A DNA stretch of 46,579 nucleotides from positions 1-46,579 of the forward strand of contig CANJRM010000016.1 of NCBI GenBank assembly GCA_947476645.1, in the 5' to 3' direction. The notes beneath the pieces are model-generated. The model was not told the DNA's origin and ran no database searches. It worked only from the letters and a program-made list of their open reading frames with translations. This document shows positions 1-46,579 of this stretch, piece by piece. Positions within the stretch are counted from its first letter, which is position 1, and every line of letters starts with the position of its first letter. The stretch is from Bacteroidota bacterium. Lineage in GTDB: Bacteria > Bacteroidota > Bacteroidia > Chitinophagales > LD1. Both the position numbers and the translations under genes were made by a program.

Positions 1-878
1 GAATCACTGGTGTTTTTTATATGCAGATTAAAATCAAGCACTGCATTGCCTTCCCAAAAGTAAGCTGTGTTGGCAGGCAATTGATATTCGCAGTATCCTT
101 TTGTCATTCCAATTCCGTCTGATACATCCGCATGAGAAGTTTCACTCTCAGGACGTAACCCTTCGCGATAATTATTATCGCCTCCAGGTAGGAATTTATA
201 AACTACCATATGGTGTGCAGATTGAGGGAACAATCCTACAATACGATTAACTTCAATGTTTCCTGAGTATTCAGGTTTGTGTTTCAGGTAATAATATTCT
301 TCGGTATGAGGGCTAACAAATATTTTGCCCATATACATTTGAAAGCCTGTTCCGGCAGCCGGTGCTGCATGTTGCGCGTAGGTATCGTTGATTCCGCCTT
401 CGCGATAATATTTATTGATTAATGCGGTGTCTACTACCACACCGGTTTTTGGTGCCCCAAACAAAATCCACTGACGAATTAATTCCGCTTCTTGAGGCGC
501 CAAATGATTTGGATAAACATCGGGCATAACATTTCCTTCGTTTGCCGTAAGAGCCAAATGTTCACTCACATTTGGAATGCAATGTGCTATTTTCCGTAAC
601 AGAAAACTTCTGTCGGGATAGCCGGGCATAACTTGTTTGTTTCCTTTAGCAGCAGCAGCAGGATTTAAGGGCGTCACATTTACCAACTTGCTATATAATA
701 CCGAGTCAGAAAGTGTAACGTTGAAAGCTGGTGAGCCACTACCGTCATGGCAACCTGAGCCGGCACAATTGGTTTGCATTAAATAATGAATGTCAGAAAA
801 AGTGCTTTGTGCTTTGGTGTTTAAAAGCAAGAAGCATAAACAAACAGCAGCGAGAGATTTCGTGTAAAGTTTTTTCAT
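1..878 (-). CDS. Secreted haem/copper type II monooxygenase-like protein (3' end outside window)
   Basis: My own translation from the ATG at 878 gives at least 292 residues, running off the left edge without a stop. Residues 1-24 form a signal peptide (Lys-Lys start, hydrophobic core, Lys-Ala-Gln end). Next comes a c-type haem-like site, CAGSGCH near residue 38; its spacing is CX4CH rather than the usual CX2CH. A second half shows HHMVVYKFLPGG and, close to the edge, DFNLHIKN, which resemble the copper-binding His motifs of the peptidylglycine/dopamine monooxygenase (PHM/DBH) fold. Fusions of a cytochrome-like domain to such a domain occur in Bacteroidota and Planctomycetes; the substrate is unknown. 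It probably acts in the periplasm or at the surface. Because the C-terminus is missing, a T9SS tail cannot be judged. Confident that it is a secreted gene; the domain call is moderate. Confidence 0.7.
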   Translation of the reverse strand, partial: MKKLYTKSLAAVCLCFLLLNTKAQSTFSDIHYLMQTNCAGSGCHDGSGSPAFNVTLSDSVLYSKLVNVTPLNPAAAAKGNKQVMPGYPDRSFLLRKIAHCIPNVSEHLALTANEGNVMPDVYPNHLAPQEAELIRQWILFGAPKTGVVVDTALINKYYREGGINDTYAQHAAPAAGTGFQMYMGKIFVSPHTEEYYYLKHKPEYSGNIEVNRIVGLFPQSAHHMVVYKFLPGGDNNYREGLRPESETSHADVSDGIGMTKGYCEYQLPANTAYFWEGNAVLDFNLHIKNTSD

Positions 879-962
879 GTGGTAATTTTGTTTGGCTAAT
901 GTAGTAAATTCAATACCTCAATAAAATTTATCTTTCACCAGTTGTAGAAGGTAAATAAGTTG

Positions 963-2255
963 CTAGTTCAACAAGTAATCTTTTAGTATTTCATAATTCG
1001 CCTTAATCAACAAACTTGATTTTTTCTGTTGCAGTATTTCTTGCATAGCAGCAGGAATCTCAACTGCAACTCCAGTTGCTTCACTTACTACATTTTCAAA
1101 CTTTACAGGATGTGCTGTTTCGAGAAACAGTCCGTGTTGTTGCGGATTATTACCAAGGTACTTTACAAGCGAAGTAAAACCTACTGCTCCATGCGGGTCG
1201 AGTAAATAATTGTGCAGTTCAAAAACACGTGCCATTGTTTTTCGAGTTTCGTTATCATCAATGCTGTAAGCTGTGATTAAGTTTTTTGTTTTTTCGAAAT
1301 CGTGATTGAATAGTTCCAGCACACGCACAAAATTGCTTGGATTGCCTACATCCATCGCATTTGAAATTGTAGCAACAGCTTCTTGCGAAGAAAAGCTCCC
1401 TGTGTTTAAATATTTTACAAATGCATCATTGCTGTTGCAGGCTGCTACAAAATGCTTCACAGGTAATCCTGAAAGTACAGCTATCAATCCCGCACAAATG
1501 TTTCCAAAGTTTCCGCTTGGTACAGCAATGACAGGAGGTTCATCCTGTTGCCATTGTTGTAACGCAAAGAAATAATAGAACTGTTGCGGTAACCAACGCG
1601 CTACGTTTATAGAATTGGCAGAAGTGAGAAATATTTTTTCGTTCACATCATCATCTGCAAATGCCTGCTTCACCATTTGCTGACAATCATCAAATGTTCC
1701 CTGCACTTCAAGCGCGGTGATGTTTTGCCCGAGCGTAGTCAATTGCAGTTCTTGAATTTTACTCACCTTTCCCGCAGGATAAAGTATGACCACTTTCACG
1801 CCTTCCACACCAAGAAATCCATTGGCAACTGCACTACCGGTATCACCCGAAGTAGCAACCAACACAGTTATTTCCCGCTTGTTGTCTTTTGAAAAATAAC
1901 CCAAACAGCGACTCATGAATCGCGCACCCACATCTTTAAACGCAAGTGTTGGTCCGTGAAATAATTCGAGAGCAGAGATAGAATCAGTAACTTTTACTAA
2001 AGGGAAGTTGAAGTTCACCGTATGCTCGCAGATTTGAAACAAGTCTTCGTCAGCAATACAATTGCCTACATAAGGTTTTATCACTTCAAAAGAAATTTCT
2101 GCTTTCGATTTACTCTTAAGTTCCTTTAAAAAAGTTTTATCCAATTGGGGAATACGCTCAGGAAAATACAATCCTTTATCGGGTGCTTGCCCTTTAATGG
2201 TGGCTTCGCGAAAATCCACTTTAGCAGAATTTTTATTGGTGCTGTAATACAACAT
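963..2255 (-). CDS. thrC: Threonine synthase
   Basis: A 430-residue PLP enzyme that converts O-phospho-L-homoserine to L-threonine in the cytoplasm, the last step of the pathway. The PLP lysine is Lys107 in the block GPTLAFKDVGARFM. The phosphate-binding loop ATSGDTGSAVANGF (about 134-147) and PSGNFGNICAG (about 245-255) are textbook for this family. Length is normal for the short bacterial form. The start ATG lies 2 bp after the thrB stop, so the two are cotranscribed and probably translationally coupled, thrB first. No thrA (aspartokinase/homoserine dehydrogenase) precedes them: the unit begins at thrB and faces a divergent unrelated gene. Confidence 0.96.
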   Translation of the reverse strand: MLYYSTNKNSAKVDFREATIKGQAPDKGLYFPERIPQLDKTFLKELKSKSKAEISFEVIKPYVGNCIADEDLFQICEHTVNFNFPLVKVTDSISALELFHGPTLAFKDVGARFMSRCLGYFSKDNKREITVLVATSGDTGSAVANGFLGVEGVKVVILYPAGKVSKIQELQLTTLGQNITALEVQGTFDDCQQMVKQAFADDDVNEKIFLTSANSINVARWLPQQFYYFFALQQWQQDEPPVIAVPSGNFGNICAGLIAVLSGLPVKHFVAACNSNDAFVKYLNTGSFSSQEAVATISNAMDVGNPSNFVRVLELFNHDFEKTKNLITAYSIDDNETRKTMARVFELHNYLLDPHGAVGFTSLVKYLGNNPQQHGLFLETAHPVKFENVVSEATGVAVEIPAAMQEILQQKKSSLLIKANYEILKDYLLN

Positions 2256-2257
2256 GG

Positions 2258-3181
2258 TTATTTCGTTTTTAGGTGAACACCTTGTTGTGAAATTGTAGTT
2301 ACATGTGTATGAAACTCAACTCCTGTTTTGCTGTAAACATCTTTCATCGCAGTTTCTACTTTTTTTGCGGTCTTCAAATCTTTACTCAGCATAAATACAG
2401 AAGGACCAGAGCCTGAAATTCCTCCGCCTAATGCCCCTGCTTCTTTGCTTTTTATTTTCAGTTTATCAAATGCAGGAATCAAAATACTACGAACCGGTTC
2501 CACAATTACATCTTCAAGGGAACGTGAAATTAAATCGTAATCGCTTTTCATAAAACCGGTAATCAACGCAGCTACATTTGCCCATTGTGTTATGGCATCT
2601 TTTAATGGAACATTCCGTTTCAATATCTGACGCGCCTCCGAAGTCTTTACTTCAATTTGCGGATGAATAACCGTTACAAACAATTCAGGAGCGGGAATAG
2701 AAATAATATCCAGCGGATTTAAACTTCTGATTAGTGTTACGCCTCCATAAATACACGGAGCAATATTATCGGCATGTCTCGAACCCGAGGCAACAACTTC
2801 ACCGCACATAGCAAACTCTACTAATTGTTCTTTCGAAAAGCGATTGCCGAGTAAATGATTTGCTGCTACTACAACACCTGCTGCGCTTGCTGCACTTGAA
2901 CCAATTCCGCTTCCGGGTTTTATGATTTTGTTGCTTACTATTTCGAAACCTGATTCTTCTTTAACTTCTTTCAATAAAGCAAGTATGGCTACACCGGCTA
3001 CATTTTTTTCGGGCTCGGTTGGTAGATTAAAATTGTCTCTGTTGATAATCGTAACTCCTTTCTTCGAAGTTTTACGAAGCGTAAACGTGTCGCATGGTTC
3101 AGCAATGGCAAAGCCCAAAACATCAAACGCACAAACCACGTTCGATACAGTAGCAGGAGAGGAGACCGTTACTTCATTCAT
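2258..3181 (-). CDS. thrB: Homoserine kinase
   Basis: A 307-residue GHMP-family kinase that phosphorylates L-homoserine with ATP, giving the substrate of the next gene, thrC. The GHMP ATP loop is at residues 88-104 (KPGSGIGSSAASAAG), and the C-terminal motif GGGISGSGPSVFML, near 252-265, closes the active site. The N-terminus (VTVSSPATVSNVVCAFDVLGFA) is the usual GHMP start, so the ATG at 3181 is well placed. It is the first gene of a two-gene thrBC unit transcribed leftwards; the promoter should lie in the 163-bp divergent gap to the gene at 3345. Homoserine dehydrogenase must be supplied from elsewhere in the genome. Confidence 0.96.
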   Translation of the reverse strand: MNEVTVSSPATVSNVVCAFDVLGFAIAEPCDTFTLRKTSKKGVTIINRDNFNLPTEPEKNVAGVAILALLKEVKEESGFEIVSNKIIKPGSGIGSSAASAAGVVVAANHLLGNRFSKEQLVEFAMCGEVVASGSRHADNIAPCIYGGVTLIRSLNPLDIISIPAPELFVTVIHPQIEVKTSEARQILKRNVPLKDAITQWANVAALITGFMKSDYDLISRSLEDVIVEPVRSILIPAFDKLKIKSKEAGALGGGISGSGPSVFMLSKDLKTAKKVETAMKDVYSKTGVEFHTHVTTISQQGVHLKTK

Positions 3182-3344
3182 TCATTTACAATTGATGTTG
3201 TAATGAAAAACAAAAAATCAGACTAATCCGAATTATACAAACGAACATACAGTTGCCGCGTGGTTGTTCATATTACAATTCTTCACTTGTAAGTTGCTCT
3301 AACCTATTTGCCTACTTTTCGTTTAAGTTCAATAGAACTTAGTT

Positions 3345-4070
3345 ATGAAATTCAACATCGGATTGCTCTTACTGTTTTCAATTTGTCTTCAGCAAAATGT
3401 TTTTTGCCAGAAGATAAACGGAGAAATTTTTATTCCGCTCAACAATCGCAGCGAAATATGGCTTAAGCCAAAGATAGATACGCTTGAGAACAAACACGAT
3501 TACGAGTTTAAAATTCGCGTGTCTCCTGATTTCAACATTTCGCAGTTTTTATTTGAAAAGGGGTTAGCCGTTCAGAACGACAGTTTGCTCGTGATTACAC
3601 CCAACAGTACCAAGTGGGGAGATTACGATACCGCCACATTGCGTGTTATTGTAACCAGCACAACGGGTTCGCGCATTATGTTGTTTCAAAAGCAGTTTAT
3701 TATTCGCGTTCCCGAAAAAATGTATCCGGTAATTACGAATCCTAAAGTGAACCTGGTGAAGCTTAACGACAAAATATTTTTAGAACGCAATAAACCGTAC
3801 TCAAAAGAATTATTCATCAAAAATCAACCTTGGGTAAGCATGTATGATAATCAGGTTACCATGAATAAAATGGATGTAAAAGAAGTAACCATTGCGCTTT
3901 ACGAGAAAGAAGGCAAGAATTACATTTCTAAAGGCGATACGATTAGTTCAGAAGCTATTCACGAGATAAAAAAAATAAAAGACCCTACTCCTGTTTTTAT
4001 AAAAGTAGATGCGATGAAAGGCAAATCAAAGAAGAGCGTTTGGAACAGAATTATTATTTACAACGACTGA
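3345..4070 (+). CDS. Secreted periplasmic protein, unknown function
   Basis: A 241-residue protein with a clear signal peptide (residues 1-22, hydrophobic LLLLFSICL core, cut after FCQ). The mature part is predicted mostly beta-strand and rich in Lys, with no cysteines and no transmembrane segment. Stretches such as RVPEKMYPVITNPKVN and the late beta-rich half faintly recall the beta domains of GldM-like periplasmic proteins of gliding/T9SS machines, but I see no motif that proves it and the protein is far too short to be GldM. It stands alone on the plus strand between divergent thrB and a convergent BtuF-like gene (9-bp gap), so it is probably monocistronic. I do not recognise the family. 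Confidence 0.75.
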   Translation: MKFNIGLLLLFSICLQQNVFCQKINGEIFIPLNNRSEIWLKPKIDTLENKHDYEFKIRVSPDFNISQFLFEKGLAVQNDSLLVITPNSTKWGDYDTATLRVIVTSTTGSRIMLFQKQFIIRVPEKMYPVITNPKVNLVKLNDKIFLERNKPYSKELFIKNQPWVSMYDNQVTMNKMDVKEVTIALYEKEGKNYISKGDTISSEAIHEIKKIKDPTPVFIKVDAMKGKSKKSVWNRIIIYND

Positions 4071-4078
4071 TTCTCATT

Positions 4079-4873
4079 TCAACCGCATAGTTGAATTCGA
4101 AGTTCTTTAAAATACTTTGCCGAGTACTTTAATCTACTACCATACCAACTAAACATTTCTCCATCCACTAAAATGATTTTTGAGGATGGGGAGAATTCTT
4201 TGAACTCATCGAAATGCTTTTCAGAGAAAGAATAAGGTTCGCTGGACAGAAAAATAAAATCGGGTTTGCGTTCTGTAAGTAACCCGGGATTTATTTCGGG
4301 ATAGCGTTCTAAATCTTCAAATACATTCTTCATTCCAAAAACATAGAGCATGGAATCAATAAAAGTATTCTTTGCTACTACCATATAAGGCTTGCGCCAA
4401 ATGAAGTAAGCACAAGTTTGAAGCCCAAAGTTCGAAGTGTAAAGTTGAGAAAAGTTGGTTTTTATTTCTTGAATAATTTTTTGCCCTTCCAATTCGCGGT
4501 TAGTGATTCTCGAAACTTCGCGCATCATCGCATATGCATCATCAAGATTGTAAATGTCACTTAGCCAAACAGGAAAATATTTTTGCAGTTCTGTAATCCC
4601 TTCTTCGTAGTTTTCTTCTTTGTTGGCTATAATTAAATCGGGTTGAAGAGATTTTGTTTTCTCTATATCAAACCGTTTGGTGCCGCCAATCTTTTCTTTA
4701 GTTTTTACTTGGTCTTTTGGGTGAATGCAAAAGCGTGTAACGCCAACAATCTCTTCATCTAATCCTAAATCGAAAAGCAATTCTGTTTGTGATGGGACGA
4801 GCGAAATAATTCTCTTAGGAGGAAAACTGAATTGAATTTTATTGCCGAGTTGGTCGATAGAAGAGAGCAACAT
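4079..4873 (-). CDS. BtuF-like helical-backbone metal/cobalamin-binding protein without signal peptide
   Basis: A 264-residue protein of the ABC-transporter substrate-binding type III fold (BtuF/FepB/TroA-like helical backbone receptor). The N-terminal block RIISLVPSQTELLFDLGL followed by EEIVGVTRFCIHP is the hallmark of BtuF-like cobalamin-binding proteins, and the central PDLIIANKEEN matches the hinge strand. There is no signal peptide or lipobox: the chain starts MLLSSIDQLGNKIQF, directly in the first beta strand. No permease or ATPase lies nearby. It follows the cystathionine beta-synthase gene by 10 bp, so the two are probably one transcript. Leaderless members beside metabolic genes are seen in Bacteroidota; their ligand and location are unsettled. 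Family call firm; function open. Confidence 0.82.
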   Translation of the reverse strand: MLLSSIDQLGNKIQFSFPPKRIISLVPSQTELLFDLGLDEEIVGVTRFCIHPKDQVKTKEKIGGTKRFDIEKTKSLQPDLIIANKEENYEEGITELQKYFPVWLSDIYNLDDAYAMMREVSRITNRELEGQKIIQEIKTNFSQLYTSNFGLQTCAYFIWRKPYMVVAKNTFIDSMLYVFGMKNVFEDLERYPEINPGLLTERKPDFIFLSSEPYSFSEKHFDEFKEFSPSSKIILVDGEMFSWYGSRLKYSAKYFKELRIQLCG

Positions 4874-4883
4874 GCAAACTGTT

Positions 4884-6245
4884 TTAAGCCATAGCTTCTA
4901 TCAAATCAAACTCAGTAATGATGTGCAGCATTCCTGAATTGGCTTTTACCAATACTGCAGTATTGTCTTTTGAAATGTATTTTGAGATGTCGGTTGCTGT
5001 TTCGTTGAGATGAACAAAAGGGAAAGGCTGACCCATTACGTTGCCTACTTCATCTTCCCGGTGATATGGATTTTCCATCAGCAATTGCAGAATGCCATGC
5101 TCGGTTAAGCTGCCCAGATTTATTTCGCCATCCATTACGGGTAACTGAGTAAGTGCCATTTCTTTCATTTTCTTAAAAGCACTGGCTACAGTTTCCTGGG
5201 GTTCTGCAAAAACAAGTTGCGTAATTTTTTTGCGCTCAATAATTGTTTTTGCGGTCACTACTTCATCAATCAGAAATCCGCGTTCTCGCATCCAATCGTC
5301 ATTGTAAATTTTAGCTACGTATCTACTGCCGTGGTCATGAAGTACAATAACCACTACATCATCTTTAGTGAATTTATCTTTCAGTTGCACAAGACCTTGC
5401 AATACAGTTCCTGCACTATAACCACAGAAAAGTCCTTCTTCGCGGGCTAATCTGCGCGCCATTACAGCGCCTTCTTTATCGGTAACCTGTTCAATGTGGT
5501 CAATGTATTTCATGTCGTAGTTCTGCGGTATAAAATCTTCACCTATACCTTCAGTCATGTAGGGATAAACTTCGTTCATGTCCAACTCTCCTGTATCGTG
5601 ATATTTTTTGAGCAGCGAACCATATACATCAATGCCAAACACCTTTACTGCCGGATTTTTCTCTTTCAAATACATAGCCACACCCATTACTGTTCCACCT
5701 GTTCCAATCGTGGTTACATAGTGCGTTACCTTACCTTCAGTTTGTTCCCATATTTCAGGACCGGTAGTTTCGTAATGTGCTTGTCGGTTGCTCAGGTTGT
5801 CATACTGATTCATGTGAATCGAATTCGGAATTTCTTTGTTCAATCTTTTTGCTACCGAATAATAAGAACGCGGGTCTTCCGGTTCTACATTGGTTGGGCA
5901 AACAATTACTTCGGCACCCAGCGAACGAAGAATATCCAATTTAGTTTTTGATTGTTTATCAGTAGTGGTGAAAATACATTTGTAACCCTTCACCACAGCT
6001 CCAAGGGCTAGACCCATTCCGGTGTTTCCCGAAGTGCATTCAATGATTGTTCCACCGGGTTTTAGCTTGCCGCTCTTCTCGGCATCTTCAATCATCTTGA
6101 TACCTATGCGATCTTTGATAGAATTGCCGGGATTAAAGTACTCCACTTTAGCCAAGAACAAACCCGGAATATCTTTCGTTATTTTATTGAGCTTAACTAA
6201 GGGTGTGTTCCCCACTGTATCAATAATGCTGTCGTAGTATTTCAT
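4884..6245 (-). CDS. Cystathionine beta-synthase with C-terminal CBS domain pair
   Basis: A 453-residue PLP enzyme of the cysteine synthase/CBS family. It starts KYYDSIIDTVGNTPLVKLNK. The PLP lysine is Lys44 (NPGNSIKDRIG) and the phosphate/substrate loop is TSGNTGMGLA at 71-80. GTGGTVMGVA binds the PLP phosphate and HDHGSRYVAKIYNDDWM closes the catalytic core near 320. Residues about 335-453 form two CBS modules (ending LHIITEFDLIEAMA), which in the eukaryotic enzyme bind S-adenosylmethionine. The likely reaction is serine (or O-acetylserine) plus homocysteine giving cystathionine, in transsulfuration; a cysteine synthase role cannot be excluded. There is no N-terminal haem domain. It heads a two-gene unit with the leaderless BtuF-like protein. 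Confidence 0.92.
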   Translation of the reverse strand: MKYYDSIIDTVGNTPLVKLNKITKDIPGLFLAKVEYFNPGNSIKDRIGIKMIEDAEKSGKLKPGGTIIECTSGNTGMGLALGAVVKGYKCIFTTTDKQSKTKLDILRSLGAEVIVCPTNVEPEDPRSYYSVAKRLNKEIPNSIHMNQYDNLSNRQAHYETTGPEIWEQTEGKVTHYVTTIGTGGTVMGVAMYLKEKNPAVKVFGIDVYGSLLKKYHDTGELDMNEVYPYMTEGIGEDFIPQNYDMKYIDHIEQVTDKEGAVMARRLAREEGLFCGYSAGTVLQGLVQLKDKFTKDDVVVIVLHDHGSRYVAKIYNDDWMRERGFLIDEVVTAKTIIERKKITQLVFAEPQETVASAFKKMKEMALTQLPVMDGEINLGSLTEHGILQLLMENPYHREDEVGNVMGQPFPFVHLNETATDISKYISKDNTAVLVKANSGMLHIITEFDLIEAMA

Positions 6246-6397
6246 CCCTTATTATTTTGCGCAAGTTTAGTTTTTTCTGATAAAAGCAGTTTGAGCTTTT
6301 ACGAACACACTACTGCTACAGGCGACCGTTCGCTTTGCAAGAAATCTGAAGAGAAAAGCATAAAGGAACGACTTGCAATTTGAGCATACAAAAAGCC

Positions 6398-8401
6398 CTA
6401 TTCTCCTTTCACCAACTTCGCGCTGTAAACATTGGTTTGGGTTTCTATGCTCAGCACATACAAGCCATCGTTCCAATTTTGTGTGTTAATGATTTTAGCC
6501 GCTTCGTTTACGCTCAGTATTTTTTCTCCAAAAACAGTTTGTCCTAAAATATTCTGCACACGTATGCTCAGTTCTTCATTTTTAAATGCCGCTAAATCGA
6601 GATTTATTTCGTTGGTAAAAGGATTCGGATACGAATGAATGCTGTTTGCATTCATCGGGCTATTGATTCCCGTTACAGCCGTGCTCACTCCCCATGCATA
6701 AGCAATACTCGTAGTGTCTACAATTATTTTTGAGTAGTAAACTAATTCCTGCGTAGCAGTATCGTTATACCAGCGCGTTTCAAACTGCGAGTTATGAATG
6801 ATGGTTTGAAAATTTGCAAAGCTGCCATACATATCGCTGTCGCCTACCATAATCACCCAGGTTTGTCCGCTGTCCATCACACAGGCTTTCACGCTGTCAA
6901 TTTCGCCAATGCAATGTCTGCGCACCGCCACATAACTATTGCCCTGTCTGCCCATTAGCCACAAACTATCGGTGGTCACTTCATTGTAATCGGCTTCATT
7001 AAAAAACAACGCCACATCAGGATTGTGAAACGGCAGAAACGAACTCACCGGCTCAGGACGATACATCAGCAAGGCCACATTACTGTGCTGCTCCACATAA
7101 GGCAAATGCTCATTGGCATTAGTGGCAGAGCGATTATCCCAATCGTGTTTCACTTTGCCCGAAGCGGTGAACACAGGTGTAGTGCCTACGTTTGCCACAC
7201 ACGGAAACTGCTGATAGCCCACTTTGCCTTTCCAAAAATCATAAACAGATGAAAGGGTGATTGACTTGTGTTTGAAGATGCGCACATTCTCTTCTGAAAT
7301 AAGAGAGCTTTGTGATGCAACGCTAAGCGATGTAGCTAATGCAACAATAGTTGGAATAGGAAAAGAAGAAAACTGAACAAACGGAGCAAAGTCAACATGG
7401 TGCCAAAGATTTGAATCGGTGAGAAGCTGTGCAGTTTCAGCAGCCACTTCAGGATGAAAATATGCACCGCTACTCCATTGGAAAATAGTTTTGTCTAAAG
7501 TTGATTGGCTTGCATTCAACACAAAACCACTGTCAAGCGAATGGCCGATATGGTAAGTAATATCTAAAGAAGAAGTCCAGGAATCAATTACACTATCGAC
7601 AGGGAGTGTTGAACTGGCCAGAAATCCACCTGCGTGAGAACAGTTCGAAGGAGCTTGTCCGAAACCGGTGAGCAAATAAATAAGGTTGTTGTGGTTTTGA
7701 TCGTAAGGCGAAAGATATTTGCCGTAATAATTTCTGCCCGCTGCCGGATAAAAAACTCCTTTATCATTTGTAATCATCAAAATATCTTTGAGCAAACGTT
7801 GGCTGGCTTGAGTTGCCAGCATTTTTATTTCGGCATCCTGTGCAAAATCGGCAAGGTTGATTAAGCCGCTTAAACAATAAGGCGAGTATACCGATGAAAA
7901 GAATTCGTAAAAACCATAATCAACTTTCAAATGCAGATAATGACGAAGACGGTTATCTAAGGAGCTATCAATAGCGCGACCGTATTTTTCATGCATCAGC
8001 CAATCGCTGCTCATCCATTGTATCATATGGTTCTCGCTCCAGTAACCGTGTAATGTATCACCGTATGTAAGCCAGTAAGGAAGAGCGTTCATAGCAGGAA
8101 GAATAAGCGTGTCGTAAGCACCGTTAGTGAAATACAGAATGCGCACCAGCTTTACTAAATCAAAATCAACGGTGCCTCGTGTAGGCAAGCCACCAACTAA
8201 ACTGTGCAGTGCAGCAGAGTCGAGCGGCACGCCCTGGTATGCTTGAAGCGTGAGCGCATCGCCAACAAAATTATTGAGCGCATTAGTAATGTAGTCGGTT
8301 CTGCGCTGTTCGTAAACCGCGTTATTGGCAAATGTTGTTTGAGAAACATTGCACAAAACAAAAACGAAGAATGCAACAGATAAGTGTCGAAGTGAAAGCA
8401 T
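6398..8401 (-). CDS. T9SS type A cargo protein, probable alpha/alpha-toroid enzyme of unknown activity
   Basis: A 667-residue secreted protein. Residues 1-25 are a signal peptide ending FANN. The body to about 560 is helix-rich with aromatic, acidic motifs such as GYWSENHMIQWMSSDWLMHEKYG (residues about 116-138), HYLHLKVDYGFYEFFSSVYSPYC and NHNNLIYLLTGF. These resemble the (alpha/alpha) barrel of polysaccharide lyases and heparinase-like enzymes, but I cannot assign a family. The last 80 residues are a T9SS type A sorting domain: SYPNPFTNEINLDL, an NILGQTVF block, and a terminal VYSAKLVKGE strand. It would be exported through the Sec and type IX systems and be surface-anchored or released. 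It is divergent from the small ORF at 8546. Confidence 0.85.
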   Translation of the reverse strand: MLSLRHLSVAFFVFVLCNVSQTTFANNAVYEQRRTDYITNALNNFVGDALTLQAYQGVPLDSAALHSLVGGLPTRGTVDFDLVKLVRILYFTNGAYDTLILPAMNALPYWLTYGDTLHGYWSENHMIQWMSSDWLMHEKYGRAIDSSLDNRLRHYLHLKVDYGFYEFFSSVYSPYCLSGLINLADFAQDAEIKMLATQASQRLLKDILMITNDKGVFYPAAGRNYYGKYLSPYDQNHNNLIYLLTGFGQAPSNCSHAGGFLASSTLPVDSVIDSWTSSLDITYHIGHSLDSGFVLNASQSTLDKTIFQWSSGAYFHPEVAAETAQLLTDSNLWHHVDFAPFVQFSSFPIPTIVALATSLSVASQSSLISEENVRIFKHKSITLSSVYDFWKGKVGYQQFPCVANVGTTPVFTASGKVKHDWDNRSATNANEHLPYVEQHSNVALLMYRPEPVSSFLPFHNPDVALFFNEADYNEVTTDSLWLMGRQGNSYVAVRRHCIGEIDSVKACVMDSGQTWVIMVGDSDMYGSFANFQTIIHNSQFETRWYNDTATQELVYYSKIIVDTTSIAYAWGVSTAVTGINSPMNANSIHSYPNPFTNEINLDLAAFKNEELSIRVQNILGQTVFGEKILSVNEAAKIINTQNWNDGLYVLSIETQTNVYSAKLVKGE

Positions 8402-8492
8402 AGGAGTGGAGTTGATTGAATTTATTTGTTGCGTCTAAGATGCTGTTTTTTACAAAAACACAAGGATAGATTTGTTAAACACAGACTTTCTT

Positions 8493-8525
8493 TTTGTGTT
8501 TCTGCTGCAGCACGCTCTACATTAG
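8493..8525 (+). promoter_or_regulatory. Bacteroidota-type promoter for the small ORF
   Basis: TTTG at 8493-8496 and TACATTAG at 8518-8525, separated by 21 bp. The Bacteroidota primary sigma consensus is TTTG, 19-23 bp, TAnnTTTG; here one base of the -7 box differs. The expected start of transcription is near 8532, about 14 nt before the small ORF. Confidence 0.5.
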
Positions 8526-8545
8526 CTATCCTAAAACATAACGCT

Positions 8546-8644
8546 ATGAACAAGACAATTCAAACTTCAACCCCTGCAACTATTACAGAAGAAATTTCTG
8601 AAACTTCGGTTTTCGGAATTGATATAACTACCGAGTTATACTAG
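8546..8644 (+). CDS. Candidate 32-residue peptide gene (small standalone transcription unit)
   Basis: ATG at 8546 and TAG at 8642-8644 give a 32-residue peptide that starts MNKTIQTSTPATITEE and ends VFGIDITTELY. It is acidic and Thr-rich with no cysteine. It sits between a good promoter pair (8493-8525) and a perfect-palindrome terminator (8661-8688), so the transcript would be about 155 nt and contain little else. Upstream bases are A-rich, as usual for Bacteroidota start sites. The polar N-terminal half and short hydrophobic/aromatic end resemble a leader-core precursor peptide, but no modification enzyme or transporter lies next to it. A longer frame exists from 8426, but it would begin upstream of the promoter. 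It could also be a small RNA whose open frame is accidental. Confidence 0.4.
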   Translation: MNKTIQTSTPATITEEISETSVFGIDITTELY

Positions 8645-8660
8645 GATTTTTTTAAAACAC

Positions 8661-8688
8661 AAAAGCCCCCGAGTACTCGGGGGCTTTT
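8661..8688. terminator. Bidirectional intrinsic terminator
   Basis: A perfect 28-bp palindrome: AAAAGCCCCCGAGT followed by its exact complement, flanked by T-rich sequence to the right and A-rich sequence to the left. It ends the small plus-strand unit and the minus-strand gene whose stop codon is at 8714. Confidence 0.9.
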
Positions 8689-8713
8689 TGTTTTTTGTAG
8701 AGCCGTGAATTGC

Positions 8714-11098
8714 TTATTCTATCACTAACCTCTCTGTCTTTCTCACATTGCCATCTCTTAATTCAACTACATAAATACCGGCAGCAAATGTGCTTATATC
8801 AAGTGTGCTTACTCCTTCTTTTATGGAATGTTTCGGCATTATGTTTTGGCCAAGCACATCAAGCATTTGTATTTCGGCTTCAACGGTTACTCCTTCGAGT
8901 TCAATGCTTACTTCGCTGCCGTTAGCAGGGTTTGGATAAACCTTCATGATTAGTTTAGCTTCTGTATTTTCTGCATCAGCTATTCCGTTTGGATTTGCTA
9001 AACGGCATCCTACTCCTATTGCAATAGTTTTAGAAGCCGCTGTTCCTGTGCCGCAGGCATTGGTAGCTGTTATAGTCACTTTACCTGCCAGTGCTCCTGC
9101 AGTAACATCGAGTGAGTTAGTTCCTTGTCCGTTTGTGATAGTCCAGTCAGCAGGCACGGTCCAGTTATAGGTTACCGCATTGGCTACTGCTGCTACACTA
9201 TAGGTATAACTCATGGTAGGGCAAACAGGTGTTGTTCCTGTAATTACTCCCGGTGTAGCTCCTTTCTGTGTTACCGTAACGGATTTGAATGCTCCGGCTG
9301 CACAGGTGGTTACTTCCTGCACTTTGACGGTTGCCGATGCAAAGGTTGCTGGGAAATCAACCGTAATACTTGTGGTGGTTTGGCCACCGGTTATTGTTCC
9401 TCCGGTTACCACCCAGTTGTAACTATCTGCACCTATAATGGCAGCAGTAGAGTAAACTATACCTGTGGTAGTTCCGCATACATCGCTTATTGGACCCGTA
9501 ATAGCCAAAGGTGCCTTAGGCACTTTCGTTACAGCAAATGTTCTTGCGGCACTTGTGCCGGTGCAGTTAGATGCTGCTACGCTTATGTTACCGGTAGTAA
9601 AACTACCTGTAAAGGTTATTTCGGCTGCGGTAGTTCCCTGCCCTGCGGTTACCGAAGCATTAGCTGGTGCTGTCCATACATATGACGAGGCATTAGTAGC
9701 AGCGGGAATTGAATAAGTATAGGCAGCAGGGCAAACAGCCGGTGCTCCTGTAATTACATTCGGGGTTCCCGGTGTAGGTATTTTAGCAACGGTTAGTGTG
9801 CGTGCCGGGCTCGAGCCACTGCAACCATTGGCAATAACGCTTAAGGAACCGGTTGTGTAGCCCGTAAGAATTTCAACCGTAACACTATTCGTACCCTGCC
9901 CTGCTGTAATGTTTGTGTTGGCAGGTGCTGCCCATGTGTAAGATGTGGCATTGGTTACTGCTGCTACTGAGTAAGTGTAAGTTGAACCAATACATACAGC
10001 CGCGGTACCACCGATGGTGCCCGGTGTTATAGGTTTAGCCACCTTGGTTAAAGTAATCTTTTGTGAAGGGCTTGTGCCTATACAGTTTTGAGCATATACC
10101 GTAAGTGCGCCTGTGGTGAAGCTATTGGTTACCTGTAAGGTAATTTCGGTAGTGCCCTGACCGCTGAGTATAGTAGCGTTAGCAGAAGGTGAAATTACCC
10201 ATAAATAACTACTCGATAACTGAACAGGGTCAATGGAATATGTATACACAGTTGCAGGACAAATAATCGTGCTGCCTGCTATAGCCAGTGGTTTTGCAGG
10301 TGTGCCGGTAGGCATTACTGCCAGTAAAGTATAACTGCCGCCAACTGTTACGCCCAAATTGTCGGTTACAGTTACATCGTAAGTGCCTGCTCCCAAACCG
10401 GTAATATCCTGTGTAGAAGCGTTATTGCTCCAGTGATAAGTATAAGGTGCCGAACCTCCGTTAACGATAATGTTTACAAAGCCATTGTTTACTGAGCAAA
10501 CTGCGTTACCTAATACTGCCGAAACGGTATAGCAACCCTCATCAATATTACCATCGCAATTATCATCAATGCCGTTACCGCATATTTCGGTAGCACCGGG
10601 GTGTATAGCAGCATTAGAAGCAGCGCAATCCGTATTGTTTAACGAGTAGCCGCTTGGCGGTGTGTTGGCATCAACAGCGCAAACGCTTACTAAACTTCCT
10701 GCACCGTAGCCATCGCCATCGGTATCGGCATAGAAATTAAAGGACGCGTGTTTAGTTGCATCGTTGTCGTTGCAATCGCCCAGGGTGGTGGCTGTAGTTT
10801 TGTAGCCTGCACCGGGACTTGTCCATGAAGTTGTGGTGCTTACATAGTAACCATCAGCATCGGCATCTAAATACCATTTTCTTACTTCGGGTTGTTGAAA
10901 GCCTTGTGAAAGCATTTTGCCACCACCGGTAAGGGTTGGTTGAACGGGTTGACCGATGGTCCAACTGAGTGTGGCACTTCCGGCAGCCTGATAACCGCCT
11001 GTAGACGGATATACCGAGGGGCTGAGTGTTTGCGCGCTTACACCTACCCAGCTTATGTAAAAGCAGGTAAGGAGTAAAGCAAGTATTAGTTTCTTCAT
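8714..11098 (-). CDS. T9SS type A surface protein with MopE-like metal-binding motif, SprB repeat and Ig/PKD-like repeats
   Basis: A 794-residue protein. A signal peptide (1-22) is followed by a short PSVYPSTGGYQAAGSATLSWTIGQ segment often found in Bacteroidota surface proteins. Residues about 74-190 carry repeated Asp-rich motifs (WYLDADADGYY, FYADTDGDGYG) ending in EICGNGIDDNCDGNIDEGC, the MopE/thrombospondin-type-3-like calcium or copper-binding motif. One SprB-like repeat (APYTYHWSNN, LGAGTYDVTVTDN) follows near 200-255. Then come about five PKD/Ig-like units of roughly 80-90 residues, each with a YTYS and a YxWxxPA core. The end is a type A sorting domain (VYPNPANGSEVSIEL ... GIYVVELRDGNVRKTERLVIE). 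It is probably an adhesin. The gene follows the one at 11132 by 33 bp, so both are likely one transcript. Confidence 0.88.
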   Translation of the reverse strand: MKKLILALLLTCFYISWVGVSAQTLSPSVYPSTGGYQAAGSATLSWTIGQPVQPTLTGGGKMLSQGFQQPEVRKWYLDADADGYYVSTTTSWTSPGAGYKTTATTLGDCNDNDATKHASFNFYADTDGDGYGAGSLVSVCAVDANTPPSGYSLNNTDCAASNAAIHPGATEICGNGIDDNCDGNIDEGCYTVSAVLGNAVCSVNNGFVNIIVNGGSAPYTYHWSNNASTQDITGLGAGTYDVTVTDNLGVTVGGSYTLLAVMPTGTPAKPLAIAGSTIICPATVYTYSIDPVQLSSSYLWVISPSANATILSGQGTTEITLQVTNSFTTGALTVYAQNCIGTSPSQKITLTKVAKPITPGTIGGTAAVCIGSTYTYSVAAVTNATSYTWAAPANTNITAGQGTNSVTVEILTGYTTGSLSVIANGCSGSSPARTLTVAKIPTPGTPNVITGAPAVCPAAYTYSIPAATNASSYVWTAPANASVTAGQGTTAAEITFTGSFTTGNISVAASNCTGTSAARTFAVTKVPKAPLAITGPISDVCGTTTGIVYSTAAIIGADSYNWVVTGGTITGGQTTTSITVDFPATFASATVKVQEVTTCAAGAFKSVTVTQKGATPGVITGTTPVCPTMSYTYSVAAVANAVTYNWTVPADWTITNGQGTNSLDVTAGALAGKVTITATNACGTGTAASKTIAIGVGCRLANPNGIADAENTEAKLIMKVYPNPANGSEVSIELEGVTVEAEIQMLDVLGQNIMPKHSIKEGVSTLDISTFAAGIYVVELRDGNVRKTERLVIE

Positions 11099-11131
11099 AT
11101 AGTCAGATTGAGCTAATTATGATTATGTAAA

Positions 11132-12115
11132 TTATTGAGTCCATCCACCGGTAGCAGTATCCAAATCATCTATAAACTCTAAACCCGCGGGCAAAGCGAG
11201 GGAATTACCAACAAATCCTAAACGGACATTTCTCATCGAACCGGCTGGAACACCAGAAGTAGAAACAAAAATAACCGTGCTTACCCTGTTGGCCGGTATG
11301 CTAAGCGACAGAGTAGTTTGGCCACTTGCGTTTGCACTCCATGTATTGGCACCATTAAGAGAAACACTGGCTACTTCACTCCATGCTGAATAAGCTGAAT
11401 ACCAAAAATTAGGGCTCCAGGTAATAGCTGAGCCTGTAGTATTATTTATTCGAAAAAGAACAGTAACTACTTTGCCGTTAGTAGATGAGTAAGACATCCA
11501 GTCCTCGTTCATGATTAAAGCGTTTTTCTTAGCATATCCTTTTTTTGTATAGAGCGCTCTTAGCACTTCTTTATCTGAAGACATTTGATAGGCCTGCCCA
11601 TTTCCATCTGTCCATGTTGAAGGGTTTATTCCGCCAAATAAACTGGCGTCATTATTCATTGCCCAGTTACAGCATTGTTCGTAGGTACTAAAAGTTGCCC
11701 AGCGGTAAGTGGCTGTTGCATTGTTTGCATAGAGCGCGTAAGGAACACTCAACAATTGCGAAGTGCCCATTACGGTGTAAGAACTTCCACCTGCAGGGTC
11801 AAGTTCTACTTTTACATATTTAGAGCTATTGCCCCATGCTACTCCACCGAAGGTGCCGCTTACTACAGTGCCTTGCCCTATGTTGAGGTTAAACAGACCA
11901 AGAGCGTTTGTAGTGGCTGTTTGGGTTTCTTGATAAACTACTGTGCCGCTGCTGCTGCCATCGAGAATGCTGAAACGCAAAGCAATGTTTTGGTTAGCTA
12001 AAAGGTTGCCACTCGCATCTCGAGCTACTGCCTGATAAGGAAAAGTTTGCGGTACTTGTGCCAGCACAAAAAGGCAGGCAAATACAAGAGACAGGAAAAG
12101 GACATTCTTTTTCAT
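11132..12115 (-). CDS. Secreted surface protein with Bacteroidota tail-fibre/collagen-like N-terminal domain
   Basis: A 327-residue protein with a signal peptide (1-19, ending FVLAQ). Residues 20-130 (FPYQAVARDASGNLLANQNIALRFSILDG ... NSSKYVKVELD ... LLSVPYALYANNA) match a domain that commonly begins Bacteroidota secreted proteins with variable C-terminal parts. The C-terminal half is beta-rich (YSSTNGKVVTVLFRINNTTGSAITWSPNFWYS, later TTLSLSIPANRVSTVIFVSTSG), resembling a small lectin-like sandwich, but I do not recognise it. It ends DLDTATGGWTQ without a clear T9SS tail, so its export route after Sec is uncertain. It is the first gene of a two-gene unit with the MopE-motif protein and may be its surface partner. 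Confidence 0.8.
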   Translation of the reverse strand: MKKNVLFLSLVFACLFVLAQVPQTFPYQAVARDASGNLLANQNIALRFSILDGSSSGTVVYQETQTATTNALGLFNLNIGQGTVVSGTFGGVAWGNSSKYVKVELDPAGGSSYTVMGTSQLLSVPYALYANNATATYRWATFSTYEQCCNWAMNNDASLFGGINPSTWTDGNGQAYQMSSDKEVLRALYTKKGYAKKNALIMNEDWMSYSSTNGKVVTVLFRINNTTGSAITWSPNFWYSAYSAWSEVASVSLNGANTWSANASGQTTLSLSIPANRVSTVIFVSTSGVPAGSMRNVRLGFVGNSLALPAGLEFIDDLDTATGGWTQ

Positions 12116-12368
12116 GGTTTTGTTTTTAAAGGTTTGTAATTGTTTAGTTGATGTATTTGGTTTACTTGTTTTGTCAATTGCCGATTATATAAATGCACTT
12201 AACTCTGCCTGTTTAGCAGTTTTTCTATTTTAATTTATTTGTAGCCGTTTGGCAGTGTGTCAATTCAATAAAATGGTGAAAAGCTATTTGCCTTTTGTGG
12301 CAGGAATAAGCCTATAGCACCCCTTCAGTTGTGTCAACACAAAGTATGTTCTAAATTCCTTACCCCGC

Positions 12369-12392
12369 AATCACGGAAAACCGTGATTTTTT
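12369..12392 (+). terminator. Plus-strand intrinsic terminator without an assigned gene
   Basis: AATCACGG at 12369-12376, a four-A loop, CCGTGATT at 12381-12388 and a following T run. The T run is only on the plus strand, so it would end a plus-strand transcript from the region 12116-12368, where I find no ORF and no good promoter. Confidence 0.55.
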
Positions 12393-12423
12393 AAGTGCGA
12401 ATTTTGAGGTGGTTATATGCCTT

Positions 12424-12452
12424 AAAACACAAAAACCACCTCTGAAAGTGGT
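12424..12452 (-). terminator. Minus-strand terminator of module A
   Basis: On the minus strand, an AGCCACC / GGTGG(T) stem with a 9-nt loop is followed by TTTTTGTGTTTT. It lies about 35 bp past the stop of the 323-aa gene. Confidence 0.7.
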
Positions 12453-12488
12453 GGCTTTTGCTATAGTAACCAAAGCAAAATTTCTATC

Positions 12489-13460
12489 TTACTTCAACGT
12501 AATTTTAAAATGCAACGTCTCTGTTCCGCTTTGGTTCACGATAGTTATATAGCGGTGGGTGCCGTAGTCGGTAATGCCGAAGGCGGCTGCGGTAATGTTT
12601 AATTTAGCCGCATCACCGGTTACGGTTACAGGGGTGCTGTCAGTACCGTTAGCGGTGGTGGCGAGATAAACTTTGGCTGTGCCTGTGCCAAAAACTTCGA
12701 GCACTAAATCATCATCGGCTAAAAGCGTGCGGGTTACTACTGCTTTGTTTTCGTTTGGAGTCAGTGTACCGGTGAAAATGCTCTGGCGGTTTTCGCGCAG
12801 CGTGTCGAGGTCAAACAAAGGAGCAATGTCAATAGGGTTCTGATACCAGTTGTAAATGAAATAACCCACATCGCTGTATTGCAGTTTCATGGCTTCCATG
12901 CGCGAAGCATTAACGGCATTGCTTCCGCCCTTGGTGGTGGCTTTGCTGCTTTCCTGTGTGTCGCGGCTATCGTCCAAAGTAATGTAATAGGCATCTACTT
13001 CGGCTTTGGTAGCAGCAAGCGCGGCATCGGTGCCTATGGCTATGCTAAGGGCATTTACGGCATCTATACGTTCCTGAATGCTTTTGGTAGAGCCGAAAGG
13101 CGAACGGCCGTTAGGGAAGATAGCTTTGTAGCGCGGGGTATCGGGGTCATACACCAGCAATACCTGCGCCTCCCAGCGTTTTACTTTTTTGAGCAGCAGC
13201 TTTAAATTGAGGGTTACGTTCAGCGTTTCCCCCTCCTGCGTGCCGCCTGCGGCTTTCCAGGCGTTGTAGTCGGCCACTAACTGCAAGTGGGCGGTGTGGT
13301 AGCGGTTGTAAAGCGCCACAATATCGGGGTTAACGGGCAGTTCCAGCGATAGCTTTTTGAGGGCTGCATCGTGGTAGTTACTGAGCTTTACGGCTCGTTT
13401 GAAGTTTCTTGCGGTAACGTTTAGAAACTGATTGTCGATAAAGAACCAAATTCTTTCCAT
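12489..13460 (-). CDS. Module A 323-aa protein, unknown function
   Basis: A 323-residue protein with no signal peptide, lipobox or membrane segment. Residues 1-215 look helical and charged (for example LQLVADYNAWKAAGG, LLLKKVKRWEAQVLLVYDP, SIQERIDAVNALSIAIGTDAALAATKAEVDAYY). Residues about 235-323 look like a small all-beta domain (LTPNENKAVVTRTLLADDDLVLEVFGTGTAKVYL ... HRYITIVNQSGTETLHFKITLK). I recall similar unannotated Bacteroidota proteins, but no function is known to me. The start ATG lies 12 bp after the stop of the repeat ORF at 13473, so the two are cotranscribed; a terminator follows at 12424. The layout matches module B (30335-31357), whose large product is a different, 229-aa protein. 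Confidence 0.8.
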   Translation of the reverse strand: MERIWFFIDNQFLNVTARNFKRAVKLSNYHDAALKKLSLELPVNPDIVALYNRYHTAHLQLVADYNAWKAAGGTQEGETLNVTLNLKLLLKKVKRWEAQVLLVYDPDTPRYKAIFPNGRSPFGSTKSIQERIDAVNALSIAIGTDAALAATKAEVDAYYITLDDSRDTQESSKATTKGGSNAVNASRMEAMKLQYSDVGYFIYNWYQNPIDIAPLFDLDTLRENRQSIFTGTLTPNENKAVVTRTLLADDDLVLEVFGTGTAKVYLATTANGTDSTPVTVTGDAAKLNITAAAFGITDYGTHRYITIVNQSGTETLHFKITLK

Positions 13461-13472
13461 AATGGTTTGTTT

Positions 13473-13742
13473 TTAGATGAATGAATATTTATTGAATGAA
13501 GAATACGCGTGGTTTGAAACAACAGCAGTTACCGAAAAGTCGTTTTTTACTACTGTAACTCCTACAGGCATCATCTCGTTCGCGGTGGCGTCTGTTGGAG
13601 TTCCGACCTGCATCATATCGTTCGATATGGTAGTTGTAGGAGTTCCGACTTGCATCATATCGTTCGATATGGTAGTTGTAGGAGTTACAGTAGCTACCAT
13701 TTCCTTAAAAAGCATTTTTACTGAAGTTGCAGAAGTAATCAT
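13473..13742 (-). CDS. Module A short ORF with 14-residue tandem repeats
   Basis: An 89-residue frame from the ATG at 13742. Its middle is built of 14-residue units: VGTPTTTISNDMMQ, a preceding partial copy TPTTTISNDMMQ, and the diverged VGTPTDATANEMMP. It has no cysteine and no signal peptide from this start. The same frame stays open upstream to the TAG that ends the AraC gene, and that extra stretch reads as a signal-peptide-like segment (AKAHFVAIGAVACVLF), but it has no ATG. The array is also open on the plus strand (a frame from 13477), so coding strand is not proved. I chose the minus frame because module B has the same 14-residue period only on its minus strand, and because this frame ends 12 bp before the next gene. 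Confidence 0.5.
   Translation of the reverse strand: MITSATSVKMLFKEMVATVTPTTTISNDMMQVGTPTTTISNDMMQVGTPTDATANEMMPVGVTVVKNDFSVTAVVSNHAYSSFNKYSFI
13555..13697. repeat. 42-bp tandem array of module A with internal palindromes
   Basis: Units begin at GGAGTT in 13597, 13639 and 13681, with a diverged unit from about 13555. The two best units each contain CATATCG-TT-CGATATG (13614-13629 and 13656-13671). The array is bracketed by a 17-bp perfect inverted repeat: 13550-13566 (CTACTGTAACTCCTACA) against 13677-13693. Confidence 0.85.
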
Positions 13743-13810
13743 CGTTATTACCGTGTTTGCTTCGGCAAATAAAACACATGCTACAGCCCCGATTGCGACA
13801 AAGTGGGCTT

Positions 13811-13826
13811 TGGCGGTTAACCGCCA
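13811..13826. promoter_or_regulatory. 16-bp perfect palindrome between AraC-type gene and repeat ORF
   Basis: TGGCGGTTAACCGCCA lies 7 bp past the AraC-type stop codon (minus strand) and about 70 bp upstream of the repeat ORF start. No T run follows on either strand, so it is not a normal terminator. A dimer-binding operator is possible. Confidence 0.45.
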
Positions 13827-13832
13827 CTTGGG

Positions 13833-14189
13833 CTACTGCTTTGCCACCGTTTTAATAAGCACCAAAGGCAACACCCCGAACCTGCGTTTAAACAAGGCGG
13901 CAAAGTATCCGGGCTTTGTAAACCCCGCAGCTTTAGCTGCTTTGGCAACGCTGGTTACTTCCTTATTTTCAATCAATTGCTTGGCTTTAAGTAACTGATG
14001 TTCAGTAATATATTGCAGCACAGTTAAACCTGTTAATCGCTTTATTCTTCGCTCTAATGTTCTGCGCCCTGTGCCTGTTTGGTGCGCTAAAAAGAAAACC
14101 GATAAACGCGAGTCGGTTAAATGCAGAAGAATAATGCGTTTTGTTTGGCGGAACCATGCCGCTTCATTGAAAGTTGTTTTTGCTTTCAT
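13833..14189 (-). CDS. Stand-alone AraC-type DNA-binding protein
   Basis: A 118-residue protein that is almost only an AraC/XylS double helix-turn-helix. The first HTH is around residues 29-50 (LSVFFLAHQTGTGRRTLERRIKRLTG), followed by QYITEHQLLKAKQLIENK and the second HTH with the family signature VAKAAKAAGFTKPGYFAALFKRRFGVLP (residues about 82-109). No ligand-binding domain is present, so it is about a third of the usual AraC length. The N-terminus lacks some conserved residues but is intact. It is the promoter-proximal gene of module A and likely controls the repeat ORF and the 323-aa gene downstream. A large hairpin sits 6 bp before its ATG. Confidence 0.82.
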   Translation of the reverse strand: MKAKTTFNEAAWFRQTKRIILLHLTDSRLSVFFLAHQTGTGRRTLERRIKRLTGLTVLQYITEHQLLKAKQLIENKEVTSVAKAAKAAGFTKPGYFAALFKRRFGVLPLVLIKTVAKQ

Positions 14190-14195
14190 AACGTA

Positions 14196-14242
14196 GGTTT
14201 TAATGCCTGCTGCGGGCAGCAGGCAGGTGATGGATTAAAACC
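14196..14242 (-). promoter_or_regulatory. Nested hairpin in the leader of the AraC-type gene
   Basis: Outer arms GGTTTTAAT (14196-14204) and ATTAAAACC (14234-14242) enclose inner arms CCTGCTGC (14206-14213) and GCAGCAGG (14216-14223) with a 2-nt loop. In the minus-strand RNA this is a 17-bp stem with a 10-nt one-sided bulge, ending 6 nt before the ATG, where it could hide the ribosome site. It could also be a DNA operator or a dispersed palindromic repeat. Confidence 0.6.
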
Positions 14243-14355
14243 AAAAATAAAGGGTAGGGCAACAACTAGGAAATCAAAATTGAATCAAAAACAGGGAGTC
14301 CTTCAGGCGTTAAATTATCGCATAGATTAGTTGTTTTCTTATTTTATTTGCAGCC

Positions 14356-15189
14356 ATGAGAACTATTCTAACCACCGCCTTGTTTCTGCTTTCAATGGCC
14401 TCGTGCCGCTTTCCTTCCGCTGCACAAAAAGCCACCCTTTCTGACGAAACCTACGGGCCTTTCGCCCGCAATAAAATGGATGTGTATCTGCCCGGCACAC
14501 ACAGCAGCAGCACACCCGTGGTTATGCTTATACACGGTGGAGGCTGGGTAGCGGGCAATAAAACCGACTGGCCTGCCGAAGTAATTAATACCATAAAGGG
14601 CGAAGGGTATGCGGTGGCTACTATCAATTACCGCTATGCCGATGGCGATTTCCGTCATCAAATGCAGGATGTGCAAATGGCCATTAACTACATCAACAGC
14701 AAAGCCGCTGACTGGAACATAGGCACCAACCGCTTTGCGCTTATGGGCGCAAGTGCTGGCGCACATATGTCGCTCTTATACGCACATGGTTTCGATACCG
14801 CACAGGTGGTTAAAGCCGTTATATCCATGGCAGGTCCCTGCGATATGGCCGACTCTGTGTTTCAGCAGTATGCCAATAACTATTCTATTGGCTATGTGTT
14901 TCAGCAGTTTCTGGGTGCTACAGAACAAAGCAACCCGCAGGTGTATTACGATGCCAGCCCCGTTAACTATCATAAGCAGGTGCCTACCCTGTTATTTCAC
15001 GGTAGTTTAGATAACCTGGTGCCGCCTGCACACAGCCAGCGCATGTTCGACACGCTTACGGCTTATGGTGTAATTACCGACACCACATTTTTTGGAAATG
15101 CCGGGCACGATGTGGTAGGCCCCGGTTCGGTGAACATGACGCAGATATATGCCGAAGTGAAAGCCTGGCTGGCTTTGTATTTGCACTAA
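14356..15189 (+). CDS. Secreted or lipoprotein alpha/beta-hydrolase (carboxylesterase, BD-FAE/HSL-like)
   Basis: A 277-residue hydrolase. The oxyanion loop is HGGGW (about residues 60-64) and the nucleophile elbow is GASAG (about 134-138, Ser136). The acid is likely Asp in HGSLDNLVPP and the base His in GNAGHDVVGPG near the C-terminus. The N-terminus is a signal sequence with a lipobox-like SMASC; a Sec signal ending SAAQ is the alternative. The family hydrolyses esters such as acetyl or feruloyl groups on plant polysaccharide; the substrate here is unknown. It is a single gene on the plus strand, divergent from the AraC-type gene, and ends before a strong bidirectional terminator. Confidence 0.87.
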   Translation: MRTILTTALFLLSMASCRFPSAAQKATLSDETYGPFARNKMDVYLPGTHSSSTPVVMLIHGGGWVAGNKTDWPAEVINTIKGEGYAVATINYRYADGDFRHQMQDVQMAINYINSKAADWNIGTNRFALMGASAGAHMSLLYAHGFDTAQVVKAVISMAGPCDMADSVFQQYANNYSIGYVFQQFLGATEQSNPQVYYDASPVNYHKQVPTLLFHGSLDNLVPPAHSQRMFDTLTAYGVITDTTFFGNAGHDVVGPGSVNMTQIYAEVKAWLALYLH

Positions 15190-15315
15190 CAGTTCGCAAT
15201 TGCTTTGATAAATATTTCTGCCTTTTAGCCTTTGTTTTAAGCCGGGAGTTTCGTACTGCAACTTTGGGTAGAGCAGCATAAACAGGCAAGCAAAAGTAAA
15301 CTATCGATATTCCTG

Positions 15316-15361
15316 AAAAACAGAAAAGCCCCCCAATTACTCGGGGGGCTTTTCTGTTTTT
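15316..15361. terminator. Strong bidirectional intrinsic terminator
   Basis: AAAAACAGAAAAGCCCCCC at 15316-15334 pairs perfectly with 15343-15361 across an 8-nt loop. The A and T runs on both sides make it work for the hydrolase gene (plus) and the PhoD-like gene (minus). Confidence 0.92.
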
Positions 15362-15372
15362 AAAGCTAGAGA

Positions 15373-17478
15373 CTACCGCACCACGGTCAATCTCCTCTTC
15401 ACTGTTTCATTAGTTTGCAAACTGGTAACCGCACATACATAATTGCCGCTTGCCAGATTTGACACATCAAAGCTTTCGCTGCCGTTTACTTTTTCGTCAA
15501 GCAGGGTTTCGCCAAGCAGGTTTTGAATTTGAACGTGCAAAGGAATTTGCTCCGAAGACAGCACATACACCAAACCATCGGTAGGGTTCGGGTAAACCAC
15601 AATCTTTAAAGGAGCAGCTTCAACAATACCGTTTACGCCCACGTTCACGGTAACGCGTGCAACCGCACAGTTATAACACGAAGCATTGCTGTGGTCGCAC
15701 ACCACGTAATCAAAGGTATCGGTGCCGGTGTAGCCATTGGTTGGTGTGTAAGTAATGGTGTTGTCGCCATTCACCACCACCGTTCCGTTAGCCGGGTTTG
15801 TTTTCAGGTTCACAAACATCGGGTCGTTCTCAATATCTGAATCATTATTCAAAACAGTTACCGTAGCTGTGCCGTTGGTGGGGATATTCGCCACATCATT
15901 TACTGCATTTGGAATGCGGTTGATGTAATGAAGCGGATTGTATTTGTAAGCTTCGTTAGCCGCAAAAGTCCATCCGCAAATTTCGGCACCTGTGTTATCA
16001 TGCGCGCTCAAACGCAAAGAATCGTTGCCCCATGTTTCTACTTTACCAAACGATTGCTCAAAATTATTGGCATTGCACAAACCGGTTCCGCCTTTGTTCC
16101 AGATGTTGAAGTGCATAAACTGCTGATTGGTCATCCACTCTAAAGAGTTCGCCTTTTTCAAATTGCCGCTGTTCAGCTCAGGTAATCCCGAATTGGTTCC
16201 GTCATCTAAACCAACGGTGTGCGTATCGCCACTCACCACAAACACGTTCTTGATATTGTTATTCATAATGAAGGTCACGAGTGTGTCGGCATCTTCATGA
16301 AAGCCCGCCCAGCAGTCGGCATAATTTTGCACGGCTGTATAACCTTTGTTGGGTAAAGTAATGCCCGAAACAGCGGGAGCCCAGTAAGGCACTCCACCGT
16401 TTCCTATTTTCAAACAGGTATCGGTAGTAATGCGCAAACCAAGATTGAAAGCATCGCTGCTGATAATTATTTTCCATGTAGCCGTAGAGTTTGCCAATGC
16501 ATTCTTCAACCAGTTCATTTGGTTAGCACCTACTAACGAATAGCCAACAGGCGGAGAATACACCCAATTGCTTCCTACTTTTTTAATAGCAGCCGCCTGC
16601 GGGGTGCGCATAGAGCGAAGGTCAGGAACAAATATTTCTACGTTACCCGAACGGAAGCTGTGGTAAATTCCCTCGGTGCTGTCCACCACTTTATAACCGG
16701 GGAACCATTCGAGATAGGCTTTGATAGAATTCAAACGCGCCTGAACGGGTTGTGTGTAAACCGTTGGCGCACCCAGGTCGCCCAAAAAGTTTAAACCAAA
16801 ACCCGAGGTAGCATCATCACCACAGTTATCATTTAGAAAATCGTGGTCGTCATACATGTAATCGGTAGAAGTGGTTTGCATAAAGCCCAAATGGCTCGGG
16901 CTTTCGTAACGCATTTTGTAAAACGTTTGATGATTGCTGTAAGTAGCCGCATAACTTGTTGGCGGATTACTCAAATAAATATCCTGTGCGCCTGTAGCTG
17001 CATCAGGATAACCCCAATCGCCCATTTGTATAAATGCTTTTGGGTGATAAAGCCCCGCGCGGTTAAATAAAGTAGCGTTGCTGTCGAGCAAATCGTAAAT
17101 GCACGAGCCCGTTACAAACACCTGATGCGCGCTGGAATTAGCCGCGGCATGAAAGGTTTCGAAAGAGGCTACTGCACTTGCCGGCACCGCACTAATAGTT
17201 ACGCGCACATAATATTTAGTATCGGGTGCAAGCCCGGTTATGTTTACTATGGCTATGGTGTCTTTAGCTGCATCGGTAGTGCCGTTAAACGAAACCACAC
17301 CCGAAGAGAAATTACTTTGTGTGCTGGCTTCTACTGTAAAAGCAGTAGCCAATGAAGTGCGCACAAATACGCGGCACGAAGAATCAGTAACCCCGCCCAC
17401 AATAGGACCATGCGTTACTGTTTGCGCAAAACCAAGAAAAGAAAAGGAGAGGAGCAGGAGTGTAAAAATGTTTTTCAT
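15373..17478 (-). CDS. PhoD-like metallophosphatase/phosphodiesterase with T9SS type A tail
   Basis: A 701-residue secreted protein. A signal peptide (1-18, FLGFAQ) is followed by a fibronectin-like domain (VTHGPIVGGVTDSSCRVFVRT ... LAPDTKYYVRVTIS), the usual PhoD N-terminal domain. The metallophosphatase core shows QMGDWGYPD, YMYDDHDFLNDNCGDD, IISSDAFNLG and VVSGDTHTVGLDDGT, which supply metal-binding Asp, Asn and His residues. Near 535-620 is an Ig-like domain (VLNNDSDIENDP ... YTPTNGYTGTDTFDYVVCD), then a type A sorting domain (VYPNPTDGLVYVLSSEQ ... KRRLTVVR). It probably releases phosphate from phosphodiesters or phosphomonoesters at the cell surface. It is monocistronic, divergent from the TPR gene. 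Confidence 0.9.
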   Translation of the reverse strand: MKNIFTLLLLSFSFLGFAQTVTHGPIVGGVTDSSCRVFVRTSLATAFTVEASTQSNFSSGVVSFNGTTDAAKDTIAIVNITGLAPDTKYYVRVTISAVPASAVASFETFHAAANSSAHQVFVTGSCIYDLLDSNATLFNRAGLYHPKAFIQMGDWGYPDAATGAQDIYLSNPPTSYAATYSNHQTFYKMRYESPSHLGFMQTTSTDYMYDDHDFLNDNCGDDATSGFGLNFLGDLGAPTVYTQPVQARLNSIKAYLEWFPGYKVVDSTEGIYHSFRSGNVEIFVPDLRSMRTPQAAAIKKVGSNWVYSPPVGYSLVGANQMNWLKNALANSTATWKIIISSDAFNLGLRITTDTCLKIGNGGVPYWAPAVSGITLPNKGYTAVQNYADCWAGFHEDADTLVTFIMNNNIKNVFVVSGDTHTVGLDDGTNSGLPELNSGNLKKANSLEWMTNQQFMHFNIWNKGGTGLCNANNFEQSFGKVETWGNDSLRLSAHDNTGAEICGWTFAANEAYKYNPLHYINRIPNAVNDVANIPTNGTATVTVLNNDSDIENDPMFVNLKTNPANGTVVVNGDNTITYTPTNGYTGTDTFDYVVCDHSNASCYNCAVARVTVNVGVNGIVEAAPLKIVVYPNPTDGLVYVLSSEQIPLHVQIQNLLGETLLDEKVNGSESFDVSNLASGNYVCAVTSLQTNETVKRRLTVVR

Positions 17479-17602
17479 AAAAGGGATTTAAGGTAAATAT
17501 ACAAACGCAACTTAGGTAAGTAAAGAAACAAGTAATTTTTAAACGAGGTGTTAAGGCTGCAATAATTTTATACAATGCACGTCAGTACTGTTGAAAAAAC
17601 AG

Positions 17603-17634
17603 ATTGATTAAATTCGTTTACAAAATTACTTTCG
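17603..17634 (+). promoter_or_regulatory. Candidate promoter of the TPR gene
   Basis: ATTG at 17603-17606 and TACTTTCG at 17627-17634, separated by 20 bp, fit the TTTG / TAnnTTTG pattern with one mismatch in each box. The predicted leader is about 65 nt. Confidence 0.35.
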
Positions 17635-17706
17635 GTTTGTAGCTGATATAAAATAACGTTCTTTTACAGCGCAAGTGGAATTGATTCCTTCACTCAAAAT
17701 GTAACT

Positions 17707-19122
17707 ATGGAAGAAAATGAATCTCAGGAACCCTCTTTTGGCGAAATTATGGATTTGGTAAAACAGTATGAAGAGGCCGAAAAACTGAAGCGACCCATTT
17801 ATTTAGACGAAGAACACTACGAGCAAATTATACAGTTTTATCAGGAAAATCGCGCCCCGCAAAAAGCACTGCGTGTAATTGAAGAAGCACTCAATCAATA
17901 TTCTTTCTCGGGTTTTTTCTATATCAAGCAGGCAGAAATACTCGCCAACGATAAAAAGTTTGATGAAGCACTTTACGCTTTAGAAGAAGCGCAGAAGTTA
18001 GACCCTACCGACATCAATATATTTCTCATTCGTGCCGATGTGTATTTGTGGCAAGGCAAACATGCACAAGCCATAGCCGAAGCTGAATTTGCTTTAGCGC
18101 AGGCAACTGATACCGAAGATAAATGCGAATTGTATTTAGAGATAGCCGACATACTCGAAGACCAGCAGAAATATCCCGAAGTAGTAGAGATACTCAAAAC
18201 AGCCGTGCGGCTTGACCCTGCAAACGAAGAGGCGCTCAACCGTTTTTGGTTTTGTGTAGAACTAACGCAGGACTACGAAGGCAGCATTATATTTCATGAA
18301 GAAATAATTGAACAAAGTCCGTATGCACATTTGGCGTGGTTCAATCTGGGTCATGCCCATGCAGGTTTGCATCAGTATGAAAAAGCACTCGAAGCTTTTG
18401 AATATGTAATGGCTATAGATGAAAAGTTTGACGGAGCTTACATTTGTTGTGGCGATGTAAAATTTAATATGGAGCTGTATGAAGATGCGCTTCAGTATTA
18501 TATAGATGCTATTAAAATGTCGAAGCCGCAAAAAGAACTTTATCTCAAAACAGCGGAGACATATGAAATGCTCAACGAGCTTTCGAAGGCGCGCGCTTAC
18601 CTGCGCAAAGCTATTGCCGTTGACCCGTATTATGACGAAGCTTTCTTTCGCATTGGCGAAACGTATAGGGAGGAAGAAAAATGGCAGAAAGCTATTTCAT
18701 CGTTTGAACGTGCCGTTAAGCTCAATAAAGAAAACACCGAATTCTTAGCCGCACTTGCCGATGCTTACATGAGTGTAGATGATGGCGAAAAAGCACTTGA
18801 TATTTTTGAAAAACTTTTTCAACTCGACACGCAGGACAAACAGAACTGGATAAATCTTGCCACTGCCTATCTCAACGTAGAAGACTACCGCAAAGCATTT
18901 CAGGTATTGAATGAAGCAGAGCAGAAGTTTGAAAACAGTGCCGATATTTTCTACATCAAAGCAGTTTTCTATTTACAGGCGGGCAACAAACACGAAGCGC
19001 TTCTTAATCTGGAGCGCGGTCTGCTCATTAACTTCGATGAGCACACCATCATCTTCGATATGGATGATTCGTTACTCGATAACGAAACGGTGTTGAGTGT
19101 AATTGAACAATACAGAAGCTAA
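17707..19122 (+). CDS. Tetratricopeptide-repeat protein
   Basis: A 471-residue, strongly acidic protein made almost wholly of TPR units. At least ten 34-residue repeats can be followed, for example AFFRIGETYREEEKWQKAISSFERAVKLNKEN and ILANDKKFDEALYALEEAQKLDPTD. There is no signal peptide and no other domain, so it is probably a cytoplasmic scaffold. TPR proteins of this size are common single genes in Bacteroidota and their partners are usually unknown. The ATG at 17707 is preceded by a 228-bp divergent region shared with the PhoD-like gene. It converges with the YciI-like gene (16-bp gap). Confidence 0.9.
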   Translation: MEENESQEPSFGEIMDLVKQYEEAEKLKRPIYLDEEHYEQIIQFYQENRAPQKALRVIEEALNQYSFSGFFYIKQAEILANDKKFDEALYALEEAQKLDPTDINIFLIRADVYLWQGKHAQAIAEAEFALAQATDTEDKCELYLEIADILEDQQKYPEVVEILKTAVRLDPANEEALNRFWFCVELTQDYEGSIIFHEEIIEQSPYAHLAWFNLGHAHAGLHQYEKALEAFEYVMAIDEKFDGAYICCGDVKFNMELYEDALQYYIDAIKMSKPQKELYLKTAETYEMLNELSKARAYLRKAIAVDPYYDEAFFRIGETYREEEKWQKAISSFERAVKLNKENTEFLAALADAYMSVDDGEKALDIFEKLFQLDTQDKQNWINLATAYLNVEDYRKAFQVLNEAEQKFENSADIFYIKAVFYLQAGNKHEALLNLERGLLINFDEHTIIFDMDDSLLDNETVLSVIEQYRS

Positions 19123-19138
19123 CGTAGTTGGCTCTAAT

Positions 19139-19441
19139 CTATTTCTGAAACACAATCAGGTAAGGCAACAGCTTTGCGCTCATTAATACATCACGCACTG
19201 CGGGGTCGTTCTGCATAATTGTATTTGCCGATTCAGAAGACTCCGTTTCGAAAATGGCATAACCATTTAAGTCTTCACTTTCAAAAGGCATATCCGTTCT
19301 GCCTACGTGTTTCATTACACCTTGCTCAAACAAATCTTTGAGGTAATTAAAATGCGCGCTCATAGTTGCGTTGGTTTCTTCCGTCCAGTTTTGTTGCTCG
19401 TGATATTTTTTGTTGAGCGTGAGTATGTAAATGAATTGCAT
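19139..19441 (-). CDS. YciI-like domain protein
   Basis: About 100 residues from MQFIYILTLNKKYH (ATG at 19441). The frame is open to an ATG at 19462 that adds seven residues, but the inner start fits the first beta strand of the family. Features are a ferredoxin-like alpha/beta chain, the central HFNYLKDLFEQGVMKHVGRTD, and the later GYAIFETESSESANTIMQNDPAVRDVLMSAKLLPYLI, typical of YciI and related small enzymes (some are dechlorinases or muconolactone-isomerase-like). The reaction is not predictable. It is divergent from the GSCFA gene, with starts only about 40 bp apart, so the promoters must overlap. Confidence 0.8.
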   Translation of the reverse strand: MQFIYILTLNKKYHEQQNWTEETNATMSAHFNYLKDLFEQGVMKHVGRTDMPFESEDLNGYAIFETESSESANTIMQNDPAVRDVLMSAKLLPYLIVFQK

Positions 19442-19480
19442 AAACCAAATTTTTTCGGGCAAGATAATTTTCTTTGTGCA

Positions 19481-20461
19481 ATGAATAATTTCAGAACGGT
19501 TGTAAAACCCGCTTCACCTTCGTTTCAAATTTCACATGCCGATAGTTTAATCAGCATTGGTTCCTGCTTCTCCGAAAACATCGGCAAAAAATTTCAGGAG
19601 CGTAAATTCAACACCTGTATCAATCCTTTTGGTCAGCAATACAATCCCTATTCCATTGCCAATTCAATCGAACGTTTACTAAGTGGCAAACCTTACACCG
19701 AAACTGATTTAGTTTATCACGATGAACTTTATCACAGTTACGACCATCACGGTAGTTTTTCGCGCAGCAGTAAAAACGACACGTTACAAATCATCAACAC
19801 GAATTTGAATGATGCATCCGCAGCATTAAAAAGCGCAAGTGTTCTTTTTCTAACCTTCGGCACATCGCATGTTTTTAGTTTGAAGGAAAGACAGATAGTT
19901 TCTAACTGCCATAAACTTTCAGGAAATAATTTCGATAAACGCTTACTTGCTCCAAGCGAAATTGTTGATGCTTTAAGTAACGCGCTCACAAAACTAAAAA
20001 CTGAAAACAGTAAACTTAAAACTGTGCTCACCATTAGCCCTGTTCGCTATTTTGCTTTTGGTCATTACGAAAACTCGGTGAGTAAAGCGCATTTGTTCAC
20101 TGCCCTTCATGAACTGCAAAATCAATTTCCTGATTTGTATTACTTCCCTGCTTACGAATTAGTGATGGATGATTTACGCGATTACCGCTTCTTCTCCGAA
20201 GATATGCTTCACCCAAACTATCAGGCAACAGATTATGTATGGCAAAGCTTTGCTGATACATTTTTCAGTAAGGCTACTACCGGTTTAATAAAAGAAGTAG
20301 AAGAAATTATAGCCGCAGCAAAGCACCGCCCCAGAAATGCGAACAGCGAAGCGCACAAAAAGTTTGTAGAAAAATATTTGAGGAAGACGGAAGAGTTACA
20401 AAAACAGAAGCTGGATTTTACCGAAGAACAGAAACTATTTCTTCTTGCTCTTAGGAGCTAA
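19481..20461 (+). CDS. GSCFA-family protein (SGNH-hydrolase-like)
   Basis: 326 residues from the ATG at 19481. A longer frame reaches 19307, but that part overlaps the YciI-like gene and the conserved domain begins just after MNNFRT. The name-giving motif is in ISIGSCFSENIGKKF (residues about 26-40), with FLTFGTSHVFSL, TISPVRYF and, late, FFSEDMLHPNYQATDYVW, where Asp and His could complete an SGNH-like triad. The family is widespread in Bacteroidota and alphaproteobacteria and its substrate is unknown. The C-terminus overlaps the 3' end of infC on the other strand by 27 bp. Confidence 0.88.
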   Translation: MNNFRTVVKPASPSFQISHADSLISIGSCFSENIGKKFQERKFNTCINPFGQQYNPYSIANSIERLLSGKPYTETDLVYHDELYHSYDHHGSFSRSSKNDTLQIINTNLNDASAALKSASVLFLTFGTSHVFSLKERQIVSNCHKLSGNNFDKRLLAPSEIVDALSNALTKLKTENSKLKTVLTISPVRYFAFGHYENSVSKAHLFTALHELQNQFPDLYYFPAYELVMDDLRDYRFFSEDMLHPNYQATDYVWQSFADTFFSKATTGLIKEVEEIIAAAKHRPRNANSEAHKKFVEKYLRKTEELQKQKLDFTEEQKLFLLALRS

Positions 20462-21004
20462 AGTCATAAACATTTTCTTTCCTTCAAGTGCAGGTAGTTG
20501 TTCAACGATTGCTGAATCTTTTAAGCGGTCTGCAAATTGAAGCAATAACAATTCACCGCGCTCTTTAAACACAATAGAACGGCCTTTGAACATTACAAAC
20601 GTGCGAACCTTGTTACCATCTTTAAGAAAAGCTTCAGCATGTTTTGCTTTGAACTCTACATCATGTTCATCTGTATTCGGAGTAAAGCGAATTTCTTTTA
20701 CTTCTACTTTTTTAGCGTGCGCTTTTATTTCTTTTTCCTTCCGCTTCTTTTCGTAAAGGAATTTGTTGTAGTCAACTAATTTACAAACAGGAGGTACTGC
20801 ATTAGGAGAAATTTCAACCAAGTCGAGCCCTAACTCAATAGCTTTATCAAGCGCTTGTTTAATGGTGAAAATTCCGGGAGTAATGTTTTCGCCTACTAAA
20901 CGAATTTCAGCGTGACGAATTTTTTCGTTGATGTTGTGCTCAGCTTCTTTTTTAAATGGTGCACGCGGACCGCGTGGATAGGAAGGGCGTTGAATTGTAC
21001 TCAA
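20435..21004 (-). CDS. infC: Translation initiation factor IF-3, non-ATG start
   Basis: About 189 residues. The N-domain starts NINEKIRHAEIRLVGENITPGIF. The linker is Lys-rich (KFLYEKKRKEKEIKAHAKKVEVKEIRF) and the C-domain (KHAEAFLKDGNKVRTFVMFKGRSIVFKERG) binds the 30S platform. IF-3 checks the start codon and keeps subunits apart. No ATG exists in the frame before the N-domain and a stop lies just upstream, so the start is TTG at 21002-21004 or ATT at 20993-20995. Rare starts in infC are known from E. coli (AUU), where IF-3 thereby represses itself. Unlike the usual infC-rpmI-rplT order, the next gene is a convergent GSCFA gene overlapping by 27 bp. Confidence 0.95.
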   Translation of the reverse strand: MSTIQRPSYPRGPRAPFKKEAEHNINEKIRHAEIRLVGENITPGIFTIKQALDKAIELGLDLVEISPNAVPPVCKLVDYNKFLYEKKRKEKEIKAHAKKVEVKEIRFTPNTDEHDVEFKAKHAEAFLKDGNKVRTFVMFKGRSIVFKERGELLLLQFADRLKDSAIVEQLPALEGKKMFMTLAPKSKKK

Positions 21005-21045
21005 ATGCTTTTTTGTTTGGTTTTAAATTTTGCGCTGTAAAAATA

Positions 21046-21093
21046 TAAAAACATACCGTAGGGAAAAACTAGTGTCATTATCCCTGCGGTATG
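21046..21093 (-). terminator. Terminator of the type B T9SS cargo gene
   Basis: CATACCGTAGGGA (21052-21064) pairs with 21081-21093 (one G-T wobble) across a 16-nt loop. On the minus strand it is followed by TTTTTATATTTTT. It separates the 1409-aa gene from infC. Confidence 0.8.
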
Positions 21094-21103
21094 CTTTTCA
21101 ACA

Positions 21104-24100
21104 TCAACGAATCAGCGTCACACTTCCTTTATACTTCTTGGTGGTGTTATCCATTTTTACAGCAGTAGCCGAGTAAACATAAACACCCATTGGCACTGGC
21201 GCGCCTTTGTAAGTTCCATCCCAACCGCTATAGAAATTATCGCTTTCAAAAACCTTTTCGCCCCAACGGTTGAAGATAGACCAGTTGATTTGTTTCACTC
21301 CGCTACCGAAAGGCAAATACACATCGTTGTTGCCATCACCTGTTGGAGTAAATGCGTTGGGCCAATAAACATTACCAAGAGGAATCACAAACAAATTGAT
21401 GTTGTCTGTTGCAGCGCATCCATAATTATCGGTGAAAGTAAGTGTGTAGCTAATTGTATCAGAAGCATAAGCCACTGTGTTTTGACAAGCTGTGCAGCTG
21501 AGCAACGTATCGGGTTGCCAGTTGTAAGTTCCGGTTGTAGTTGTTCCATCATTTACACTGGAGAACAAACCAACATAAGTTCCTTCATACGCAATTTTGT
21601 CTTCACCTAAATCAAGAAGTGGTAGCGGAACAAAATTTACATTCACACCATCAGTAGCAGAACAACCGTTTGCATCGGTCACTACAACTGAATAAATTCC
21701 TGCAATAGTCGGAACAATGGTTTGTGTTATTTCATTCGTGCTCCACAAGTAAGTTGCATAGCCACTTCCTGCATTAAGCATTACAGGCAATCCAATACAA
21801 AGCGTGGTATCGTTTCCAAGGGAAACGGTGAGTGCTTGCGGTTCAGTAATATTTGCAGTGGCAGTTCCTGTGCAACCAGCAAGGTCGCTTACGGTAACAT
21901 CATAATTTCCTGCTGAAAGATTTGAAATAGTGGCAGTGTTTCCCGCGTTACTCCAAACAAAACCATAAGGAGGATTTCCGCCCAAAGGATTTGCAGTAGC
22001 AGTTCCATCGTTTGCACCAAAGCAGGAAACGTTGGTAACAACTGTAGTTACATTTAAATTGTTGCTTGAAGCAGGAACAACAGCCGCCACAGTATCACTG
22101 CATCCGTTTACATCGCGCGTTATTACATTGTAATTTCCTGAAGCCACATTGCTGAAGACATTTTGTCCCTGATAATTTATTCCGTCAATGGAATAAGTGT
22201 AGGGCGGAACTCCTGCAATAGAAATGTTTACCGTAAGCGTTGCGTTGTTCAATCCGCATGTTGGTGGAATGAGCGTAACCGCAGTTTGTAAAAAGCAACA
22301 ACCTGTTGCAGGATTCACGGTTGCAGTTCCTGCAGTTGCACAACCCGAAGCATCGGTAACAGTAAAACCGTAACTGCCTGCAGCCATGTTCAATAGTGTA
22401 AATGTTACAGCCGAATTACTCCACAAAATACTCAGCGCTCCTGTTCCTCCACTCGCAGTTACAGTAACAGAGCCATCGTTTCCATTGCAGGTTTCATCAA
22501 CCACCGCAATATTATTTATTACAGGTGCATTCGGATTGCTCAATGAAAATGAAGTGTCAATAAAACAATTCGCGTAAGCATTATCGGTAATGGTTACTAA
22601 ATAATTTCCTGCACCGAGTGTTGTAACGGCAGAAGTATTTTGTCCGCCACCCCATGCGTAAGTGTAATTTCCTGAACCGTTTGTCGATGTGATGGCAATG
22701 CTTCCGTTGGTTTGTGCGCATGCAGGTTGTGCAAGCACAGCGCTTATAGTAAACGTGCAACAATTTGCAGGAGCAACTAATGCAGCATTTGCTGTGGCTG
22801 TGCATCCTAAAGCATCGGTTACAGAAATACTTACCGCACCTGCCGGAACTGTATTGATAGTTGTTGATGGAATAGGCACAGGTGAATTGATAGTGAACGA
22901 AGTTCCGTTGGTATCAATGGTAATTGCATAAGGAGCAGTTCCACCACCTAAACTAAAAGTAATAGAGCCATCGCTTCCTGCACAAGTTGGATTGATTGGA
23001 TTAGTCAACGAAACATTCAACGTACTGTTTGAGTTCAAGGTGAAAGTAGTATCAATAAAACAATTCACGAAACCGTTATCTGTAATGGTAACTGAGTAAG
23101 TAGCTGCTCCAACATTTGTTACTGCAGAAGTATTTTGTCCACCGCCCCATGCGTAAGTATAATTGCCTGAACCACCTGCCGGAGTAAGCGAAACACTTCC
23201 ATTGTTTTGTCCGCAGGTTGGTTGAACAAGAACCGCACTAACTGTAAACCCGCAACAATTTACAGGAGCAGTTAATACTGCATTTGCAGTCGCTGTGCAT
23301 CCTAAAGCATCGGTCACCGAAATATTTACTGCGCCTGCCGGAACTGTATTGATAGTTGTAGAAGGTATAGGGAAAGGTGAATTGATAGTGAACGAAGTTC
23401 CGTTGGTATCAATGGTAATTGCATAAGGAGCAGTACCACCACTTAAACTAAAAGTAATAGAGCCATCGCTTCCTGCGCAGGTTGGATTGATAGGATTCGT
23501 CAATGAAACATTCAACGTGCTGTTTGAATTTAAGGTAATCGTTGTATCGAATGTGCAGGTTGGTGTATTTACATCGGTAATAGTAACCGTGTATGTTCCT
23601 GCACCCAATCCTGTTCTGTTTTGCAAAACAGAAGGTCCATCACTCCATGCATACGAATATGTTCCCGCTGGTACAGGATTTACATTGATGCTTCCGTTAG
23701 TTCCACCGCATGTGGGTTGCACTTGAGTAACAGTCGCACTCAATCCGCAACAGGCATGTGTGGTTACATTAATAACATCGTTTTGTGTAACGCATCCTGC
23801 AGTATCAGAAACAGTAAGCGTATAAGCCGTTGGTGGCGGACAGACCGTTGGTGTAAGTGTCAAAGGATTTGTCATACCCGCAGTTGGGTTCCAATTGAAA
23901 TTTCCTACGTATGCAATTTCGGGGTCGTTAAAGGATATACTCCAGCTATTGAAGTTACCTGTAGGAAGTGAGAATCCGTTAAACACTGCAACCAAGTGAA
24001 GCGACCAAACTCCATTTGCACTACAACCTGCAAGTCCGTTGAATGATTGATTAGGCGCATAATTACCTGTGTATGGCGAAGCAGCACTGATGATGTTACT

Positions 24101-25333
24101 TCCTGCAGGGACAAAACAAGTATTGGTTAAAGTATTTCCTGTAAGTGTACTATCGGGCACCAATAAAATAGAATCGCCACTCGGGCACACTAACCAAATT
24201 TCGAAGATGTTTATGCCTGCAAACAATATCATGTTCAATGAGTTAATGCAAACACCGGTGATATAATTATTAGGAACTGTAGCTAAATTCAGGTTCGTGA
24301 TATTTATATCCATGTTCAAAAAAGCCGTGCCTGGTGTGGCAGGAATAATAGGAGGGAAGCCGGGAAAGCCCGGTGTGCCGCTAATAGTTGCCACCTCCTG
24401 ATTTCGATAGGTGGGAGTTTTTGTAGGTTTCTTAACCACTTTTGCAGTAGCGTTAAGCGTTAAGCATTGTCCGCTGCAAATGCTGGTATCGTTACCTGCA
24501 TTAAGCACAATGGTTGGATTTACTACAACTATAGTTACCGTATCATGACACGTCTGCGTTCCATTACTCATAGTAACCACATAGCTGGTTGTAGTGTGCG
24601 GAGCCACAGCATTCGGATCAGTTCCGCCAACGGGTCCTAAGTTATAGCCATCATGTTGCCAAACAATATTGTAGGTAGGGTCGTTGCAATAAATTACAAC
24701 ATTGTCAATTCCCCAGTGGTCATAATCAGCTCCTGAATCGGCATCTTGAAACCAACGAAACTTTGTATTAGCAGTAAGTGCAGCCAACGGTACAGGAAAA
24801 CACCAGTTGTTCCAGTTTACAAACTGTGCATCGTAACCTCCATTAGGGTCAAAGTAATGAATGTCAATCCAAGTGGCTCCGTTGTCAATGGAGTATTGAA
24901 GAAAAACTCCTTCCTGCGGTTCATCGGGTCCTTCGCATGGAGCTGCATTGCCTTGTGTGGCAAAAAGCATATCAAAACAAATAGTAACACCCGCTACTGC
25001 ACAGCTACTTAAATTAAAAGATGTAGTGGTCAAAATTCTTGGAACCGGCCCTGAGTTTCCCATCCAGATATGAGTAGTGCCATCTACACCGCCCGGACTA
25101 CATGGATTATTCCACATGGCTTGTTGTGTTGAAGCCCAACCAGGACCATAAGAGCCTGTGTTGAAATTTTCAGAAAGCAGCGCATTGCCTTGTGCCTGCC
25201 CGAAAGCAGAAAGTAAAACTCTGTCTCCGCAAACTATTGTATCAGCAGGAGAAGAACCGGTAACGGTACAACCTTGAGAAAAAATATTTTGTGTAATGAA
25301 AAAACTGAGAAGGATGGGTAAAATTTTTTTCAT
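21104..25333 (-). CDS. Giant T9SS type B (gliding-motility C-terminal domain) surface protein with SprB-like repeats
   Basis: A 1409-residue protein with a signal peptide (1-19). Residues about 55-230 resemble a reelin-type lectin sandwich (LLSENFNTGSYGPGWAST ... FRWFQDADSGADYDHWGIDNVVIY). Residues about 330-480 resemble a proprotein-convertase P domain (SPYTGNYAPNQSFNGLAGCSANGVWSLHLV). The middle holds about eight SprB-like repeats with the core NYTYAWGGGQNTSAV and GAGNYLVTITD. Two adjacent 165-residue units are nearly identical. The last 90 residues are the CHU_C/type B sorting domain (YWPNAFTPTGDGNNDVYLPFG ... IFNRWGEKVFES ... GVYVYSATA). It is likely an adhesin or part of a surface fibre. 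It lies 9 bp after the small gene at 25343, so the two are one transcript. Confidence 0.93.
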   Translation of the reverse strand: MKKILPILLSFFITQNIFSQGCTVTGSSPADTIVCGDRVLLSAFGQAQGNALLSENFNTGSYGPGWASTQQAMWNNPCSPGGVDGTTHIWMGNSGPVPRILTTTSFNLSSCAVAGVTICFDMLFATQGNAAPCEGPDEPQEGVFLQYSIDNGATWIDIHYFDPNGGYDAQFVNWNNWCFPVPLAALTANTKFRWFQDADSGADYDHWGIDNVVIYCNDPTYNIVWQHDGYNLGPVGGTDPNAVAPHTTTSYVVTMSNGTQTCHDTVTIVVVNPTIVLNAGNDTSICSGQCLTLNATAKVVKKPTKTPTYRNQEVATISGTPGFPGFPPIIPATPGTAFLNMDINITNLNLATVPNNYITGVCINSLNMILFAGINIFEIWLVCPSGDSILLVPDSTLTGNTLTNTCFVPAGSNIISAASPYTGNYAPNQSFNGLAGCSANGVWSLHLVAVFNGFSLPTGNFNSWSISFNDPEIAYVGNFNWNPTAGMTNPLTLTPTVCPPPTAYTLTVSDTAGCVTQNDVINVTTHACCGLSATVTQVQPTCGGTNGSINVNPVPAGTYSYAWSDGPSVLQNRTGLGAGTYTVTITDVNTPTCTFDTTITLNSNSTLNVSLTNPINPTCAGSDGSITFSLSGGTAPYAITIDTNGTSFTINSPFPIPSTTINTVPAGAVNISVTDALGCTATANAVLTAPVNCCGFTVSAVLVQPTCGQNNGSVSLTPAGGSGNYTYAWGGGQNTSAVTNVGAATYSVTITDNGFVNCFIDTTFTLNSNSTLNVSLTNPINPTCAGSDGSITFSLGGGTAPYAITIDTNGTSFTINSPVPIPSTTINTVPAGAVSISVTDALGCTATANAALVAPANCCTFTISAVLAQPACAQTNGSIAITSTNGSGNYTYAWGGGQNTSAVTTLGAGNYLVTITDNAYANCFIDTSFSLSNPNAPVINNIAVVDETCNGNDGSVTVTASGGTGALSILWSNSAVTFTLLNMAAGSYGFTVTDASGCATAGTATVNPATGCCFLQTAVTLIPPTCGLNNATLTVNISIAGVPPYTYSIDGINYQGQNVFSNVASGNYNVITRDVNGCSDTVAAVVPASSNNLNVTTVVTNVSCFGANDGTATANPLGGNPPYGFVWSNAGNTATISNLSAGNYDVTVSDLAGCTGTATANITEPQALTVSLGNDTTLCIGLPVMLNAGSGYATYLWSTNEITQTIVPTIAGIYSVVVTDANGCSATDGVNVNFVPLPLLDLGEDKIAYEGTYVGLFSSVNDGTTTTGTYNWQPDTLLSCTACQNTVAYASDTISYTLTFTDNYGCAATDNINLFVIPLGNVYWPNAFTPTGDGNNDVYLPFGSGVKQINWSIFNRWGEKVFESDNFYSGWDGTYKGAPVPMGVYVYSATAVKMDNTTKKYKGSVTLIR
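22557..23546 (-). repeat. Two near-identical 495-bp tandem units inside the type B cargo gene
   Basis: Matching points recur exactly 495 bp apart (TCAATAAAACAATTC at 22557 and 23052; GTATCAATGG at 22911 and 23406). This is 165 codons, covering the block from NSNSTLNVSLTNPINP to the Cys-Phe-Ile-Asp-Thr strand. The high DNA identity implies a recent duplication or gene conversion. Confidence 0.88.
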
Positions 25334-25342
25334 TGTTTCTGT

Positions 25343-25753
25343 TTATTGAATTGTTTTTACCGAAATATTTTTCAATTCAAACTTTCTCAATTCAGTTGAA
25401 GTAAAGTTCAACTGCTTAGAAAAAAGAAACAGAGCATTGTCTTCCTTGTTAGAGCATTCTCCTGTTTTTTCTTCGTTTGCATTCAATAGAACTGTAAACG
25501 TTCTTGCATCAGCATTACTGGTTTTTCCGTTGTTGAATGTGAGTTCTTTGGTAAAAGAAACTTCCTCTTTTTGATTTGATAGATTTACAAATCGCAGAAA
25601 TATTTTCTGCTGATGAAGGCCATTGTGCACGTCATGACAATCGGCATATTGAAATTGAATTTCTATTTTCTCATTTTTGAAGTAGGTTGTCCAGTCGGCA
25701 GAGAAAACCGAAGAACAGAGCAGGCAGATAACTGCCGTTAAAAATAATTTCAC
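25343..25753 (-). CDS. Small secreted protein, unknown function
   Basis: 136 residues with a signal peptide (1-18, LTAVICLLCSSVFSA). The mature part is predicted all-beta, with two cysteines, one in YADCHDVHNGLHQQ and one in KTGECSNKED, that could form a disulfide. The repeated pattern of charged strands (EIQFQYADCHD, QKIFLRFVNLSNQKEEVSFTKELTFNNGK) resembles small beta-sandwich companions of surface proteins. It precedes the giant type B cargo gene by 9 bp, so it may assist or bind that protein. I do not recognise the family. Confidence 0.8.
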   Translation of the reverse strand: MKLFLTAVICLLCSSVFSADWTTYFKNEKIEIQFQYADCHDVHNGLHQQKIFLRFVNLSNQKEEVSFTKELTFNNGKTSNADARTFTVLLNANEEKTGECSNKEDNALFLFSKQLNFTSTELRKFELKNISVKTIQ

Positions 25754-25818
25754 TTGTCAGGGGGTTAAGGTTAGTGATATTTTAAAGACGATAAATAATT
25801 TCAAATAGATGTCACGTT

Positions 25819-28800
25819 CTATAACTTAATCAACTTCAACGTGACCGCATGTTTAGCACTTGACACCCGCATCATATAAATACCACTGGCTACGTTCAGT
25901 TCAATTTCAGATTTTGCGCTTACAATTTCTGATAGATAAACCAATCTGCCGTTATCATCGAATATTTCCACTTTGCTACCTATCGCATTCGCTCCTGTTT
26001 CTAAAGTCCAGTAACCGTTTTCTAACGGGTTAGGATAAACTCTCAACGGTTCACCTTCTAGCAATGAAGCTATGCCTACTGTGTTTATTGAAATAGGATT
26101 TGATGTAACACGGCATCCGTTGGTATCGGTAATAGCCAGTGTATAAGTTCCGTTTTGTGTGGCAACATAAATGTGGTTGGTTGCACCACTAATTGCCCCA
26201 CCATTGAAATACCATTGATACGTAACTGCATTATAAGCAGTAAGTGTATCACCATTTACGCTGATAGAAACCGGAGGCAACGGATAAACCTGAACAGGCA
26301 CGTGGTTAGAAGTTGCGGTGCAGTTTCCTGCATCGGTTACAGTTACATAATAGTTGCCTGCATTGTGCGCATAGATACATTGCGTGGTAGCACCGTTATT
26401 CCACAAGTAAGAATTGTAAGTGTTATCGGCACAAACCTGAATACTGTCACCTGCGCACATAATAGGATTTGCCGCTGTTACATGCACAGTTCCGTTTCCG
26501 CTTGGGCTTATAATCATACTGGCGGTTGAACTGCAACCACCGTTATCATTCACTGTTACGGTGTAAGTTCCTGCTGCAAGATTTGAAAGCGAAGAACCGC
26601 TTCCGCCACCGCTCCAGCTGTAAGAATAAGAACCGCTTCCGCCTGTGGCTGTTACACTTGCCGTGCCGTTATTGTTTCCGCAGCTTGTGTTTACAGCAGA
26701 AGGTGTAAGTGTAATTCCTCCCGATGAAATAATACTAACCGTAGCTGTAGCGGTACAATTTCCTGCGCCAGTTACCGTAACATTATAAGTTCCTGCGGCT
26801 AGGCTACTAGCTGTTTGTGTAGTAGCTCCATTACTCCAAACGTAAGTATAAGGACCTGTGCCTGCTGTTACATTTGCAGTTACCGAACCTGTTGATGTGC
26901 AACCTGCATTTGTTCCCGATGTAGTTAACGAAACTCCTGCCGTTGAACTTACATTGATACTTGCGGTAGCTGTACAATTTCCGCTTCCAGTCACTGTAAC
27001 TGTATATGTTGCGGCTGCAAGGTTTAATAAAGATGAAGTAGTTCCTCCATTGCTCCAAGCATAAGTAAATGGTCCTGTGCCGCTGGTAATGCTCACACTT
27101 GCAGTACCGTTATTATTGCCGCAAGCTGCCGGAGTAAATGATGAAGAAAGACCAACACCACTTCCAGATGCTCCAACAATTGCAGTAGCTGTAGCCGTGC
27201 AGTTTCCTGCTCCTGTTACAGTAACAGTATAATTTCCTGCTGAAAGATTAGAAGCAGTTTGTGTAGTTGCTCCGCCTGTCCACAGATAAGTATATGGTCC
27301 GCTACCCGCGGTTATGTTAGCTGTGGCAGAACCTGTTGCTGTGCAACCCGCATTTGTAGTTGTTGCGTTTACTGTAATACCTATTGACGATGCAACAGTA
27401 GCCGCAGCAGTCACCGAGCATCCGCTGGCTGTAACGGTTACTGTATAATTTCCCGCAGTTAAATTAGAGGCAGTAGCTGTAGTAGCTCCACTGCTCCAGC
27501 TATAAGCTGTTGGTGTAGCACCACTTGGGTTTACAGTAGCGCTGCCGTTGTTACCACCACAAGTTGTTCCTGTAGTTGATGCACTTGCTGTCATTGAACA
27601 ACTGGTACAATTTGGCAACGATGCTAAACTGGTAATGGTAATAGTATTGTTATCACCGTCTGTTACTCGAATTGGATAAGTACCCGGTGGTGTTGCAGTA
27701 GCTCCGGTAGCAAAAGTTGTCCATGTAGTAACAGTGGTACCAGCACAAAAAATAGGTATGCAAGTACCCAGGGGACAACCGCTACAATCAAGTGTTGTGG
27801 TTTGACTTTGCCATGTATAAGGACTTGTTCCTCCTGAAACTGTGATTGTTCCGTTTTGATTTTGGCAAGGACTAAGTTGAGCGCAATTATTTACTGTAAT
27901 GAAAATAGAATCGGCTCCGCAACCAATGGTATTTACAATAGTGTGTGTTCCTGACCCTGCAATGGCAGGACTAAATGCACCAGTCGAAGAGTTTGTAATT
28001 CCCGCACCACTCCAAACTCCGTTGGTAGTTGTGGTTAAAGTAACCGGTGCATCGGTGCTGCAAAAAGGACCTGCCTGACAAATGGAAGCATCGCAACAGG
28101 TAATAGCCTGCGATGCACAAGAACCCGCAGGAATAGATTGAATGTATCCTGTTCGCGCACCTGAATTTGCCGTACCTGTGGAACCACCTGCAATAATATC
28201 GCCATTGGTATTTATGTGCACATCATACACATTAAATGTAGTAGCATAAGTTGCTAACTGATTTAAACTTTGGTCGTATTTTACCACCTGGTTTTTTGAC
28301 CCCACGTAAATGTTTCCGCAAACATCAATATCAATACCGCTGTTTTCTACATAAGAAGAACCAAACGAAGTGGTATAAGCTCCACCCGGTATGGCAACTG
28401 AAGCAACTATGGCTCCGGTAGCTATAACTCTCTTATCTAACGTGGTACCTTTTACCGAATACACATAAGCACCAAAAGATTTTAATGCACAAATACCCGT
28501 GTTGTTGTAACGGAAGTTTTCGCATTTATAACCGTAGTGGTAACTATTGTTGATATAATGTTTTGCATTGAGAGGATTAGAGCACATACCGAAATTCTGA
28601 TTGATGAATCCGATTGAATCGTGGGTGAGGAAATAATATTTCCCGTTACCACAGGCTGTAATGCAACGAACTTCCTGCGTAGGGAAAAGTGCACCGCCTG
28701 TAATTTGCACACTGCTGGTTACGTTTCCGTTGCTCATATCTACCTGATAAATGTAAGGCAATGGAGGTAGTGTGTTTCCTGTTCCGCCAATAACTAATTT

Positions 28801-30051
28801 GGTTTGGTCGCAGTTAAATGAAATACTCCAAAACTCTGTAGATGCAAAAATGCCTCCGGGGTTTCCGTTGTTCCAAACCATAGAGCCTGCGGTACTTATT
28901 TTTTGAATAGCTGCAATAGAGCCTTGGGTAACATACGAGTTACCTGCTGCATCGGTAGCAAAAGTTCCAAGCCATGAGGTGGTATCGTAAGGTGTGCTGT
29001 ATGTCCACTGAAGTGTTCCTGCATTGTTGTATTTTATTAATTGCATAGGAGAAGTTCCTCCAATTACATACACATTTCCTGCTGCATCTTTTTCGCATTC
29101 CCATACACAATCCCATTGGGTGCTGCTAAAATTCGGAGTTTGTGTCCAGGGGTCAATAGTTACTTCCTTAGTATGGTCGTAGTTGGCTAACTGAAACGAA
29201 ATTGTTTTTCCATTTCTTACAAACTTCGATTCAATAATTGAATTCAGTTTGTTAGCAAGAACGGTATGCAGTATTTTGTTTGCATCAACGTATGATTGAG
29301 CAGGCTGTTCTTTTGCAGCAGTATAAAAACTTTGAGGGGTGTGGTCAACAATATCTCCAAATTTTGTTTCGATATGAATGTTTTGTTGCGCATCAACAGA
29401 AACTTTTTCGGTGCCGCTGTATTTCATTTTTATTTGCGAAGCATCGGCACCCGGGTGGAGAATGAATGAATATTCGATACCGGTTTCAGGATGAAAAACA
29501 TAGACTACATCAATATTCGGATAAAGGTTTTTGTAAATTATTTTTTGAAAACCTTTAGCACGGTCTATACTTTTATTGCCCATTCCAAAATTGAAATAAT
29601 TGTCAACCGCTTTTTCTGCCACCACCTGCACATCGGGGTTGGAGTTTTGCCACTGCATAAAAATATTTTCAACCTGAAGATGAGCTGCGTTTTCTTCTTC
29701 TTCCATTTGCTTATGGCTCATTTTTTTACCCGCGCGGTATTTTTCCATTACCTCATTTTCTCTTTCCTGCCGTTTGTTCGCATCGGGCATATCTTTTTTG
29801 GTGAGGCGATAGGTTACCCCGGTTTTAGTAAACAGAAACTGAACGGGAGCATACTGCGTTCCAAAAACTATTTTGGAACCTGGCAAATGGCTCAGTTGAT
29901 TGAACTGCCCCTTGTTTTCGATAAACACTTTTTGTGTTTCGAATTTTGCCTGCCAGCCTGTTTGTGAAGTTTGTGCAACTAAATGTGCTGCGCTAAATAA
30001 AATTACTGTTAGCAAAACTGCTTTAGAAGCAGCGAGTAAATTTTTTTCCAT
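25819..30051 (-). CDS. Giant T9SS type A surface protein with DUF7948-like N-terminal domain and SprB-like repeats
   Basis: 1410 residues from the ATG at 30051 (MEKNLLAASKAV), chosen because it begins a proper signal peptide. The frame extends to 30150, but that part overlaps a terminator and the promoter-like leader. Residues about 30-310 (KVFIENKGQFNQL ... YKNLYPNIDVVYVFHPETGIEYSFILHPGADASQIKMKYSG) match the domain often called DUF7948, found before propeller repeats in Bacteroidota. Then comes a stretch with propeller-like repeats (DAAGNVYVIGGTSPMQLIKYN). Next are about six SprB-like repeats (core GPYTYLWTGGATTQTASNLSAGNYTVTVTGAGNC). The end is a type A sorting domain (VYPNPLENGYWTLET ... 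GIYMMRVSSAKHAVTLKLIKL). It is likely an adhesin. Confidence 0.92.
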   Translation of the reverse strand: MEKNLLAASKAVLLTVILFSAAHLVAQTSQTGWQAKFETQKVFIENKGQFNQLSHLPGSKIVFGTQYAPVQFLFTKTGVTYRLTKKDMPDANKRQERENEVMEKYRAGKKMSHKQMEEEENAAHLQVENIFMQWQNSNPDVQVVAEKAVDNYFNFGMGNKSIDRAKGFQKIIYKNLYPNIDVVYVFHPETGIEYSFILHPGADASQIKMKYSGTEKVSVDAQQNIHIETKFGDIVDHTPQSFYTAAKEQPAQSYVDANKILHTVLANKLNSIIESKFVRNGKTISFQLANYDHTKEVTIDPWTQTPNFSSTQWDCVWECEKDAAGNVYVIGGTSPMQLIKYNNAGTLQWTYSTPYDTTSWLGTFATDAAGNSYVTQGSIAAIQKISTAGSMVWNNGNPGGIFASTEFWSISFNCDQTKLVIGGTGNTLPPLPYIYQVDMSNGNVTSSVQITGGALFPTQEVRCITACGNGKYYFLTHDSIGFINQNFGMCSNPLNAKHYINNSYHYGYKCENFRYNNTGICALKSFGAYVYSVKGTTLDKRVIATGAIVASVAIPGGAYTTSFGSSYVENSGIDIDVCGNIYVGSKNQVVKYDQSLNQLATYATTFNVYDVHINTNGDIIAGGSTGTANSGARTGYIQSIPAGSCASQAITCCDASICQAGPFCSTDAPVTLTTTTNGVWSGAGITNSSTGAFSPAIAGSGTHTIVNTIGCGADSIFITVNNCAQLSPCQNQNGTITVSGGTSPYTWQSQTTTLDCSGCPLGTCIPIFCAGTTVTTWTTFATGATATPPGTYPIRVTDGDNNTITITSLASLPNCTSCSMTASASTTGTTCGGNNGSATVNPSGATPTAYSWSSGATTATASNLTAGNYTVTVTASGCSVTAAATVASSIGITVNATTTNAGCTATGSATANITAGSGPYTYLWTGGATTQTASNLSAGNYTVTVTGAGNCTATATAIVGASGSGVGLSSSFTPAACGNNNGTASVSITSGTGPFTYAWSNGGTTSSLLNLAAATYTVTVTGSGNCTATASINVSSTAGVSLTTSGTNAGCTSTGSVTANVTAGTGPYTYVWSNGATTQTASSLAAGTYNVTVTGAGNCTATATVSIISSGGITLTPSAVNTSCGNNNGTASVTATGGSGSYSYSWSGGGSGSSLSNLAAGTYTVTVNDNGGCSSTASMIISPSGNGTVHVTAANPIMCAGDSIQVCADNTYNSYLWNNGATTQCIYAHNAGNYYVTVTDAGNCTATSNHVPVQVYPLPPVSISVNGDTLTAYNAVTYQWYFNGGAISGATNHIYVATQNGTYTLAITDTNGCRVTSNPISINTVGIASLLEGEPLRVYPNPLENGYWTLETGANAIGSKVEIFDDNGRLVYLSEIVSAKSEIELNVASGIYMMRVSSAKHAVTLKLIKL

Positions 30052-30137
30052 GTTGTGTGTAAGGTTTATGTTTGGGGAAAACAGCGACCGAAGATAAACG
30101 TTCATTTGAATTACGGGAATATTTTTTGAACGCGGTT
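30049..30137 (-). promoter_or_regulatory. Conserved ~85-bp promoter/leader element, copy 1
   Basis: It is about 80% identical by eye to 34981-35064 in the same orientation. Conserved blocks on the minus strand are AAATATTCCC, TGAACGTT, TATCTTCG (30089-30096), TTTCCCC and ACACACAACATG. TATCTTCG fits TAnnTTTG with one change and lies 18 bp after the TTCCC block. The element ends at the start codon of the 1410-aa gene, suggesting shared control of two surface-protein units. Confidence 0.65.
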
Positions 30138-30148
30138 GACCATTGTGC

Positions 30149-30181
30149 AAAAAAAGAAGTTCCGCCTACCCGCGGAACTTC
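30149..30181 (-). terminator. Terminator of the candidate small RNA
   Basis: GAAGTTCCGC (30156-30165) and GCGGAACTTC (30172-30181) form a perfect 10-bp stem with a 6-nt loop. On the minus strand it is followed by seven T. It lies upstream of the promoter element of the 1410-aa gene, so it does not end a known gene. Confidence 0.82.
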
Positions 30182-30219
30182 CCACCTATGAAAACAGGCA
30201 CACCCACTATGCACTGTTT
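30150..30219 (-). ncRNA. Candidate ~70-nt small RNA
   Basis: An independent minus-strand unit between two terminators. A well-spaced promoter (30226-30257) should start RNA near 30219, and the terminator at 30149-30181 would end it. The 5' part (AACAGTGCATAGTGGGTGTG) is unpaired or weakly paired. No known RNA family is recognised. A minus-strand frame from 30256 crosses it, but its ATG lies upstream of the predicted transcript start. Confidence 0.45.
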
Positions 30220-30225
30220 CGAAAT

Positions 30226-30257
30226 CTAAAATAAGGTTGGGTATTCTATTTTCCAAA
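30226..30257 (-). promoter_or_regulatory. Promoter of the candidate small RNA
   Basis: On the minus strand, TTTG (30257-30254), 20 bp, then TATTTTAG (30233-30226). This fits the Bacteroidota TTTG / TAnnTTTG pattern with one change, the same TTAG variant seen at 8518-8525. Confidence 0.5.
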
Positions 30258-30293
30258 AAAAAATGGAGATTTTTTTGGGGGGTTTAAATAGAT

Positions 30294-30330
30294 AAAAAAA
30301 GCCCCGCATTACTGCGAGGCGTTTTTTTTG
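30294..30330. terminator. Terminator of module B
   Basis: GCCCCGCA (30301-30308) and TGCGAGGC (30313-30320) form a stem (one G-T wobble) with a 4-nt loop. Seven A on the left act as the T run for the minus strand, and eight T on the right allow plus-strand use. It lies next to the stop of the 229-aa gene. Confidence 0.85.
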
Positions 30331-30334
30331 TTTC

Positions 30335-31024
30335 CTAAAATCCGGTAACGGTAATTTCAATCGGGGTGCTCCAAACACCTACTTCTTCATCGCTTACCAC
30401 ATAACGAATTTTGTATTTAAAAACTTTGCTGGTTCCTGCAGCAGGTAGAGTGGGGTCTAAATAATGTGCCAGCAAAATTCGGCCGGCATCTTTAAATCCT
30501 GCACCGTCACCGTGGTCAACCTGAATATCGGCTGCATCGGTATGCTCGTGTTTCCAGGTTAAATAACCATGACCGTTTTTAAGCGATATTTTTGGTTGTG
30601 GCTGAATGGTAGCAAAATCGGGATTTATTTCGGCTCCTATAATGCCTAAGTTTTGACCCATAACGGTGGTATAAGCCGGATTCTTTTTAATAGACTGAAC
30701 TAAATCGGCATTGCGTTGAAAAATGCCTGCCAGTACTAAGGTTGGGGCCCCGGCAATAACGGGTGGCACATGTACTACGCCAATAGGCGATGGGCTGCCA
30801 TCGCGCAGGGCATTTTTGTAAGCGGTTAAGGTTTTAGAATACTCATCAAACGGCTGAATGAGTGTAAATACGAAGCCGAAATAGGCGGAATCGTCTTGAA
30901 CTGCGGTAACAACTCCTGCCGCAAGGTTCAACGCTGCTGCATAAGAGCCCAGCACAGTGGCAAAGTTAGCGAGCCAGATAACTTTTCCGGTGTCGGTTTT
31001 GGGAAGATAATACTGATGTTCCAT
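30335..31024 (-). CDS. Module B 229-aa protein with C-terminal fibronectin-like domain, unknown function
   Basis: 229 residues without signal peptide or membrane segment. The N-terminal 105 residues are helical (VIWLANFATVLGSYAAALNLAAGVVTAVQDD ... LTAYKNALRDGSPSPIGV). Next comes a conserved-looking block, GIFQRNADLVQSIKKNPAYTTVMGQNLGIIGAE (about 112-144). Residues 150-229 look like a fibronectin-III-like sandwich (HGYLTWKHEHTDAADIQVDHGDGAGF ... FKYKIRYVVSDEEVGVWSTPIEITVTGF). I recall similar ~220-aa unannotated proteins in many Bacteroidota, often in several copies; no function is known to me. It follows the repeat ORF by 18 bp and precedes a terminator, the same order as module A, though the two proteins are unrelated in sequence. 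Confidence 0.82.
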   Translation of the reverse strand: MEHQYYLPKTDTGKVIWLANFATVLGSYAAALNLAAGVVTAVQDDSAYFGFVFTLIQPFDEYSKTLTAYKNALRDGSPSPIGVVHVPPVIAGAPTLVLAGIFQRNADLVQSIKKNPAYTTVMGQNLGIIGAEINPDFATIQPQPKISLKNGHGYLTWKHEHTDAADIQVDHGDGAGFKDAGRILLAHYLDPTLPAAGTSKVFKYKIRYVVSDEEVGVWSTPIEITVTGF

Positions 31025-31042
31025 GATAAAAAGGGGGGTTAG

Positions 31043-31357
31043 TTATGAAATAAAAGGTTGAATTGATGTCAAGTATGTTTTCTCTGCACCTGAGAAAGTT
31101 GCCGCTGCTATCGGGGCAACCCGCTGTGTTATTGAGAGAGTTTTCTGAACCATTGCGGCAACCCGCTGAGTAGCGTAGAAAGTTTTCTCTATGGCTGAGA
31201 AAACCCGCTGAGTAACGCAGAAAGTTTTCTCTGCTTTAGAGAAAACCCGCTCAATGGCAAAGAAAGTTGCCGGTGTTACTACGGCAACCCGCTGAGTTCC
31301 GGAGAAAGTTGCCTTTGCTTTGGAGAAAATAGTGCTTGTGTTTAAAACTGCCTGCAT
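31043..31357 (-). CDS. Module B short ORF with 14-residue tandem repeats
   Basis: A 104-residue frame from the ATG at 31357. After MQAVLNTSTIFSKAK, six units of exactly 14 residues follow: ATFSGTQRVAVVTP, ATFFAIERVFSKAE, KTFCVTQRVFSAIE, KTFYATQRVAAMVQ, KTLSITQRVAPIAA and ATFSGAEKTYLTSI. The period equals two heptads and the units are basic and amphipathic, so a helix or coiled coil is possible. There is no signal peptide. The minus frame is the only long one here. It ends 18 bp before the 229-aa gene and is divergent from a small DNA-binding-like gene. The underlying DNA forms a hairpin in most units, so the peptide may be secondary to a nucleic-acid role. Confidence 0.5.
   Translation of the reverse strand: MQAVLNTSTIFSKAKATFSGTQRVAVVTPATFFAIERVFSKAEKTFCVTQRVFSAIEKTFYATQRVAAMVQKTLSITQRVAPIAAATFSGAEKTYLTSIQPFIS
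31098..31340. repeat. 42-bp tandem array of module B with arm-covarying hairpins
   Basis: Units start at 31098, 31140, 31182, 31224, 31266 and 31308. Each has a hairpin half starting GTT and a spacer half starting CCCGCTG and ending AGAAA. Stems are GTTGCC/GGCAAC (31098-31120), GTTTTCTC/GAGAAAAC (31182-31204 and 31224-31246) and GTTGCCG/CGGCAAC (31266-31288). The units at 31140 and 31308 have mixed arms and do not pair well. Confidence 0.88.
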
Positions 31358-31410
31358 AGTTGCGTTTGTGTTTTACAAAGGCAAAAATAAAGAGCAGGCA
31401 GTTTACAAGC

Positions 31411-31426
31411 GTACGAATATTCGTAC
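31411..31426. promoter_or_regulatory. 16-bp perfect palindrome, candidate operator of module B
   Basis: GTACGAATATTCGTAC lies in the 118-bp divergent gap between the repeat ORF (start 31357) and the small DNA-binding-like gene (start 31476). Its position and symmetry suit a dimeric repressor controlling both directions. Confidence 0.5.
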
Positions 31427-31475
31427 TTTCTTCTTTTTTAAAACGATTTTATATTTAGGATACAAATTGAATCGT

Positions 31476-31724
31476 ATGGAGGTTAACATCTTTATAGCTA
31501 AATTCAGAGTTGACGTTATGGTGTATATTGATAAAACAAAAACCAAGCATGCTCCCTTTGCCAGACGGTGCAATATGCTGCGCCCTAATTTTTGTCAATG
31601 GCTCAGTTCAAAAGGCGGCATGAACCTGAAATCGTTTTGCGATGTGTATGTAGAAATAGGAGGCGAGCTGCAGGATATTTTAGATGCGTTATACAAAAGG
31701 CAACAGGAGAAGGAAATTTTGTAA
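31476..31724 (+). CDS. Small HTH-like protein of module B
   Basis: 82 residues from the ATG at 31476 (MEVNIFIAKFRVDVMVYIDK). The frame continues upstream to 31320, but that stretch overlaps the start of the repeat ORF and the palindrome. Residues about 27-62 (FARRCNMLRPNFCQWLSSKGGMNLKSFCDVYVEIGG) look like a Cro/XRE-type helix-turn-helix, with a first helix, a turn around LRPNFCQWL, and a following helix. The fit is by eye and not strong. It is divergent from the repeat ORF, with a palindrome between them, so a regulatory role for module B is the natural guess. Confidence 0.55.
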   Translation: MEVNIFIAKFRVDVMVYIDKTKTKHAPFARRCNMLRPNFCQWLSSKGGMNLKSFCDVYVEIGGELQDILDALYKRQQEKEIL

Positions 31725-31730
31725 AACAAC

Positions 31731-31756
31731 AAAGGCACCCTGTTACAGATGCCTTT
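31731..31756 (-). terminator. Terminator after the small lipoprotein gene
   Basis: AAAGGCA (31731-31737) and TGCCTTT (31750-31756) form a 7-bp stem with a 12-nt loop. On the minus strand it is followed by GTTGTTTTAC. It could end the TonB-receptor unit; on the plus strand no T run follows. Confidence 0.5.
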
Positions 31757-31800
31757 GCTGTATTCGAACTTGAATTTTGCAAGCTAAACTTCTATAAAGC

Positions 31801-32229
31801 TTAGTTCGTAGTAACCGTTAAGCTTACAGCATTAGTAATACCATCGCGGTTAGTAACCGTAAAGGTGTACTTAATGGTGTTGCCTGTTGTAGCAGCAGGA
31901 TGAAACGTATATTCTCCTGCAAAATTATCTTCCATTGCAGTAGGAATAGTGATTTGTCCGTTAGCCACAGTAGTAGCGGTTCCTCCGTTTACCGAAGCAG
32001 AAATGTTTAACGTCTTCAACACATCTTCTCCTTCGCTTTTAGAAGCTACTATGCCTATCAAAACAGAATCGGTAGAAGCGATGGATACATCACCTGATGT
32101 ATAACCACTGGCTACTTTGAAAGAAATGTTTGGTTTTTTGCCTTCATCTTTTTCGCATGAAGAAATAGTTGTTGCTAAAGCGAAGAGTGCTACGAATACT
32201 GCGAGAATTGAAAATTGCTTTTTACTCAT
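31801..32229 (-). CDS. Small outer-membrane-type lipoprotein
   Basis: 142 residues from the ATG at 32229 (MSKKQFSILAVFVALFALA), chosen because it begins the signal peptide; an upstream ATG at 32274 overlaps the TonB-receptor stop codon and adds no conserved sequence. The lipobox is TISSC, followed by EKDEGKKPN, an acidic/Lys stretch typical of surface-bound Bacteroidota lipoproteins. The rest is a beta sandwich (ISFKVASGYTSGDVSIASTDSVLIGIVASKSEGEDVLKTLNISASVNGG ... YTFTVTNRDGITNAVSLTVTTN), Ig/cadherin-like. It is the last gene after a TonB receptor and may bind the same ligand or assist it. Confidence 0.82.
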   Translation of the reverse strand: MSKKQFSILAVFVALFALATTISSCEKDEGKKPNISFKVASGYTSGDVSIASTDSVLIGIVASKSEGEDVLKTLNISASVNGGTATTVANGQITIPTAMEDNFAGEYTFHPAATTGNTIKYTFTVTNRDGITNAVSLTVTTN

Positions 32230-32270
32230 GACGTTATTTTTTTGGTTTTGGAATTCGTGAATCTTCGATT

Positions 32271-34313
32271 TCATTTTTGTTTGTTTTTGGTTTTAGAATA
32301 ATTAAAAAAAAGAGGTATGCCGACATTCAACACGAAGTTTCTTCCAATGTTGTAGATGCCGTAATTTTTAAATCTTGATAGGTGGTCGAAATATTTCGCA
32401 CCCAATAAATTGTTGCCCGTCAGGCTCACATTCACTTCGCCTTTCTTAAAAATAAATTTAGCGCCCACCGAAGCATTCAATAAATAATAAGAAGGAGTAG
32501 AAGTTTCATGTGTAGCAGGATGGTGTTGCTCAAACACATAATTGAAATTGACAGAACCAAAAACATTTTGCACCGCAGCCGAAGCGTTGTGCATGTATTT
32601 TAAAGTGGTTCCTGTTTTGGCAGCAGGTATATACGGAAGATAATTGCCGTCATCCGTTTTACCAATAATGTAAGATGCATCTGCACTCCATTGCAAACCG
32701 TTCAGTTTATTCTGTGGCGTTAACTCCCATTCAAATTCTCCACCGTAAAGCGCAGCGTTTTGCTGCTTGTAGTAGAACACAGGGAAGCCAAAGAAATCTT
32801 CATCGGTTGGTTGAAGGTAGATGTAGTTATAAAAGCGGTTGTAAAATGCAGAGAGCGAAAAACTCATCCAGTCCTGATTGTAACTGAGCTGCGCATCGGT
32901 GTTGATGTTCTGCTCGGCTTTCATGTTCGGGTCACCAATTTCATAGGTGAAAATGCCTTCGTGCAAACCGTTCGATGAAAGCTCGGCAAGATTCGGTGCA
33001 CGAAAACCGGTTGATGAATTGAGTTTAATATTCCACTCTGCGGTAGGGTTGTAAGTAATGCCAAGCATGCCGTTAGCAGTAATCCAGTTCTTGCTGAACG
33101 GGTGAATCAGTTTGTCTTCTGTGTTAACCGAAGGAGTGAGAAGTGTTTTAATCCACTTGTCGTTTGCCCCTGCACCCAGCTCAAGAATTACTTTGTTTAA
33201 ATGAAATTTAAAAAAGGCAGAAGCCGATGCTTCGTACATAAACGCATCGGGAATAATCTTTCTTGCTCCAAAGTTGGTATTGTTTTCAAAGGTGGAACCG
33301 TGACCAATAATCATTTCCACTTTGGGGTGAAGTACTTTGTTCCATTGTAAATTATAAAGCAAAGTAGCGAGCAGCATGTTCAGACTGATATGTCCTCCAC
33401 CTTCATCTTCCATTCGGTTATTTGCCTGAAAGCCCGCATTGAACTTGAGCAATGAATTCTTTAGTGTAATCGTATTTTGCGAAGAGATAACATTGAAGAT
33501 AACCACGTGATGGGGCCCTTGTGAACTTCTGCTCCAGCGCGCATCGGGCTCCATAAAATCAAGAATATCATTACCCATAATAAAACCGAAGTTGTTATAA
33601 GAGAAGTGATAATTGTTTTTTGAAATCACGTTCTTCTTCTTAATGCCGAAGCTTGCTTTGCCATAGTAACCACCAAACCGTGAATTGAGCACGCGCGTAT
33701 TCGAACCGTCTGAATAATCACCATGTGTTTCTGCACCCACATGAACTCTCCACCATTGGTTTCCGTCATTTCCTTTTACACCAATGTCAGTCACGTTGCC
33801 CAGTGTATTGCTGTGAAAAGTAGTGTTGATGTCCAACTGAATTTTTCCTTCGGGTGCTTTGCGCTCTTCAATCACATTGAGCACTCCACCTACCGCATCG
33901 CTGCCATAAAGAATACTCATCGGCCCTCTGATAACTTCCACGCGGTCAACACCGACAGTGCTTAAGCCTAATCCGTGTTCATCCTGCCATTGTTGATTAT
34001 CGAAACGCAAACCGGAAAGCAAACACAAAACACGGTTGCCATACAAACCTCTTATCACCGGTTTTGAAATAGCCACACCAGTTGAAAGCTGACTCATACC
34101 CGGCATTTTCGAAAGGCCATCAGAAATACTGAACGAGCCACTCGCCTTCATTTTCTCTGATGAAACAGAAATGATATCGGTTGAAGTTTCGAGGCGTTGT
34201 TCTTCTTTAAAGCCCGTAACAGTTACTTCGTGCAGTTCATGCACGGTGCTGTCTTGTGCCTGCACAAGAAGAATGCGTATAACAAAAAGAGAAATGACGA
34301 ATACTTTTTTCAC
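32271..34313 (-). CDS. TonB-dependent outer-membrane receptor
   Basis: 680 residues with a signal peptide (1-19, LVQAQ). There is a TonB-box-like start HELHEVTVTGFKEEQ and a plug domain with MSQLSTGVAISKPVIRGLYGNRVLCLLSGLRFDNQQWQDEHGLGL and VDRVEVIRGPMSILYGSDAVGGVLNV. A beta-barrel follows with the late segment NIKLNSSTGFRAPNLAELSSNGLHEGIFTYEIGDPNMKAEQ, typical of metal-type receptors. There is no N-terminal carboxypeptidase-like domain, so it is not SusC-like. The plug resembles receptors for metal chelates or cobalamin, but the ligand is not shown by the sequence. It lies between a small secreted protein and a lipoprotein, probably one unit driven from the conserved leader at 34981. Confidence 0.92.
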   Translation of the reverse strand: MKKVFVISLFVIRILLVQAQDSTVHELHEVTVTGFKEEQRLETSTDIISVSSEKMKASGSFSISDGLSKMPGMSQLSTGVAISKPVIRGLYGNRVLCLLSGLRFDNQQWQDEHGLGLSTVGVDRVEVIRGPMSILYGSDAVGGVLNVIEERKAPEGKIQLDINTTFHSNTLGNVTDIGVKGNDGNQWWRVHVGAETHGDYSDGSNTRVLNSRFGGYYGKASFGIKKKNVISKNNYHFSYNNFGFIMGNDILDFMEPDARWSRSSQGPHHVVIFNVISSQNTITLKNSLLKFNAGFQANNRMEDEGGGHISLNMLLATLLYNLQWNKVLHPKVEMIIGHGSTFENNTNFGARKIIPDAFMYEASASAFFKFHLNKVILELGAGANDKWIKTLLTPSVNTEDKLIHPFSKNWITANGMLGITYNPTAEWNIKLNSSTGFRAPNLAELSSNGLHEGIFTYEIGDPNMKAEQNINTDAQLSYNQDWMSFSLSAFYNRFYNYIYLQPTDEDFFGFPVFYYKQQNAALYGGEFEWELTPQNKLNGLQWSADASYIIGKTDDGNYLPYIPAAKTGTTLKYMHNASAAVQNVFGSVNFNYVFEQHHPATHETSTPSYYLLNASVGAKFIFKKGEVNVSLTGNNLLGAKYFDHLSRFKNYGIYNIGRNFVLNVGIPLFFNYSKTKNKQK

Positions 34314-34404
34314 AATAAAAATTCAGGAGATACAATCACGAATACTTTTACAAATTAGTCTCAGCAGGGTCTCCGTTTCGGGACCCTGCGATTACTTTGG
34401 AAAA

Positions 34405-34923
34405 TTATGCGCGAATGAAATCGGGCGGAGGAGATTGCCCGATAGTAACGAAGGAGTTGAAAAGAGAATCCCTTTCCATCAATGCAACGAAAGAAAAATA
34501 AGGATGAAAAATAGTTGTTGAAGCGTGGCAGGTAAACTCCTGCATAAAATGCTGTAACAGATTTTTAACGGGAGAGGAATTAATTGGTTGGTTGTTTTGT
34601 GAAGTAAAGAGCGCCACGAAATCATCTACCAGTTGTGTTTCCATTGAATCTTCTTCCACAAAAAGTTTTACTGTATTGTTTGCAGTTTCAATTTTCGAAA
34701 CATCATACAGTTTGCCATTGAAACGCATTTCCTTTTCATCATCCAACCAAACAATTTTCTCAAATTCAGTTTTGCTCAACGAAAGAACCTGATGATGTTT
34801 TGTCTTTGATTTGCACACCATATCTTTCTGTATTTCACTTTGCTGACTAGTAAACGCAAAATAAAACCCGAACAGGTTCAGCAGTAAAACGCTCAAAAGA
34901 AAAATGGAACTTGCTGTGCGCAT
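34405..34923 (-). CDS. Secreted or membrane-anchored small protein upstream of the TonB receptor
   Basis: 172 residues with an N-terminal hydrophobic segment (SIFLLSVLLLNLFGFYFAF, residues about 6-24) that is a signal peptide or single anchor. The mature part carries Cys in KDMVCKSK and EFTCHAS and ends SPPPDFIRA. A C-terminal proline run after aromatic/His segments (HPYFSF) is a feature of small Bacteroidota proteins encoded just before TonB receptors. The function is unknown, perhaps periplasmic ligand or metal handling. Its ATG directly follows the TAA of a 19-codon upstream ORF. A 91-bp gap with a hairpin (34364-34389) separates it from the receptor gene. Confidence 0.78.
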   Translation of the reverse strand: MRTASSIFLLSVLLLNLFGFYFAFTSQQSEIQKDMVCKSKTKHHQVLSLSKTEFEKIVWLDDEKEMRFNGKLYDVSKIETANNTVKLFVEEDSMETQLVDDFVALFTSQNNQPINSSPVKNLLQHFMQEFTCHASTTIFHPYFSFVALMERDSLFNSFVTIGQSPPPDFIRA

Positions 34924-34983
34924 TTATTCGGCTAATGTATAAATGCAAATGAAAGTAATGGATATGTGCGAATTTCTTTTCAT
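34924..34983 (-). CDS. 19-codon upstream ORF/leader peptide
   Basis: The minus-strand ATG at 34983 gives MKRNSHISITFICIYTLAE and a TAA that touches the ATG of the 172-aa gene. The start codon corresponds to the real start codon of the 1410-aa gene in the homologous leader at 30049, so it is probably recognised by ribosomes. Possibly a coupling or attenuation leader, or the remnant of a displaced gene start. Confidence 0.4.
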   Translation of the reverse strand: MKRNSHISITFICIYTLAE

Positions 34984-35064
34984 GTTGTGTGTATTAGTTC
35001 TGGGGAAACGTGGTCGAAGATAGAACGTTCATTTCAATTGTGGGAATATTTTTTTAACTCGGTT
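34981..35064 (-). promoter_or_regulatory. Conserved ~85-bp promoter/leader element, copy 2
   Basis: The second copy of the element at 30049-30137, with TATCTTCG at 35015-35022 and AAATATTCCC 19 bp before it (minus strand). It precedes the TonB-receptor unit and ends at the ATG of the 19-codon ORF. Confidence 0.65.
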
Positions 35065-35087
35065 TGAATGGATGAAAACGAGTGTGC

Positions 35088-35906
35088 TTAAACAGGTATA
35101 TTTTCAGAAACATCAGTTTCTACTACTCCCTTTTTCCAGATATAGGAATGACATCTTGCATCTAATGCCACATATATACACGACAGCAAAAAGCCTGTGC
35201 GGAAGATTGCATCAGGAAATGCAAGAAGTGCAGAAAGATAAACTACAAACACCAGCCAAAAACTACCAATGATAGCAGCAGGGCGGGAGAAAATACCACT
35301 CACAAGCATAAAACCCATTACGGTATCAGTAAAGCCGCTATAGTAAACTACTTTGTTAGCTAAGTCTTCAGAAAGCACCTGCTTGGCCAACTCAATATGT
35401 CCGCCTTTTAAACCAAAAAAACCAATGGAGGCTAGACCGTGTGCCAGAAAAGCAAACCCTATTCCTATACGCAGTAGCGAATAAATTTTTTTCTGACGAT
35501 TGACATAAATCCAAAGAAAGATGGCGTAGAATATCCAGGCAAACCTGCGGAAAGATTCGGCAATGCCAAAGAAAGAACCTGTTTTGTGATGGTAGTAAAG
35601 ATAACCCGCGCATGCCACCGAAAGTAAATAAACAATGGCAACAGAAAGAACATAGCGCAATGCAAAACCACTCAATATTAAAACAGCAAAGGTCAGATCC
35701 ATGTATCCCTGATATTGCAAAATCTGCGCAACATCCCAATTGAAAATATTGACCGATTCAAAAATGTGGTAGTGCAGTTCATAGCCCGGGCTGTAGCCCA
35801 ACGAAACAAATGCATGCCCTACAAATACCAGAAATAAAATGCCACGGAAATAAAGTACGGTTCGTTCAGTAATAAATGTTTTTGCAATTGGTAGAGAAAA
35901 AGCCAT
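35088..35906 (-). CDS. DoxX-like multi-pass membrane protein
   Basis: 272 residues with about seven to eight hydrophobic segments (for example ILFLVFVGHAFVSLGY, FAVLILSGFALRYVLSVAIVYLLSVACAGYLYY, RFAWIFYAIFLWIYV, IGFAFLAHGLASIGFFGL, GFMLVSGIFSRPAAIIGSFWLVFVVYLSALLAF). The small-residue turn LAHGLASIGFFGLKGGH and the overall plan resemble DoxX/DoxD-like integral membrane proteins, some of which are oxidoreductase subunits. No redox cofactor motif is visible, so the function is open. It is transcribed leftwards after the beta-barrel gene (23-bp gap), so the two are likely cotranscribed. Confidence 0.75.
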   Translation of the reverse strand: MAFSLPIAKTFITERTVLYFRGILFLVFVGHAFVSLGYSPGYELHYHIFESVNIFNWDVAQILQYQGYMDLTFAVLILSGFALRYVLSVAIVYLLSVACAGYLYYHHKTGSFFGIAESFRRFAWIFYAIFLWIYVNRQKKIYSLLRIGIGFAFLAHGLASIGFFGLKGGHIELAKQVLSEDLANKVVYYSGFTDTVMGFMLVSGIFSRPAAIIGSFWLVFVVYLSALLAFPDAIFRTGFLLSCIYVALDARCHSYIWKKGVVETDVSENIPV

Positions 35907-35929
35907 AAAGGGTAGTTTACTTTTTTCTG

Positions 35930-36730
35930 TTAGTAATAGAAAAACTCTTTTTCGCTTGTGCGGGTAAACACCGGAATTATCCAGGCAAATTTTAAACCCA
36001 CAAACATATCGATGCGCTTATCTTTCATAGGTGCCATGGTATAGAAATCGTAATTGCGTAATCCTTGTGTAAACGCAATGTCAAACGTAGCACCTAAGTA
36101 TGCACTTGCATATTTTCTGCGCATAATAAAAGTGCCTCCAATAAACTGCGAAAGCACCGGACCAACTGTTAATCGATCGTAACCTTTTCGGTAAACTTTA
36201 CTAAACTGTGGTAGCGAAGTTTCACGGACGTTGATAGCAATTTTATGCATTAGGATCCCTAAACTTGTCATGATTAAAATTCCGGCATCAGGAAATTTTT
36301 TACTCACCGGAATAATTTTCCCCACTACAAATTTTGTGTTGAATCCTTGCTCCTGCGGGGTAACGCCTATTAAATCGTTGTTCGAGCTGATGTATTGGTT
36401 GGTAGATGTAGCAATGCTCGTAATGACATAATTCTCTTTCACTTTTGTGCCGAAAAGAAAATTTCCTTCTACTCCCCACAGCCAGTTTCTATCTGTTTTG
36501 TAACTTAGGTGCAAACCAAAAAGCGAATTGTAACCAAAACGCTCGCGCATATTGCCATAAGGAAATTGAGCAGTGAATGTAGGCGCAATCAACCAGGCAC
36601 TGCCCGAGTCAAACTTTTTTTCTTTCTTCTTTTTCTGTTCTTTTTCTATTTCCTGTGCATTAGCATGAAAAGAGAAAACACCAATAAGAATGAACGAAAA
36701 AAGAGATGTGTAAATAATTTTTGAATTCAT
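35930..36730 (-). CDS. Outer-membrane beta-barrel protein, unknown function
   Basis: 266 residues with a signal peptide (1-25, ILIGVFSFHANAQ), followed by a charged stretch (EIEKEQKKKKEKKFDSG). The rest shows alternating strands rich in aromatic residues (WLIAPTFTAQFPYGNMRERFGYNSLFGLHLSYKTDRNWLWGVEGNFLFG ... YASAYLGATFDIAFTQGL) and ends in FFYY, where a terminal aromatic residue is expected for barrel insertion. The size fits an 8- to 10-strand barrel like those beside gliding/T9SS proteins (PorT/SprT type), but I cannot prove that family. It is divergent from the nucleotide-sugar operon, 51 bp away. Confidence 0.75.
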   Translation of the reverse strand: MNSKIIYTSLFSFILIGVFSFHANAQEIEKEQKKKKEKKFDSGSAWLIAPTFTAQFPYGNMRERFGYNSLFGLHLSYKTDRNWLWGVEGNFLFGTKVKENYVITSIATSTNQYISSNNDLIGVTPQEQGFNTKFVVGKIIPVSKKFPDAGILIMTSLGILMHKIAINVRETSLPQFSKVYRKGYDRLTVGPVLSQFIGGTFIMRRKYASAYLGATFDIAFTQGLRNYDFYTMAPMKDKRIDMFVGLKFAWIIPVFTRTSEKEFFYY

Positions 36731-36781
36731 ATCGGCTTTAACGTAGAGAGCGCAAAAGTATTATTTTCACGCGCTCAAAAA

Positions 36782-37909
36782 ATGAACAAGGCGGTGAAGG
36801 AAATACGCATGGTGGATTTGAAGTTGCAGTATCAGCGTTTGAAAGCTGAAATTGATGCGGCAATGGCTGAAGTCATTAACTCCACGCAGTTCATAAAAGG
36901 ACCTCAGGTAAAAACTTTCGAAAATAATTTGGCAACTTATCTTGGCGCAAAACACGTGATAGGTTGTGCTAACGGAACCGACTCCTTGCAGATAGCCATG
37001 ATGGCTCTCGGTTTACAGGAAGGTGATGAAGTGATTACCGCAAGTTTTACTTACGTAGCCACAGCAGAAGTTATTGCGCTACTCAAACTAAAACCTGTTT
37101 TAGTAGAAGTTAATCCCGACACATTTACCATTGACCCTTCTGCTATTGAAGCGGCTATTACCCCTAAAACTAAAGCAATTGTTCCCGTGCATCTCTTCGG
37201 TCAATGTGCCGATATGGAAGCGATAATGAAGATTGCCGCTAAGCATAATTTGTATGTAATAGAAGATAACGCGCAGGCAATTGGTGCTGATTATATTTTT
37301 ACAAATGGCGGAAAGAAAAAATCAGGGACGATAGGAACTGTTGGCTCCACATCTTTCTTCCCTTCTAAAAACTTGGGATGCTACGGTGATGGTGGTGCGT
37401 TGAATACCAATGATGATGAACTGGCGAAGAAAATGCGCATGGTTGCCAACCACGGACAGAGCATACAATACGTTCATGATGAAATAGGCGTGAACTCGCG
37501 CTTAGATACTTTGCAAGCGGCAGTACTGGATGTAAAGTTGAAATACTTGGATGACTTTGCATCGCGTAGAAGAAGTGTTGCTGATTTTTATGATAACGCG
37601 TTCAAAGGTTTGCAAAATGTGCAGACACCGGTTCGTGCCCAAAACTCTTCACATGTTTTTCATCAATACACCTTGTTGTTGAAAGATGGAAACAGAGATG
37701 AGGTAAGAAAGAAATTAGAAACGAAAGGAATTCCGAATATGATTTATTACCCGATTCCTTTGCACAAACAAAAAGCGTATTTGACAGCAGGAAGTTTTCC
37801 GATAACAGAAGAGTTGTGTAAAAATGTTTTGAGTTTACCTATTCATACAGAATTTGAAAAAGAAGAATTGGAATTTATTGCGAACGAATTTTTAGAAGCG
37901 ATTAAATAA
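36782..37909 (+). CDS. DegT/DnrJ/EryC1/StrS aminotransferase (WbpE-like)
   Basis: A 375-residue PLP sugar aminotransferase. The start MVDLKLQYQRLKAEIDAAM (after MNKAVKEIR) and GCANGTDSLQIAMMALG (about 61-77) bind cofactor and sugar. EDNAQAIGADY holds the PLP-stacking Asp. The PLP lysine is Lys196 in SFFPSKNLGCYGDGGAL. It is closest by eye to WbpE, which aminates C3 of UDP-3-keto-GlcNAc uronic acid using glutamate. The acetyltransferase at 40196 is the matching next enzyme, while the 3-dehydrogenase (WbpB) is not in the window. First gene of a seven-gene unit; 8 bp to the next gene. Confidence 0.92.
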   Translation: MNKAVKEIRMVDLKLQYQRLKAEIDAAMAEVINSTQFIKGPQVKTFENNLATYLGAKHVIGCANGTDSLQIAMMALGLQEGDEVITASFTYVATAEVIALLKLKPVLVEVNPDTFTIDPSAIEAAITPKTKAIVPVHLFGQCADMEAIMKIAAKHNLYVIEDNAQAIGADYIFTNGGKKKSGTIGTVGSTSFFPSKNLGCYGDGGALNTNDDELAKKMRMVANHGQSIQYVHDEIGVNSRLDTLQAAVLDVKLKYLDDFASRRRSVADFYDNAFKGLQNVQTPVRAQNSSHVFHQYTLLLKDGNRDEVRKKLETKGIPNMIYYPIPLHKQKAYLTAGSFPITEELCKNVLSLPIHTEFEKEELEFIANEFLEAIK

Positions 37910-37917
37910 AGTAAAAG

Positions 37918-39231
37918 ATGAAAATTGCAGTTGTAGGAACCGGATATGTTGGCTTAGTTACAGGAACTTGTTTTGCTGAAACTGGAAACGAAGTAGTGTG
38001 TGTAGATGTAAATGCTGAAAAAGTGAAATCACTTTTAGCCGGTGTTATACCCATTTACGAACCGGACTTAGATATTTTGTTTGAACGAAATACTAAGGCT
38101 GGAAGATTAAAGTTCACCACTAACCTTGCCGAAGGGATTGAAGGAGCAAAAATTATTTTTCTCGCTTTACCTACTCCACCCGGAGAAGATGGAAGTGCAG
38201 ATTTGAAATACGTTCTCGGTGTAGCTGATGACCTTGGGAAAATTATTAAAGACTATGTTGTGGTAGTAAACAAGAGCACAGTTCCGGTAGGCACTGCCGA
38301 TAAAGTGCGCGATAGAATTGCTCCGAATGCTAAGGTTGCTTTTGATGTAGTTTCTAATCCTGAATTTTTGCGTGAAGGTGTGGCTGTAGAAGATTTCATG
38401 AAACCTGAACGTGTTGTAGTTGGAACAAAAAGTGAACGCGCAAAAAAGTTGATGGAAGAATTGTATGAGCCGTTTGTTCGTCAGGGCAATCCTGTTTTGT
38501 TTATGGATGAACGCAGTGCGGAAGTAAGCAAGTATGCGGCAAATGCTTTTTTGGCTACTAAGATTTCTTTCATGAATGAAATTGCCAACCTATGTGAACT
38601 AGTTGGAGCAGATGTAGATAATGTGCGCAAAGGAATTGGTACTGATTCGCGTATTGGGAAAAGATTTTTGTTTCCCGGTGTTGGTTATGGTGGAAGTTGT
38701 TTCCCGAAAGATGTGCAGGCACTTTATCACACAGCTAAACAATACGATTACAATTTCCAGATTCTCGATGCCGTAATGAATGTAAATCAATTGCAGCGCG
38801 AGAATTTCTTTCAAACCATTTCAAATCACTTCAACGGAGATTTAAAAGGAAAGACAATTGCCGTTTGGGGCTTAGCATTTAAACCAAACACTGATGATAT
38901 TCGCGAAGCACCTGCGCTTTATTTGATAGAAAAATTTTTGGAAGCAGGAGCAAAGGTACGCACTTATGACCCTGAAGCCATAAACAATGTGAAGCAAATC
39001 TTTGGTGATAAAGTTTATTTCGCAAAAGATAAAGACGATACATTAACCGGAGCAGATTTTTTAGTGATTGTTACTGAATGGAATGAATTTCGTTCGCCCG
39101 ACTTTGACAAGATTACTTCTTCGATTAAACAGAAATTAATTTTTGACGGAAGGAATCTTTATTCATTACCACACATGAAAGACCTGGGCTATACTTACTA
39201 TTCAATAGGAAGAGAAATTATAAAACCATGA
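37918..39231 (+). CDS. ugd: UDP-glucose 6-dehydrogenase
   Basis: A 437-residue NAD-dependent enzyme oxidising UDP-glucose to UDP-glucuronate. The Rossmann loop is [17 protein letters not shown] (5-21) and [13 protein letters not shown] is the central substrate strand. Lys205 lies in [18 protein letters not shown], and the catalytic Cys261 in [16 protein letters not shown]. The C-terminal domain starts [20 protein letters not shown]. Length and motifs are complete. Its product feeds the next gene, a UDP-glucuronate decarboxylase, whose ATG overlaps this gene's TGA by 4 bp (translational coupling). Confidence 0.95.
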
Positions 39232-40196
39232 AAAGAGTTCTCATAACAGGAGCAGCAGGTTTTTTGGGCTCACATCTTTGCGACCGCTTTATAAAAGAAG
39301 GTTACAAAGTAGTGGGCATGGATAATCTCATTACCGGAGATTTGAAAAATATTGAACACCTTTTCAAGTTGGAGAACTTTGAATTCTATCACCATGACGT
39401 TTCGAAGTTTGTTTTTGTGCCCGGTGATTTAGATTACATTCTGCATTTCGCATCTCCTGCATCACCAATAGATTATTTGAAGATACCAATTCAAACGTTG
39501 AAAGTTGGTTCTCTTGGCACGCACAATCTTCTTGGTTTAGCTAAAGCAAAAAAAGCATGCATGTTGATTGCATCAACAAGTGAAGTTTATGGCGACCCTA
39601 ATGTTCATCCTCAACCGGAAACTTATTGGGGGAATGTAAATCCTGTTGGTCCTCGCGGAGTTTATGATGAAGCAAAACGTTTTCAGGAAGCTATAACAAT
39701 GGCTTACCACACTTTTCATGGTGTTGATACAAAGATTGTCCGCATCTTCAATACATACGGACCGCGTATGCGACTGAATGATGGAAGGGTTCTTCCTGCA
39801 TTTATCGGCCAGGCATTAAGAGGAGAGGACTTGACCATCTTCGGTGATGGTTCGCAAACACGTTCGTTCTGTTATGTAGATGATTTAGTGGAAGGAATTT
39901 ATCGTTTGCTGTTGAGTGATTATCATCAACCCGTAAACATTGGCAACCCAAGTGAAATAACTATTTCACAATTTGCAGAAGAGATAATCAAACTAACCGG
40001 AACAAATCAAAAGGTGATTTATAAAGACTTGCCCGTTGACGACCCTAAACAACGTCAGCCCGATATTACAAGAGCAAGAGAAATTCTTAATTGGGAACCC
40101 AAGGTATCTCGTGAAGAAGGATTGAAAATTACCTATGATTATTTCAGAAGTTTGAGTCAGGAAGAATTATACAAGAGTAAACATCGTTTTGAGTAA
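39228..40196 (+). CDS. UDP-glucuronate decarboxylase (UDP-xylose synthase)
   Basis: A 322-residue extended short-chain dehydrogenase with bound NAD. The NAD loop is [15 protein letters not shown] (7-21). Catalytic Tyr146 and Lys150 sit in [13 protein letters not shown], with STSEVYGDP before them. The family signature is [14 protein letters not shown] plus [19 protein letters not shown], which separates UXS from plain epimerases. It converts UDP-glucuronate to UDP-xylose with loss of CO2. It overlaps ugd by 4 bp at the start and the acetyltransferase by 1 bp at the end, so stepwise coupling is likely. UDP-xylose suggests xylose in the surface glycan; the transferase is not in view. Confidence 0.94.
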
Positions 40197-40777
40197 TGGC
40201 AGATAAAGAATACTACGCCCATCCAACCGCCATTGTTGACGAGGGTTGTACCATCGGCAAAGGCACAAAGATTTGGCACTTCAGTCATATCATGAGTAAT
40301 TGCGTAATTGGTGAGAATTGCAATTTTGGTCAGAACGTTGTTGTAAGTCCCGAAGTTGTTTTAGGTAATAATGTAAAGGTGCAGAACAATGTTTCTATCT
40401 ATACCGGAGTTACTTGTGAGGATGATGTTTTCCTTGGACCAAGTTGTGTTTTTACCAATGTAACTAATCCAAGAAGCGGAGTAAATAGGAGAGGACAATA
40501 TTCAAAAACAACCGTGAAACACGGGGCAAGTATTGGAGCAAATGCAACCATCGTTTGCGGAAATGATATTGGTGAGTTTGCTTTTATTGGAGCTGGTGCA
40601 GTGGTTACAAAAGATATTCCGGCTTATGCTTTAGTTGTTGGCAATCCATCTAAACAAATTGGATGGATGAGCGAGTTTGGTCATCGTTTGAGTTTTAACA
40701 AGGATGGAATAGCAATTTGCGAAGAGAGTAAAGAGAAATATGAATTGAAGAATGGAGTGGTGAGGAAAATGGAATGA
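40196..40777 (+). CDS. Left-handed beta-helix N-acetyltransferase (WbpD/WlbB-like)
   Basis: 193 residues, mostly hexapeptide repeats ([51 protein letters not shown] ... [53 protein letters not shown]). KIWHFSHIM and [14 protein letters not shown] are typical of enzymes that acetylate the 3-amino group of UDP-2-acetamido-3-amino-2,3-dideoxy-glucuronate. It is a trimer using acetyl-CoA. It is the natural successor of the WbpE-like enzyme at 36782. The start overlaps the decarboxylase stop (TAATG). The last codons run into a palindromic repeat (40771-40856). Confidence 0.92.
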
Positions 40778-40856
40778 TGGAAGAATGGAATGGTGGAATA
40801 CCAAGGACAATCGAGGTATTTTGTATTTCCAATATTCCTGTATTCCATTCTTCCAT
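40771..40856. repeat. GGAATGATGG repeat element, copy 1
   Basis: GGAATGATGGAAGAATGGAA at 40771-40790 overlaps the stop codon of the acetyltransferase gene. ATGGAAGAATGGAAT (40777-40791) pairs perfectly with 40842-40856. The same 20-mer is at 44242-44261. Confidence 0.8.
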
Positions 40857-40890
40857 CTTCTATTGAATAAATAAAGAAAAAACGGAAAAC

Positions 40891-42183
40891 ATGGTAGAGC
40901 AGTTATTAAAGAAAGAGAAAAAACTCGCAGTTATAGGTCTTGGCTATGTGGGCTTGCCTATTGCACTGGAGTTTGCAAAGAAAATTTCGGTCATCGGTTT
41001 TGATATCAATCAAAAACGTGTTGACCTGATGAAAAATAAAATTGACCCGAGCAATGAATTGGATTCATCGGCATTTGATGGTGCTGATATTTTATTTACC
41101 GCAAACATTGATGAATTAAAGCAGGCCAACTTTTTCATTGTGGCTGTTCCTACACCGGTAGATAAGCACAATGTTCCTGATTTAAAACCTGTGCTGGCTG
41201 CTTCTACTACCATTGGCAAAGCGTTGAAGAAGGGCGACTATGTAGTTTTCGAATCAACGGTATATCCCGGTTGCACCGAAGAAGATTGTTTGCCGGTAAT
41301 TGAAAAAGTTTCGGGTTTGAGTTTGAAGAACGGAGATTTCAAACTCGGTTATTCTCCTGAGAGAATTAATCCCGGAGATAAAGAACATACGATTACAAAA
41401 ATCAGGAAAGTGGTTTCAGGAAGTGATGCAGATGCACTCGATGTAATTGCGCGCACGTATGAAATTATTGTAACCGCAGGAACACACCGTGCTTCATCTA
41501 TCAAAGTAGCCGAAGCGGCCAAAATTATTGAGAACACACAGCGCGATTTGAATATTGCCTTGATGAATGAGCTCTCGCGCATTTTTGATTTAATGGGTAT
41601 CAATACTTATGAAGTACTCGAAGCTGCCGGAACCAAATGGAACTTCTTAAAATTCTATCCCGGTCTTGTTGGCGGACATTGTATTGGTGTTGACCCTTAC
41701 TATCTTACTTACAAATCAAATTCGCTTGGGTATAATCCTGAAGTGATTTTAGCGGGGAGAAGAATTAATGATGATATGGGTGCACACGTAGCGCGTAAAC
41801 TTGTTCAGCAATTGATTAAAGCACATAAACAGATTGATGCTACACGTGTATTGGTAATGGGTGCTACATTTAAAGAAAACGTAAGTGATATTCGCAACAG
41901 TAAAGTGGTGGATGTAATCAGAGAATTGAAACACTATTCGGTAAACACAGAAGTGGTTGACCCATTGGCTGATGCTGAAGAGTTTCATGAAGAATACGGT
42001 ATTCATTTACAGAAAGAATACGGAAAGGATTACGATGCCGTAATTGTGGCTGTAAACCACGAACAGTTTACTGATTTGAATGATGATTTCTTCAAAAAAT
42101 TTTTGAAGCCCGATGGAATTGTGGTGGATGTAAAAGGCGATTTGAGAAACAAGATTAAAGAGTTTAAATACTGGTCGCTGTAA
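40891..42183 (+). CDS. UDP-N-acetylhexosamine 6-dehydrogenase (TviB/WbpO-like)
   Basis: A 430-residue nucleotide-sugar dehydrogenase. The NAD loop is AVIGLGYVGLPIALEF (about 13-28). Further blocks are VPTPVDKHNVPDLKPV, FESTVYPGCTEEDCLPV and AAKIIENTQRDLNIALMNELSRIF, and the catalytic Cys lies in GLVGGHCIGVDPYYLTYKS. The GGHCIGVDPYYL form marks enzymes acting on UDP-GlcNAc or UDP-GalNAc rather than UDP-glucose (compare GGSCFPKD in the gene at 37918). It would give UDP-GalNAc-uronate with the epimerase at 43254, or UDP-GlcNAc-uronate for the WbpE/WbpD-like enzymes. It is separated from the acetyltransferase by a 113-bp palindromic repeat region. Confidence 0.92.
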   Translation: MVEQLLKKEKKLAVIGLGYVGLPIALEFAKKISVIGFDINQKRVDLMKNKIDPSNELDSSAFDGADILFTANIDELKQANFFIVAVPTPVDKHNVPDLKPVLAASTTIGKALKKGDYVVFESTVYPGCTEEDCLPVIEKVSGLSLKNGDFKLGYSPERINPGDKEHTITKIRKVVSGSDADALDVIARTYEIIVTAGTHRASSIKVAEAAKIIENTQRDLNIALMNELSRIFDLMGINTYEVLEAAGTKWNFLKFYPGLVGGHCIGVDPYYLTYKSNSLGYNPEVILAGRRINDDMGAHVARKLVQQLIKAHKQIDATRVLVMGATFKENVSDIRNSKVVDVIRELKHYSVNTEVVDPLADAEEFHEEYGIHLQKEYGKDYDAVIVAVNHEQFTDLNDDFFKKFLKPDGIVVDVKGDLRNKIKEFKYWSL

Positions 42184-42184
42184 A

Positions 42185-43252
42185 ATGAAAAAGATACTTA
42201 TCACCGGAGGAGCAGGATTCATTGGCTCGCATGTTGTAAGGTTATTTGTCAATAAATATCCCGACTATCAGATTTTTAATCTCGATAAACTGACTTACGC
42301 AGGCAATCTCGAAAACCTTAAAGACATTGAGAACAAAGCCAATTACAAATTTGTAAAAGGCGATATCACCGATGCAGACTTCATCAACAATTTATTTCAG
42401 CAGGAAAAATTTGATGCAGTGATTCACCTCGCTGCCGAAAGCCATGTGGACAGAAGTATTTCAAACCCTTTAGAGTTTGTTCAAACCAATGTAATCGGCA
42501 CGGTTAATTTATTGAACGTGGCGAAACATGCCTGGGGTTGTTCTAAAGATAAATCTCTACCTGCTGATAAAAAATTCTATCACGTTTCTACCGATGAAGT
42601 TTACGGAAGTTTAGGTGATGAAGGATTGTTTACCGAAGAAACAGCTTACGACCCGCATAGTCCTTACTCTGCAAGCAAAGCAGCAAGCGACCATTTTGTT
42701 CGCGCTTATTTCGATACGTATAATTTGCCGGTGGTTATTTCTAATTGCAGTAACAATTACGGCCCTAATCACTTTCCCGAGAAGTTGATTCCGCTTTGCA
42801 TTCATAATATCAAGAACAACAAACCACTGCCTATTTATGGTAAAGGCGAAAACGTGCGTGACTGGTTATTTGTAGAAGACCACGCCAATGCCATTGATGT
42901 TATTTTTCATAACGCAAAACTCGGAAGCACTTACAATATTGGCGGACATAACGAATGGACTAACATTGATGTGATTCGTTTACTCTGCAAAATAATGGAT
43001 AAGAAATTAGGAAGGGCAGCAGGAGAAAATGAAAAGCTAATCACTTTTGTAAAGGACAGAGCCGGTCACGATTTGCGCTATGCTATTGATTCATCTAAAC
43101 TTCAAAATGAATTAGGATGGAAACCATCTTTGCAATTTGAAGAAGGTTTAGGAAAAACAGTGGATTGGTATTTGGCAAATGAAGAATGGCTGAGTCATGT
43201 TACGAGTGGAGACTATCAGAAGTATTATGAGCAGCAATATGTAACGAGATAA
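42185..43252 (+). CDS. rfbB: dTDP-glucose 4,6-dehydratase
   Basis: A 355-residue extended short-chain dehydrogenase. The NAD loop is ITGGAGFIGSHVVRLF (5-20). HLAAESHVDRSI and STDEVYGSLGDEGLFTEE carry the catalytic Asp-Glu pair (DE in TDEVYG). The active Tyr and Lys are in PYSASKAASDHFVRAY. NCSNNYGPNHFPEKLIP, VRDWLFVEDHANAID and YNIGGHNEWTN are diagnostic. It makes dTDP-4-keto-6-deoxyglucose, precursor of rhamnose, fucosamine-type or amino sugars. No rfbA, rfbC or rfbD is in the window, so the final sugar is unknown. The start is 1 bp after the preceding stop. Confidence 0.95.
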   Translation: MKKILITGGAGFIGSHVVRLFVNKYPDYQIFNLDKLTYAGNLENLKDIENKANYKFVKGDITDADFINNLFQQEKFDAVIHLAAESHVDRSISNPLEFVQTNVIGTVNLLNVAKHAWGCSKDKSLPADKKFYHVSTDEVYGSLGDEGLFTEETAYDPHSPYSASKAASDHFVRAYFDTYNLPVVISNCSNNYGPNHFPEKLIPLCIHNIKNNKPLPIYGKGENVRDWLFVEDHANAIDVIFHNAKLGSTYNIGGHNEWTNIDVIRLLCKIMDKKLGRAAGENEKLITFVKDRAGHDLRYAIDSSKLQNELGWKPSLQFEEGLGKTVDWYLANEEWLSHVTSGDYQKYYEQQYVTR

Positions 43253-43253
43253 G

Positions 43254-44240
43254 ATGTTCGACACCAAATACCATTCAAAAGACATATCACAACACTCCTT
43301 CCTCATAACCGGAGGTGCGGGCTTCATCGGTTCTAATATTACAGAGTATTTATTGAAGTATGGTGCTAAGAAAGTTCGTGTGTTTGATAATCTCGCTACC
43401 GGACGGCTTTCGAATATTGAAGTATTTAATACCAATCCGGCATTTGAATTTATTGAAGGCGATTTGCGCAATCTGAACGATTGCCGCAAGGCATGTGAAG
43501 GAATTGATTTTGTTTCGCATCAGGCTGCGCTTGGCTCTGTTCCGCGCTCTATTAATGAACCGTGGAACACCAACGATGTAAATGTAGGTGGCTTTGTCAA
43601 TATGATTTCTGCGGCTAAAGATGCCGGGGTAAAGAATTTTGTTTACGCTTCTTCTTCTTCGGTGTATGGCGATGAACAAAGCCTGCCGAAAGTAGAAGAG
43701 AAAATAGGCAAACAGCTTTCGCCTTATGCGGTGAGCAAATACACCAATGAAATTTATGCTGATGTTTTTAAGAAGGTGTATGGCATGAAAATAATTGGTC
43801 TGCGTTACTTCAACATCTTCGGACCAAAGCAGGACCCTGCGGGACAATACGCTGCGGTTATTCCTTTGTTTGTTTCAAAAATTATGAAACGCGAAGAAGT
43901 GTTTATTGATGGCGATGGAGAACAAACCCGCGATTTTACTTTTGTAGAAAATGCTGTGCAGGCAAACGTGCGCGCTATGCTTTGTGAGAACAAAGATGCC
44001 TTTGGGCAGGTGTTTAATATAGCAGTAGGAGAGAACTTCTCGGTTAATCAGCTTTATACTTCCATACAACAATTACTCAACAGCAATCATCCTGCAACTT
44101 ACCGCGCTACACGCGCGGGTGATGTGCGCAATTCACTGGCTGATATATCTAAAGCAAAAAACCTTTTGGGCTACAAACCCGAGTTTGATTTTAAAGCGGG
44201 TATTGCGCTTACGGTGGAATACTTTAGAGAGAAGGGGTAA
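43254..44240 (+). CDS. UDP-N-acetylglucosamine 4-epimerase-like enzyme (WbpP/TviC-like)
   Basis: A 328-residue extended short-chain dehydrogenase. The NAD loop is LITGGAGFIGSNITEYL (about 17-33), then VFDNLATGRLSNIE, HQAALGSVPRSINEPWNTNDVN and the active YAVSK (PYAVSKYTNEIYADVF). RYFNIFGPKQDPAGQYAAVIPLFV and DGEQTRDFTFVENAV match WbpP/TviC, which interconvert UDP-GlcNAc (or its uronate) with the galacto form. Together with the TviB-like dehydrogenase it could give UDP-GalNAc-uronate as in Vi antigen. Last gene of the unit, 1 bp after rfbB, and followed directly by a copy of the GGAATGATGG repeat. Confidence 0.92.
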   Translation: MFDTKYHSKDISQHSFLITGGAGFIGSNITEYLLKYGAKKVRVFDNLATGRLSNIEVFNTNPAFEFIEGDLRNLNDCRKACEGIDFVSHQAALGSVPRSINEPWNTNDVNVGGFVNMISAAKDAGVKNFVYASSSSVYGDEQSLPKVEEKIGKQLSPYAVSKYTNEIYADVFKKVYGMKIIGLRYFNIFGPKQDPAGQYAAVIPLFVSKIMKREEVFIDGDGEQTRDFTFVENAVQANVRAMLCENKDAFGQVFNIAVGENFSVNQLYTSIQQLLNSNHPATYRATRAGDVRNSLADISKAKNLLGYKPEFDFKAGIALTVEYFREKG

Positions 44241-44241
44241 T

Positions 44242-44326
44242 GGAATGATGGAAGAATGGAACGTTGGGAATACAAAAATTCCGTTTTTGTCTTTTCATAC
44301 ACTATTCCATCATTCCATTCTTCCAC
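44242..44326. repeat. GGAATGATGG repeat element, copy 2
   Basis: The 20-mer GGAATGATGGAAGAATGGAA begins 1 bp after the epimerase stop. A reordered inverted version (TTCCATCATTCCATTCTTCC) follows near 44305-44324. Both copies sit at the 3' ends of genes in this operon. Confidence 0.8.
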
Positions 44327-44354
44327 TGCTTTTAAATTCCACTATTCCACTCCT

Positions 44355-44508
44355 CTACTTCCTCCCCTTCATCAACTCCTTCACCATTCCGTTTTCAACG
44401 CGTGTGTCAAGTAAGCGCAGAAGATTCATGTGCTTCTCGTAATGCTTCAACACGCTATCATTCTGCGGAATTGTAAAAATAATTTTAAGAATACCTTCAT
44501 TCTCAATA
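44355..44508 (-). pseudogene. 3' remnant of an unidentified minus-strand gene
   Basis: A minus-strand frame reads YIENEGILKIIFTIPQND, then HYEKHMNLLRLLDTRVENG, then MVKELMKGRK and TAG (44355-44357). It has the look of real coding sequence and a natural C-terminus, but it has no ATG before HMNLL, and upstream it runs into the 5' part of the OLD-type gene on the other strand, where it stops. It is best read as the C-terminal ~51 residues of a gene truncated by a deletion or insertion. Family not recognised. Confidence 0.5.
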
Positions 44509-44538
44509 TATCGTTTTTCAGACCTAGATAAAGATTTT

Positions 44539-46068
44539 TTGGGTATTTATCCTTCTATAGAAAATCTAGATATCTCAAAGCGAAATATTTTTCACATGTA
44601 TGGTGATCCTCCGGCAATAATTAAGGCTCAATTTGAAAATGGAGTTTATTGCGACATTTATATCGGAGATTTGGCAGAAGTTTTTGCAGTAATCTTTAAT
44701 AAAGACGGGGCTAATGTTGCATCAAAAATGTTTGCAAGGCAGCTTAAGTTAAAACCCATTCATATTTTGCCACAAATAGGCCCTTTATTGAGAAAGGAAC
44801 AGCCGCTTAAGATCACTACAGTGCAAAAAAATCTTGATACATACTTAAGTTCAAGGCATTTCAGGAATCAATTACACTATTACAATCCCTATTTTGAAAG
44901 GTTTAAGCAATTAGCCGAGAGAACTTGGAAAGGATTACAAATAAAGGACTTGAGTTATCCGAGTAGCGAGAACGATGGTTTTTCGCTATATATAAGGGAT
45001 CAAGCATTTACAGCAGAAATTGGTTGGATGGGGCACGGTTTGCAAATGTGGTTGCAAACAATTTGGTTTTTATCTCGCTGTAGTAAAGATTCTACTGTTA
45101 TCCTTGATGAACCGGATGTTTATATGCATGCAGATTTACAAAGACGACTCATTAGACTTATCAAAAACGAGTTCAAGCAAATAATGATTGCAACTCACTC
45201 TATAGAGATTATGTCTGAGGTTGAGGCTGAAAATATTTTGCCCATAGATAATACTAAAGCAAAGATCTCTTATGCTAATAAACTACCTATAGTTCAAAAA
45301 ATTATAGATAATATCGGTAGCGTTCATAACATAGATGTAGCTCGAATTTTCTCCTATAAAAAATTTCTGATCGTTGAAGGTGATAAGGATGATGTAAAAA
45401 TTCTAAGTATTTTTCAGAGTAAAATTTTCCCTTCAACATTTGAACCGTTTGATATTTTGCCTAAAACTTTTGTAGGGGGATGGGGTGGGTGGCAAAGAGT
45501 AATCGGGTCCCATAAAGTTTTTAAAGATAACAAATCGCAACTTACAACTTTTTGCATTTTCGATTCAGACTATCATACAGAAAAAGAAAAATCAGATAGA
45601 TTAAAAGAGGCAAAGGAACTTGATATGAATGTACATATTTGGTCTAAAAAGGAAATTGAAAACTTCGTATTAGTACCTTCTTGTATTTTAAGAACTATAG
45701 AAAAAGGCAAAAAATCAAGCAACCAAGTTACATTGAAAGATGTTGAAGATAAATTAGCCGAAATCTGTGATGAATTAAAGCAAGAAGTTGTAGATAATTA
45801 TGCAACCGAGATTCAAAATCGAGAGAAAGAAATCTCTACAAAAACAGCAAATCAACGAGCACGTATAGTTGTTGACGAATACTGGAACCAACAAAAATTT
45901 TCTATTATTCCTGGTAAAGATGCAATTTCTAAACTCAGTGCTTGGACAAACCAAGTATTTAAGTTCAACCTGTCATCATACAAACTTGCACGGGAACTGT
46001 ATTTAACTGAACTTGACAGTGAAATTGTAAAACTTGTTACTTGTATCGAGAATAACACTGGTTTTTAG
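44539..46068 (+). CDS. OLD-family ATPase/TOPRIM nuclease, N-terminally truncated
   Basis: A 509-residue frame with a TTG start; the first ATG is at 44596. Residues 190-197 (DEPDVYMH) are the Walker B/D-loop of OLD-type ATPases, with the H-loop ATHSIEIMSE at 218-227. The TOPRIM part carries LIVEGDKDD (277-285, Glu280) and FCIFDSDYH (338-346, DxD at 342-344), the metal sites for DNA cleavage. The Walker A P-loop that should come before residue 1 is missing: the frame upstream is open to 44443 but has no such motif. About 60-100 residues seem lost, so it is probably inactive, or starts at a rearranged junction. OLD proteins act in phage defence (for example GajA of Gabija). A Doc-type gene follows after 14 bp. 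Confidence 0.8.
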   Translation: MGIYPSIENLDISKRNIFHMYGDPPAIIKAQFENGVYCDIYIGDLAEVFAVIFNKDGANVASKMFARQLKLKPIHILPQIGPLLRKEQPLKITTVQKNLDTYLSSRHFRNQLHYYNPYFERFKQLAERTWKGLQIKDLSYPSSENDGFSLYIRDQAFTAEIGWMGHGLQMWLQTIWFLSRCSKDSTVILDEPDVYMHADLQRRLIRLIKNEFKQIMIATHSIEIMSEVEAENILPIDNTKAKISYANKLPIVQKIIDNIGSVHNIDVARIFSYKKFLIVEGDKDDVKILSIFQSKIFPSTFEPFDILPKTFVGGWGGWQRVIGSHKVFKDNKSQLTTFCIFDSDYHTEKEKSDRLKEAKELDMNVHIWSKKEIENFVLVPSCILRTIEKGKKSSNQVTLKDVEDKLAEICDELKQEVVDNYATEIQNREKEISTKTANQRARIVVDEYWNQQKFSIIPGKDAISKLSAWTNQVFKFNLSSYKLARELYLTELDSEIVKLVTCIENNTGF

Positions 46069-46082
46069 CCTAACTTATTGAT

Positions 46083-46579
46083 ATGATAGAAATAAAAACG
46101 GAAGAGGCAGTAGTAAAAATCCTTGAAACAAAGGATATAGTAAAATTGCACGAAGAACTTAGTGGACATGAGGCTATTTTAGCATTAAATCCTGAGCCCA
46201 TCAGTCCAAGAGGTGTAAAAAATATGCATTTATTAGAAAGTGCTGTAAGTCGTCAATTAACAGGTTCAGGCTCTTACTATAAGTATGCTAATCCGTTCTC
46301 TAATTGTGCTTCCTTGCTTTATGGAATTATTAATAACCATCCATTTCATAATGGTAATAAAAGAGCTGCTTTACTAACTTTAATGCTCCATTTGTATCGT
46401 AATGGTTATTACGTAGAACCTCAAATAGGTAATGCTGTTTTATATGAATTTTTGAGGAAAGCAGCAGCACATACTCTAAACGAATATGAAAAAGTCGTTG
46501 GTTATAGAGGTTTTTTTGCCAAAATAAAATACAAAGCAAAAAAGTTTACAGATGATGAAGAGGTGTTATTTATAGAATA
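46083..46579 (+). CDS. Doc/Fic-family protein (3' end outside window)
   Basis: My own translation from the ATG at 46083 gives 165 codons open to the right edge. The signature HPFHNGNKRAA (residues about 86-96) matches the Doc form HPFxNxNKR. Doc phosphorylates EF-Tu, while classical Fic AMPylators have GNGR. Before it are ESAVSRQLTGSGSYYKYANPFSNCASLLYGIINN, the helices that lead into the loop; after it, LTLMLHLYRNGYYVEP. No antitoxin gene is visible between the OLD-type gene and this one (14 bp apart), and no inhibitory (S/T)xxxE(G/N) helix is seen in the part available. A toxin or effector role is inferred from the family. Confidence 0.82.
   Translation, partial: MIEIKTEEAVVKILETKDIVKLHEELSGHEAILALNPEPISPRGVKNMHLLESAVSRQLTGSGSYYKYANPFSNCASLLYGIINNHPFHNGNKRAALLTLMLHLYRNGYYVEPQIGNAVLYEFLRKAAAHTLNEYEKVVGYRGFFAKIKYKAKKFTDDEEVLFIE

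Follow-up and report, generated by a model that had tools for sequence, protein, structure and literature searches.

In related genomes of one genus of Bacteroidota, the genes of two protein families, A and B, between which no homology was found, are preceded by tandem DNA arrays whose pitch is kept while their letters vary from array to array between loci. The retention of a spacing of 21, 41 or 42 bp, with letters that are different for each gene, suggests that some reader responds to the geometry of the DNA and not to its sequence. The favoured explanation, to which a probability of roughly 40% was given, is that the array is a DNA platform read through its spacing and dyad symmetry.

The two modules

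The window, which is the whole stretch of 46,579 nucleotides that was analysed, contains one module of each family, A at 12424-14242 and B at 30294-31756 (Table 1). Five copies of family A and four of family B are present in this genome.

Table 1 Features of modules A and B (positions are those of the window)
Feature	Position	Strand	Support
Module A
Terminator-like stem past gene A	12435..12452	-	
Module A protein, 323 aa, family A, without known domain	12489..13460	-	
Repeat ORF, 89 aa, open over the array; conserved peptide unsupported	13473..13742	-	
Array A (L001), pitch 42 bp, dyad-symmetric units	13522..13752	-	dyad z 3.9
16-bp perfect palindrome, probable operator of the small HTH protein	13811..13826	.	
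Stand-alone AraC-type HTH gene, 118 aa	13833..14189	-	Pfam HTH_18, E 8.4e-19
Module B
Terminator-like stem past gene B	30301..30320	-	
Module B protein, 229 aa, family B, FN3-like C-terminus	30335..31024	-	low-confidence model
Repeat ORF, 104 aa, open over the array; conserved peptide unsupported	31043..31357	-	
Array B (L006), pitch 42 bp, dyad-symmetric units	31063..31331	-	dyad z 3.7
16-bp perfect palindrome, probable operator	31411..31426	.	
Small divergent gene, 82 aa, HTH-like by eye only	31476..31724	+	

An earlier note on this DNA had described two modules of the same layout, and its genes and repeat ORFs were found where it had placed them, the ORF stopping 12 bp short of the 323-aa gene in module A and 18 bp short of the 229-aa gene in module B. 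The 42-bp period was likewise borne out in both modules, as was a 16-bp perfect palindrome in each control region. Its claim of a terminator in each module held in that stems are present at both, but their number exceeds that in shuffles only in the module B region (7 vs 2.2) and not in the module A region (3 vs 3.6 expected). The DNA-binding-like gene claimed for each module was recognised in A, but for the 82-aa gene of B the description as HTH-like is unproven, since this gene matched nothing in Pfam or PADLOC. A Pfam hit of the module B repeat ORF to Bacteriocin_II (E 0.0068, 16.8 bits, below the cut-off of 24.5) was taken as chance.

Neither family gave a convincing match in the libraries searched, no known DNA-binding domain was found in either and no relative of solved structure was obtained by sequence with a convincing E value. 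Both products appear leaderless by eye and are probably two-domain, cytosolic proteins. The structural models, which are of low confidence (mean pLDDT 45 and 56), display the helical N-terminus and beta C-terminus that had been proposed. When these models were used in a fold search, the C-terminus of B appeared FN3-like and that of A resembled several beta-sandwich domains; these matches played no part in assigning a function. Six proteins compared with PADLOC-DB for a role in anti-phage defence had no match at E 0.1, and a search for relatives on plasmids, phages and viral contigs found none. Family B and a Kapaibacterium type are related (probability 97%); no relationship was established between family B and the 242-aa gene beside locus L122.

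Linkage, pitch and turnover of letters

Loci from 21 genomes were scored for a tandem array upstream and downstream of the gene. Within the genus an upstream array was present at all 27 scorable A loci and at 18 of the 20 scorable B loci, and none was seen in 123 control stretches. A downstream array was found at none of 25 A loci and none of 17 B loci in the genus. Among distant loci, two B genes (L079 and L083) are without an array and four loci have it downstream. The earlier expectation of a recurring cassette with conserved architecture and varying parts was right, and the shared period proved to be real and widespread. The check proposed in the earlier note had a mixed outcome: an element with a period of 42 bp (or 41 or 21) regularly lies upstream of the homologues, but most of them have no recognisable regulator and many no open repeat ORF.

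The pitch is 41 or 42 bp in A arrays and 21/42 bp in B arrays. The choice between 41 and 42 bp tracks the A protein tree, requiring 2 changes compared with 9.4 in shuffles (0 of 500 shuffles were as low). As duplication of units preserves pitch, this clade-bound pitch could be due to descent alone. The letters, by contrast with the pitch, turn over quickly: in 5 of 11 pairs of paralogues whose genes are 68-85% identical, the arrays were at the permuted level. Duplicates have array, leader and gene in common and little outside them, and unrelated loci compared with each other by blastn have no common flank, leader or tail. Loci L077 and L082 were considered as a case of swapped arrays and rejected: the conserved stretch includes a weak array in both, and the difference lies in the DNA that separates array from gene. 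For this reason the pair was left out of the evidence.

A DNA element linked to a gene is usually identified by the letters that it conserves. In these arrays even close paralogues can have entirely different letters, while pitch, dyads and placement with respect to the gene are maintained throughout the genus and are found again in distant relatives. If the favoured explanation is true, homology searches are blind to such elements and a search based on pitch is needed; the reading of helical spacing by proteins with little sequence specificity would also become testable.

Dyad symmetry and the form of the array

The array units are mostly inverted repeats. Dyads were above column-permuted controls at p<0.05 in 25 of 46 gene-linked arrays and failed this test in the other 21; among arrays without A or B the test failed in 15 of 23. 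More than one Watson-Crick type occurs at 35 paired column pairs.

Inverted repeats upstream of a gene could also act as RNA: transcribed as a leader, they would form a series of hairpins that controls expression of A or B or binds the product. At many loci the array ends at most 60 bp from the start codon, leaving little promoter room between array and gene, and in most loci the arrays fold better than letter shuffles on both strands, two points in favour of this reading. Against it, the sense strand is the better folder in only 19 of 47 arrays. The stems on the sense strand have no excess of G-U over A-C events (44 vs 38, p 0.58), and the G-T count in the gene direction is 171 vs 189 expected. 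No Rfam match was found within the window, and arrays without A or B lie also in convergent gaps. The strand energies and G-U counts thus do not support RNA hairpins, which were kept as a rival and seem unlikely.

The earlier note had read the repeat as an ORF of 14-residue repeats; a conserved peptide of 14 residues it is not. A sister group within family A uses 41 bp, and at this pitch a repeating peptide is impossible; of the 12 arrays concerned, 10 have no open sense frame. In the 9 arrays that have just one open frame, variation is even over the codon positions (0.31, 0.37 and 0.32). At 42 bp, where 3 of 35 arrays were too short and were left out of the count, a sense frame is open in 20 of the 32 scorable arrays and absent in 12. 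A conserved repeat peptide was rejected on the pitch of 41 bp, the codon positions and the missing frames. That a 14-residue-repeat ORF upstream of the main gene is translated draws on its being open in both modules and on a total of 32 open sense frames, where column-permuted arrays give 22 and the antisense strand 21; an element acting purely as DNA does not account for this excess. With the evidence from 41-bp arrays and codon positions against it, the translated ORF is the least credible of the explanations.

The small regulators offer a further reading, in which the adjoining HTH protein uses the array as an operator with multiple sites. Such a gene, HTH or HTH-like and of AraC, Cro/XRE, LuxR or unrecognised type, adjoins 11 of 47 arrays (5 of these genes being above the Pfam cut-off), but none is in view at the other 36. 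The 16-bp palindromes tend to accompany these small DNA-binding-like genes, and the window has 6 perfect palindromes of at least 14 bp vs a mean of 2.2 in five single-letter shuffles. At loci L048 and L060 the small gene is shared (z 37) and the 16-bp palindromes are identical, but the arrays are unrelated (identity 0.54, null 0.53). As the two loci match in the palindrome and differ in the array, the operator is more likely to be the palindrome; the array as target is contradicted by this pair and is very improbable.

The DNA platform remains the preferred reading. The module is a discrete cassette consisting of a fixed-pitch dyad array, a short leader and one A or B gene, and the pitch of 21 bp or 41-42 bp corresponds to about two or four helix turns. 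The array would act as double-stranded DNA rather than RNA, with dyads on one face of the helix allowing a protein to assemble along it. Selection would be on spacing and symmetry and not on letters, so that arrays could drift or be replaced while each protein lineage kept its pitch. A gene-linked array would most likely be occupied by the product of its A or B gene, which would act on the region upstream of that gene and possibly on arrays elsewhere in the genome as well. Where a small HTH protein and a 16-bp operator for it are present, as at some loci, they may provide additional regulation.

Arrays elsewhere in the genome and known systems

A 400-kb sample of the same genome contained ten further intergenic arrays, none of them beside A or B, from which about ninety arrays per genome were extrapolated; 10 of the 11 intergenic arrays in the sample have a pitch of 21 or 42 bp. 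Most arrays of this genome have no neighbouring A or B, a point against the favoured explanation. The arrays could be loading platforms for a chromosome-organising or gene-control system that is absent from the literature searched, in which geometry is inherited and not sequence, letters are private and lineage-specific proteins (A, B and relatives) read the arrays through spacing and dyad symmetry. This wider network is put forward tentatively, as possible and rather doubtful.

The intergenic position of the arrays, mostly without A or B, speaks for a rival reading in which they are fast-evolving, MITE-like minisatellites with no function of their own that spread and expand between genes, with A and B as cargo of mobile cassettes that happen to carry one. 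The letters turn over quickly, and the cassettes are patchy and multicopy, and two relatives lack them at the orthologous position. Against this, the pitch is 21, 41 or 42 bp with almost no other, dyads are kept, the array is upstream of A or B at 45 of 47 scorable loci in the genus and downstream at 0 of 42, and unrelated loci have no common leader or tail. The minisatellite explanation is accordingly a serious competitor, though on the doubtful side; even if it were correct, the near-uniform pitch of the sampled intergenic arrays would call for explanation.

In the literature searched, which comprised few subscription papers and no preprints, no description of gene-linked arrays of such a kind was found. 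Iterons, REP/BIME palindromes and phased operator arrays are conserved sequences bound by a known protein. They resemble the arrays here in being phased sites or intergenic palindromes, but they keep their letters where the arrays keep pitch and dyads instead. The array units are contiguous, without the unique spacers between repeats of CRISPR.

A precedent for the minisatellite explanation is BrickBuilt of Porphyromonas gingivalis, a minisatellite within a MITE, with many arrays per genome (19 in ATCC 33277) (PMC4596501). Both it and the arrays here are from Bacteroidota, intergenic, tandem without spacers and numerous in each genome. BrickBuilt has a single common 23-nt unit and a common leader and tail (PMC4596501), whereas each locus here has a private unit. 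In 523 kb of the genome's own DNA the arrays matched nothing outside themselves except for one marginal reciprocal pair of arrays, so that no unit is common to its loci, and an all-against-all blastn comparison of the loci found no common leader and tail. Unlike BrickBuilt, the arrays here have a pitch of 21/41/42 bp, dyads and a linked gene family.

A likeness in unit length is to sopC, the centromere of the F plasmid, which consists of twelve tandem 43-bp units that each contain an inverted repeat and adjoins the gene of its binding protein, ParB of F (PMC9178275). The arrays here have tandem units of similar length (41-42 bp), with dyads in many. No ParA or ParB match was found in A, B and the 11 small genes. 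The sequence of sopC is conserved and plasmid-borne, whereas the arrays here are chromosomal, with private letters and about ten arrays per 400 kb.

Layout and distribution of the two modules

Both modules were found in the window at the positions claimed in the earlier note. In the direction of its gene, module A consists of an AraC-type HTH gene, a 16-bp palindrome, an array of pitch 42, the 323-aa gene and a terminator-like stem. In module B a divergent small gene is followed by a 16-bp palindrome, an array of pitch 42, the 229-aa gene and a terminator-like stem. The view that A and B are unrelated in sequence also held, as comparison of the two proteins revealed no relationship; neither gave a convincing match in Pfam, NCBIfam, PHROGs, PADLOC or the sequences of solved structures.

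Coordinates of the modules and of further repeats in the window and on other contigs
Feature	Sequence	Position	Strand	Remark
Module A gene, 323 aa (locus L001)	window	12489-13460	-	
Module A array	window	13522-13752		
Module B gene, 229 aa (locus L006)	window	30335-31024	-	
Module B array	window	31063-31331		
28-bp perfect palindrome	window	8661-8688		longest in window; just past gene end; terminator-like
Long tandem repeat	window	22553-23719		~495 bp, two to three copies
242-aa gene	L122, source genome	9106-9834	-	no Pfam match
21/42-bp array	L122, source genome	9860-10133		between the two genes
161-aa gene	L122, source genome	10280-10765	+	by eye resembles gene upstream of L054 array in another genome
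21/42-bp array without A or B	L127	17361-18155		adjoins 128-aa Cro/XRE-type HTH gene (HTH_3, E 1.5e-5)
42-bp repeat at contig end	L133, genome G003	1-170		repeats array upstream of A gene L026, same contig; one array sequence, two places
41-bp array, no A gene in view	L183, genome G015	5104-5452		adjoins orthologue of module A's neighbouring esterase gene

The source genome (3.56 Mb, 201 contigs, 90% complete) contains five A genes and four B genes. In a family-level set of 30 genomes, this one counted, A was present in 10 and B in 6; all carriers belong to the source genus, with up to nine copies per genome. Phylum-wide profile searches of 395 genomes, again with the source genome counted, detected B in 6 genomes and A in 3. 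One phylum-level B carrier is a Candidatus Kapaibacterium MAG (five B-type genes by profile search, six loci at locus listing), whose type, judged by hhalign (97%), is a true relative of B.

Arrays beside A and B genes

The array is a constant part of A and B loci. Arrays were detected by self-similarity at lags of 15-60, up to 650 bp away from the gene (threshold 39 of 63). Among the 29 A loci tested (fragment L038 was excluded beforehand and two homology matches had no locus), all 27 with 300 bp upstream had an upstream array, with lag 41 in 12 and 42 in 15. Of 21 B loci tested (fragments L055 and L065 excluded), 20 had 300 bp upstream; 18 exceeded the threshold (lag 21 in 3, 42 in 15) and the other two had sub-threshold peaks at 42 (L007) and 21 (L009). 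The same test found no downstream array at 25 A or 17 B loci, and when the window without its two arrays was cut into 123 overlapping stretches of 700 bp, none reached the threshold. For distant B relatives an array was seen upstream in 11 of 17 loci and downstream in 2; L077 had a sub-threshold peak at lag 21, L082 had none within 650 bp and weak repeats further away, and none was detected at L079 or L083. In the three distant A loci the array was upstream once and downstream twice.

The repeats had been read as an ORF for a peptide of 14-residue repeats. This reading is rejected on the grounds of pitch 41, which makes a repeating peptide impossible, of missing frames and of even codon-position variation. 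No sense frame was open in 10 of 12 41-bp arrays; one was open in 20 of 32 scorable 42-bp arrays (3 of 35 were too short). Nine arrays had a single open frame, and in these variation was even across codon positions. Counting against a non-peptide reading, open sense frames totalled 32 in 32 arrays, versus 22.0 after column permutation and 21 on the antisense strand.

The letters of the arrays turn over while the pitch stays. Eleven locus pairs with genes 68-93% identical were compared. Arrays were clearly alike in three (L030/L035, L041/L043, L042/L044), modestly more alike than after permutation in three (L049/L060, L056/L057, L023/L032) and at most 1.5 standard deviations above the permuted level, or under it, in five (L061/L064, L003/L035, L003/L030, L003/L046, L005/L031), three of which have L003 in common. 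Between L003 and L035 the gene (0.78) and leader (0.71) are kept but the array is not (0.50, null 0.54); in L061/L064, 84-87% identity lies on either side of unrelated arrays. Mapped onto a 28-protein A tree, the choice of 41 or 42 requires 2 changes, versus 9.4 with shuffled labels (0 of 500 shuffles as low).

This clade-bound pitch could be explained through descent alone, because unit duplication preserves pitch. The three similar-array pairs have array, leader and gene in common and little beyond; L061/L064 also share some 300 bp upstream. A functionless minisatellite within a mobile cassette, one of the strongest rival explanations, is a serious but unlikely account of such loci. The module B cassette is absent from its place in two relatives, where the TonB receptor and lipoprotein genes are kept with different genes next, though this does not amount to an exact empty site. 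A third contig (L182) ends before the site.

Array units and a possible DNA platform

When arrays were printed in register, many units proved to be inverted repeats. Against a control in which columns were permuted alike in all units of an array, dyads were in excess (p<0.05) in 25 of 46 gene-linked arrays; among 23 arrays without adjoining A or B (from the source genome and relatives, with L068 entering twice), 8 exceeded the control and 17 had z>0. An RNA leader would fold these units into hairpins on the sense strand, and G-U should then outnumber A-C among pairing departures. The events numbered 44 and 38, G-T was counted 171 times against 189 expected from composition, and the sense strand was the better folder in 19 of 47 arrays. 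The balance weakly favours DNA over RNA, weakly because units of one array share history, and an RNA leader, also among the strongest rivals, seems improbable.

B-DNA has 10.5 bp per turn, so that 21 bp make two turns and 42 bp four. The array may be a DNA platform whose spacing and dyad are what is read, with the A or B product as the likeliest reader; we give this a probability of about 0.4 and infer the chain from linkage to occupancy. No description of gene-linked arrays of this kind was found in full-text literature covering few subscription papers and no preprints. The nearest likenesses in that literature are BrickBuilt (PMC4596501) and sopC (PMC9178275).

A scan of 400 kb of source-genome DNA plus the window at lags 10-79 found 17 tandem arrays, four inside long ORFs (lags 18, 51, 57, 78) and 13 outside ORFs of at least 250 aa. 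Twelve of these 13, the window's own two included, had lag 21 or 42; the thirteenth (lag 72) lay within a 245-aa ORF. Ten in 400 kb would extrapolate to about 90 arrays in this genome. The gaps that hold arrays lacking A or B, classed by eye, include tandem, divergent and convergent ones. The L122 locus may represent another array-linked family. Across 21 other genomes, sampled at 4 to 40 kb each, non-ORF arrays at 21 or 42 occurred in 4 of 8 A/B carriers versus 0 of 13 non-carriers, which had five at other lags (68, 17, 63, 14, 22); this link is suggestive only, as carriers were mostly sampled on the A/B-bearing contig and non-carrier samples were often shorter.

Small genes and palindromes

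The earlier note placed a small DNA-binding-like gene in each of the two modules; of 47 arrays, 11 have such a gene beside them and the other 36 have none in view (a raw count, picked by eye from ORF lists). Five of the small genes exceeded Pfam cut-offs (AraC at L001, HTH_3 at L007 and L023, GerE at L032 and L047), L024 matched GerE weakly (E 0.034), and those of L006, L048, L049, L060 and L063 matched no HTH family and are HTH-like by eye only.

The 180 bp immediately upstream contained a near-perfect palindrome (loop 0-2, arms of at least 8) at 6 of 45 arrays, two others being excluded as too near a contig end, versus 6 of 400 GC-matched control windows. Carriers were 5 of 11 HTH-like loci versus 1 of 34 others (Fisher p 0.002, with classes drawn post hoc and L048/L060 not independent). 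The loci L048 and L060 belong to different genomes; they have the small gene in common (z 37) and an identical palindrome but unrelated arrays (0.54, null 0.53). The palindrome is therefore probably the small protein's own operator, the array being something else. At L031, which has no small HTH gene in view, the 41-bp array is preceded at a distance of about 96 bp by a 33-bp inverted repeat whose arms are 16 bp long.
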